Below are positions 1 through 64,000 of a DNA stretch of 64,000 nucleotides, one piece after another (position 1 is the first letter of the stretch; every line of letters starts with the position of its first letter). The DNA is taken from contig NC_079230.1 in NCBI RefSeq assembly GCF_029633865.1, positions 35,309,405-35,373,404 on the forward strand, given 5' to 3'. Source of the stretch: Lampris incognitus (lineage: Eukaryota > Chordata > Actinopteri > Lampriformes > Lampridae). The notes below the pieces were generated by a model, which was not told the DNA's origin, ran no database searches, and was given only the letters and a program-made list of their open reading frames with translations. The translations under genes were made by a program, and so were the position numbers.

Positions 1-2812
1 ATTCATCACACCAGTCTGCAGCATCCCCCTGTCATATCGATTAGCCTTGTGCCAGATTCATCACACCATTCTGCAGCATCCCCCTGTCATATCGATTAGC
101 CTTGTACCAGATTCCTCACACCAGTCTGCAATATCCCCTGTCATATCGACTAGCCTTGTAACAGATTCATCACACCAGTCTGCAGCATCCCCCTGTCATA
201 TCGATTAGCCTTGTACCAGATTCATCACACCAGTCTGCGGCATCCCCCTGTCATATCGATTAGCCTTGTACCAGATTCATCACAGCAGTCTGCAGCATCC
301 CTCTGTCATATCGATTAGCCTTGTAACAGATTCATCACACCAGTTTGCAGCATCCCCCTGTCATATCGATTAGTCTTGTTCCAATTTCATTACACCAGTC
401 TGCAGCATCCCCCTGTTATATCGATTAGCCTTGTACCAGATTCATCACAGCAGTCTGCAGCATCCCTCTGTCATATCGATTAGCCTTGTAACAGATTCAT
501 CACACCAGTCTGCAGCATCCCCATCATATCGATTAGCCTTGTACCACATTCATCACAGCAGTGTGCAGCATCCCCCTGTCATATCGATTAGCCTTGTACC
601 AGATTCATCACAGCAGTCTGCAACATCCCCATCATATCGATTAGCCTTGTACCAGATTCATCACACCAGTCTGGAGCATTCACATCATATCGATTAGCCT
701 TGTACCAGATTCATCACACCAGTCTGCAATATCCCCGTCATATCGATTAGCCTTGTACCAGATTCATCACACCAGTCTACAGCATCCCCCTGTCATATCG
801 ATTAGCCTTGTGCCAGATTCATCACACCAGTCTGCGGCATCCCCCTGTCATATCGATTAGCCTTGTACCAGATTCATCACACCAGTCTGCAGCATCCCCC
901 TGTCATATCGATTAGCCTTGTACCAGATTAATCACACCAGTCTGAAGCATCCCCCTGTCATATCGAGTAGCCTTGTACCAGATTCATCATACCAGTCTGC
1001 AGCATCTCCCTGTCATATCGATTAGCCTTGTGCCAGATTCATCACACCAGTCTGCAGCCTCCCCGTCATATCGATTAGCTTTGTACCAGATTCATCACAC
1101 CAGTCTGCAGCATCCCCCTGTCATATCGATTAGCCTTGTGCCAGATTCATCACACCATTCTGCAGCATCCCCCTGTCATATCGATTAGCCTTGTACCAGA
1201 TTCCTCACACCAGTCTGCAATATCCCCTGTCATATCGACTAGCCTTGTAACAGATTCATCACACCAGTCTGCAGCATCCCCCTGTCATATCGATTAGCCT
1301 TGTACCAGATTCATCACACCAGTCTGCGGCATCCCCCTGTCATATCGATTAGCCTTGTACCAGATTCATCACAGCAGTCTGCAGCATCCCTCTGTCATAT
1401 CGATTAGCCTTGTAACAGATTCATCACACCAGTTTGCAGCATCCCCCTGTCATATCGATTAGTCTTGTTCCAATTTCATTACACCAGTCTGCAGCATCCC
1501 CCTGTTATATCGATTAGCCTTGTACCAGATTCATCACAGCAGTCTGCAGCATCCCTCTGTCATATCGATTAGCCTTGTAACAGATTCATCACACCAGTCT
1601 GCAGCATCCCCATCATATCGATTAGCCTTGTACCACATTCATCACAGCAGTGTGCAGCATCCCCCTGTCATATCGATTAGCCTTGTACCAGATTCATCAC
1701 AGCAGTCTGCAACATCCCCATCATATCGATTAGCCTTGTACCAGATTCATCACACCAGTCTGGAGCATTCACATCATATCGATTAGCCTTGTACCAGATT
1801 CATCACACCAGTCTGCAATATCCCCGTCATATCGATTAGTCTTGTACCAGATTCATCACACCAGTCTGCAGCGTCCCCCTGTCATATTGATTACCCTTGT
1901 ACCAAATTCATCATACCAGTCTCCAGCATCCCCCTGTCATATCGATTAGCCTTGTACCAGATTCATCACACCAGTCTGCAGCCTCCCCGTCATATCGATT
2001 AGCCTTGTGCCAGATTCATCACACCAGTCTGCAATATCCCTTGTCATATCGACTAGCCTTGTAACAGATTCATCACACCAGTCTGCAGCATCCCCCTGTC
2101 ATATCGATTAGCCTTGTACCAGATTCATCACACCAGTCTGCGGCATCCCCCTGTCATATCGATTAGCCTTGTACCAGATTCATCACAGCAGTCTGCAGCA
2201 TCCCTCTGTCATATCGATTAGCCTTGTAACAGATTCATCACACCAGTTTGCAGCATCCCCCTGTCATATCGATTAGTCTTGTTCCAATTTCATTACACCA
2301 GTCTGCAGCATCCCCGTTATATCGATTAGCCTTGTACCAGATTCATCACAGCAGTCTGCAGCATCCCTCTGTCATATCGATTAGCCTTGTAACAGATTCA
2401 TCACACCAGTCTGCAGCATCCCCATCATATCGATTAGCCTTGTACCACATTCATCACAGCAGTGTGCAGCATCCCCCTGTCATATCGATTAGCCTTGTAC
2501 CAGATTCATCACAGCAGTCTGCAACATCCCCATCATATCGATTAGCCTTGTACCAGATTCATCACACCAGTCTGGAGCATTCACATCATATCGATTAGCC
2601 TTGTACCAGATTCATCACACCAGTCTGCAATATCCCCGTCATATCGATTAGTCTTGTACCAGATTCATCACACCAGTCTGCAGCGTCCCCCTGTCATATC
2701 GATTACCCTTGTACCAAATTCATCATACCAGTCTCCAGCATCCCCCTGTCATATCGATTAGCCTTGTACCAGATTCATCACACCAGTCTGCAGCCTCCCC
2801 GTCATATCGATT
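1..2812 (+). repeat. Higher-order repeat, 1089-bp and 812-bp offsets
   Basis: The series of variant monomers at about 1-750 recurs at about 1090-1840 (offset 1089). A shortened third copy at about 2022-2812 matches 1210-2000 at an offset of 812. The diagnostic monomers are one reading GGAGCATTCACATCATATCG (seen near 672, 1761 and 2573), one with CCACATTCATCACAGCAGTG, and one with TTCCAATTTCATTACACC. The third copy lacks about five monomers compared with the first spacing. This is what unequal exchange between misaligned units would leave. Confidence 0.85.
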
Positions 2813-5089
2813 AGCCTTGTACCAGATTCATCACACCAGTCTGAAGGATCCCCGTCGTATCGATTAGCCTTGTGCCAGATTCATCACACCAGTCTGCAGC
2901 ATGCCCCTGTCATATCGATTAGCCTTGTACCAGATTCCTCACACGAGTCTGCAATATCCCCGTCATATCGATTAGCCTTGTACCAGATTCATCACACCAG
3001 TCTGCAGCATCCCCCTGTCATATCGATTAGCCTTGTACCAGATTCATGACACCAGTCTGCAGCATCCCCTTGTCATATGGATTAGCCTTGTAACAGATCC
3101 ATCACAACAGTTTGTCGCAACCCCGTCATATCGATTAGCCTTGTACCAGATTCATCAGACCAGTCTGCAACATCCCCATCATATCGATTAGCCTTGTACA
3201 AGATTCATCACAGCAGTCTGCAGCCTCCCCGTCATATCGATTAGCCTTGTACCAGATTCATCACACCAGTCTGCAGCATCCCCCTGTCATATCGATTAGC
3301 CTTTTGCCAGATTCATCACACCAGTCTGCAGCATCCCCCTGTCCTATCGATTAGCCTTGTAACAGATTCATCACACCAGTCTACAGCATCCCCCTGTTAT
3401 ATGGATTAGCCTTGTACCAGATGCATCACAGCAGTCTGCAGCATCCCCCTGTCATATCGATTAGCCTTGTTCCAGATTCATCACACCAGTCTGCAGCATC
3501 CCCCTGTCATATCGATTAGCCTTGTACCAGATGCATCACACCAGTCTGCAGCATCCCCCTGTCATATCGATTAGCATTGTTCCAGATTCATCACATCAGT
3601 CTGCAGCATCCCCCTGTCATATCGATTAGCCTTGTACCAGATTCATCATACCAGTCTACAGCATCACTCTGTCAAATCGATTAGCCTTGTACCAGATTCA
3701 TCACACCAGTCTGCAGCCTCCCCGTCATATCGACTAGCCTTGTGCCAGATTCATCACACCAGTCTACAGCTTCCCCGTCACATCGATTAGCCTTGTGCCA
3801 GATTCATCACACCAGTCTGCAGCCTCCCCGTCATATCGACTAGCCTTGTGCCAGATTCATCACACCAGTCTACAGCATCCCCGTCATATCGATTAGCCTT
3901 CTACCAGATTCATCATACCAGTCTACAGCATCCCCGTCATATCGATTAGCCTTGTGCCAGATTCATCACTCCAGTCTGCAGCCTGCCCCTGTCATATCGA
4001 TTAGCCTTGTACCAGATTCATCACACCAGTCTGCAGCATCCCCCTGTCATATGGATTAGCCTTGTACCAGATTCATCACACCAGTCTGCAGCATCCCCCT
4101 CTCATATCGATTAGCCTAGTACCAGGTTCATCACACCAGTCTGCAGCCTCCCCCTGTCATATCGATTAGCCTTGTACCAGATTCATCATACCAGTCTGCA
4201 GCATCCCCCTCTCATATCGATTAGCCTTGTACCAGATTCATCACACCAGTCTGCAGCATCCCCCTGTCATATCGATTAGCCTTGTAACAGATTCATCACA
4301 CCAGTCTGCAGCATCCCCGTCATATCGATTAGCCTTGTACCAGATTCATCACACCAGTCTGCAGCCTCCCCCTGTCATATCGACTAGTCTTGTGCCAGAT
4401 TCATCATACCAGTCTACAGCATCCCCGTCACATCGATTAGCCTTGTGCCAGATTCATCACACCAGTCTGCAGCCTCCCCCTGTCATATCGACTAGCCTTG
4501 TGCCAGATTCATCACACCAGTCTACAGCATCCCCGTCATATCGATTAGCCTTCTACCAGATTCATCACACCAGTCTACAGCATCCCCGTCATATCGATTA
4601 GCCTTGTGCCAGATTCATCACTCCAGTCTGCAGCCTGCCCCTGTCATATCGATTAGCCTTGTACCAGATTCATCACACCAGTCTGCAGCATCCCCCTGTC
4701 ATATGGATTAGCCTTGTACCAGATTCATCACACCAGTCTGCAGCATCCCCCTCTCATATCGATTAGCCTAGTACCAGATTCATCACACCAGTCTGCAGCC
4801 TCCCCCTGTCTTATCGATTAGCCTTGTACCAGATTCATCATACCAGCCTGCAGCATCCCCCTGTCATATCGATTAGCCTTGTGCCAGATTCATCACACCA
4901 GTCTGCAGCCTCCCCCTGTCATATCGATTACCCTTGTACCAGATTCATCATACCACTCTACAGCCTCCCCCTGTCATATCGATTAGCCTTGTACCAGAAT
5001 CATCATACCAGTCTACAGCATCCCACTGTTATATCGATTAGCCTTGTACCAGATTCATCACAGCATTCTGTAGCATCCCCCTATCATAT

Positions 5090-5246
5090 TGTAGCCAATT
5101 CAGGGGACAACGCAACCACAGGAGATGCTGCGTCCGGGAAGAAAACCCGTTTCGCCCGCATCGCAGGAGGCATCGCTAACCGTTCGACTAAAGGGTCAGA
5201 CCCGCGACCCAGCGGCCAGCGTGTCTTCTTATCCACGCACGTTACA
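5090..5246. mobile_element. 157-bp LTR-like insertion, copy 1
   Basis: A normal monomer reads CATATCGATT at this point. Here it reads CATAT, then 157 bp of unrelated sequence, then ATATCGATT, so a single ATAT has become a 4-bp flanking duplication. The insertion starts TGTAGCCAATTC and ends GCACGTTACA. TG...CA ends, near-inverted 6-bp termini (TGTAGC and GTTACA) and a 4-bp target duplication suit a very short solo LTR of Ty3/Gypsy type. A small MITE is the main alternative. There is no coding capacity of its own; the 198-codon frame through it is satellite read-through. Orientation is not assigned. Confidence 0.7.
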
Positions 5247-6558
5247 ATATCGATTAGCCTTGTACCAGATTCATCACACCAGTCTGCAGCATCCCCGTCA
5301 TATCGATTAGCCTTGTACCAGATTCATCACACCAGTCTGCAGCCTCCCCCTGTCATATCGATTAGCCTTGTACAAGAATCATCACACCAGTCTGCAGCAT
5401 CCACCTGTCATATCGATTAGCCTCGTCCAAGATTCATCACAGCTGTCTGCAGCAACCCCGTCATATCGATTAACCTTGTACCAGATTCATCACAGCAGTC
5501 TGCAGCATCCCCCTGTCATATCGATTAGCCTTGTACCAGATTCATCACACCAGTCTGCAGCATCCCCCTCTCATATCGATTAGCCTAGTACCAGGTTCAT
5601 CACACCAGTCTGCAGCCTCCCCCTGTCATATCGATTAGCCTTGTACCAGATTCATCATACCAGTCTGCAGCATCCCCCTGTCATATCGATTAGCCTTGTA
5701 CCAGATTCATCACACCAGTCTGCAGCATCCCCCTGTCATATCGATTAGCCTTGTAACAGATTCATCACACCAGTCTGCAGCATCCCCGTCATATCGATTA
5801 GCCTTGTACCAGATTCATCACACCAGTCTGCAGCCTCCCCCTGTCATATCGACTAGTCTTGTGCCAGATTCATCATACCAGTCTACAGCATCCCCGTCAC
5901 ATCGATTAGCCTTGTGCCAGATTCATCACACCAGTCTGCAGCCTCCCCCTGTCATATCGACTAGCCTTGTGCCAGATTCATCACACCAGTCTACAGCATC
6001 CCCGTCATATCGATTAGCCTTCTACCAGATTCATCACACCAGTCTACAGCATCCCCGTCATATCGATTAGCCTTGTGCCAGATTCATCACTCCAGTCTGC
6101 AGCCTGCCCCTGTCATATCGATTAGCCTTGTACCAGATTCATCACACCAGTCTGCAGCATCCCCCTGTCATATGGATTAGCCTTGTACCAGATTCATCAC
6201 ACCAGTCTGCAGCATCCCCCTCTCATATCGATTAGCCTAGTACCAGATTCATCACACCAGTCTGCAGCCTCCCCCTGTCTCATCGATTAGCCTTGTACCA
6301 GATTCATCATACCAGCCTGCAGCATCCCCCTGTCATATCGATTAGCCTTGTGCCAGATTCATCACACCAGTCTGCAGCCTCCCCCTGTCATATCGATTAC
6401 CCTTGTACCAGATTCATCATACCACTCTACAGCCTCCCCCTGTCATATCGATTAGCCTTGTACCAGAATCATCATACCAGTCTACAGCATCCCACTGTTA
6501 TATCGATTAGCCTTGTACCAGATTCATCACAGCATTCTGTAGCATCCCCCTATCATAT

Positions 6559-6715
6559 TGTAGCCAATTCAGGGGACAACGCAACCACAGGAGATGCTGC
6601 GTCCGGGAAGAAAACCCGTTTCGCCCGCATCGCAGGAGGCATCGCTAACCGTTCGACTAAAGGGTCAGACCCGCGACCCAGCGGCCAGCGTGTCTTCTTA
6701 TCCACGCACGTTACA
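6559..6715. mobile_element. 157-bp LTR-like insertion, copy 2
   Basis: Same sequence, ends and ATAT flanks as the copy at 5090, exactly 1469 bp downstream. It arose with the surrounding segment by tandem duplication and is not an independent insertion. It shares the copy-1 diagnostic bases: CAGGGG near the left end, CGCATCGCAGG and GTTCGACTAAAGG. Confidence 0.7.
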
Positions 6716-9649
6716 ATATCGATTAGCCTTGTACCAGATTCATCACACCAGTCTGCAGCATCCCCGTCATATCGATTAGCCTTGTACCAGATTCATCACA
6801 CCAGTCTGCAGCCTCCCCCTGTCATATCGATTAGCCTTGTACAAGAATCATCACACCAGTCTGCAGCATCCACCTGTCATATCGATTAGCCTCGTCCAAG
6901 ATTCATCACAGCTGTCTGCAGCAACCCCGTCATATCGATTAACCTTGTACCAGATTCATCACAGCAGTCTGCAGCATCCCCGTCATATCGATTAGCCTTG
7001 TACAAGATTCATCACACCAGTCTGCAGCCTCCCCCTGTCATATTGATTAGCCGTGTGCCAGATCCATCACACCAGTTTGCAGCATTCCCCTGTCATATCG
7101 ATTAGCCTTGTACCAGATTCATCACACCAGTCTACAGCCTCCCCCTGTCATATCGATTAGCCTTGTACCAGATTCATCACACCAGTCTGAAGCATCCCCC
7201 TGTCATATCGATTAGCCTTGTACCAGATTCATCACAGCAGTCTGCAGCATCCCTCTGTCATATCGAATAGCCTTGTAACAGATTCATCACACCAGTCTGC
7301 AGCATCCCCCTGTCATATCGATTAGTCTTGTACCAATTTCATTACACCAGTCTGCAGCATCCCCCTGTTATATCGATTAGCCTTGTACCAGATTGATCAC
7401 ACCAGTCTGCAGCATCCCTCTGTCATATCGATTAGCCTTATAACAGATTCATCACACCAGTCTGCAGCATCCCCATCATATCGATTAGCCTTGTACCACA
7501 TTCATCACAGCAGTGTGCAGCATCCCCCAGTCATATCGATTAGCCTTGTACCAGATTCATCACAGCAGTCTGCAACATCCCCATCATATCGATTAGCCTT
7601 GTACCAGATTCATCACACCAGTCTGGAGCATTCACATCATATCGATTAGTCTTGTACCAGATTCATCACACCAGTCTCCAGCATCCCCCTGTCATATCGA
7701 TTAGCCTTGTACCAGATTCATCACACCAGTCTGGAGCATTCACATCATATCGATTAGTCTTGTACCAGATTCATCACACCAGTCTGCTGCATCCCCCTGT
7801 CATATCGATTAGCCTTGTACCAGATTAATCATACCAGTCTCCAGCATCCCCCTGTCATATCGATTAGCCTTGTACAAGAGTCATCACACCAGTCTGCAGC
7901 CTCCCCGTCATATCGATTAGCCTTGTACCAGATTCATCACACCAGTCTGAAGGATCCCCGTCGTATCGATTAGCCTTGTGCCAGATTCATCACACTACTC
8001 TGCAGCATGCCCTTGTCATATCGATTAGCCTTGTACCAGATTCCTCACACGAGTCTGCAATATCCCCGTCATATCGATTAGCCTTGTACCAGATTCATCA
8101 CACCAGTCTGCAGCATCCCCCTGTCATATCGATTAGCCTTGTACCAGATTCATCACACCAGTCTGCATCATCCCCCTGTCATATGGATTAGCCTTGTACC
8201 ACATTCATCATTCCAGTCTACAGCATCCCCGTTATATCGATTAGCTTTGTACCAGATTCATCACACCAGACTACAGCATACCCCTGTCATATCGATTAGC
8301 CTTGTACCAGATTCATTACACCAGTCTGCAGCATCCCCCTGTTATATCGATTAGCCTTGTACCAGATTCATCACAAAAGTCTGCAGCATCCCCCTGTCAT
8401 ATCGATTAGCCTTGTAACAGATTCATCACACCAGTCTGCAGCCTCCCCGTCATATTGATTAGCCTTGTACCAGATCCATTACAACAGTTTGCCGCAACCC
8501 CGTTATATCGATTAGCCTTGTACCAGATCCATCACAACAGTTTGCCGCAACCCCGTCATATCGATTAGCCTTGTACCAGATTCATCATACCAGTCTACAG
8601 CATCACTCTGTCATATCGATTAGCCTTGTACCAGATTCATCACACCAGTCTGCAGCCTCCCCCTGTCATATCGACTAGCCTTGTGCCAGATTCATCATAC
8701 CAGTCTACAGCACCCCCGTCACATCGATTAGCCTTGTGCCAGATTCATCACACCAGTCTGCAGCCTCCCCCTGTCATATCGACAAGCCTTTTGCCAGATT
8801 CATCAAACCAGTCTGCAGCATCCCCCTCTCATATCGATTAGCCTAGTGCCAGATTCATCACACCAGTCTGCAGCCTCCCCCTGTCATATCTATTAGCCTT
8901 GTACCAGATTCATCATACCAGTCTGCAGCATCCCCCTGTCATATCGATTAGCCTTGTGCCAGATTCATCACACCAGTCTGCAGCCTCCCCGTCATATCGA
9001 TTACCCTTGTACCAGATTCATCATACCAGTCTACAGCCTCCCCCTGTCATATCGATTAGCCTTGTACCAGAATCATCATACCAGTCTACAGCATCCCCGT
9101 CATATCGATTAGCCTTGTGCCAGATTCATCACACCAGTCAACAGCATCCCGTCATATTGATTAGCCTTGTATCAGATTCATCACAGCAGTCTGCAGCCTC
9201 CCCCTGTGATATTGATTAGCCTTTTGCCAGATTCATCATACCAGTCTGCAGCATCCCCCTGTCATATCGATTAGCCTTGTACAAGATTCATCATACCAGT
9301 CTGCAGCATACCCCTGTCATATCGATTAGCCTTGTACCAGATTCATCACACCAGTCTGCAATATCCCCGTCATATCGATTAGCCTTGTACCACATTCATC
9401 ACACCAGTCTGCAGCATCCCCCTGTCATCTCGATTAGCCTTGTACCAGATTCATCATACCAGTCTGCAGCATCCCACTGTTATATCGATTAGCCTTGTAC
9501 CAGATTCATCACACCAGTCTGCAGCATCCCCCTGTCATATCGATAGCCTTGTACAAGATTCATCATACCAGTCTGCAGCATCCCACTGTTATATCGATTA
9601 GCCTTGTACCAGATTCATCACAGCATTCTGTAGCATCCCCCTATCATAT

Positions 9650-9806
9650 TGTAGCCAATTCGGGGGACAACGCAACCACAGGAGATGCTGCGTCCGGGAA
9701 GAAAACCCGTTTCGCCCGCACCGCAGGAGGCATCGCTAACCGTTCAACAAAAGGGTCAGACCCGCGAGCCAGCGGCCAGCGTGTCTTCTTATCCACGCAT
9801 GTTACA
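9650..9806. mobile_element. 157-bp LTR-like insertion, copy 3
   Basis: Same element at the same monomer position with ATAT flanks. It belongs to a second sequence group with 12487 and 13901: CGGGGG near the left end, CGCACCGCAGG, GTTCAACAAAAGG and GCGAGCCAGC. It has a private change, CACGCATGTT, near its right end. Confidence 0.7.
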
Positions 9807-12486
9807 ATATCGATTAGCCTTGTACCAGATTCAACACACCAGTCTGTAGCATCCCCGTCATATCGATTAGCCTTGTACCAGATTCATCACACCAGTCTGC
9901 AGCCTCCCCCTGTCACATCGATTAGCCTTGTACCAGATTCATCACACCAGTCTGCAGCATCCACCTGTCATATCGATTAGCCTTGTCCAAGATTCATCAC
10001 AGCTGTCTGCAGCAACCCCCTGTCATATCGATTAACCTTGTACCAGATTCATCACAGCAGTCTGCAGCATCCCCCTCTCATATCGATTAGCCTAGTGCCA
10101 GATTCATCACACCAGTCTGCAGCCTCCCCCTGTCATATCGATTAGCCTTGTACCAGATTCATCATACCAGTCTGCAGCATCCCCCTGTCATATCGATTAG
10201 CCTTGTACCAGATGCATCACACCAGTCTGCAGCATCCCCCTGTCATATCGATTAGCCTTGTTCCAGATTCATCACACCAGTCTGCAGCATCCCCCTGTCA
10301 TATCGATTAGCCTTGTACCAGATTCATCATACCAGTCTACAGCATCACTCTGTCATATCGATTAGCCTTGTACCAGATTCATCACACCAGTCTGCAGCCT
10401 CCCCCTGTCATATCGACTAGCCTTGTGCCAGATTCATCATACCAGTCTACAGCATCCCCGTCACATCGATAAGCCTTGTGCCAGATTCATCACACCAGTC
10501 AACAGCATCCCGTCATATTGATTAGCCTTGTATCAGATTCATCACAGCAGTCTGCAGCCTCCCCCTGTGATATTGATTAGCCTTTTGCCAGATTCATCAT
10601 ACCAGTCTGCAGCATCCCCGTCATATCGATTAGCCTTGTACAAGATTCATCATACCAGTCTGCAGCATACCCCTGTCATATCGATTAGCCTTGTACCAGA
10701 TTCATCACACCAGTCTGCAATATCCCCGTCATATCGATTAGCCTTGTACCAGATTCATCACACCAGTCTGCAGCATCCCCGTCATATCGATTAGCCTTGT
10801 ACCAGATTCATCACACCAGTCTGCAGCCTCCCCCTGTCACATCGATTAGCCTTGTACCAGATTCATCACACCAGTCTGCAGCATCCACCTGTCATATCGA
10901 TTAGCCTTGTCCAAGATTCATCACAGCTGTCTGCAGCAACCCCGTCATATCGATTAACCTTGTACCAGATTCATCACAGCAGTCTGCAGCATCCCCATCT
11001 CATATAGATTAGCCTAGCGCCAGATTCATCACACCAGTCTGCAGCCTCCCCCTGTCATATCGATTAGCCTTGTGCCAGATTCATCACACCAGTCTGCAGC
11101 CTCCCCCTGTCATATCGATTACCCTTGTACCAGATTCATCATACCAGTCTACAGCCTCCCCCTGTCATATCGATTAGCCTTGTTCCAGCTTCATCACACC
11201 AGTCTGCAGCATCCCCCTGTCATATCGATTAGCCTTGTACCAGATGCATCACACCAGTCTGCAGCATCCCCCTGTCATATCGATTAGCCTTGTTCCAGCT
11301 TCATCACACCAGTCTGCAGCATCCCCCTGTCATATCGATTAACCTTGTACCAGATTCATCACACCAGTCTGCAGCATCCCCCTCTCATATAGATTAGCCT
11401 AGCGCCAGATTCATCACACCAGTCTGCAGCCTCCCCCTGTCATATCGATTAGCCTTGTGCCAGATTCATCACACCAGTCTGCAGCCTCCCCCTGTCATAT
11501 CGATTACCCTTGTACCAGATTCATCATACCAGTCTACAGCCTCCCCCTGTCATATCGATTAGCCTTGTTCCAGCTACATCACACCAGTCTGCAGCATCCC
11601 CCTGTCATATCGATTAGCCTTGTTCCAGATTCATCAAACCAGTCTTCAGCATCCCCCTGACATATCGATTAGCCTTGTACCAGATTCATCATACCAGTCT
11701 ACAGCATCACTCTGTCATATCGATTAGCCTTGTACCAGATTCATCACACCAGTCTGCAGCCTCCCCCTGTCATATCGACTAGCCTTGTGCCAGATTCATC
11801 ATACCAGTCTACAGCATCCCCGTCACATCGATTAGCCTTGTGCCAGATTCATCACACCAGTCTGCAGCCTCCCCCTGTCATATCGACAAGCCTTTTGCCA
11901 GATTCATCACACCAGTCTGCAGCATCCCCCTCTCATATCGATTAGCCTAGTGCCAGATTAATCACACCAGTCTGCAGCCTCCCCCTGTCATATCGATTAG
12001 CCTTGTACCAGATTCATCATACCAGTCTGCAGCATCCCCCTGTCATATCGATTAGCCTTGTGCCAGATTCATCACACCAGTCTGCAGCCTCCCCCTGTCA
12101 TATCGATTACCCTTGTACCAGAATCATCATACCAGTCTACAACATCCCCGTCATATTGATTAGCCTTGTATCAGATTCATCACAGCAGTCTGCAGCCTCC
12201 CCCTGTGATATTGATTAGCCTTTTGCCAGATTCATCATACCAGTCTGCAGCCTCCCCCTGTCATATCGATTACCCTTGTACCAGAATCATCATACCAGTC
12301 TGCAGCATCCCACTGTTATATCGATTAGCCTTGTACCAGATTCATCACACCAGTCTGCAGGATCCCCCTGTCATATCGATTAGCCTTGTACAAGATTCAT
12401 CATACCAGTCTGCAGCATCCCACTGTTATATCGATTAGCCTTGTACCAGATTCATCACAGCATTCTGTAGCATCCCCCTATCATAT

Positions 12487-12643
12487 TGTAGCCAATTCGG
12501 GGGACAACGCAACCACAGGAGATGCTGCGTCCGGGAAGAAAACTCGTTTCGCCCGCACCGCAGGAGGCATCGCTAACCGTTCAACAAAAGGGTCAGACCC
12601 GCGAGCCAGCGGCCAGCGTGTCTTCTTATCCACGCACGTTACA
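12487..12643. mobile_element. 157-bp LTR-like insertion, copy 4
   Basis: Same element and flanking ATAT repeats, second sequence group. It has a private change AAACTCGTTT where the others read AAACCCGTTT. The monomers before it match those before copies 3 and 5, which supports spread by array duplication. Confidence 0.7.
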
Positions 12644-13900
12644 ATATCGATTAGCCTTGTACCAGATTCCTCACACCAGTCTGCAGCATCCCCGTCATAT
12701 CGATTAGCCTTGTACCAGATTCATCATACCAGTCTACTGCCTCCCCCTGTCATATCGATTAGCCTTGTTCCAGCTTCATCACACCAGTCTGCAGCATCCC
12801 CCTGTCATATCGATTAGCCTTGTACCAGATGCATCACACCAGTCTGCAGCATCCCCCTGTCATATCGATTAGCCTTGTTCCAGATTCATCACACCAGTCT
12901 TCAGCATCCCCCTGACATATCGATTAGCCTTGTACCAGATTCATCATACCAGTCTACAGCATCACTCTGTCATATCGATTAGCCTTGTACCAGATTCATC
13001 ACACCAGTCTGCAGCCTCCCCCTGTCATATCGACTAGCCTTGTGCCAGATTCATCATACCAGTCTACAGCATCCCCGTCACATCGATTAGCCTTGTGCCA
13101 GATTCATCACACCAGTCTGCAGCCTCCCCCTGTCATATCGACAAGCCTTTTGCCAGATTCATCACACCAGTCTGCAGCATCCCCCTCTCATATCGATTAG
13201 CCTAGTGCCAGATTAATCACACCAGTCTGCAGCCTCCCCCTGTCATATCGATTAGCCTTGTACCAGATTCATCATACCAGTCTGCAGCATCCCCCTGTCA
13301 TATCGATTAGCCTTGTACCAGAATCATCATACCAGTCTACAGCATCCCCGTCATATCGATTAGCCTTGTGCCAGATTCATCACACCAGTCAACAGCATCC
13401 CGTCATATTGATTAGCCTTGTATCAGATTCATCACAGCAGTCTGCAGCCTCCCCCTGTGATATTGATTAGCCTTTTGCCAGATTCATCATACCAGTCTGC
13501 AGCATCCCCCTGTCATATCGATTAGCCTTGTACAAGATTCATCATACCAGTCTGCAGCATACCCCTGTCATATCGATTAGCCTTGTACCAGATTCATCAC
13601 ACCAGTCTGCAATATCCCCGTCATATCGATTAGCCTTGTACCACATTCATCACACCAGTCTGCAGCATCCCCCTGTCATCTCGATTAGCCTTGTACCAGA
13701 TTCATCATACCAGTCTGCAGCATCCCACTGTTATATCGATTAGCCTTGTACCAGATTCATCACACCAGTCTGCAGCATCCCCCTGTCATATCGATAGCCT
13801 TGTACAAGATTCATCATACCAGTCTGCAGCATCCCACTGTTATATCGATTAGCCTTGTACCAGATTCATCACAGCATTCTGTAGCATCCCCCTATCATAT

Positions 13901-14057
13901 TGTAGCCAATTCGGGGGACAACGCAACCACAGGAGATGCTGCGTCCGGGAAGAAAACCCGTTTCGCCCGCACCGCAGGAGGCATCGCTAACCGTTCAACA
14001 AAAGGGTCAGACCCGCGAGCCAGCGGCCAGCGTGTCTTCTTATCCACGCACGTTACA
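13901..14057. mobile_element. 157-bp LTR-like insertion, copy 5
   Basis: Exactly 4251 bp after copy 3 and part of the 4251-bp-offset duplication. Second sequence group; it keeps CACGCACGTT at the right end. Confidence 0.7.
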
Positions 14058-17000
14058 ATATCGATTAGCCTTGTACCAGATTCAACACACCAGTCTGTAG
14101 CATCCCCGTCATATCGATTAGCCTTGTACCAGATTCATCACACCAGTCTGCAGCCTCCCCCTGTCACATCGATTAGCCTTGTACCAGATTCATCACACCA
14201 GTCTGCAGCATCCACCTGTCATATCGATTAGCCTTGTCCAAGATTCATCACAGCTGTCTGCAGCAACCCCCTGTCATATCGATTAACCTTGTACCAGATT
14301 CATCACAGCAGTCTGCAGCATCCCCCTCTCATATCGATTAGCCTAGTGCCAGATTCATCACACCAGTCTGCAGCCTCCCCCTGTCATATCGATTAGCCTT
14401 GTACCAGATTCATCATACCAGTCTGCAGCATCCCCCTGTCATATCGATTAGCCTTGTACCAGATGCATCACACCAGTCTGCAGCATCCCCCTGTCATATC
14501 GATTAGCCTTGTTCCAGATTCATCACACCAGTCTGCAGCATCCCCCTGTCATATCGATTAGCCTTGTACCAGATTCATCATACCAGTCTACAGCATCACT
14601 CTGTCATATCGATTAGCCTTGTACCAGATTCATCACACCAGTCTGCAGCCTCCCCCTGTCATATCGACTAGCCTTGTGCCAGATTCATCATACCAGTCTA
14701 CAGCATCCCCGTCACATCGATAAGCCTTGTGCCAGATTCATCACACCAGTCAACAGCATCCCGTCATATTGATTAGCCTTGTATCAGATTCATCACAGCA
14801 GTCTGCAGCCTCCCCCTGTGATATTGATTAGCCTTTTGCCAGATTCATCATACCAGTCTGCAGCATCCCCGTCATATCGATTAGCCTTGTACAAGATTCA
14901 TCATACCAGTCTGCAGCATACCCCTGTCATATCGAATAGCCTTGTACCAGATTCATCACACCAGTCTGCAATATCCCCGTCATATCGATTAGCCTTGTAC
15001 CAGATTCATCACACCAGTCTGCAGCATCCCCGTCATATCGATTAGCCTTGTGCCAGATTCATCACACCAGTCAACAGCATCCCGTCATATTGATTAGCCT
15101 TGTATCAGATTCATCACAGCAGTCTGCAGCCTCCCCCTGTGATATTGATTAGCCTTTTGCCAGATTCATCATACCAGTCTGCAGCATCCCCCTGTCATAT
15201 CGATTAGCCTTGTACAAGATTCATCATACCAGTCTGCAGCATACCCCTGTCATATCGATTAGCCTTGTACCAGATTCATCACACCAGTCTGCAATATCCC
15301 CGTCATATCGATTAGCCTTGTACCACATTCATCACACCAGTCTGCAGCATCCCCCTGTCATCTCGATTAGCCTTGTACCAGATTCATCATACCAGTTTGC
15401 AGCATCCCCCTGTTATATCGATTAGCCTTGTACCAGATTCATCACACCAGTCTGCAGCCTCCCCCTGTCATATCGATAGCCTTGTACAAGATTCATCATA
15501 CCAGCCTGCAGCATCCCCCTTTTATATCGGTTAGCCTTGTACCAGATTCATCACAGCAGTCTGCAGCATTCCCCTGTCATATCGATTAGCCTTGTACCAG
15601 ATTCATCATACCAGTCTACAGCATCCCCCTGTCATATCGATTAGCCTTGTACCAGATTCATCATACCAGTCTGCAGCATCCCGCTGTCATATCGATTAGC
15701 CTTGTACCAGATTCATCACACCAGTCTGCAGCCTCCCCGTCATATCGATTAGCCTTGTACTAGATTCATCACAGCAGTCTGCAGCATCCCCCTGTCATAT
15801 CGATTAGCCTTGTCCCAGATTCATCACACCAGTCTGCAGCATCCCCCTGTCATATCGATTAGCCTTGTGCCAGATTCATCACACCAGTCTGCAGCATCCC
15901 CCTGTCACATCGATTAGCCTCATACCAGATTCGTCACACCAGTCTGCAAATCCCCGTCATATCGATTAGCCTTGTACCAGATTCATCACACCAGTCTGCA
16001 GCATCCCACTGTCAAATCGATTAGCCTTGTATCAGATTCATCACATCAGTCTGCAGCCTCCCCGTCATATCGATTAGCCTTGTACCAGATTCATCATTCC
16101 AGTCTGCAGCATCCCCCTGTCATATCGATTAGCCTTGTACCAGATTCATTACACCAGTCTGCAGCATCCCCGTTATATCGATTAGCCTTGTACCAGATTC
16201 ATCACACCAGTCTGCAGCATCCCCGTCATATCGATTAGCCTTGTAACAGATTCATCACAGCAGTCTGCAGCCTCCCCCTGTCATATCGATTAGCCTTGTA
16301 CCAGATTCATCACACCAGTCTGCAGCCTCCCCCCGTCATATCGATTGGCCTTGTACCAGATTCATCACAGCAGTCTGCAGCCTCCCCCTGTGATATCGAT
16401 TAGCCTTGTACCAGATTCATCACACCAGTCTGCAGCATATCCCCGTCATATCGATTAGCCTTGTACCAGATTCATCACACCACTCTGCAGCTTACCCGTC
16501 ATATCGATTAGCCTTGTACCAGATTCATCACACCAGTCTGCCGCATCCCCCTCTCATATCGATTAGCCTTGTACCAGATTCATCACACCAGTCTGCAGCA
16601 TCCCCCTGTCATATCGATTAGCCTTGTGCCATATTCATCACACCAGTCTGCAGCATCCCCCTGTCATATCGCTGTGCCTTGTACCAGATTCATCACACCA
16701 GTCTGCAGCATCCCCGTCATATCGATTAGCCTTGTACCAGATTCATCACATCAGTCTGAAGCATCCCCATCATATCGATTAGCCTTGTACCAGATACATC
16801 ACAACAGTCTGCAGCCTCCCCCTGTCATATCGATTAGCCTTGTACGAGATTCATTACACCAGTCTGCAGCCTCCCCGTCATATCGATTAGCCTTGTACCA
16901 GATTAATCATAGCAGTCTGCAGCATCCCCCTGTCATATCGATTAGCCCTGTGCAGGGTCCATCACACCAGTCTGCAGCATCCCCCTGTCATATCGATTAG

Positions 17001-17599
17001 CCTTGTACCAGATTCATCACACCAGTCTGCAGCATCCCCGTCATATCGATTAGCCTTGTAACAGATTAATCATAGCAGTCTGCAGCATCCCCCTGTCATA
17101 TCGATTAGCCCTGTGCAGGGTCCATCACACCAGTCTGCAGCATCCCCCTGTCATATCGATTAGCCTTGTACCAGATTCATCACACCAGTCTGCAGCATCC
17201 CCGTCATATCGATTAGCCTTGTAACAGATTAATCATAGCAGTCTGCAGCATCCCCCTGTCATATCGATTAGCCCTGTGCAGGGTCCATCACATCAGTCTG
17301 CCGCATCCCCCTGTCATATCGATTAGCTTTGTACCAGATGCATCACACCAGTCTGCAGCATCTCCCTGTCATATCGATTAGCCTTGTACAAGATTAATCA
17401 CACCAGTCTGCAGCATCCCCGTCACATCGATTAGCCTTGTGCCAGATTCATCACACCAGTCTGCAGCATCCCCCTATCATATCGACTAGCCTTGTACAAG
17501 ATTCATCACAGCAGTCTGCAGCATCCCCCTGTCATATCGATTAGCCTTGTACCAGATTCATCATACCAGTCTACAGCATCCCCCTGTCATATCGATTAG

Positions 17600-20500
17600 C
17601 CTTGTACCAGATTCATCACACCAGTCTGCAGCATCCCCCTGTCATATCGATTAGCCTTGTATCAGATTTATCACAGCAGTCTGCAGCCTCCCTGTTATAT
17701 CGATTAGCCTTGTATCAGATTCATCACAGCAGTCTGCAGCATCCCCCTGTCATATCGATTAGCCTTGTACCAGATTCATCACACCAGTCTGCCGCAACCC
17801 CGTCATATCGATTAGCCTTTTACCAGATTCATCACACCAGTCTGCAGCATCCCCATCATATCGATTAGCCTTGTACCAGATCCATCACACCAGTCTGCAG
17901 CCTCCCCGTTATATCGATTAGCCTTGTACCAGATGCATCACACCAGTCTGCAGCATCCACCTGTCATATCGATTAGCCTTGTATCAGATTCATCATACCA
18001 GTCTGCAGCCTCCCCATCATATCGATTAGCCTTGTATCAGATTCATTACACCAGTCTGCAGCATCCCCGTTATATCGATTAGCCTTGTACCAGATTCATA
18101 ACAGCAGTCTGCAGCATCCCCGTCATATCGATTAGCCTTGTATCAGATTCATCACACCGCTCTGCAGCTTATCCGTCATATCGATTAGCCTTGTTCCAGA
18201 TTCATCACACCAGTCTGAAGCATCCCCATCATATCGATTAGCCTTGTACCAGATTCATCACACCAGTCTGCAGCCTCCCCCTGTCATATCGATTAGCATT
18301 GTACGAGATTCATTACACCAGTCTGCAGCCTCCCCGTCATATCTATTAGCCTTGTACCAGATTAATCATAGCAGTCTGCAGCATCCCCCTGTCATATCGA
18401 TTAGCCCTGTGCAGGGTCCATCACACCAGTCTGCGGCATCCCCCTGTCATATCGATTAGCCTTGTACCAGATTCATCATACCAGTCTGCAGCATCCCCGT
18501 CATATCGATTAGCCTTGTACCAGATTAATCATAGCAGTCTGCAGCATCCCCCTGTCATATCGATTAGCCCTGTGCAAGGTCCATCACACCAGTCTGCAGC
18601 ATCCCCCTGTCATATCGATTAGCCTTGTACCAGATGCATCACACCAGTCTGCAGCATCTCCCTGTCATATCGATTAGCCTTTTACAAGATTAATCACACC
18701 AGTCTGCAGCATCCCCGTCACATCGATTAGCCTTGTGCCAGATGCATCACACCAGTCTGCAGCATCCCTGTCATATCGATTAGCCTTGTAAAAGATTCAT
18801 CACAGCAGTCTGCAGCATCCCCCTGTCATATCGATTAGCCTTGTACCAGATTCATCATACCAGTCTACAGCATCCCCCTGTCATATCGATTAGCCTTGTA
18901 CCAGATTCATCACACCAGTCTGCAGCATCCCCCTGTCATATCGATTAGCCTTGTATCAGATTTATCACAGCAGTCTGCAGCCTCCCCGTTATATCGATTA
19001 GCCTTGTACCAGATTCATCATACCAGTCTACAGCATCCCCCTGTCATATCGATTAGCCTTGTACCAGATTCATCACACCAGTCTGCAGCATCCCCCTGTC
19101 ATATCGATTAGCCTTGTATCAGATTTATCATAGCAGTCTGCAGCCTCCCCGTTATATCGATTAGCCTTGTATCAGATTCATCCCAGCAGTCTGCAGCATC
19201 CCCCTGTCATATCGATTAGCCTTGTACCAGATTCATCACACCAGTCTGCCGCAACCCCGTCATATCGATTAGCCTTTTACCAGATTCATCACACCAGTCT
19301 GCAGCATCCCCATCATATCGATTAGCCTTGTATCAGATTCATTACACCAGTCTGCAGCATCCCCGTTATATCGATTAGCCTTGTGCCAGATTAATCATAG
19401 CAGTCTGCAGCATCCCCCTGTCATATCGACTAGCCTTGTACAAGATTCATCACAGCAGTCTGCAGCATCCCTGTCATATCGATTAGCCTTGTACCAGATT
19501 AATCATAGCAGTCTGCAGCATCCCCCTGTCATATCGACTAGCCTTGTACAAGATTCATCACAGCAGTCTGCAGCATCCCCCTGTCATATCGATTAGCCTT
19601 GTACCAGATTCATCACACCAGTCTGCAGCATCCCCCTGTCATATCGATTAGCCTTGTATCAGATTTAACCCGGCAGTCTGCAGCCTCCCCGTTATATCGA
19701 TTAGCCTTGTATCAGATTCATCACAGCAGTCTGCAGCATCCCCCTGTCATATCGACTAGCCTTGTACAAGATTCATCACAGCAGTCTGCAGCATCCCTAT
19801 CATATCGACTAGCCTTGTACAAGATTCATCACAGCAGTCTGCAGCATCCCCCTGTCATATCGATTAGCCTTGTACCAGATTCATCATACCAGTCTACAGC
19901 ATCCCCCTGTCATATCGATTAGCCTTGTACCAGATTCATCACACCAGTCTGCAGCATCCCCCTGTCATATCGATTAGCCTTGTATCAGATTTATCACAGC
20001 AGTCTGCAGCCTCCCTGTTATATCGATTAGCCTTGTATCAGATTCATCACAGCAGTCTGCAGCATCCCCCTGTCATATCGATTAGCCTTGTACCAGATTC
20101 ATCACACCAGTCTGCCGCAACCCCGTCATATCGATTAGCCTTTTACCAGATTCATCACACCAGTCTGCAGCATCCCCATCATATCGATTAGCCTTGTACC
20201 AGATCCATCACACCAGTCTGCAGCCTCCCCGTTATATCGATTAGCCTTGTACCAGATGCATCACACCAGTCTGCAGCATCCCCCTGTCATATCGATTAGC
20301 CTTGTATCAGATTCATCATACCAGTCTGCAGCCTCCCCATCATATCGATTAGCCTTGTATCAGATTCATTACACCAGTCTGCAGCATCCCCGTTATATCG
20401 ATTAGCCTTGTACCAGATTCATAACAGCAGTCTGCAGCATCCCCGTCATATCGATTAGCCTTGTATCAGATTCATCACAACACTCTGCAGCTTACCCGTC

Positions 20501-23500
20501 ATATCGATTAGCCTTGTTCCAGATTCATCACACCAGTCTGAAGCCTCCCCCTGTCATATCGATTAGCATTGTACGAGATTCATTACACCAGTCTGCAGCC
20601 TCCCCGTCATATCTATTAGCCTTGTACCAGATTAATCATAGCAGTCTGCAGCAACCCCCTGTCATATCGATTAGCCCTGTGCAGGGTCCATCACACCAGT
20701 CTGCGGCATCCCCCTGTCATATCGATTAGCCTTGTACCAGATTCATCACACCAGTCTGCAGCATCCCCGTCATATCGATTAGCCTTGTACCAGATTAATC
20801 ATAGCAGTCTGCAGCATCCCCCTGTCATATCGATTAGCCCTGTGCAGGGTCCATCACACCAGTCTGCAGCATCCCCCTGTCATATCGATTAGCCTTGTAC
20901 CAGATGCATCACACCAGTCTGCAGCATCTCCCTGTCATATCGATTAGCCTTTTACAAGATTAATCACACCAGTCTGCAGCATCCCCGTCACATCGATTAG
21001 CCTTGTGCCAGATGCATCACACCAGTCTGCAGCATCCCTGTCATATCGATTAGCCTTGTAAAAGATTCATCACAGCAGTCTGCAGCATCCCCCTGTCATA
21101 TCGATTAGCCTTGTACCAGATTCATCATACCAGTCTACAGCATCCCCGTCATATCGATTAGCCTTGTACCAGATTCATCACACCAGTCTGCAGCATCCAC
21201 CTGTCATATCGATTAGCCTTGTATCAGATTTATCACAGCAGTCTGCAGCCTCCCCGTTATATCGATTAGCCTTGTACCAGATTCATCATACCAGTCTACA
21301 GCATCCCCCTGTCATATCGATTAGCCTTGTACCAGATTCATCACACCAGTCTGCAGCATCCCCCTGTCATATCGATTAGCCTTGTATCAGATTTATCACA
21401 GCAGTCTGCAGCCTCCCCGTTATATCGATTAGCCTTGTATCAGATTCATCACAGCAGTCTGCAGCATCCCCCTGTCATATCGATTAGCCTTGTACCAGAT
21501 TCATCACACCAGTCTGCCGCAACCCCGTCATATCGATTAGCCTTTTACCAGATTCATCACACCAGTCTGCAGCATCCCCATCATATCAATTAGCCTTGTA
21601 TCAGATTCATTACACCAGTCTGCAGCATCCCCGTTATATCGATTAGCCTTGTGCCAGATTAATCATAGCAGTCTGCAGCATCCCCCTGTCATATCGACTA
21701 GCCTTGTACAAGATTCATCACAGCAGTCTGCAGCATCCCTGTCATATCGATTAGCCTTGTACCAGATTAATCATAGCAGTCTGCAGCATCCCCCTGTCAT
21801 ATCGACTAGCCTTGTACAAGATTCATCACAGCAGTCTGCAGCATCCCCCTGTCATATCGATTAGCCTTGTACCAGATTCATCACACCAGTCTGCAGCATC
21901 CCCGTCATATCGATTAGCCTTGTATCAGATTTATCCCGGCAGTCTGCAGCCCCCCCGTTATATCGATTAGCCTTGTACCAGATTCGTCACACCAGTCTGC
22001 CGCAACCCCGTCATATCGATTAGCCTTTTACCAGATTAATCACACCAGTCTGCAGCATCCCCATCATATCGATTAGCCTTGTACCAGATTCATCACAGCA
22101 GTCTGCAGCCTCCTCCTGTCATATCGATTAGCGTTGTACCATATTCAGCACACCAGTCTGCAGCCTCCCCCTGTTATATCGATTAGCCTTGTACCAGATG
22201 CATCACACCAGTCTGCCGCAACCCTGTCATATCGATTAGCCTTTTACCAGATTCATCACACCAGTCTGCAGCATCCCCATCATATCGATTAGCCTTGTAC
22301 CAGATTAATCATAGCAGTCTGCAGCATCCCCCTGTCATATCGATTAGCCTTGTATCAGATTCATCATACCAGTCTGCAGCCTCCCCATCATATCGATTAG
22401 CCTTGTATCAGATTCATTACACCAGTCTGCAGCATCCCCGTTATATCGATTAGCCTTGTACCAGATTCATCACAGCAGTCTGCAGCATCCCCGTCATATC
22501 GATTAGCCTTGTATCAGATTCATCACACCACTCTGCAGCTTACCCGTCATATCGATTAGCCTTGTTCCAGATTCATCACACCAGTCTGCCGCAACCCCGT
22601 CATATCGATTAGCCTTGTACCAGATTCATCACATCAGTCTGAAGCATCCCCATCATATCGATTAGCCTTGTACCAGATTCATCCCACCAGTCTGCAGCCT
22701 CCCCCTGTCATATCGATTAGCCTTGTACGAGATTCATTACACCAGTCTGCAGCCTCCCCGTCATATCGATTAGACTTGTACCAGATTAATCATAGCAGTC
22801 AGCAGCATCCCCCTGTCATATCGATTAGCCCTGTGCAGGGTCCATCACACCAGTCTGCAGCATCCCCGTCATATCGATTAGCCTTGTACCAGATTCATCA
22901 CACCAGTCTGCAGCATCCCCGTCATATCGATTAGCCTTGTACCAGATTAATCATAGCAGTCTGCAGCATCCCCCTGTCATATCGATTAGCCCTGTGCAGG
23001 GTCCATCACACCAGTCTGCAGCATCCCTGTCATATCGATTAGCCCTGTGCAGTGTCCATCACACCAGTCTGAAGCATCCCCATCATATCGATTAGCCTTG
23101 TACCAGATTCATCACACCAGTCTGCAGCCTCCCCCTGTCATATCAATTAGCCTTGTACGAGATTCATTACACCAGTCTGCAGCCTCCCCGTCATATCGAT
23201 TAGCCTTGTACCAGATTAATCATAGCAGCCTGCAGCATCCCCCTGTCATATCGATTAGCCCTGTGCAGGGTCCATCACCCCAGTCTGCAGCATCCCCCTG
23301 TCATATCGATTAGCCTTGTACCAGATGCATCACACCAGTCTGCAGCATCTCCCTGTCATATCGATTAGCCTTGTACAAGATTAATCACACCAGTCTGCAG
23401 CATCCCCGTCACATCGATTAGCCTTGTGCCAGATTCATCACACCAGTCTGCAGCATCCCTGTCATATCGATTAGCCTTGTAAAAGATTCATCACACCAGT

Positions 23501-26500
23501 CTGCAGCATCCCCCTGTCATATCGATTAGCCTTGTACCAGATTCATCATACCAGTCTACAGCATCCCCCTGTCATATCGATTAGCCTTGTACCAGGTTCA
23601 TCACACCAGTCTGCAGCATCCCCCTGTCATGTCGATTAGCCTTGTATCAGATTTATCACAGCAGTCTGCAGCCTCCCCGTTATATCGATTAGCCTTGTAC
23701 CAGATTCATCATACCAGTTTGCAGCATCCCCCTGTCATATCGATTAGCCTTGTACCAGATTCATCACACCATTCTACAGCCTCCCCCTGTCATATCGATT
23801 AGCCTTGTACTAGATTCATTACACCAGCCTGCAGCATCCCCCTTTTATATCGGTTAGCCTTGTACCAGATGCATCACACCAGTCTGCAGCATCTCCCTGT
23901 CATATCGATTAGCCTTGTACCAGATTCATCACACCAGTCTGCAGCATCCCCCTGTCATATCGATTAGCCTTGTATCAGATTTATCACAGCAGTCTGCAGC
24001 CTCCCCGTTATATCGATTAGCCTTGTATCAGATTCATCACAGCAGTCTGCAGCATCCCCCTGTCATATCGATTAGCCTTGTACCAGATTCATCACACCAG
24101 TCTGCCGCAACCCCGTCATATCGATTAGCCTTTTACCAGATTCATCACACCAGTCTGCAGCATCCCCATCATATCGATTAGCCTTGTATCAGATTCATTA
24201 CACCAGTCTGCAGCATCCCCGTTATATCGATTAGCCTTGTGCCAGATTAATCATAGCAGTCTGCAGCATCCCCCTGTCATATCGACTAGCCTTGTACAAG
24301 ATTCATCACAGCAGTCTGCAGCATCCCTGCCATATCGATTAGCCTTGTACCAGATTAATCATAGCAGTTTGCAGCATCCCCCTGTCATATCGACTAGCCT
24401 TGTACAAGATTCATCACAGCAGTCTGCAGCATCCCCCTGTCATATCGATTAGCCTTGTACCAGATTCATCACACCAGTCTGCAGCATCCCCCTGTCATAT
24501 CGATTAGCCTTGTATCAGATTTATCCCGGCAGTCTGCAGCCTCCCCGTTATATCGATTAGCCTTGTACCAGATTCGTCACACCAGTCTGCCGCAACCCCG
24601 TCATATCGATTAGCCTTTTACCAGATTAATCACACCAGTCTGCAGCATCCCCATCATATCGATTAGCCTTGTACCAGATTCATCACAGCAGTCTGCAGCC
24701 TCCTCCTGTCATATCGATTAGCGTTGTACCATATTCAGCACACCAGTCTGCAGCCTCCCCCTGTTATATCGATTAGCCTTGTACCAGATGCATCACACCA
24801 GTCTGCCGCAACCCTGTCATATCGATTAGCCTTTTACCAGATTCATCACACCAGTCTGCAGCATCCCCATCATATCGATTAGCCTTGTACCAGATTAATC
24901 ATAGCAGTCTGCAGCATCCCCCTGTCATATCGATTAGCCTTGTATCAGATTCATCATAGCAGTCTGCAGCCTCCCCATCATATCGATTAGCCTTGTATCA
25001 GATTCATTACACCAGTCTGCAGCATCCCCGTTATATCGATTAGCCTTGTACCAGATTCATCACAGCAGTCTGCAGCATCCCCGTCATATCGATTAGCCTT
25101 GTATCAGATTCATCACACCACTCTGCAGCTTACCCGTCATATCGATTAGCCTTGTTCCAGATTCATCACACCAGTCTGCCGCAACCCCGTCATATCGATT
25201 AGCCTTGTACCAGATTCATCACATCAGTCTGAAGCATCCCCATCATATCGATTAGCCTTGTACCATATTCATCCCACCAGTCTGCAGCCTCCCCCTGTCA
25301 TATCGATTAGCCTTGTACGAGATTCATTACACCAGTCTGCAGCCTCCCCGTCATATCGATTAGACTTGTACCAGATTAATCATAGCAGTCTGCAGCATCC
25401 CCCTGTCATATCGATTAGCCCTGTGCAGGGTCCATCACACCAGTCTGCAGCATCCCCCTGTCATATCGATTAGCCTTGTACCAGATTCATCACACCAGTC
25501 TGCAGCATCCCCGTCATATCGATTAGCCTTGTACCAGATTAATCATAGCAGTCTGCAGCATCCCCCTGTCATATCGATTAGCCCTGTGCAGGGTCCATCA
25601 CACCAGTCTGCAGCATCCCTGTCATATCGATTAGCCCTGTGCAGTGTCCATCACACCAGTCTGAAGCATCCCCATCATATCGATTAGCCTTGTACCAGAT
25701 TCATTACACCAGTCTGCAGCCTCCCCGTCATATCGATTAGCCTTGTACCAGATTAATCATAGCAGTCTGCAGCATCCCCCTGTCATATCGATTAGCCCCG
25801 TGCAGGGTCCATCACACCAGTCTGCAGCATCCCCCTGTCATATCGATTAGCCTTGTACCAGATGCATCACACCAGTCTGCAGCATCTCCCTGTCATATCG
25901 ATTAGCCTTGTACAAGATTAATCACACCAGTCTGCAGCATCCCCGTCACATCGATTAGCCTTGTGCCAGATTCATCACACCAGTCTGCAGCATCCCTGTC
26001 ATATCGATTAGCCTTGTAAAAGATTCATCACACCAGTCTGCAGCATCCCTCTGTCATATCGATTAGCCTTGTACCAGATTCATCATACCAGTCTACAGCA
26101 TCCCCCTGTCATATCGATTAGCCTTGTACCAGGTTCATCACACCAGTCTGCAGCATCCCCCTGTCATATCGATTAGCCTTGTATCAGATTCATTACACCA
26201 GTCTGCAGCATCCCCGTCATATCGATTAGCCTTGTACCAGATTAATCATAGCAGTCCTGCAGCATCCCCCTGTCATATCGATTAGCCCTGTGCAGGGTCC
26301 ATCACACCAGTCTGCAGCATCCCTGTCATATCTATTAGCCTTGTACCAGATTAATCATAGCAGTCTGCAGCATCCCCCTGTCATATCGATTAGCCCTGTG
26401 CAGGGTCCATCACACCAGTCTGCGGCATCCCCCTGTCATATCGATTAGCCTTGTACCAGATTCATCACACCAGTCTGCAGCATCCCCGTCATATCGATTA

Positions 26501-29500
26501 GCCTTGTACCAGATTAATCATAGCAGTCTGCAGCATCCCCCTGTCATATCGATTAGCCCTGTGCAAGGTCCATCACACCAGTCTGCAGCATCCCCCTGTC
26601 ATATCGATTAGCCTTGTACCAGATGCATCACACCAGTCTGCAGCATCTCCCTGTCATATCGATTAGCCTTTTACAAGATTAATCCCACCAGTCTGCAGCA
26701 TCCCCGTCACATCGATTAGCCTTGTGCCAGATGCATCACACCAGTCTGCAGCATCCCTGTCATATCGATTAGCCTTGTAAAAGATTCATCACAGCAGTCT
26801 GCAGCATCCCCCTGTCATATCGATTAGCCTTGTACCAGATTCATCATACCAGTCTACAGCATCCCCCTGTCATATCGATTAGCCTTGTACCAGATTCATC
26901 ACACCAGTCTGCAGCATCCCCCTGTCATATCGATTAGCCTTGTATCAGATTTATCACAGCAGTCTGCAGCCTCCCCGTTATATCGATTAGCCTTGTACCA
27001 GATTCATCATACCAGTCTACAGCATCCCCCTGTCATATCGATTAGCCTTGTACCAGATTCATCACACCAGTCTTTAGCATCCCCCTGTCATATCGATTAG
27101 CCTTGTATCAGATTTATCATAGCAGTCTGCAGCCTCCCCGTTATATCGATTAGCCTTGTATCAGATTCATCCCAGCAGTCTGCAGCATCCCCCTGTCATA
27201 TCGATTAGCCTTGTACCAGATTCATCACACCAGTCTGCCGCAACCCCGTCATATCGATTAGCCTTTTACCAGATTCATCACACCAGTCTGCAGCATCCCC
27301 ATCATATCGATTAGCCTTGTATCAGATTCATTACACCAGTCTGCAGCATCCCCGTTATATCGATTAGCCTTGTGCCAGATTAATCATAGCAGTCTGCAGC
27401 ATCCCCCTGTCATATCGACTAGCCTTGTACAAGATTCATCACAGCAGTCTGCAGCATCCCTGTCATATCGATTAGCCTTGTACCAGATTAATCATAGCAG
27501 TCTGCAGCATCCCCCTGTCATATCGACTAGCCTTGTACAAGATTCATCACAGCAGTCTGCAGCATCCCCCTGTCATATCGATTAGCCTTGTACCAGATTC
27601 ATCACACCAGTCTGCAGCATCCCCCTGTCATATCGATTAGCCTTGTATCAGATTTAACCCGGCAGTCTGCAGCCTCCCCGTTATATCGATTAGCCTTGTA
27701 TCAGATTCATCACAGCAGTCTGCAGCATCCCCCTGTCATATCGACTAGCCTTGTACAAGATTCATCACAGCAGTCTGCAGCATCCCTATCATATCGACTA
27801 GCCTTGTACAAGATTCATCACAGCAGTCTGCAGCATCCCCCTGTCATATCGATTAGCCTTGTACCAGATTCATCATACCAGTCTACAGCATCCCCGTCAT
27901 ATCGATTAGCCTTGTACCAGATTCATCACACCAGTCTGCAGCATCCCCCTGTCATATCGATTAGCCTTGTATCAGATTTATCACAGCAGTCTGCAGCCTC
28001 CCTGTTATATCGATTAGCCTTGTATCAGATTCATCACAGCAGTCTGCAGCATCCCCCTGTCATATCGATTAGCCTTGTACCAGATTCATCACACCAGTCT
28101 GCCGCAACCCCGTCATATCGATTAGCCTTTTACCAGATTCATCACACCAGTCTGCAGCATCCCCATCATATCGATTAGCCTTGTACCAGATCCATCACAC
28201 CAGTCTGCAGCCTCCCCGTTATTTCGATTAGCCTTGTACCAGATGCATCACACCAGTCTGCAGCATCCCCGTCATATCGATTAGCCTTGTATCAGATTCA
28301 TCATACCAGTCTGCAGCCTCCCCATCATATCGATTAGCCTTGTATCAGATTCATTACACCAGTCTGCAGCATCCCCGTTATATCGATTAGCCTTGTACCA
28401 GATTCATAACAGCAGTCTGCAGCATCCCCGTCATATCGATTAGCCTTGTATCAGATTCATCACACCACTCTGCAGCTTACCCGTCATATCGATTAGCCTT
28501 GTTCCAGATTCATCACACCAGTCTGAAGCCTCCCCCTGTCATATCGATTAGCATTGTACGAGATTCATTACACCAGTCTGCAGCCTCCCCGTCATATCTA
28601 TTAGCCTTGTACCAGATTAATCATAGCAGTCTGCAGCAACCCCCTGTCATATCGATTAGCCCTGTGCAGGGTCCATCACACCAGTCTGCGGCATCCCCCT
28701 GTCATATCGATTAGCCTTGTACCAGATTCATCACACCAGTCTGCAGCATCCCCGTCATATCGATTAGCCTTGTACCAGATTAATCATAGCAGTCTGCAGC
28801 ATCCCCCTGTCATATCGATTAGCCCTGTGCAGGGTCCATCACACCAGTCTGCAGCATCCCCCTGTCATATCGATTAGCCTTGTACCAGATGCATCACACC
28901 AGTCTGCAGCATCTCCCTGTCATATCGATTAGCCTTTTACAAGATTAATCACACCAGTCTGCAGCATCCCCGTCACATCGATTAGCCTTGTGCCAGATGC
29001 ATCACACCAGTCTGCAGCATCCCTGTCATATCGATTAGCCTTGTAAAAGATTCATCACAGCAGTCTGCAGCATCCCCCTGTCATATCGATTAGCCTTGTA
29101 CCAGATTCATCATACCAGTCTACAGCATCCCCGTCATATCGATTAGCCTTGTACCAGATTCATCACACCAGTCTGCAGCATCCCCCTGTCATATCGATTA
29201 GCCTTGTATCAGATTTATCACAGCAGTCTGCAGCCTCCCCGTTATATCGATTAGCCTTGTATCAGATTCATTACACCAGTCTGCAGCATCCCCGTTATAT
29301 CGATTAGCCTTGTGCCAGATTAATCATAGCAGTCTGCAGCATCCCCCTGTCATATCGACTAGCCTTGTACAAGATTCATCACAGCAGTCTGCAGCATCCC
29401 TGTCATATCGATTAGCCTTGTACCAGATTAATCATAGCAGTCTGCAGCATCCCCCTGTCATATCGACTAGCCTTGTACAAGATTCATCACAGCAGTCTGC

Positions 29501-32500
29501 AGCATCCCCCTGTCATATCGATTAGCCTTGTACCAGATTCATCACACCAGTCTGCAGCATCCCCCTGTCATATCGATTAGCCTTGTATCAGATTTATCCC
29601 GGCAGTCTGCAGCCTCCCTGTTATATCGATTAGCCTTGTACCAGATTCGTCACACCAGTCTGCCGCAACCCCGTCATATCGATTAGCCTTTTACCAGATT
29701 AATCATACCAGTCTGCAGCATCCCCATCATATCGATTAGCCTTGTACCAGATTCATCACAGCAGTCTGCAGCCTCCTCCTGTCATATCGATTAGCGTTGT
29801 ACCATATTCAGCACACCAGTCTGCAGCCTCCCCCTGTTATATCGATTAGCCTTGTACCAGATGCATCACACCAGTCTGCCGCAACCCTGTCATATCGATT
29901 AGCCTTTTACCAGATTCATCACACCAGTCTGCAGCATCCCCATCATATCGATTAGCCTTGTACCAGATTAATCATAGCAGTCTGCAGCATCCCCCTGTCA
30001 TATCGATTAGCCTTGTATCAGATTCATCATACCAGTCTGCAGCCTCCCCATCATATCGATTAGCCTTGTATCAGATTCATTACACCAGTCTGCAGCATCC
30101 CCGTTATATCGATTAGCCTTGTACCAGATTCATCACAGCAGTCTGCAGCATCCCCGTCATATCGATTAGCCTTGTATCAGATTCATCACACCACTCTGCA
30201 GCTTACCCGTCATATCGATTAGCCTTGTTCCAGATTCATCACACCAGTCTGCCGCAACCCCGTCATATCGATTAGCCTTGTACCAGATTCATCACATCAG
30301 TCTGAAGCATCCCCATCATATCGATTAGCCTTGTACCATATTCATCCCACCAGTCTGCAGCCTCCCCCTGTCATATCGATTAGCCTTGTACGAGATTCAT
30401 TACACCAGTCTGCAGCCTCCCCGTCATATCGATTAGACTTGTACCAGATTAATCATAGCAGTCTGCAGCATCCCCCTGTCATATCGATTAGCCCTGTGCA
30501 GGGTCCATCACACCAGTCTGCAGCATCCCCCTGTCATATCGATTAGCCTTGTACCAGATTCATCACACCAGTCTGCAGCATCCCCGTCATATCGATTAGC
30601 CTTGTACCAGATTAATCATAGCAGTCTGCAGCATCCCCCTGTCATATCGATTAGCCCTGTGCAGGGTCCATCACACCAGTCTGCAGCATCCCTGTCATAT
30701 CGATTAGCCCTGTGCAGTGTCCATCACACCAGTCTGAAGCATCCCCATCATATCGATTAGCCTTGTACCAGATTCATCACACCAGTCTGCAGCCTCCCCC
30801 TGTCATATCAATTAGCCTTGTACGAGATTCATTACACCAGTCTGCAGCCTCCCCGTCATATCGATTAGCCTTGTACCAGATTAATCATAGCAGTCTGCAG
30901 CATCCCCCTGTCATATCGATTAGCCCTGTGCAGGGTCCATCACACCAGTCTGCAGCATCCCCCTGTCATATCGATTAGCCTTGTACCAGATGCATCACAC
31001 CAGTCTGCAGCATCTCCCTGTCATATCGATTAGCCTTGTACAAGATTAATCACACCAGTCTGCAGCATCCCCGTCACATCGATTAGCCTTGTGCCAGATT
31101 CATCACACCAGTCTGCAGCATCCCTGTCATATCGATTAGCCTTGTAAAAGATTCATCACACCAGTCTGCAGCATCCCTCTGTCATATCGATTAGCCTTGT
31201 ACCAGATTCATCATACCAGTCTACAGCATCCCCCTGTCATATCGATTAGCCTTGTACCAGGTTCATCACACCAGTCTGCAGCATCCCCCTGTCATATCGA
31301 TTAGCCTTGTATCAGATTCATCACACCAGTCTGCAGCATCCCCGTCATATCGATTAGCCTTGTACCAGATTAATCATAGCAGTCTGCAGCATCCCCCTGT
31401 CATATCGATTAGCCCTGTGCAGGGTCCATCACACCAGTCTGCAGCATCCCTGTCATATCTATTAGCCTTGTACCAGATTAATCATAGCAGTCTGCAGCAT
31501 CCCCCTGTCATATCGATTAGCCCTGTGCAGGGTCCATCACACCAGTCTGCGGCATCCCCCTGTCATATCGATTAGCCTTGTACCAGATTCATCACACCAG
31601 TCTGCAGCATCCCCGTCATATCGATTAGCCTTGTACCAGATTAATCATAGCAGTCTGCAGCATCCCCCTGTCATATCGATTAGCCCTGTGCAAGGTCCAT
31701 CACACCAGTCTGCAGCATCCCCCTGTCATATCGATTAGCCTTGTACCAGATGCATCACACCAGTCTGCAGCATCTCCCTGTCATATCGATTAGCCTTTTA
31801 CAAGATTAATCACACCAGTCTGCAGCATCCCCGTCACATCGATTAGCCTTGTGCCAGATGCATCACACCAGTCTGCAGCATCCCTGTCATATCGATTAGC
31901 CTTGTAAAAGATTCATCACAGCAGTCTGCAGCATCCCCCTGTCATATCGATTAGCCTTGTACCAGATTCATCATACCAGTCTACAGCATCCCCCTGTCAT
32001 ATCGATTAGCCTTGTACCAGATTCATCACACCAGTCTGCAGCATCCCCCTGTCATATCGATTAGCCTTGTATCAGATTTATCACAGCAGTCTGCAGCCTC
32101 CCCGTTATATCGATTAGCCTTGTACCAGATTCATCATACCAGTCTACAGCATCCCCCTGTCATATCGATTAGCCTTGTACCAGATTCATCACACCAGTCT
32201 GCAGCATCCCCCTGTCATATCGATTAGCCTTGTATCAGATTTATCATAGCAGTCTGCAGCCTCCCCGTTATATCGATTAGCCTTGTATCAGATTCATCCC
32301 AGCAGTCTGCAGCATCCCCCTGTCATATCGATTAGCCTTGTACCAGATTCATCACACCAGTCTGCCGCAACCCCGTCATATCGATTAGCCTTTTACCAGA
32401 TTCATCACACCAGTCTGCAGCATCCCCATCATATCGATTAGCCTTGTATCAGATTCATTACACCAGTCTGCAGCATCCCCGTTATATCGATTAGCCTTGT

Positions 32501-35500
32501 GCCAGATTAATCATAGCAGTCTGCAGCATCCCCCTGTCATATCGACTAGCCTTGTACAAGATTCATCACAGCAGTCTGCAGCATCCCTGTCATATCGATT
32601 AGCCTTGTACCAGATTAATCATAGCAGTCTGCAGCATCCCCCTGTCATATCGACTAGCCTTGTACAAGATTCATCACAGCAGTCTGCAGCATCCCCCTGT
32701 CATATCGATTAGCCTTGTACCAGATTCATCACACCAGTCTGCAGCATCCCCCTGTCATATCGATTAGCCTTGTATCAGATTTAACCCGGCAGTCTGCAGC
32801 CTCCCCGTTATATCGATTAGCCTTGTATCAGATTCATCACAGCAGTCTGCAGCATCCCCCTGTCATATCGACTAGCCTTGTACAAGATTCATCACAGCAG
32901 TCTGCAGCATCCCTATCATATCGACTAGCCTTGTACAAGATTCATCACAGCAGTCTGCAGCATCCCCGTCATATCGATTAGCCTTGTACCAGATTCATCA
33001 TACCAGTCTACAGCATCCCCGTCATATCGATTAGCCTTGTACCAGATTCATCACACCAGTCTGCAGCATCCCCCTGTCATATCGATTAGCCTTGTATCAG
33101 ATTTATCACAGCAGTCTGCAGCCTCCCTGTTATATCGATTAGCCTTGTATCAGATTCATCACAGCAGTCTGCAGCATCCCCCTGTCATATCGATTAGCCT
33201 TGTACCAGATTCATCACACCAGTCTGCCGCAACCCCGTCATATCGATTAGCCTTTTACCAGATTCATCACACCAGTCTGCAGCATCCCCATCATATCGAT
33301 TAGCCTTGTACCAGATCCATCACACCAGTCTGCAGCCTCCCCGTTATATCGATTAGCCTTGTACCAGATGCATCACACCAGTCTGCAGCATCCCCCTGTC
33401 ATATCGATTAGCCTTGTATCAGATTCATCATACCAGTCTGCAGCCTCCCCATCATATCGATTAGCCTTGTATCAGATTCATTACACCAGTCTGCAGCATC
33501 CCCGTTATATCGATTAGCCTTGTACCAGATTCATAACAGCAGTCTGCAGCATCCCCGTCATATCGATTAGCCTTGTATCAGATTCATCACACCACTCTGC
33601 AGCTTACCCGTCATATCGATTAGCCTTGTTCCAGATTCATCACACCAGTCTGAAGCCTCCCCCTGTCATATCGATTAGCATTGTACGAGATTCATTACAC
33701 CAGTCTGCAGCCTCCCCGTCATATCTATTAGCCTTGTACCAGATTAATCATAGCAGTCTGCAGCAACCCCCTGTCATATCGATTAGCCCTGTGCAGGGTC
33801 CATCACACCAGTCTGCGGCATCCCCCTGTCATATCGATTAGCCTTGTACCAGATTCATCACACCAGTCTGCAGCATCCCCGTCATATCGATTAGCCTTGT
33901 ACCAGATTAATCATAGCAGTCTGCAGCATCCCCCTGTCATATCGATTAGCCCTGTGCAGGGTCCATCACACCAGTCTGCAGCATCCCCCTGTCATATCGA
34001 TTAGCCTTGTACCAGATGCATCACACCAGTCTGCAGCATCTCCCTGTCATATCGATTAGCCTTTTACAAGATTAATCACACCAGTCTGCAGCATCCCCGT
34101 CACATCGATTAGCCTTGTGCCAGATGCATCACACCAGTCTGCAGCATCCCTGTCATATCGATTAGCCTTGTAAAAGATTCATCACAGCAGTCTGCAGCAT
34201 CCCCCTGTCATATCGATTAGCCTTGTACCAGATTCATCATACCAGTCTACAGCATCCCCGTCATATCGATTAGCCTTGTACCAGATTCATCACACCAGTC
34301 TGCAGCATCCCCCTGTCATATCGATTAGCCTTGTATCAGATTTATCACAGCAGTCTGCAGCCTCCCCGTTATATCGATTAGCCTTGTACCAGATTCATCA
34401 TACCAGTCTACAGCATCCCCCTGTCATATCGATTAGCCTTGTACCAGATTCATCACACCAGTCTGCAGCATCCCCCTGTCATATCGATTAGCCTTGTATC
34501 AGATTTATCACAGCAGTCTGCAGCCTCCCCGTTATATCGATTAGCCTTGTATCAGATTCATCACAGCAGTCTGCAGCATCCCCCTGTCATATCGATTAGC
34601 CTTGTACCAGATTCATCACACCAGTCTGCCGCAACCCCGTCATATCGATTAGCCTTTTACCAGATTCATCACACCAGTCTGCAGCATCCCCATCATATCA
34701 ATTAGCCTTGTATCAGATTCATTACACCAGTCTGCAGCATCCCCGTTATATCGATTAGCCTTGTGCCAGATTAATCATAGCAGTCTGCAGCATCCCCCTG
34801 TCATATCGACTAGCCTTGTACAAGATTCATCACAGCAGTCTGCAGCATCCCTGTCATATCGATTAGCCTTGTACCAGATTAATCATAGCAGTCTGCAGCA
34901 TCCCCCTGTCATATCGACTAGCCTTGTACAAGATTCATCACAGCAGTCTGCAGCATCCCCCTGTCATATCGATTAGCCTTGTACCAGATTCATCACACCA
35001 GTCTGCAGCATCCCCCTGTCATATCGATTAGCCTTGTATCAGATTTATCCCGGCAGTCTGCAGCCCCCCCGTTATATCGATTAGCCTTGTACCAGATTCG
35101 TCACACCAGTCTGCCGCAACCCCGTCATATCGATTAGCCTTTTACCAGATTAATCACACCAGTCTGCAGCATCCCCATCATATCGATTAGCCTTGTACCA
35201 GATTCATCACAGCAGTCTGCAGCCTCCTCCTGTCATATCGATTAGCGTTGTACCATATTCAGCACACCAGTCTGCAGCCTCCCCCTGTTATATCGATTAG
35301 CCTTGTACCAGATGCATCACACCAGTCTGCCGCAACCCTGTCATATCGATTAGCCTTTTACCAGATTCATCACACCAGTCTGCAGCATCCCCATCATATC
35401 GATTAGCCTTGTACCAGATTAATCATAGCAGTCTGCAGCATCCCCCTGTCATATCGATTAGCCTTGTATCAGATTCATCATACCAGTCTGCAGCCTCCCC

Positions 35501-38500
35501 ATCATATCGATTAGCCTTGTATCAGATTCATTACACCAGTCTGCAGCATCCCCGTTATATCGATTAGCCTTGTACCAGATTCATCACAGCAGTCTGCAGC
35601 ATCCCCGTCATATCGATTAGCCTTGTATCAGATTCATCACACCACTCTGCAGCTTACCCGTCATATCGATTAGCCTTGTTCCAGATTCATCACACCAGTC
35701 TGCCGCAACCCCGTCATATCGATTAGCCTTGTACCAGATTCATCACATCAGTCTGAAGCATCCCCATCATATCGATTAGCCTTGTACCAGATTCATCCCA
35801 CCAGTCTGCAGCCTCCCCCTGTCATATCGATTAGCCTTGTACGAGATTCATTACACCAGTCTGCAGCCTCCCCGTCATATCGATTAGACTTGTACCAGAT
35901 TAATCATAGCAGTCAGCAGCATCCCCCTGTCATATCGATTAGCCCTGTGCAGGGTCCATCACACCAGTCTGCAGCATCCCCCTGTCATATCGATTAGCCT
36001 TGTACCAGATTCATCACACCAGTCTGCAGCATCCCCGTCATATCGATTAGCCTTGTACCAGATTAATCATAGCAGTCTGCAGCATCCCCCTGTCATATCG
36101 ATTAGCCCTGTGCAGGGTCCATCACACCAGTCTGCAGCATCCCTGTCATATCGATTAGCCCTGTGCAGTGTCCATCACACCAGTCTGCAGCATCCCCATC
36201 ATATCGATTAGCCTTGTACCAGATTCATCACACCAGTCTGCAGCCTCCCCCTGTCATATCAATTAGCCTTGTACGAGATTCATTACACCAGTCTGCAGCC
36301 TCCCCGTCATATCGATTAGCCTTGTACCAGATTAATCATAGCAGCCTGCAGCATCCCCCTGTCATATTTATTAGCCCTGTGCAGGGTCCATCACACCAGT
36401 CTGCAGCATCCCCCTGTCATATCGATTAGCCTTGTACCAGATGCATCACACCAGTCTGCAGCATCTCCCTGTCATATCGATTAGCCTTGTACAAGATTAA
36501 TCACACCAGTCTGCAGCATCCCCGTCACATCGATTAGCCTTGTGCCAGATTCATCACACCAGTCTGCAGCATCCCTGTCATATCGATTAGCCTTGTAAAA
36601 GATTCATCACACCAGTCTGCAGCATCCCCCTGTCATATCGATTAGCCTTGTACCAGATTCATCATACCAGTCTACAGCATCCCCCTGTCATATCGATTAG
36701 CCTTGTACCAGGTTCATCACACCAGTCTGCAGCATCCCCCTGTCATGTCGATTAGCCTTGTATCAGATTTATCACAGCAGTCTGCAGCCTCCCCGTTATA
36801 TCGATTAGCCTTGTACCAGATTCATCATACCAGTTTGCAGCATCCCCCTGTCATATCGATTAGCCTTGTACCAGATTCATCACACCATTCTACAGCCTCC
36901 CCCTGTCATATCGATTAGCCTTGTACTAGATTCATTACACCAGCCTGCAGCATCCCCCTTTTATATCGGTTAGCCTTGTACCAGATTCATCACAGCAGTC
37001 TGTAGCATCCCCCTGTCATATCGATTAGCCTTGTACCAGATTCATCATACCAGTCTACAGCATCCCCCTGTCATATCGATTAGCCTTGTACCAGATTCAT
37101 CACACCAGTCTGCAGCATCCCCCTGTCATATCGATTAGCCTTGTATCAGATTTATCACAGCAGTCTGCAGCCTCCCCGTTATATCGATTAGCCTTGTATC
37201 AGATTCATCACAGCAGTCTGCAGCATCCCCCTGTCATATCGATTAGCCTTGTACCAGATTCATCACACCAGTCTGCCGCAACCCCGTCATATCGATTAGC
37301 CTTTTACCAGATTCATCACACCAGTCTGCAGCATCCCCATCATATCGATTAGCCTTGTATCAGATTCATTACACCAGTCTGCAGCATCCCCGTTATATCG
37401 ATTAGCCTTGTGCCAGATTAATCATAGCAGTCTGCAGCATCCCCCTGTCATATCGACTAGCCTTGTACAAGATTCATCACAGCAGTCTGCAGCATCCCTG
37501 TCATATCGATTAGCCTTGTACCAGATTAATCATAGCAGTCTGCAGCATCCCCCTGTCATATCGACTAGCCTTGTACAAGATTCATCACAGCAGTCTGCAG
37601 CATCCCCCTGTCATATCGATTAGCCTTGTACCAGATTCATCACACCAGTCTGCAGCATCCCCCTGTCATATCGATTAGCCTTGTATCAGATTTATCCCGG
37701 CAGTCTGCAGCCTCCCCGTTATATCGATTAGCCTTGTACCAGATTCGTCACACCAGTCTGCCGCAACCCCGTCATATCGATTAGCCTTTTACCAGATTAA
37801 TCACACCAGTCTGCAGCATCCCCATCATATCGATTAGCCTTGTACCAGATTCATCACAGCAGTCTGCAGCCTCCTCCTGTCATATCGATTAGCGTTGTAC
37901 CATATTCAGCACACCAGTCTGCAGCCTCCCCCTGTTATATCGATTAGCCTTGTACCAGATGCATCACACCAGTCTGCCGCAACCCTGTCATATCGATTAG
38001 CCTTTTACCAGATTCATCACACCAGTCTGCAGCATCCCCATCATATCGATTAGCCTTGTACCAGATTAATCATAGCAGTCTGCAGCATCCCCCTGTCATA
38101 TCGATTAGCCTTGTATCAGATTCATCATACCAGTCTGCAGCCTCCCCATCATATCGATTAGCCTTGTATCAGATTCATTACACCAGTCTGCAGCATCCCC
38201 GTTATATCGATTAGCCTTGTACCAGATTCATCACAGCAGTCTGCAGCATCCCCGTCATATCGATTAGCCTTGTATCAGATTCATCACACCACTCTGCAGC
38301 TTACCCGTCATATCGATTAGCCTTGTTCCAGATTCATCACACCAGTCTGCCGCAACCCCGTCATATCGATTAGCCTTGTACCAGATTCATCACATCAGTC
38401 TGAAGCATCCCCATCATATCGATTAGCCTTGTACCATATTCATCCCACCAGTCTGCAGCCTCCCCCTGTCATATCGATTAGCCTTGTACGAGATTCATTA

Positions 38501-40600
38501 CACCAGTCTGCAGCCTCCCCGTCATATCAATTAGACTTGTACCAGATTAATCATAGCAGTCTGCAGCATCCCCCTGTCATATCGATTAGCCCTGTGCAGG
38601 GTCCATCACACCAGTCTGCAGCATCCCCCTGTCATATCGATTAGCCTTGTACCAGATTCATCACACCAGTCTGCAGCATCCCCGTCATATCGATTAGCCT
38701 TGTACCAGATTAATCATAGCAGTCTGCAGCATCCCCCTGTCATATCGATTAGCCCTGTGCAGGGTCCATCACACCAGTCTGCAGCATCCCTGTCATATCG
38801 ATTAGCCCTGTGCAGTGTCCATCACACCAGTCTGAAGCATCCCCATCATATCGATTAGCCTTGTACCAGATTCATCACACCAGTCTGCAGCCTCCCCCTG
38901 TCATATCAATTAGCCTTGTACGAGATTCATTACACCAGTCTGCAGCCTCCCCGTCATATCGATTAGCCTTGTACCAGATTAATCATAGCAGTCTGCAGCA
39001 TCCCCCTGTCATATCGATTAGCCCTGTGCAGGGTCCATCACACCAGTCTGCAGCATCCCCCTGTCATATCGATTAGCCTTGTACCAGATGCATCACACCA
39101 GTCTGCAGCATCTCCCTGTCATATCGATTAGCCTTGTACAAGATTAATCACACCAGTCTGCAGCATCCCCGTCACATCGATTAGCCTTGTGCCAGATTCA
39201 TCACACCAGTCTGCAGCATCCCTGTCATATCGATTAGCCTTGTAAAAGATTCATCACACCAGTCTGCAGCATCCCTCTGTCATATCGATTAGCCTTGTAC
39301 CAGATTCATCATACCAGTCTACAGCATCCCCCTGTCATATCGATTAGCCTTGTACCAGGTTCATCACACCAGTCTGCAGCATCCCCCTGTCATATCGATT
39401 AGCCTTGTATCAGATTCATCACACCAGTCTGCAGCATCCCCGTCATATCGATTAGCCTTGTACCAGATTAATCATAGCAGTCTGCAGCATCCCCCTGTCA
39501 TATCGATTAGCCCTGTGCAGGGTCCATCACACCAGTCTGCAGCATCCCTGTCATATCGATTAGCCCTGTGCAGTGTCCATCACACCAGTCTGAAGCATCC
39601 CCATCATATCGATTAGCCTTGTACCAGATTCATCAAACCAGTCTGCAGCCTCCCCCTGTCATATCAATTAGCCTTGTACGAGATTCATTACACCAGTCTG
39701 CAGCCTCCCCGTCATATCGATTAGCCTTGTACCAGATTAATCATAGCAGTCTGCAGCATCCCCCTGTCATATCGATTAGCCCTGTGCAGGGTCCATCACA
39801 CCAGTCTGCAGCATCCCCCTGTCATATCGATTAGCCTTGTACCAGATGCATCACACCAGTCTGCAGCATCTCCCTGTCATATCGATTAGCCTTGTACAAG
39901 ATTAATCACACCAGTCTGCAGCATCCCCGTCACATCGATTAGCCTTGTGCCAGATTCATCACACCAGTCTGCAGCATCCCTGTCATATCGATTAGCCTTG
40001 TAAAAGATTCATCACACCAGTCTGCAGCATCCCTCTGTCATATCGATTAGCCTTGTACCAGATTCATCATACCAGTCTACAGCATCCCCCTGTCATATCG
40101 ATTAGCCTTGTACCAGGTTCATCACACCAGTCTGCAGCATCCCCCTGTCATATCGATTAGCCTTGTATCAGATTTATCACAGCAGTCTGCAGCCTCCCCG
40201 TTATATCGATTAGCGTTGTACCAGATTCATCATACCAGTTTGCAGCATCCCCCTGTCATATCGATTAGCCTTGTACCAGATTCATCACACCATTCTACAG
40301 CCTCCCCCTGTCATATCGATTAGCCTTGTACTAGATTCATTACACCAGCCTGCAGCATCCCCCTTTTATATCGGTTAGCCTTGTACCAGATTCATCACAG
40401 CAGTCTGTAGCATCCCCCTGTCATATCGATTAGCCTTGTACCAGATTCATCATACCAGTCTACAGCATCCCCCTGTCATATCGATTAGCCTTGTACCAGA
40501 TTCATCATACCAGTCTGCAGCATCCCGCTGTCATATCGATTAGCCTTGTACCAGATTCATCACACCAGTCTGCAGCCTCCCCGTCATATCGATTAGCCTT
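17600..40600 (+). repeat. About 8-kb higher-order unit, three tandem copies
   Basis: A landmark series (a TGCCAGATTAATCATAGCAG monomer followed by ACAAGATTCATCACAGCAG monomers) recurs at 19381, 21649, 24237, 27370, 29310, 32497, 34761 and 37408. Other rare series give matching offsets: 20514, 28499 and 33626; 25258, 30331 and 38429; 22668 and 35782; 23587 and 36703. These fit a superunit of about 8.0 kb starting near 19381, 27370 and 32497. The middle copy is only 5127 bp because it lacks one internal landmark block (about 2.9 kb). Variant monomers with the inverted arms CCCTG...CAGGG (GCCCTGTGCAGGGTCC) are confined mainly to this part of the array. Boundaries are approximate. Confidence 0.8.
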
Positions 40601-42783
40601 GTACTAGATTCATCACAGCAGTCTGCAGCATCCCCCTGTCATATCGACTAGCCTTGTACAAGATTCATCACAGCAGTCTGCAGCATCCCCCTGTCATATC
40701 GATTAGCCTTGTGCCAGATTCATTACACCAGTCTGCAGCATCCCCGTTATATCGATTAGCCTTGTACCAGATTCATCATACCAGTTTGCAGCATCCCCCT
40801 GTCATATCGATTAGCCTTGTACCAGATTCATCACACCATTCTACAGCCTCCCCCTGTCATATCGATTAGCCTTGTACTAGATTCATTACACCAGCCTGAA
40901 GCATCCCCCTTTTATATCGGTTAGCCTTGTACCAGATTCATCACAGCAGTCTGTAGCATCCCCCTGTCATATCGATTAGCCTTGTACCAGATTCATCATA
41001 CCAGTCTAGAGCATCCCCCTGTCATATCGATTAGCCTTGTACCAGATTCATCATACCAGTCTGCAGCATCCCGCTGTCATATCGATTAGCCTTGTACCAG
41101 ATTCATCACACCAGTCTGCAGCCTCCCCGTCATATCGATTAGCCTTGTACTAGATTCATCACAGCAGTCTGCAGCATCCCCCTGTCATATCGATTAGCCT
41201 TGTACCAGATTCATCACACCAGTCTGCAGCATCCCCCTGTCATATCGATTAGCCTTGTGCCAGATTCATTACACCAGTCTGCAGCATCCCCGTTATATCG
41301 ATTAGCCTTGTACCAGATTCATCACACCAGTCTGCAGCTTATCCCCGTCATATCGATAAGCCTTGTATCAGATTCATCACACCAGTCTGCAGTATCCCCC
41401 TGTCATATCGCTTTGCCTTGTACCAGATTCATCACACCAGTCTGCAGCATCCCGTCATATCGATTAGCCTTGTATCAGATTCATCACAGCAGTCTGCAGC
41501 ATCCCCCTGTCATATCGATTAGCCTTGTACCAGATTCATCATACCAGTCTACAGCATCCCCCTGTCATATCGATTAGCCTTGTACCAGGTTCATCACACC
41601 AGTCTGCAGCATCCCCCTGTCATATCGATTAGCCTTGTATCAGATTTATCACAGCAGTCTGCAGCCTCCCCGTTATATTGATTAGCCTTGTACCAGATTC
41701 ATCATACCAGTTTGCAGCATCCCCCTGTCATATCGATTAGCCTTGTACCAGATTCATCACACCAGTCTGCAGCATCCCGAACATATCGATTAGCCTTGTA
41801 ACAGATTCATCACAGCAGTCTGCAGCCTCCCCCTGTCATATCGATTAGCCTTGTACCAGATTCATCACACCAGTCTGCAGCCTCCCCGTCATATCGATTA
41901 GCCTTGTACCAGATTCATTACACCAGTCTGCAGCATCCCCGTTATATCGATTAGCCTTGTACCAGATTCATCACACCAGTCTGCAGCATATCCCCGTCAT
42001 ATCGATTAGCCTTGTACCAGATTCATCACACCACTCTGCAGCTTACCCGTCATATCGATTAGCCTTGTACCAGATTCATCACACCAGTCTGCCGCATCCC
42101 CCTGTCATATCGATTAGCCTTGTACCAGATTCATCACACCAGTCTGCAGCATCCCCCTGTCATATCGATTAGCCTTGTGCCAGATTCATCACACCAGTCT
42201 GCAGCATCCCCCTGTCACATCGATTAGCCTTGTACCAGATTCATCACACCAGTCTGCAAATCCCCGTCATATTGATTAGCCTTGTACCAGATTCATCACA
42301 CCAGTCTGCAGCATCCCCCTGTCATATCGATTAGCCTTGTATCAGATTCATCACAGCAGTCTGCAGCATCCCCCTGTCATATCGATTAGCCTTGTACCAA
42401 ATTCATTACACCAGTCTGCAGCATACCCGTTATATCGATTAGACTTGTACCAGATTCATCACACCAGTCTGCGGCTTATCCCCGTCATATCGATTAACCT
42501 TGTATCAGATTCATCACACCAGTCTGCAGCATCCCCCTGTCATATCGCTGTGCCTTGTACCAGATTCATCACACCCGTCTGCAGCATCCCTGTTATATCG
42601 ATTAGCCTTGTACCAGATTCATCACACCAGTCTGCAGCATATCCCCGTCATATCGATTAGCCTTGTACCAGATTCATCACACCAGTCTGCAGCATCCCTG
42701 TTATATCGATTAGCCTTGTACCAGATTCATCACACCAGTCTGCAGCATCCCCCTGTCATATCGATTAGCCTTGTACCAGATTC

Positions 42784-43124
42784 TGGTGAGGGAAGAGAAC
42801 AGTGCCTAGACGATACCTTCACTAGTATACACCACGATATATTTCCACTCAAGATGTCCTAAAATGACTCTAAGACATGTCCAGTTTGTAGAATAGCTGG
42901 ATTCTTAAAGTATCTTACAGTAATCAAGGGACATAAAGCCAGTCCTCCACAGGAAGTGCCCTCAGAGAGAGTTCGGCTGATTGTGAGGAAATTGATGAAT
43001 ATGTGCAATTAAAGAATTTCAAAGCAATGGGAGATTGTTTGAAGTGTAGTTAGATAGGTCATTTATCTTACCCTTAAGGGTAACTTCACAGATAGCAAAG
43101 ACAAAATGTGCATTGAGGAATACC
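42784..43124. other. Unique sequence at the right edge of the array
   Basis: The array ends abruptly after ATTC at 42783 and is followed by non-repetitive sequence beginning TGGTGAGGGAAG. No intact gene is seen. A broken plus-strand reading near 43021-43065 has a C-x2-C-x4-H pattern after AMGD, interrupted by a stop. It could be a remnant of a retrotransposon gag zinc knuckle, but this is weak. The stretch lies in the inferred bap18 intron 2. Confidence 0.5.
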
Positions 43125-43440
43125 TGACAAGTCCCCCCCCCCCTTTTTCTCCCCAATTGTATCTGGCCAATTGCCCCACTCTTCCGAGCTGTCCCGGTCG
43201 CTTTTCCACCCTCTCTGCCCCATCTGGTGAGGACGTAGCGCGTTGGAGAATCACACTATTCCCCGCAACCCCCCCCCCCCGAATAGGCGCCCCGACCCAC
43301 AAGAGGAGGCGCTAGTGCAGCGACCAGGAGAAATACCCACATCCGGCTTCCCACCCGCAGACACGGCCAATTATGTCTGTAGGGACGCCGGACCAAGCCG
43401 GTAGGCAACGGAGCAGACCGCCAGCACGCTCGGCGGAAGC
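43125..43440 (-). mobile_element. Teleost tRNA-derived SINE, internally deleted
   Basis: The plus strand begins with a C/T-rich stretch and TTTTTCTCCCCAATTG, continues through CCGAGCTGTCCCGGTCGC and GAGGAGGCGCTAGTGCAGCG, then ACACGGCCAATTATGTCTG, and ends GTAGGCAACGGAGCAGACCG. I recognise this order as a very common fish SINE read backwards. The tRNA-like head therefore lies at the right and the tail at the left, giving minus-strand orientation. The B-box part of the head and a central block are missing compared with the usual family layout, so the copy is dead. Short open frames on both strands here are incidental. Confidence 0.75.
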
Positions 43441-43677
43441 CCTTACGTTAGAACTGTGTTTACCCTGGTCGCTTAGCTGACTCACACACACTTGCACAAG
43501 ACGTTTAACAACATACTGACATTTCTGTTAGTGCAATATTGTCAGTGTCAAGTGGTCAGTAAAAGGAAACCTTATTAGCGTGTGAGAGAAGGGAAGAGAA
43601 GAGTTTGCCTGGAGGCGTTTAGTTTGTGCTCATTTGCTTGTGTGTTGGTTGTATTGTGGCGTGTGGGCGTGTGTTAC
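43441..43677. other. bap18 intron 2, first bases after exon 2
   Basis: On the minus strand this starts at the splice donor GTAACA at 43677-43672 directly after exon 2. It is G/T-rich on the plus strand and holds no recognisable gene or repeat. It separates exon 2 from the SINE and the array. Confidence 0.6.
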
Positions 43678-43772
43678 CCTGCAGGGCTGGAGTCCGCCAC
43701 TGGGTGCAGCTGCATGGTGAGCTCTCCTAGCTTTGTGAAGGCAGCTCCTGCTGCAGAGAAGATCTCCCCAAC
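43678..43772 (-). CDS. bap18: bap18 (C17orf49) exon 2, partial gene
   Basis: Minus-strand exon of 95 bp: 31 full codons plus two bases. It reads VGEIFSAAGAAFTKLGEL followed by TMQLHPVADSSPA, which I recognise as the conserved N-terminal part of BAP18, the BPTF-associated 18-kDa protein of NURF and MLL/SET1 chromatin complexes. The acceptor is TGTGAG before GTTGGG, and the donor is GG followed by GTAACA, leaving a split glycine codon as in the vertebrate protein. It joins in phase 0 to exon 1 at 53376-53396. The SANT-like DNA/histone-binding region lies in later exons, which are not in the window. The codons are intact, with no stop or frameshift. The acceptor's pyrimidine tract is weak (TTCTTGTTGTTATCTGTGAG), but the match to the protein makes the exon call strong. 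Confidence 0.93.
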
Positions 43773-44318
43773 CTCACAGATAACAACAAGAACACAGAGG
43801 ATTAATCAAGGATGTAATATCAGCGGAATCCTATACCTCAAGTGTTACTAAGCCCTCTGGAATAAAACTTAAGAATTCATTATGTCAGATGGAATTGGGA
43901 AATAAGTAAGAACACACACACACACATACAGGGGATATAAAAATTCTACACACCCCTGTTAAAATGGCGGGTTTCTGTGATGTAAAACAAAATGAAACCA
44001 AGATAAATCATGTCAGAACTTCTTCCACATTTTATATGAAATGGCAACCTGTAAAGTTCAAGTGAAAAAAAAAACCTTTAGGGCAAAAAAAAAAAGACTC
44101 ACAATAACCTAGCTGCACAAGTGTGCACACCCCTAAACTAATACTTTGTTGAAGACCTTTTGATTTTATTACAGCACTCAATCTTTTTAGGTAAGAGTCT
44201 ATCAGCATGGCTCATCTTGACAATATTTTCGCACCCTTCCTTGAAAAAAACATTCTAGATCCATCAAATTGCAAGAGCATTTGTTGTACACAGCCGTCTT
44301 CAGCTCACCCCACAGATT

Positions 44319-44395
44319 TTAAATTGGATTCAGGTCTGGACTCTGGCTTTGCGTTGTTGTCATGCTGAAAGGTGTCCTCTTCATCTTCATCCTTC
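44319..44395 (-). pseudogene. Tc1 transposase, C-terminal catalytic fragment
   Basis: The minus strand reads QHDNNAKPESR, then SPDLNPI, then a TAA stop, then NLWGE. In Tc1 transposases the third catalytic residue of the DD34E triad is the glutamate directly after SPDLNPI. Here that codon is TAA, so the catalytic acid has been lost together with the reading frame. The fragment is cut at its N-terminal side by the Rex3-like insertion. Confidence 0.8.
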
Positions 44396-45625
44396 TGAAG
44401 AGTGAGGAGTGTGTCCGTTTGGGGAACCTCAGAACTGAATCTCTGCTCTTCTCAGATGATGTGGTTTTGTTGGCTTCATCAGAACGTGACCTCCAGCGCG
44501 CACTGGGGCGGTTTGCAGCTGAGTGTGAAATGGCCGGGATGAGAATCAGCACCTCCAAGTCTGAGGTCATGGTTCTGTACCGGAAAATGGTGGCCTGCTC
44601 CCTCCGGGTTAGAGATGACTTGTTGCCTCCAGTGAAGGAGTTCAAGTATCAACCCGGTCAATCGACCGGTCCCGGCTCTTTACTGTCCTGGCCTCACAGG
44701 TGTGGAATGAGCTCCCCACTGATGTCAGGACAGCGGAGTCGCTGCCCATCTTTCGGCGCAGGTTGAAAACTCACCTCTTTAAGAACTACCACCCTGTTAC
44801 TTCTTCTTAGCACTTATTGTATTCACTCATTTAAAAGAAAAAAAAATCTCTTTCTTGCGCTTTTACTTTAGCACTGGTTTTGCTCTTAGATGCTTGTTTA
44901 GATGCACTTATGACCTCTGATGACTAGTAGTTCTCCTGATCTCCTACGTTACATGATGCTCTTATTGTAAGTCGCTTTGGATAAAAGCGTCGGCTACATG
45001 ACTGTAATGTAATGTCATGTAATGTAAAGCATCTCGGGGTCTTGTTTACGAGTGAAGGTAGGATGGAAAGGGAGGTTGACACGCGGATTGCTGCAGCATC
45101 AGCAGTGATGTGGACGTTGTTCAGGACCGTTGTGGTGAAGAGGGAGCTGAGCCGGGAGGCAAAGCTCTCAATTTACCAGTCAATCTTCGTTCCAACCCTC
45201 ATCTATGGTCATGAGCTTTGAGTAGTGACCTAAAGGGTGAGATCGCGGATACAAGCGGCTGAAATGAGCTTCCTCCGTAGGGTGTCTGGGATAGGGTGAG
45301 GAGCTCGGACATCTGGGGGGAGCTCGGAGTAGAGCCACTGCTCCTTCAAATCGAAAGGAGCCAGTTGAGGTGGTTCGGGCATCTGATTAGGATGTTTCCT
45401 GGGCGCCTTCCTTTGGAGGTTTTCTGGGCACATCCGAGTGGGAGGAGACCCGGGGGTAGACCCAGAACTCACTGGAGGGACTACATGTCCAATCTGGTCT
45501 GGGAACGCCTCCGGATCCCCTTAAAGGAGCTGGAGGGCAGTGCTGGGGAGACGGACGTCTAGAGTGCCCTACTTAGCTTGCTGCCACCGCGACCCCATCC
45601 TGGAGAAGCAGCTGATGATGAGATG
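44396..45625 (+). mobile_element. Rex3/RTE-like LINE, 5'-truncated
   Basis: Plus-strand reverse transcriptase C-terminal part. The first piece (44396-44650) reads LGNLRTESLLFSDDVVLLAS, with SDD in place of the usual ADD of the catalytic motif, then LGRFAAECEMAGMRISTSKS. The second piece (45030-45560) reads KHLGVLFTSEGRMEREVDTR, then VVVKRELSREAKLSIYQS, and after frame changes PLLLQIERSQLRWFGHLIRM. It ends near 45605-45625 with GATGATGAGATGAG, matching the GATG-type tail known for Rex3. The class is from recalled teleost elements; RTE is the clade. The copy is truncated, frame-shifted and split by an L2-like tail at 44651-45029. It is inserted in the Tc1 transposase. Confidence 0.8.
44651..45029 (+). 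mobile_element. L2-like LINE 3' end inserted in the Rex3-like LINE
   Basis: The plus strand reads RSRLFTVLASQVWNELPTDV, then FRRRLKTHLFKNYH, to a stop at 44808-44810. A 3' UTR follows, ending TAAGTCGCTTTGGATAAAAG, then GCGTCGGCTACATGACTG and an AATGT-type tandem tail (45004-45027). This is the usual end of a fish L2/CR1-like LINE and of SINEs that borrow its tail. The surrounding Rex3-like protein resumes immediately after, which proves the order of insertion. Confidence 0.75.
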
Positions 45626-45639
45626 AGATCTTCATCTTT

Positions 45640-46243
45640 CTAGCAGATGCCTGAGAGTTTTGCACCAAAATTGACTGGTATTTGGAGCTATTCATGATTC
45701 CCTCCATCTTGACAAAAGCCCCAGTTGCGACGGAAGAAAATAAGCCTTAAAGCATGATGCCACCACCACTATGCTTCACAGGATGGTGTTCTTTTGGCAA
45801 TGTGCTTTTTTTGTGCCAAACATACCTCTTGGATCTATGGCCAAAATATTCACCATTGGTTTCTTGAGACTATAACACATTTTTCCACATGGTTTTGCGA
45901 GACTGGATATATGTTTTTGCAAAATGTAGTTGGGCTTTGATGTTTTTGTTTTTTTCGTGTGAAAAGGCTTCCATCTTGCCACCCTACCCTTTATAACCCA
46001 AACATATGGAGAACACAGGAGACTGTTGTCATATGTAGGGAGCAACCAATACTTTCCCGAAATTCCTGCAGCTCTAACGTTACCGACAAGGCGAAAACTT
46101 GAGGCTTCTAAGATTCCTACTCTAGCAGCTTCCTTGACCAGTTTTCTCCTTGTCTTCTCATTAGTTTCGGAGGGAGGTCCTGTTCTCGGTAATGTTAGTG
46201 TTGTGCCATATTTACTCCACTTGTTGATGATTGTCTTCACTGT
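45640..46243 (-). pseudogene. Tc1 transposase, DNA-binding and central fragment
   Basis: The minus strand reads ATVKTIINKWSKYGTTLTLP, then RTGPPSETNEKTRRKLVKEA (second helix-turn-helix region), and further on MCYSLKKPMVNILAIDPR and GMFGTKKAHCQKNTI (region of the first catalytic aspartate). The expected SDE motif is degraded to SLKK. A 186-codon frame (45776-46336) runs through it only because of compensating shifts, and its first 30 or so codons belong to the adjoining insertion. Upstream (right) it is cut at about 46243 and continues at 51908. Confidence 0.75.
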
Positions 46244-46540
46244 TGCCCCTTTTCCGCTAAGGCAGTTTGAGGGCTGGTGCCTATTCTCGATCCAGTTCAT
46301 AAGCCAGACATGGGCCCCTGGCAGGTCAGTTTCCAAATATCAATAAATTGTTGGTTTCACAGAAGTTGGAAGCAAGTTGGCCATTTGACCACATCTGAAC
46401 CGGATCTCAGTTGTAATTATACTGTCCACTGATAGAGGGCGCTCCTCGAAACACGAAAGGCCTGCAGCCAAGCAACTGCTTGCACATGGTCTCGTCTTGT
46501 TCTCGCGGGCCTCTTCCGCAATGACACTTGATGAACAGAC
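46244..46540. other. Left part of a 5.7-kb composite insertion in the Tc1 element
   Basis: Begins where Tc1 sequence stops (TGTCTTCACTG) with TTGCCCCTTTTCCGCTAAGG and GGCAGTTTGAGGGCTGGTGC, resembling ends of fish hAT-type non-autonomous elements. The remainder has no recognised identity. Tc1 sequence resumes at 51908 with ATGCCTTGGAAAG, so everything from 46244 to 51907 was added, with loss of a few Tc1 bases. Confidence 0.45.
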
Positions 46541-47227
46541 ATGAGTGGCAAAAAAAAACAACAAAAAAACGACCTAGAGAACCGTGTCTTCCAGGCAAGA
46601 CGGGAGACAGAATTTTTTTTTTTTACAGAATTCAAAGACAAAACTATGTGTTTTAGTGTGCCTGGAAACAAAATCAGCCAAGAAGGATTTCAACTGGAGT
46701 CGCGACTACAACAGCACGCACAAAGACAAATATGGCACGCACACCGGAGGTGCCAGAGCCGCCGCCATCATGGCTGACCTCAAAGGAAGAATACAGCGTC
46801 AGCAGAGCCTTCTTCCCAAAGCCACGTCTGCACGGGAGTCCTCTCCGGGAGCGTCTTCTGCCGTTTCCCTTGAGCTTGCTGAAGCAAAGAAGCCCTTGCC
46901 AAAGGGCGAAACAGTGAAGCTATATGCAGTAGAGGTGGCTAAAGCTTTCGGAGATGATAACATGGCTAAGAACTTTGAAACGGTCTCTGTGTCCCGTCGC
47001 ACAGTGACGTGAAGAATTTTTGACATTCAAAATCCTGCGCAGGGAAAGCTAAAACAAGTCAAGCAGGACTGCAAGTACTCCCGCTTAGCGTTGGATGAGA
47101 GTACAGATGTGATTGATGTTAGCCAGCTGTTAGCCATTTACACAAGAGCCATTGACAGTTCATTTGAAGTGCACAGGGAGTTATTGAAACTGGTGACTTT
47201 GCATGACACTACCAAGGGCAAGGATTA

Positions 47228-48488
47228 TTATTTTTTTATTTATTTAACCTTTATTTAACCAGGAGGATCCCGTTGAGATTACAAACCTTTTTCAAGGGAG
47301 ACCTGGCCAAGATAGGCAGCACAGTTACAAAATCACACAGTTGCAAAATTACACATTTGAAAACACAAACAAAAGACAAAAAAATTAGAAAAAAAAATTA
47401 CAAGCAGATTATACAAAACAAGTACATGTTGTGAAATCAGCTTCAAGTACTCTCAATTGGATTTAAAACAGCTCAGTGTAAATTTTCAGTCATTCTGCAA
47501 CATATTCCAGGTTAAAGGTGCAGAATGAACAAAAGCCTTTTTACCCAGTTCAGTACAGGCATGTGGAACAGAAAGCAACACATAGTCAAGAGAACGAAAG
47601 GAGTAAGGGCCAGCATTTCTCAGTGCAATTAAGTCAGATGTAGGAAGGCAGCAGACCGAGGACTGCCTTATATATAAAAATATACCAATGACTGAACCTT
47701 CGGGTGGCCAGAGCAGGCCATCCCACCCGAGCACACAACTCACAGTGATGTGTCAATGATTTGCAATTAGTAAAACATCTCAAAGAGGAATGGTAGGCAG
47801 CGTCTAACGCGCGGAGACATTGAGCAGAAGCATTCATATACAAAAGATCTCCATAATCCAACACAGGAAAAAAGGTGGCAGCAACAAGTCGCTTTTTTAC
47901 ATTTAAAGAAAAACACAACTTATTTCGAAAATGAAAACCCAGTTTCAGCCTCAGCTTTTTCACAAGATTCTCTACATGTGGCTTGAAAATGAGGGAGTCA
48001 TCAATCAGGACACCCAGGTATTTGTACACATTGACCACCTCTATTTCATTTCCCTCTAAAGTGGTTACTGAATGGATCATTTGTGATATCTTCCTAGAAT
48101 TGGAAAACAGCATAAGTTTAGTCTTATCAGCGTTTAGAACAAGTTTCAGCTGAAATAATGAGTGCTGGACAGCTACAAAGGCTTCCTGCAGGGATTCAAT
48201 GGCCTGAACAAGAGTAGAGCCACAGCAATAAATAACTGTATCATCAGCATAAAAATGCAAATTAGCATCTGACACATGTAGACCCAAATCATTGATGTAA
48301 ATAATGAATAAAAGGGGACCTAATACAGAGTCCTGCGGCACCCCTTGTGGATAGTAACAAAATCAGAACACAGACCCTCATGTTTAGTGCACTGAGTTCT
48401 GTTACTAACGTATTCATTTGAGAACCAAGCGACTGCTTGCTCTGAAAATCCTGAAAGACGGATGTTTTCAACACTGTTAAAAGTGTTG
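47228..48488 (-). mobile_element. L2-like LINE, 5'-truncated, in the hAT pseudogene
   Basis: Minus-strand reverse transcriptase: PQDSVLGPLLFIIYINDLG, then LHFYADDTVIYCCGS with the YADD catalytic motif, then KYLGVLIDDSLIFKPHVENL and RLVAATFFPVLDYGDLLYMN, up to LGLLPSYI near 47634. A shifted frame continues to about 47486 (ALRNAGPYSFRSLDYVLLSV). Upstream of 48340 it continues in other frames to about 48488. The 3' UTR runs left to a TTTATTTAACC-rich end at 47228-47265. The clade (L2 versus Rex1-like) is not settled from motifs alone. It is broken by at least two frameshifts. Confidence 0.75.
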
Positions 48489-48673
48489 TGAGTGAGCATG
48501 GGGGCTTTGACAAGCTTTCAGCTGTTGTTACCGATGGCACACTATCAATGCGAGGAGGATGCATTGGATTCGTTGGGCTCCTCCAACAGAACGACGTTGA
48601 CTGTCCAATATTGCACTGCATCATACGTCAGGTGGGTAACGTCATTGCTAGCTAACTATTAATATATGGTTAT

Positions 48674-49073
48674 AAGGGGTCCGCGGTGGTGTAGCGGTCT
48701 AAGCATTGGCTTTGTGTCGATGCAGTTGTCCACTGGGGACCCGGGTTCGCGCCTTGGTCTCGTCAGATCCGACTATGGCCGGACTCGATCAAGAAGCAAT
48801 AATTGGCAACGCTGTCTTCGGGAGGGGGTCGGAGTCGGCTTGTGTTCGTCACATGAATGCGTCTCTGTGTGTGTGGGGAAAAAGCAGTGGTTCGGCCTGG
48901 ATTCAAATTGTCACAAAAGTGGCAAGGCGTCTCCTTCGAGACTGCCGGCCGGAGAAATGCAGTTGGCGAACGCATGCAGTACAAGGGTGGGTGTTTGAAC
49001 TAAAATAGGGATCGATTGGCCACTAAATTGGGAGAAAAAGGGAAAAATCAGAAACAAATAATAAAAAAAAATT
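48674..49073 (+). mobile_element. tRNA-derived SINE with target-site duplication
   Basis: The head contains an A-box-like TGGTGTAGCGGTCTAAG (48689-48705) and a B-box-like GGGTTCGCGCC (48742-48752). The body includes GAGGGGGTCGGAGTCGGCTT-like sequence, and the tail GATTGGCCACTAAATTGGGA then GAAAAAGGGAAAAATC and an A-rich end. TGGTTAT flanks both sides (48667-48673 and 49074-49080), a clean target-site duplication. Both pol III boxes survive, so this copy looks younger than the one at 43125. It interrupts the hAT pseudogene between CIIRQ and EALCAK. Confidence 0.8.
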
Positions 49074-49984
49074 TGGTTATTAATGTGGGTTTTCTTTGTG
49101 AGAATTTTTGTCATAGGCTAAATCCTATTTCATTTTGATCTTACTAGAGGCCCTCTGTGCCAAGACAATGAACTTCAGCCATGTCATGGATTTAGTTATT
49201 TAGGGACCAATCTCATTCCAGGGGGAACTGGTCTCTCAATCATAGGAAGTTTGTAGACTTTTGGGCTGAATGAGTGCCGTTTATGGGGATTTGCAGATGC
49301 ACGCTGAAATCAGATGGATGTGACATGGCCTTCCTTGCGGATATTACCTTGCATCTTAAACACCTTCATATGCAGTTGCAGGGAAGAGGCCAAACTGTGT
49401 CAGATCTCTATGCACACATGAACACATTTAAGTGTAAATTAGCCTTGTTCAAAGAAGGCTTTCCATCCAACCATTCAAATGTGGCATACTTTCCCGCATG
49501 TGAAGAGACACACAAAGATGTCCACGAATGTGAGAAAACATGTCTCAAGTACAGAGCAGACACAGAAACACTGCAGCAGCAGCTCAAGGAACACTTTCGA
49601 GATTTCCACGCCATGACCCCCTCTCTGCTGCTGTCAGTGAGCAACCCCCAGAGTTGCAGCTGAACTTTGGGAACTATGGTCAGACTCCTTCTTTCAAGAA
49701 AAGCACAATGAGAGAGGAATTTCATTTTGGAGACTTCTACCGAGTCCCGCTTTCAACTCCTCAGGGATTTTGCACTCTCAATGGCCAGCATGTTTGGGAG
49801 CACTTACATCTGCAGAGCAGCTTCTCAACAATGAAGCACACCAGGTCAAAAGAGAGAAACAGGCTGACAGGTGAAACTCTGGTCCAGCTCATGCAGATTT
49901 AATGCACAAACATTGACATTCAGTCTATTGTATGCCAGAAGGAGAGGCCACAAGTATCTCATGGAGACACAACTCTACTGATCC

Positions 49985-50125
49985 ACCTGTGGGTGAGTTT
50001 CAATGGCTTCATCAGAGTATGCATGTATGTGTCAGTTGGTGAATGGGAGGCATACATTGTAAAAAAGCACTTCAAGTGGTCGGTAGACTAGAAAAGTGCT
50101 GTATAAAATACAGTCCATTTACCAT
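49985..50125. repeat. Dispersed teleost repeat tail
   Basis: Contains GTGAATGGGAGGCATACATT, AAGTGGTCGGTAGACTAGAA and AAGTGCTGTATAAAATACAG followed by TCCATTTACC. I recognise this as a short repeat end found widely in fish genomes, of uncertain class. Confidence 0.5.
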
Positions 50126-51519
50126 TTCGAGCTAAACCCGTGTTTATTAGAAACATGTCATGGAATGAGAGACAGGGTCGAAATGCACTACAAACATGAA
50201 TATTAGTTGTTGCACTTAGTGTGAATGTTAACTTTTGTACCATTACTAAATGATGATTTTTGAGACCTCGTTGCACTAAAATAATGGCACATCACTCAGG
50301 AATGTGGACGTTTTGTTTCTGTGTTAATCTCACTAAATACAAATGTTGGTATAATAAATGACTACCGATATATAGTTTATTCTTTTCATTAAATTAGTAG
50401 CTATAATTGGTTAATCGAGTGATGGGGTTACAGTATCCCACTGGTGGAAGTGCACGGTCACAATCTCTGGTAGTGAGGACAACATTTTGTGGCCCTGTCT
50501 ATCATCAAAGTTGCCCATCCCTGTCTTAAGGGTTTCAAGAGCCACAGAACCGGCTCTCAGCCAGGAAAACTGGTTCTAGAGCAGCACCAACTCTGCTGGG
50601 CTAGAAGAAAGAACCGCTTACATCAGGGGCTGTGGGCAAGATTATCATGACCAACAACAGCCACAATCGGTACTGTTGAATAATACAGGCACCCACTGAC
50701 ACTCCACAACAACACTTCAAATCAAACTTTGTCCAGAATCAAATGGTTTTATCAGCACATACCTTATGCGATCGACTTTGACAGAGTGAATTTGACATCT
50801 CACATTCTTTTTTCTTTCTTTTTTTTTTGCATTTAAAACCCCCATTTTAGCATAAATATCTGCAAATCCTATGCTTAAAAACATATTGACAAACACTGTA
50901 GAGTTCACCACAGGAAATACTGAGAGATTAATCAAGAAAACCTTGTACATTTCAGACCAATCAGCTCACAGGAGAACAAGACAGATAATCACAGGTTCTG
51001 TTAGTTTTATAATGGACATTTGTGTTATGATTGCTATTTAAACAACCCATCTGTCAACAGGGAGACCCTCTTGTCTATGAGACTGGTCCCCTGAGAGCTC
51101 CAGCAGCTCACAGCGTGGCTGGCCGGCTCGTCACCAGTTTGTGGAACTTGACAACTCTGAAAACATTAGGAGCAAATTTTCAATTAGCCATCAATTTTTG
51201 TAAAACTACCAATATTCAAAATCTACTTAATGGATTTCTCGCTTGAAGACTCTCAGGTGTGAATTTAAGGATGACACAGCATACACAATTTGTAAAAAAT
51301 TCGAAACCTACACAGTTGATCACTCGCCTCATCTTGCTGGTGAAGCAGAGATGCATACAGTGACATAATGACATGGGTCTCTAACCTGTGGGAAAGCAAA
51401 CTGGTTCTTAGACGTTTTGCAAGTTGAACCAAATGTGAACGGGCACTAGCACCAGTCCAGAGGTAGAACTAGGTTTGTGTTGGTGGAAATAAGGTATGTG
51501 TTCCATGGGATATTGACGA
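50126..51519. other. Composite intron sequence without a recognised gene
   Basis: AT-rich, with no convincing gene. Around 50525-50650 there is GAACCGGCTCTCAGCCAGG and GAAAGAACCGCTTAC, resembling ends of fish hAT-type non-autonomous elements. A 71-codon frame at 51031-51246 follows an acceptor-like TCTGTCAACAG, but its protein is not recognised. Confidence 0.4.
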
Positions 51520-51900
51520 CGACTACTACTACTACTACTACAACTATTACTTTTGGCTGCTCCCTTTAGGGGGCGCCACAGCGGATCATCCGTTTCCATG
51601 TCTTCCTGTCCTCTGCATCTTCCTCTGTCACACCAGCCACCTGCATGTCCTCCCTCACCACATCCATACACCTCCTCTTTGGCCTTCCTCTTCTCCTCTT
51701 TCCTGGCAGCTCCATATTCAGCATCCTTCTCCCAGTATACCCAGCATCTCTCCTCCATACATGTCCAAACCATCTCCATCTTGCCTCTCTTGCTTTGTCT
51801 CCAAACCGTCCAACCTGAGCTGTCCCTCTAATATACTCGTTCCTAATCCTGTCCTTCTTCATCACTCCCAGTGAAAATCTTAGCATCTTCATCTCTGCAA
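51520..51900 (-). mobile_element. RTE-like LINE C-terminus and 3' tail
   Basis: The minus strand reads MKKDRIRNEYIRGTAQVGRF, then ARWRWFGHVWRRD, RRMLNMELPGKRRRGRPKRR and EEDAEDRKTWKRMIRCGAP. This is the C-terminal domain of a common teleost LINE. The 3' UTR to its left holds GGCTGCTCCCTTTAGGGGGC (plus-strand sense), and a run of ACT/GAC triplets at 51519-51542 forms the tail. Open for about 108 codons. The RTE assignment is tentative. Its left end abuts unclassified sequence, and its right (5') end abuts the resumed Tc1 element. Confidence 0.6.
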
Positions 51901-51907
51901 CCTCCAG

Positions 51908-52025
51908 ATATCAATGCCTTGGAAAGTGTTTTCTGCCACTCTCCTGATTGATACGTTTCAATAATAAGATCCTGTTCATGCCTTGTAAGCTCTTTGTGGA
52001 CCATGGCTCTTGCGGTTGAATGCAA
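51908..52025 (-). pseudogene. Tc1 transposase, N-terminal fragment
   Basis: The minus strand reads MHSTARAMVHKELTRHEQDL, then IIETYQSGEWQKTLSKAL. This is the first helix-turn-helix region of the Tc1 transposase whose continuation lies at 45640-46243. It is followed on the right by Tc1 5' untranslated sequence and the right inverted repeat. Confidence 0.75.
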
Positions 52026-52376
52026 CCAAGAAGATGTCAGAAACGTCCTACAGGAACAGCAGAACTTAACTTAGGGTTAATCACAGTCACTTTAACTGAT
52101 GGCAGGTGTATACTAACTACTATTGAAATGTGATTGGCTAATTCTGAGCACAGTCACATCCCAAAATATAAAAGGGTGTGTACACTTATGCATCCGGTTT
52201 ATTGTAATTTTACTATTTTCCCCTAAAATGTGTAATTGTTTTTCACTTTATTTCAATTTCAATTTCAAATTAAGGGCGGAAAAAGTTCTGACATTATTTA
52301 TCTTGGGTTTCATTTTTTTACATCACAAAAACCTGCCATTTTAACAGGGGTGTGTAGACTTTCTCTATCCACTTTA

Positions 52377-53370
52377 AATGTTACATCAACTTGTTTTCTG
52401 CAAAACACTAAGTCTTCATTCCTTCCATTTAGTAAGGCACTGCACCACTGCACTGCTGTTTTCCCCCCCTTTGCACAATGATACACCATAACAGATATAA
52501 AACAGTGATAAATGATGAACTCAAAGAGAGAAATGAACTTGGATTTTTTTTAAATTTGTCAGGGTAAGTTAAACACTTCATGAAGAAATCATCTCGTACT
52601 ATGAAAAAAAATCAAATAAACAACAAATGGGTCAATAACAACCAGAGAAAATTAACTGAATACCAGCTCTCAACACTACACTTGAAATTGTGGACTTAAG
52701 TAGCTTTATGACATTTTAAAGTGTTAAAACAATGGCTGAGCATTCAACAAATAATTTTATCACAGAAATCATAGGAAATTTACATGATATCAATATATCG
52801 TGATATCTGCTTATATATGCAAATACCGTGTTTCAGAATCCCACTTGAGTACACACTGAAATATGTTGTAAATCAAACAAAACCACTTTTCAAATACTCG
52901 CTCAAATATGTCACGCCTCATTTGGTGAGAAATTCTAATTAAAATAATCTTGTTATCAGCAATGTAGACAAAACTTTGTATCAAGATATGACAATATCTG
53001 TATTTCATTACGATCCAATACCACTGACAGATGGTAAACAACAATACTGAATTATTACCCAGCCCTACTTGTAATCATGCCAAACGCTTTAAAATACAAT
53101 TTATTATAATCTATTTGGTGCAAAAATGCCCAAAACTTGCATGCCAAACTCCCTCGCCCACTGATTGGAAGAGTTTATTCTAATGGCCTTGATAAAAAAT
53201 GCAAAAAAAGAAGCATATATTGCTACCATGTCATGGGTGCGATGGGCTTATTGTTGTGCTGCTTAACAGGCCTACATTAAAGTATAAAAGTCATGATACA
53301 ATCTGTTATCAAGGCCACGATGTTTCTGTAAACCAAATCAATATTATCGTTGCTTCGAGTCTTAAAATGT
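52377..53370. other. AT-rich bap18 intron 1 sequence
   Basis: No protein, RNA gene or repeat is recognised. Several AT-only stretches and ATATATCGTGATATC-type short palindromes occur near 52780-52810. The short frames on either strand do not resemble known proteins. Confidence 0.5.
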
Positions 53371-53375
53371 CTTAC

Positions 53376-53396
53376 TTTTGTGGAGGCTGAGGTCAT
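53376..53396 (-). CDS. bap18: bap18 (C17orf49) exon 1 coding part
   Basis: The minus strand reads ATG ACC TCA GCC TCC ACA AAA, giving MTSASTK, directly followed by the splice donor GTAAGA at 53375. MTSASTK is the start of vertebrate BAP18, and the phase-0 join to exon 2 (43678-43772) gives the conserved order MTSASTK, VGEIFSAAG. The start codon context is GAAATGA. The 5' UTR lies to the right, toward rnasek; its start cannot be placed. With exon 2 this is strong evidence for a transcribed host gene running leftward through the transposon nest and the array. Confidence 0.92.
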
Positions 53397-54045
53397 TTCC
53401 CCGTTCTCGCTGGACTGACGCGAAGTAAGCCTGACACGCTGGACCAGGTTAACAGCAAGCTAGATGTAAAGGCTAGCTGACTCGCTATTTTGGCATTCCA
53501 TCTACTCTATAGCCAACACCAAACCTGTCAGCTCAGCTACGCCAGGGACCAGCTAGCGCTCATAAAAGCAAAATATTCACACTGCTCCTACATTACTACT
53601 GTTGGAGCCGGTTACATGTAATCTTGTAACACAAACGTTCACTGACGGGAACCCTTTGTAAGCGGAAGTCAACAGCCACATGCGATAACTCTTGAACGTT
53701 CTATAACCAGAGTGCCACTATTCAGGGGAAAAATAATTACAGTAAAATGAGAATATATATTGGGTAAATTTGATTATCCAGATTTCAAATACTTCATATC
53801 AGTATCTATCGATCAGGAGAGAAACCAATACCAAAGAACAAGTGGAAAGTCAAAACCAGAGTAGCAATTTGGACTCTTGAACATAGCTTCAAATACTTCT
53901 TCCGGTTTGCACTAAAATCACCTGACTGAACCAGGGACCGAAGTTTTACCAAGCCAGTTATCTCTTAAATCAGACAACGTGGCTTCAGGGAGCTGTAAAG
54001 TAACTAACTGCTTTATTAAAGGCTTTATAGAAACATTTTTTTTAA
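53397..54045. promoter_or_regulatory. Shared bap18/rnasek divergent promoter region
   Basis: The two start codons lie head-to-head 649 bp apart with no other gene between them. The interval must hold both 5' UTRs and probably a bidirectional promoter. There is no dense CpG island. CATAAAAG at about 53560 could be a weak TATA-like motif for the plus strand, but this is not secure. The position is inferred from the gene starts, not from a recognised motif. Confidence 0.5.
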
Positions 54046-54120
54046 ATGTCGGTCCTGGTTTGCGGTCCCAAACTGGCCACTTGTGGAATTGTATTTAGTA
54101 TTTGGGGTGTCATCATGTTG
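54046..54120 (+). CDS. rnasek: rnasek (ribonuclease kappa) exon 1
   Basis: 25 codons from ATG at 54046, reading [20 protein letters not shown] then GVIML, followed by the donor GTAAGT at 54121. This is the conserved start of RNase kappa, a small two-span membrane protein reported as an endoribonuclease and as a V-ATPase-associated protein of endosomes. The exon encodes the CGPKLA motif and most of the first membrane span. It joins in phase 0 to exon 2 at 54238. The start context (TTAAATG) is weak, but no better upstream ATG in frame is seen. Confidence 0.94.
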
Positions 54121-54237
54121 GTAAGTGTAGGCCTACCCTTTTAGTGTCTGACCCAATGGCTACTGAACCGCTGCGTTGCTACGTTGCTGCTATTATCTTA
54201 CCAAAACATGGGAATACCCCCCCCTTTTTTTTTACAG

Positions 54238-54320
54238 GCAATGCTTGGAATATTTTTCAAAACCCATTCGGCAGTGCTGATTGAGGATGTGCCTCTGACA
54301 GAGGAGGACATGGCCGGAGA
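54238..54320 (+). CDS. rnasek: rnasek (ribonuclease kappa) exon 2
   Basis: 83 bp after the acceptor TTTTTTTTTACAG (54237). It reads [20 protein letters not shown] then TEEDMAGE, followed by the donor GTAAGT at 54321 after two bases of the next codon. It completes the first membrane span and the [10 protein letters not shown] loop, the most conserved part of the family. The third exon (second span and C-terminal tail) is expected on the same strand but is not found between 54321 and 64000. The gene therefore either continues past the window or is broken. Codons are intact. Confidence 0.95.
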
Positions 54321-54359
54321 GTAAGTACTGCTGTTATTTGGTCACATCGTCTTCTTCTT

Positions 54360-54850
54360 ATTATTATTATCATTATTATCGGTTTACTGGCGATCGCAAA
54401 AAACTTTAAGGTGCATACCGCCACCTGCTGTACAAGAGTGTAACATCATGTCATTTTTTTAATGACATGATGTTATTTTTGATGACAATTTATTGGATTT
54501 TGCACTTTACAAATCACAGAATCAACATGAAATAAATCCAGTATAATGTCCATCCTTCCCCTGCTCCCCAACATGTCTTCAATCCCATCCACCCCACCCC
54601 CAACATCCTCCGAAATGGCATCAAGTACATTTTACCCTATTTCTTAAATTCTATCCATCAAACTTGTGTCACTTAAGAAAGTAAAGAGTGGCTTCCTGGT
54701 TATTTTAATCCCCTCTCCCTCTCCTTCTGTTCCCAGTACCCTCATCAGATTCCCCTCCCGTCCCGCCTTTCAGACTTTATCCTGTAACCTTTCTTTTTCC
54801 ACTTCATACATGTTACAATGCAACTCACTTCTTTGGAAATCTCTTTTTAG
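54360..54850 (-). mobile_element. L1/Tx1-like LINE 3' fragment
   Basis: Read on the minus strand, a degraded C-terminal coding stretch (54850 to about 54670) is followed by a 3' UTR. On the plus strand the UTR ends GTTTACTGGCGATCGC and AAGGTGCATACCGCCACCTG near 54381-54428, with an ATAATAATA-type tail at 54357-54380. This arrangement is common for teleost LINE 3' ends. The clade is not certain. It lies in rnasek intron 2. Confidence 0.45.
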
Positions 54851-54894
54851 GGCCCTAGCACCGGGTGGTGAGAAGACCCATCGTATTTGTAGGG

Positions 54895-54932
54895 ATTATT
54901 ATTATTATCATTATTATAATTATTATTATACA
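54895..54932. repeat. ATT-rich microsatellite
   Basis: An imperfect ATT/ATC triplet run of about 38 bp, probably a LINE or SINE tail. It precedes the Ty3/Gypsy-like element. Confidence 0.8.
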
Positions 54933-55306
54933 AATGTCCTTTAACGTCATGCCATAATACAACATAATAAGCGGGCGGGTCCATTCCTTGGGCCTAGCGC
55001 CAGTATTGGTTATGGTTGCTATAGTTACCAAGCCTCCCTTCCGGTCTGCCTGCGTGGCAGTCTCTGTTGTTCTTCCGGTTTTAACAAAATGGTTGCTGCC
55101 GCACGTTTCCATCTGCGTTGTGTGATTCATTGATGTCGTCTCTCATTACTGGCGTGGTGGCAGCGCTTACCAGACTTATGTCCCGAGGACTGATATTTAC
55201 CGAACTAATCGCGGTAGCCCTTCCAGGGGAATCACAGGGTAGTCACGTCTACCACCAGACGCAGCTGGGCTAGCTCAGACACAGTTGTGCTAGCTAAGTG
55301 GGCAGC

Positions 55307-55739
55307 ATGGCGACACACAGAGCACCGAAGCAGTGGTGTTTAACAAAGACCGAGACGGTGAACTCTTTTGAGAACTGGCGTCAGAACCTGCTTTATATAC
55401 TGTCGCTCGACGCCGGGTTTGCCCTCTTCCTGCTCGATGGCGTGGAGTGGGAGAAGAAGTCTAAAACGTCCACTGTCCGGGGATTCACAGATGACGGTGA
55501 AGATATTCCCGCGCCCCGACGTCGCAATAAAGAACAGAAGGTAGCCATGTTAGAGCTAATGTTGGGACAGATAGCCAATTATTGTCCTGTAATCTCTCGT
55601 CACAGCAGTCAGGAACTCCACATCTATTGACAGCATATGACAAGCTATTCGTCTACATTATGGCTTTCAGTGCACCGGGGCTCATTTCATTGACTTTGCT
55701 GCTATTAAACGGGAGCCTGATGAGAGACCAGAGGATTTA
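55307..55739 (+). pseudogene. Gypsy-like gag, N-terminal part
   Basis: Begins MATHRAPKQWCLTKTETVNS and FENWRQNLLYILSLDAGFAL, a gag matrix/capsid-like start of Ty3/Gypsy type. Open to about 55600. A frame change and an in-frame TGA follow, then FQCTGAHFIDFAAIKREPDE up to the Tc1 insertion after EDL. The frame resumes on the far side of the insertion at 56940. I keep the pieces separate and do not reconstruct them. Confidence 0.65.
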
Positions 55740-56936
55740 CACTACCGTTCAAAAGTTTGGGATCACCCAAACAATTTCGTGTTTTCCATGAAAAGTCACA
55801 CTTATTCACCACCATATGTTGTGAAATGAATAGAAAATAGAGTCAAGACATTGACAAGGTTAGAAATAATGATTTGTATTTGAAATAAGATTTTTTTTAC
55901 ATCAAACTTTGCTTTCGTCAAAGAATCCTCCATTTGCAGCAATTACAGCATTGCAGACCTTTGGCATTCTAGCTGTTAATTTGTTGAGGTAATCTGGAGA
56001 AATTGCACCCCACGCTTCCAGAAGCAGCTCCCACAAGTTGGATTGGTTGGATGGGCACTTCTTTGAGCAGATTGAGTTTCTGGAGCATCACATTTGTGGG
56101 GTCAATTAAACGCTCAAAATGGCCAGAAAAAGAGAACTTTCATCTGAAACTCGACAGTCTATTGTTGTTCTTAGAAATGAAGGCTATTCCATGCGAGAAA
56201 TTGCTAAGAAATTGAAGATTTCCTACACCGGTGTGTACTACTCCCTTCAGAGGACAGCACAAACAGGCTCTAACAGGTACTATTTAATGAAGATGCCAGT
56301 TGGGGACCTGTGAGGCGTCTGTTTCTCAAACTAGAGACTCTAATGTACTTATCTTCTTGCTCAGTTGTGCAACGCGGCCTCCCACTTCTTTTTCTACTCT
56401 GGTTAGAGCCTGTTTGTGCTGTCCTCTGAAGGGAGTAGTACACACCGGTGTAGGAAATCTTCAATTTCTTAGCAATTTCTCGCATGGAATAGCCTTCATT
56501 TCTAAGAACAAGAATAGACTGTCGAGTTTCAGATGAAAGTTCTCTTTTTCTGGCCATTTTGAGCGTTTAATTGACCCCACAAATGTGATGCTCCAGAAAC
56601 TCAATCTGCTCAAAGAAGTGCCCATCCAACCAATCCAACTTGTGGGAGCTGCTTCTGGAAGCGTGGGGTGCAATTTCTCCAGATTACCTCAACAAATTAA
56701 CAGCTAGAATGCCAAAGGTCTGCAATGCTGTAATTGCTGCAAATGGAGGATTCTTTGACGAAAGCAAAGTTTGATGTAAAAAAAATCTTATTTCAAATAC
56801 AAATCATTATTTCTAACCTTGTCAATGTCTTGACTCTATTTTCTATTCATTTCACAACATATGGTGGTGAATAAGTGTGACTTTTCATGGAAAACACGAA
56901 ATTGTTTGGGTGATCCCAAACTTTTGAACGGTAGTG
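55740..56936. mobile_element. Palindromic (foldback) Tc1 derivative
   Basis: A 1197-bp element flanked by TA on both sides. The left arm (55740-56275) and right arm (56402-56936) are near-identical inverted repeats of about 535 bp, starting CACTACCGTTCAAAAGTTTG at each end. They are separated by a 126-bp centre. Each arm contains a copy of the Tc1 transposase N-terminus beginning MARKRELSSETRQSI, read outward-in from opposite strands. The centre continues the minus-strand copy (RKRSGRPRCTTEQEDKYIRV) to give 95 codons, so the right arm is the original and the left arm the inverted copy. It is inserted in the Gypsy-like gag. Transposase beyond the DNA-binding part is missing, so it can only move with help. 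Confidence 0.88.
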
Positions 56937-56939
56937 TAT

Positions 56940-58948
56940 ATCAACGCTTGATGGCCTTCACGGAAGACAATCTACTGTGTAAAGATTCTGGCATCAGTCA
57001 CATGGGACAGACTGTGACCGAGGACGAGGAGTTAACGCCCTCACTGGAGAACTTTATTGTGCTCACATGGCTCCGCCTCATACATGGTGATCTACCGAAA
57101 CTCGTCAAACAATGGTACGGCACTGAGTTGTGGTCTCGCACATAAGCATCCATTAAACCAGAAATATCACAAGCCCTTGATTCGTTACTAGAGGAACTGC
57201 AGGCCTCAGAGGATGCTAGGGCTATGCGCGTGGCTGTGTCTGAACTCCCCAAGCCAAAGCAATCCATCCCTGTCCGGACAAGGAGGTCATGTCCCCTTTG
57301 TAAATGTGCCGGCAGGTCTGATAATCACTTCCTCAGCAAATGTTCCTTTCTGCCCCCCCAAGATAAAAAGTACATGGCAAAGTCGCGCCAGGTTTTGGGA
57401 GAGCAGGTCGAGACTGATGATGAGGTAGAGGAGTGCGTTAGTGGGGAGCCTGCGCCATCTAGTGGTGTGAAACGTGTACTTATCAAACAGTCCCCGTACC
57501 TCGATGCCTTCCATGGACACTGCCCTGTGCGTCTCACTGTTGATAGTGGGGCAACAGGCAACATGATGAGGGCCTCATATGCGACCAGGCTGGGCGTCAC
57601 CGTCACAGGAAGTACGCAGTCCGCATTCCAAGCAGATGGCTCGTCCCTTTTGAAAGTATTGGGAGAGACACGGACACACTTCCAGAGAGATGGCCATGAC
57701 CTCTATTTTGAGGGCCTCATCGTTGAGAATCTCGACTCTGACATCCTGGCTGGAATTCCCTTTATGGAAAAGAACGACGTCTCCATCAGACCAGCCAAGC
57801 ACCAAATCTGCTTAGGCAAGGATATATACCGCTACGGCACCCTCCAAACACCGATGGACAGGAATGCTGTACGACGCGCGCACGTGCTCTGCGCTCCGGA
57901 TAAATCTACTGTGTGGCCAGGGGAGTACATCGAGCTCGAGCTGCCTCCTGAGCTGCGCAATGTGGACAGTGAGCTGGTTCTTGAACCACACGTCGATGTC
58001 TCATGTGACCAGTCTGACTCACAGCAGTGGCCTGCCCCAACTTTGCTAAGGGGTATGTCCGGGAAGATCTGTGTCCCAAATCTCACTGGCGAGCCGCAGC
58101 TGGTCCAGAAAAGCCACCACCTATGCCGTGTCCGCGCCACATATGTCCCGTCACTCAGTGACGCCGCCGTGCCAGCTGATCCCCCCAAACCGGCCTCGAC
58201 AACCATGTCAGCCTTGTCCTCTGACCTTGTCGCTCTGGATCCAGATAACATCATGCCTGCTGACATCAGAGATGATTTCCGCGCCCTGCATAGAGAGTTT
58301 GATGTGGTGTTTGATCCCCACTTTGAAGGATATAACGGCGCTGTGGGTCCGTTCCAGGCCAGGGTGAACATGGGACCTGTCCTACCTCCACAACGTAAGG
58401 GGAGGGTCCCACAGTACTCCAGGGGTCAGCTGCAAGAACTCCAGGCTCAGTTCGACGTGTTGGAGAGCATGGGCGTCTTCAGAAAGCCCGTGGATGTCGA
58501 CATCACAGTGGAATATGTCAATCCTTCGTTCCTTATCAAGAAGCCTGGAGGTGGCTTTCGCCTTGTCACTGCATTCGCGGATGTTGGCAGGTACAGTAAA
58601 CCCCAACCCTCCCTGATGCCTGATGTTGACTCCACCCTGCGTCTTATAGCTCAATGGAAATATATTATTGCCACAGACCTTACCAAAGCCTTTTATCAGA
58701 TTCCTCTGTCCAGGGACTCGTGGAAGTACTGTGGGGTCGTCACACCCTTCAAGGGTGTCCGTCTGTATGTGCGGAGTGCTATGGGCATGCCGGGGTCTGA
58801 GACGGCGCTGGAGGAGTTGACGTGCAGAGTCTTCGGAGACCTTCTTGAACAAGGCCATGTGGCCAAGGTGGCAGACGACCTGTATTGTGGTGCAGACACT
58901 CTCGAGGACTTGCTAGCTGTCTGGAGGCGGGTTCTCTCTGCCCTATAG
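56940..58948 (+). pseudogene. Gypsy-like gag end, protease and reverse transcriptase
   Basis: After the Tc1 derivative the frame reads [18 protein letters not shown] and later [17 protein letters not shown]; a stop at about 57143 and a frame change precede a 574-codon open stretch (57224-58948). In that stretch there is a cysteine/histidine cluster CPLCKC...H...C at residues 23-40 (nucleocapsid-like), DSGA at 107-110 (aspartic protease), and reverse transcriptase motifs IIATDLTKAFYQIPL and SAMGMPGSETALEEL. VADD at 549-552 stands for the catalytic YxDD box. It ends at an in-frame TAG at 58946-58948, after which the same protein continues. Confidence 0.75.
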
Positions 58949-59266
58949 AAGTGTGGTCTGAACCTGTCCGCCACTAAGACCACTGTAGCTCCTGTACGGA
59001 CCTCCATCCTGGGCTGGGTGTGGCGTCAGGGTACAATCCAGGCCAGCCCTCACCGCGTCTCTGCCCTGGCTGCGTGCCTCCCTCCAAAGACTGACGGGAT
59101 TGCGTTCATTCATTGGCGCATACAATGTGCTGGCTCGTGTACTGAAGAACTGCGCTGCCGTGCTGGCCCCGTTGGATGACGCAGTCGCTGGGCGGGAGTC
59201 AAAGGAGGCAATCCTGTGGTCAGACGAACTGCTGTGTGCCTTCACCTCTGCTCAGAAAGCGCTAGA
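58949..59266 (+). pseudogene. Gypsy-like reverse transcriptase end and RNase H start
   Basis: The frame goes on after the TAG as [17 protein letters not shown] and [12 protein letters not shown] frameshift near 59090 follows, then [20 protein letters not shown] and WSDELLCAFTSAQKALE. This is the tether region between reverse transcriptase and RNase H. It ends exactly where the 58-bp palindrome begins. Confidence 0.65.
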
Positions 59267-59321
59267 ATTACAAGCGTTTATTGATCTGATAATTATCACA
59301 TCAATAAACGCTTGTAATTCT
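59264..59321. repeat. 58-bp near-perfect palindrome
   Basis: A left arm of 22 bp (59264-59285) is the exact reverse complement of 59300-59321. Between them lies one C/C mismatch pair around a 12-bp perfect palindrome, TGATAATTATCA (59287-59298). It sits exactly at the junction where the Gypsy-like element is truncated. It is too AT-rich and lacks a T-run, so a terminator role is not suggested. Confidence 0.9.
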
Positions 59322-59922
59322 TGTCAGGGTTGGGTAGTAACAGATTACATGTAGTCAAGATTATGTAACCAGATTACAAAAATAAGTAATTCATCAACCC
59401 ATATTACATTTGAAAAAAAACTTAATTAGGTTTCAGTTACATTGTCAAAGATTACTTGATTACATTTTTATTCCATCTTTAAAATATGGCAATTTTAAAA
59501 TTATGAAACTGTTTTCACGATAGCAATGCTCTATTAACTCTTGAAAAACGTGTCTGACGTAAGCGGTATCTTAGACAAGTGCACCATTTTGCTCTAGTGA
59601 TGGGCAAAGCAGTGTATTTCCGTGTACTGAATCATTTGAATCAGTTCATTAAAAACATTTGTTCAAAAGATTTGTTCACCGAATCGTTCAGTGCTTGACC
59701 AGAGCTCCAACTGCTTAGTCCCACGTACTGAACTGAAACACAGCTGAAAAACTTTGTCCCACATACTGAACTGAAACACAGCTGAACAGCTCGCTAACCA
59801 GTGAACTAAGAACAGTCGTTCACTAAGGATAACACGGCGAGCTGAGAGTTTAGTTGGATAAAGATACCGTTTAAATAGTGGAAGCTGCTAGAACAAAGTC
59901 CTACCCTATTATGTAAAGCGCA
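59322..59922. other. MITE-like AT-rich sequence
   Basis: 59330-59470 contains GGGTTGGGTAGTAACAGATT and AACCAGATTACAAAAATAAG, typical of a widespread fish non-autonomous DNA element. From about 59597 there is AGTGATGGGCAAAGCAGTG, GAATCATTTGAATCAGTTCA and two copies of TACTGAACTGAAACACAGCT (59728 and 59764), resembling hAT-type non-autonomous elements. No gene is seen. Class calls are tentative. Confidence 0.45.
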
Positions 59923-61179
59923 TACACTATATGGATAGAAGTATTGGGACACCGGGCCATTACACCTACAGAAGCTTTTATGACATCTCATTCTAAATCC
60001 ATAGGCATTAATATGGAGTTGCCCCCCCCCTTTTTTTTGCAGCTATAACAGCTTCCACTCTTCTGGGAAGGCTTTCCACAAGATTTTGGAGTGTGGTTGT
60101 GTGAATTTTTGCCCATTCATCCAGAAGAGCATTTGTGACGTCAGGCACTGATTTTGGACGAGAAGACCTGGCTCGCAATCTCCGTTCTAGTTCATCTCAA
60201 AGGTGTTCGATGGGGTTGAGGTCAGGGCTCTGTGCGGGCCAATCAAGTTCTTCCACACAAAAACTCACCCAGCCATGTCTTAATGGACCTTGCTTTATGC
60301 ACTGGGGCACAATCATGCTGGAACAGAAAAGGGCCCTCCCCAAACTGTTCCCACAAAGTTGGAAGCATAGAATTGTCCAAAATGTCTTGGTATTCTGAAG
60401 CATTAAGATTTCCCCTCGCTGGAACTAAGGGGCCTAGCCCAACCCCTGAAAAACTACCCCATTCCATTATCCCTCCTCCACCAGACTTTACAGTTGGCCA
60501 AACGCAGTCAGGCAGGTGACGTTCTCCTGGCATCTGCCAAATCCAGACTTGTCCATCAGACTGCCAGACAGAGAAGCTTGATTCATCTCTCCACAGAACA
60601 CGTTTCCACTGCTCCAGAGTCCAGCGGCAGCATGCTTTACATCACTCCATCCGACGCTTGGCATCGTGCTTGGCGATGTAAGGCTTGCATGCAGCTGCTT
60701 GGCTATGGAAACCCATTCCATGAAGCTCCTGGCGCACAGTTTTTGTGCTGATGTTAATGCCAGAGGAAGTTTGGAGCTCTGCAGTTATTGAGTCAACAGA
60801 GCGTTGGTGACTTTTACTCACTATGCGCCTCAGCACTCATTGACCCCACTGTGTGACTTCATGTGGTCTGCCACTTTGTGGCTGAGTTGTTGTTCCTAAA
60901 CGCTTCCACTTTTCAATAATACAACTTACAGTTGACCGTGGAATATCCAGCAGGGAAGAAATTTCACAAACTGACTTATTGCAGAGGTGGCGTCCTATTA
61001 CAGTACCACGCTTGAATTCACTGAGCTTTTCAGAACGAGCCATTCTTTCACAAAGGTTTGTAAACGCAGACTGCATGGCTAGCTGCTGGATTTTATACAC
61101 CTGTGGCAATGGGTCTGAATGAAACACCCGAATTCAATGATTAAGAGGTATGTCCCAATACTTTTGTACATATAGTGTA
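59923..61179 (-). mobile_element. Tc1-like transposon, full length, inactive
   Basis: 1257 bp including TA at both ends. The inverted termini are CACTATATGGATAGAAGTAT at the left and, reverse-complemented from the right, CACTATATGTACAAAAGTAT. The transposase is encoded on the minus strand. The length fits an intact Tc1 family member; the coding region is damaged. It lies in the inferred rnasek intron 2. Confidence 0.9.
60050..61127 (-). pseudogene. Tc1 transposase pseudogene
   Basis: Pieces in order on the minus strand: MARSEKLSEFKRGTVIGRHL and STVSCIIEKWKRLGTTTQP (paired helix-turn-helix, 61127-60837), then after a stop RRIVSKSHQRSVDSITAELQ (to 60642). A stop/frame change follows, then [33 protein letters not shown] and [20 protein letters not shown] (to 60243), then SPDLNPIEHL near 60200. 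All three catalytic acids of the DD34E triad can be placed (the D of RDES, the D of QHDC and the E of PIEH). At least two stops and two frame changes make it inactive. Confidence 0.85.
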
Positions 61180-61938
61180 TATTTTTGATGAGGTTTTCTT
61201 CTATTATGCACCTGGAAACTCCAATGTCACAAGTGGTGTTGCTGATGAAGTCCAGAAGTATCTATAGGGGACAAGCAAGATTCTGGACTGCCTTAATGAC
61301 TTTCCAAGGGTAAAGAGTGTCTTCCTTGAATCCAACACCATCTCACCCTCGAGTACATCTGTTTTCACTCCAACCCTAATTTAACACACCTGGTTTTTCT
61401 GATTACCTACTTAACAAGACCTTGATCAATAGAATCAGGTGTGTTAAATTAGGGTTGGATTGAAAACCGGCAGGACGGTAGCTCTCCAGGAGCAGGGTTG
61501 GAGACCACTGCCCCAGAGGAACCACTTGACAGATGAACATTTTAAACAAGCGCTCTTCTTACATAACAAAAGCAAACTCTTCCCTGCAGCCTTTGATTAA
61601 AAACATCAGCAACAAAAACGTGAAACAAAAGAAACAATACAATACACCTGTAGCATGTTTTTTCAAGGGTAATTGTTACCATTTCTAAATGCTGAACATG
61701 TTCTACTTTATATTAATGTAGCTTACTACTCTCAGGTTGCCATTTTTGTTAATGATGACTTAACTAATATTTGTTTCTGTTTTTTAATGATGATTTATGG
61801 ATAATGGAGTTTTTTTCTCCCTTTCTATTTACATTGAAAATGGAAGCTGAACATGTTGCATAAGTGCTCCTCTTGCATTACATGAGCAATGTTCTCCATT
61901 TGGCCTTTGATTTACAATCAGCAGCAACAAAAACTTAC
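61180..61938. other. Non-coding stretch with a 32-bp inverted repeat
   Basis: No gene is seen. Arms at 61361-61392 and 61436-61467 are inverted repeats (24 bp perfect at 61369-61392 and 61436-61459, extended with one mismatch), with core TTAACACACCTG. The following AGGACGGTAGCTCTCCAGGA and GCAGGGTTGGAGACCACTG are typical of a small fish MITE or SINE-like repeat. 61540-61938 is AT-rich and contains two similar stretches: CTTCCCTGCAGCCTTTGATT near 61579 and ATTTGGCCTTTGATTTACAA near 61898. Confidence 0.55.
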
Positions 61939-64000
61939 TCAAAAGAAACAGCAGGGTTTTTTTAGGGAGTTGTTCCTTATCCGATGAGAGGGTCTAAGGA
62001 CAGGATGTTGTGTTGCTGTTAAGCCCACTGAGGCGAAGTCCACTCTTGAGCACATGCAGGTAAATATGAGCCCGTATCTCTTCAGTTCCTTCCTATCTTC
62101 TTTAACAGAAAATGGTCTGAAACAGTCCATACCACTGTAAGTGAATGGAGGAGTACTTTCCATCCTCTCTTGCGGAAGGTCGGCCATTTTTTGTTCTTGA
62201 TTAGGCTTCCTAAACTTCCTGCACTTGACGCATTTGAAGATGAGAGATGACACTTCGCTACTACATCCGAGAATCCAGATTCCATTGGCGCGTATTTCAT
62301 TGATGGTCATTCCGCGACCCTGATGACACACCTTCTCGTGGTAGTGCTTGACTATGAGACGAGAGACGTGATGTCCTTTCGAGAGAATGGCTGGGTGTCT
62401 GACATGGGGATGGAGTGCGGCTCGTGTCAATCTTCCTCCCACCCTCAAGATACCAAGGCTGTCCACGAAGGGACTTAACTTGTGCACGTAGGTTGACTTG
62501 TTTTTATGAACCTCTTTCTCTTGGCTTAGAGCCTTGATCTCTTCACTGGACGCTTCTCCTTGAACTACATGTATTATGAATTGTTCAGCCTCTTGTCTTT
62601 CTTCAAGCGTTGTGGCTTCATTAGATCTTGTCTTCAGACCCTTTGCTTCCTTCGCACGACGCTTGAGTCTCGCTATGGCCTTTACTCTCCTCCAATCTGA
62701 GAACTTCTCAAGGCGACTTGACAGCAACCTCTCCTCCTTTGCTTTGGTTGTGAGAACCTGTGCTCTTTTGAGTTCTGGGTCTTCATTGTTGATCTCTCCA
62801 ACCTTAGTCTCTTCTTCTTTAGAGAGCTCCTTTTGCCATAGGAAACTGGGTCCTGTAAACCAGTTTGACTCCGCAAGCTCCTTTGCAGTGAGCCCGCGAG
62901 ATGCGTGGTCAGCTGGGTTATCTTCCGAGGCAACATATAGCCACTGCCTTGGCTCTGAATGAGGCGTCATAGCTGGTGTGACTTGCTTCGTGATGATACG
63001 ATGGCTCACACCTATTTCATCTTCATAGTCGGTGGCAGCATTATTGTAGCCAACGATGCTCCAACCCAGCGCAGACCTAAGCGCGAAAGGCTGGTCTTCG
63101 CTACCATGGATGACATCTCTGGGAGCTAGAGCTTGAGAGCAGTTATAGCCGATTCGTAACCCTACTTCACAGTCGAGTTCTTGGGACATCTCATCTGCCA
63201 GATGTTCTAAGTGAGGCCAGGACTTTGCAGTTTCACTTGTGGGTATATGAGATCTGTTTGCTGGTATGTACTCCCTGGTGTAGCTTACTGGCAGTTTGAT
63301 TTTGTTTTCAGACTTGATGCCTCTCACTTGCAGTCCTGTCACCTTTTCGCTGGACACAACCTTCGTTCTTGATGTCATTGTAGATACCTTGAGTTTTACT
63401 GGATCCTTCTTGACATTAAGCATCTCAGCTATATTCTTTAAGATGAAGGTAGTGTCGCTCTGAGTGTCGAGCAGAGCATACACTAGGACTTCATTGTCTG
63501 GTTCAGTTGGTGTGGACACGTAGACTGGAACGATTGATGAGGTGTGAGTGCCACTCTTGTCTCGGACTACTCTATTGGAGGTAGCTTCATCTGATTCTTG
63601 TGTCTTCTTTGGTTTAGACCTTTTGTCTTTGTCGTTGCTTTCCTTTGGCTGGTCTTGTTTAGACTCGTCTTCGTCGTCAGTTTCATTTGATTCTGTTGGT
63701 TTAGATTTCTTTCCTTGTTTTCGGTCGTTCTTCTCACGATTTTGATGTAAGCATGTTGGATGGCGTTTTCCACATGTGTCACATTTGCTCCTAGATGTAC
63801 AGGCTTTGGAGTGATGGCCGGTCTCAAGGCAGCCAAAACATAGTTTCTCTTGCTGTACAAACTTGACTCTCTCTTCGATGGGTTTTTCCATGTACTTGCG
63901 ACATTTATGGAGAGTGTGGCTTTGTTTCTTGCAGAACATGCACTTGATGTCTGTCTTCTCACTTGAGCTAGTGGTGAATGTCTTCGCACCGACGTGGCGT
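61939..64000 (-). mobile_element. BEL/Pao retrotransposon fragment lacking reverse transcriptase
   Basis: The minus-strand frame is open from the right window edge to 61939 (666 codons from the first ATG at 63939, but the frame continues upstream of it). Order: a gag zinc knuckle CMFCKKQSHTLHKC; a second knuckle CFGCLETGHHSKAC (residues 34-47); a third CDTCGKRHPTC (53-63); a lysine-rich linker; the aspartic protease motif LLDTQSDTTFI (158-161 for DTQS); and LGWSIVGYNN. At residue 325 (near 62964) the protein jumps to RQWLYVASEDNPADHASRGL, which belongs after RNase H. The reverse transcriptase and most of RNase H are therefore missing, in frame. An integrase zinc-binding region follows (HYHEKVCHQG...CVKCRKF), then the start of the integrase core (YSGMDCFRPFSVKEDRKELK). 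The last 30 or so residues diverge and the element is truncated at the left. No LTR is seen. Confidence 0.85.

Follow-up and report, generated by a model that had tools for sequence, protein, structure and literature searches.

A minisatellite array of more than 42.7 kb that likely lies inside intron 2 of an intact bap18 gene

Introduction

Intronic tandem arrays are known from human CACNA1C, from the fish gene ppfia1 and from the Y-loop introns of flies. The human CACNA1C intronic VNTR (TRACT) is described in a preprint as an array of a 30-bp unit with a length of 3-30+ kb (PMC13131567). In characiform ppfia1, CharSat01-52 is reported with 23 (about 1.3 kb) and 34 (about 1.8 kb) imperfect units (PMC8210747), and for the Drosophila Y-linked genes kl-3 and kl-5 transcription was shown across gigantic, satellite-filled introns (PMC6508621, PMC11207136).

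Here, a 64-kb window of Lampris incognitus (the whole stretch of DNA that was analyzed, 64,000 nucleotides) is described, in which a tandem array faces exon 2 of the chromatin gene bap18. The array is a large member of this known kind. It resembles the CACNA1C VNTR, as described in that preprint, in its minisatellite-sized unit, in its length of up to tens of kilobases and in its apparent position in an intron of a vertebrate protein-coding gene, but it differs from the 30-bp-unit human array in exceeding 42.7 kb and in carrying solo-LTR-like inserts that were copied along. CharSat01-52 is of the same kind and also belongs to a fish gene, whereas its reported unit numbers compare with about 770 in the present array. 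As in kl-3 and kl-5, a transcript would have to cross intronic satellite DNA; those genes are described as male-germline Y genes with megabases of simple satellites, while the present case concerns tens of kilobases in a widely conserved chromatin gene whose transcription at this locus is predicted, in contrast to CACNA1C, a host gene reported as expressed at its VNTR. The new features are a solo-LTR-like insert of 157 bp, present five times, and a core in which multi-kb blocks are nearly identical to one another. If bap18 is intact, this would be a very large intronic minisatellite in a conserved vertebrate gene, longer than the range reported at CACNA1C, and would serve as a natural test of how transcription and splicing deal with G-rich tandem repeats over tens of kilobases.

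Results and Discussion

Extent and units of the array

Tandem Repeats Finder returned a single array in the window, with a period of 55, 790.1 copies and 86% matches:

1..42783, no strand assigned: minisatellite/satellite array, unit of about 55 bp (lengths of 55 and 53 bp prevail), continuing beyond the left edge

By cyclic alignment the array was divided into 791 segments, 771 of them clear of five inserts and 20 touching these inserts. One of the 771 is a 4-base scrap, which leaves about 770 true units and bears out the number of monomers given in an earlier sequence-only reading of the window. Lag identity across the array peaked at 0.60 at lag 55; in positions 42,784-64,000 no lag from 20 to 399 exceeded 0.28. 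The units fall in the range of 10-100 bp and run head to tail in a single orientation, as in a minisatellite, and no inverted copy was seen among 324 BLAST rows (self-matches counted in). The array that had been placed before exon 2 is real and forms one head-to-tail run, but its right end is at 42,783 and not at 43,772, and 894 bp of non-array DNA separate it from the exon.

When the flank (42,784-64,000) was searched for an origin of the unit, no copy of two half-unit patterns was found with up to five edits, and BLAST yielded a single 21-bp match (E 0.38). An exact scan with a 23-base stretch of the unit gave 0 occurrences in viral contigs and 0 in genome contigs, from which own-genome records were possibly excluded. 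Rfam gave 0 matches at gathering score on 42,001-64,000. A coding array was rejected because the prevailing unit lengths of 55 and 53 bp break the frame, although open reading frames in the array reach 198 aa. The unit as an RNA hairpin was also unsupported, as folding of both strands of two dimer stretches gave z values of -1.06 to 1.03.

Inserts and block structure

The inserts and the subdivisions of the array are as follows:

5090..5246, no strand assigned: 157-bp insert, copy 1 of 5, within one unit, solo-LTR-like
6559..6715, no strand assigned: 157-bp insert, copy 2, identical to copy 1
9650..9806, no strand assigned: 157-bp insert, copy 3, 6 differences from copy 1
12487..12643, no strand assigned: 157-bp insert, copy 4, 6 differences from copy 1
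13901..14057, no strand assigned: 157-bp insert, copy 5, 5 differences from copy 1
17001..41000, no strand assigned: homogenised core, from 1-kb window comparison and exact pairs
40501..42500, no strand assigned: diverged right array edge, from 1-kb windows starting at 40,501, 41,001 and 41,501

All five insert copies have TGTA...TACA ends and ATAT on each side, as in a solo LTR with its TSD; a sixth copy was not found in the window. In the homogenised core, each of the 47 1-kb windows (starts 17,001 to 40,001) had at least one array partner with 95-100% identity over at least 900 bp, and the longest exact pair within the array measures 1,372 bp (at 18,480 and 31,596). At the right edge, a partner at 95% or above was detected for none of the three 1-kb windows. 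Mean unit-to-unit divergence was 10.6-13.0% over the 44 spacings tested.

The five insert copies and the near-identical multi-kb core blocks suggest that the array grew by block duplication, of which they would be the traces, and together they form a readable record of this growth. In such a step, multi-kb blocks would have been duplicated via unequal exchange or break-induced copying.

Exons 1 and 2 of bap18

To the right of the array, the following parts of bap18 were recognized:

42784..43677, minus strand: non-array sequence, predicted part of intron 2 beside the donor
43678..43772, minus strand: exon 2, 95 bp, encodes VGEIFSAAGAAFTKLGELTMQLHPVADSSPA(G), ends in phase 2
43773..53375, minus strand: intron 1, 9.6 kb, containing transposon remnants
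53376..53396, minus strand: coding part of exon 1, MTSASTK, then GTAAGA

A search with the exon 2 frame, which could find only proteins of up to about 75 residues, gave matches for 19 of 19 candidates (E 1.6e-13 to 1.1e-10), one of them named Chromatin complexes subunit BAP18, and PF27797 is precomputed on every one of these proteins. Over 32 residues, 12 of them were identical, six had one difference and one had two. These database matches uphold the naming of the exons as bap18 in the earlier reading; for exon 2 the assignment is secure. The assignment of exon 1 fits as well: MTSASTK is joined directly to VGEIF in two of the 19 proteins (P0017 and P0019), and a codon-degenerate pattern for MTSASTK followed by GT has a single site in the 64 kb across the two strands, at 53,396. 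The coordinates and matching phases proposed for both exons also stood, with GT/AG borders and phase 0 followed by phase 2, and the donor of the minus-strand exon 2 does face the array on its left. The product of exons 1 and 2 corresponds to the conserved N-terminal segment of bap18. In P0019 (Synaphobranchus kaupii) the protein continues SSPAG/AKWTDTEIE, which is the predicted join of exons 2 and 3 in the predicted phase, and its tail matches a Myb-like domain (E 2.5e-5).

Exon 3 (SANT/Myb-like) was not found in the window, in agreement with the statement that none is found before position 1; with an approximate query sequence, the best tblastn match among those listed had an E of 0.88 and lay in the array inserts. 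In the remainder of 42,784-64,000, BLAST gave no match to the 894 bp beside the donor.

The neighbouring gene rnasek lies 650 bp from bap18 exon 1 on the opposite strand:

54046..54120, plus strand: rnasek exon 1, in head-to-head orientation to bap18
54238..54320, plus strand: rnasek exon 2, intact

Later rnasek exons were not found to the right of exon 2 within the window. RNASEK adjoins BAP18 in a table of a cattle region (PMC4486961), and human RNASEK and BAP18 are given as a readthrough pair in another table (PMC6862657).

The array is likely to be part of intron 2 of an intact bap18. We further consider it probable that it expanded in place within this intron while the gene stayed under constraint, and that the gene continues with exon 3 beyond the left end of the repeats. 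The window itself displays the array, the first two exons with their phases, the direction of the donor and the rnasek exons; block growth and an exon 3 at the left would complete this account.

Transcription and splicing signals

Read in the direction of bap18, the array has a purine-rich sense strand with a GC skew of +0.354 over 42.8 kb. This strand holds one AATAAA in 42.8 kb and five acceptor-like sites, where 20 base shuffles averaged 25. Given these properties, the intron could tolerate the array in this direction, although the scarcity of strong signals is a single property of one repeated unit and counts as one observation, not hundreds. RNA polymerase would make a G-rich transcript over more than 43 kb, which would delay bap18 output and favour R-loops; as the array is nearly devoid of polyadenylation and acceptor signals in the sense direction, splicing of exon 2 to exon 3 could still succeed across it.

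The donor of exon 2 (AGG/GTAACA) is weak, with 4.99 bits compared with 7.76 for exon 1 in a rough scoring table. By the same approximate table, 552 GT sites on the array sense strand reach at least the score of the exon 2 donor (mean in shuffles, 387), and ten sites, at 9.24, score above both real bap18 donors. The weak donor and the stronger GT sites of the array count against the preferred explanation, as does the failure to find exon 3 in the window.

Alternative explanations

Exons 1 and 2 could instead be a recently severed fragment of bap18. The array, for example a subtelomeric or pericentromeric one, would then mark a rearrangement breakpoint, and the complete copy would be located elsewhere, perhaps as a genome-duplication paralogue. 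We regard this as unlikely but worth weighing: it would accommodate the lack of exon 3 in the window and an array that runs off the left edge and has a size suited to a heterochromatic block, but both bap18 exons, their splice borders and their phases are intact, and so are exons 1 and 2 of rnasek. Intact exons exclude only an old death of the gene, as 38 codons without a departure from the commonest amino-acid form bound neutral decay since any such death at about 3.6%. For a break by the array that is no older than the separation of the insert copies, zero exon changes would still be expected with a probability of 0.20-0.25, and this figure counts against growth inside an intact gene. An assembly misjoin, in which array and bap18 locus lie apart in the animal, is very improbable. 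Long tandem arrays are described as a source of assembly error (PMC6868369), but the window contains no N bases, and near-identical partners are lacking for the tested units beside the junction, a pattern that a natural edge of an array would also show. The diverged junction opposes a misjoin only weakly, because 20 of the 84 array windows (17 of these 20 in the left part) are equally diverged.

The least credible of the alternatives is a functional array, kept by selection, whose length or sequence tunes bap18 expression as a timer or via R-loops or chromatin. The strong strand asymmetry of the 42.8 kb would suit such an element, and long alleles of the CACNA1C VNTR are reported to go with lower CACNA1C expression in fibroblasts, but the same preprint gives expression as unchanged with VNTR length in 47 other tissues (PMC13131567). 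Moreover, the divergence between units resembles that of an unconstrained array, with no sign of array conservation here, and the RNA folding of the two dimer stretches was ordinary. Returning to growth in place within a constrained bap18, a bolder form of it is doubtful: intron 2 might hold a still-growing, strand-asymmetric array of more than 42.7 kb as a small counterpart of the fly Y loops, with transcripts crossing about 770 G-rich repeats and allelic length setting bap18 dosage or timing.

Two further searches concerned coding sequence in the window. The 39-residue translation of exons 1 and 2 matched 0 families in a local Pfam scan, and its PDB matches were of no use (nine sequences, all with E of at least 0.2, eight deaminase and one perchloric acid soluble protein). 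The matches of a retrotransposon reading frame, taken together with bap18 and rnasek, fit a teleost: the best match was 83% among 120 of 498 hits listed (7,995 candidates scored), and the best named among the matches listed were Aldrovandia affinis (68-84%), Labeo rohita (73%) and Coilia grayii (66%), alongside invertebrates.

The bap18 exons and possible continuation of the gene

The part of bap18 that was recognised lies to the right of the minisatellite array:

53,376-53,396, minus strand, bap18 exon 1
43,678-43,772, minus strand, bap18 exon 2
1-42,783, array of ~55-bp units, running off the left edge

All of the 19 candidate proteins (19/19) matched the open frame of exon 2, with E values of 1.6e-13 to 1.1e-10; each carries the precomputed Pfam domain PF27797, and one, from dromedary, is named Chromatin complexes subunit BAP18. 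Of the 19, 12 agree fully with the window across the 32 residues VGEIF...SSPAG, six differ by one residue and one differs by two. In P0017 and P0019, two database proteins matching this frame, the exon 2 segment is immediately preceded by MTSASTK; the second of these, P0019, is an eel protein (Synaphobranchus kaupii) and continues past the segment as AKWTDTEIE. By these joins the exon 1-2 and exon 2-3 phases (0 and 2) agree with the window; for exons 1 and 2 the sequence-only reading had already claimed matching phases. A codon-degenerate search of the window for MTSASTK followed by GT gave a single minus-strand match, at 53,396.

Exon 3 of bap18 (the SANT exon) was not found in the window. 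Among the matches listed for the exon 3 part of the protein, the best in the window had an E value of 0.88 and fell within the 157-bp inserts of the array, in line with the earlier statement that no exon 3 is found before position 1. None of 84 nonsynonymous sites departs from the commonest form, and neutral decay since any death of the gene would thus amount to at most about 3.6%, exon conservation setting only a bound. The Poisson probability of zero changes is 0.20-0.25 if the elapsed time corresponds to half the divergence between insert copies, and 0.005 if it corresponds to half the mean unit divergence, the latter figure presupposing an array that has aged at its present site. Because of these probabilities and the decay bound, an old death of bap18 appears unlikely; exon conservation would not speak against a recent one.

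Structure and growth of the array

Tandem Repeats Finder gave a single array over 1-42,783 with a period of 55 and 790.1 copies, a figure that takes in the five foreign inserts as units. Cyclic alignment yielded 771 insert-free segments (55 bp, n=444; 53 bp, n=311; 52 bp, n=8; 54 bp, n=6; 56 bp, n=1; and one 4-base scrap), close to the ~770 tandem monomers counted previously. The copies share one orientation, as none of 324 BLAST rows was inverted and a unit anchor had 0 matches on the opposite strand of the window.

The mean divergence between units was 10.6-13.0% across 44 tested spacings of 1 to 300 units, insert-touching segments being included except those of at most 40 bp, and its minimum was at a spacing of 243 units (~13.1 kb). 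Since this range holds at all 44 spacings, adjacent units are no more similar than far-apart ones. Ungapped blocks of 1.0-2.5 kb with 97.7-98.8% identity recur at lags of, for example, 5,127, 8,098 and 13,112-13,116 bp. Exact pairs in the array reach 1,372 bp, the longest starting at 18,480 and 31,596. In 84 1-kb windows, taken in steps of 500 over 1-42,500, a partner was defined as 95-100% identity over at least 900 bp elsewhere in the array. Such partners were detected for 64 of the 84: 47/47 with starts at 17,001-40,001, 17/34 left of 17,001 and 0/3 at the right edge. This pattern suggests that the array grew through duplication of multi-unit blocks.

The five 157-bp inserts start at 5,090, 6,559, 9,650, 12,487 and 13,901, with no further copies in the rest of the window. 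They end in TGTA...TACA with ATAT on either side, sit at an identical position within the unit, and differ from copy 1 over 157 positions by 0 (copy 2), 6 (copies 3 and 4) and 5 (copy 5), as if one insertion event had subsequently been copied along with the surrounding array. These solo-LTR-like inserts (5090-14057) serve as markers of block duplications within the array's left third.

The right end at 42,783 falls within a unit; no half-unit copies with up to 5 edits were found to the right of it, and the window contains only the letters A, C, G and T. The diverged right edge beside unique DNA resembles a natural array edge and argues against a misjoin at 42,783, only weakly so because 17 of the 34 left-part windows are also diverged.

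Transcript signals in the array

A purine-rich, G-skewed composition favours R-loops. Read in the sense of bap18, the array is 60% purine with a GC skew of +0.354. In the same sense it contains one AATAAA and no ATTAAA, against nine and one in the 9.6-kb intron 1. Acceptor-like sites were scored as YAG after at least 10 of 14 pyrimidines, a rough rule as it would miss the genuine exon 2 acceptor, which has exactly 10 pyrimidines but reads GAG and so fails at Y. The table compares the counts.

Splice-site-like signals (shuffles, mean of 20 base shuffles for acceptors and mean in shuffles for donors)
Signal; array, bap18 sense; shuffles; intron 1
Acceptor-like sites; 5 (opposite direction, 84); 25; 36
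Donors >7.7 bits; 10; 97; 5
Donors at least as strong as the weak exon 2 donor; 552; 387; 36

Weak donors are accordingly in excess in the array (552 vs a mean of 387). RNA folding was ordinary in two dimer stretches on both strands. The composition and all of the signal counts stem from one repeated unit in one orientation and therefore amount to a single observation: the array lies in the orientation that an intron would better tolerate.

Comparison with known intronic repeats

Minisatellites and satellites within introns are already known. In the excerpts of the sources concerned, human CACNA1C carries an intronic VNTR of 3-30+ kb (PMC13131567) and the last ppfia1 intron of a fish carries CharSat01-52 of ~1.3 kb (PMC8210747), compared with an array here that fills 1-42,783 and runs off the left edge; fly Y-linked introns hold megabase satellites (PMC6508621; PMC11207136). 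No report of this array was found in the open-access literature searched, in which the narrower searches on minisatellites or satellites within teleost introns yielded no paper. If bap18 is intact, the array is a large new example among these intronic repeats.

rnasek and surroundings

Two exons of rnasek were identified beside bap18:

54,046-54,120, plus strand, rnasek exon 1
54,238-54,320, plus strand, rnasek exon 2

The match had an E value of 4.5e-16, and Pfam V-ATPase_su_f was hit with E 2.4e-6 (28.1 bits vs a cut-off of 27). The starts of bap18 and rnasek lie head to head, 650 bp apart (53396-54046). RNASEK adjoins BAP18 in a cattle region table (excerpt of PMC4486961), and the two are given as a human readthrough pair in the excerpted text of PMC6862657, by which readthrough genes are generally on one strand; the human pair should therefore be on one strand. 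A local inversion probably separates the human and window lineages at bap18/rnasek. No match to exon 3 of rnasek was found over the 9.7 kb that remain to the right (54321-64000), so rnasek would also have a swollen intron or be broken. The best weak match to this part of the protein (33%, E 0.008), at 52,406-52,531 on the other strand within bap18 intron 1, is probably due to chance.

Intron 1 also contains inverted stretches at 43927-44132 and 52174-52376, which are 77% identical and 8.4 kb apart end to end; they look like one DNA transposon that may have been inflated by nested insertions. To the right, a 1.2-kb palindrome (55734-56942, 94% inverted self-identity) carries a transposase-like HTH piece and adjoins retrotransposon-like frames.
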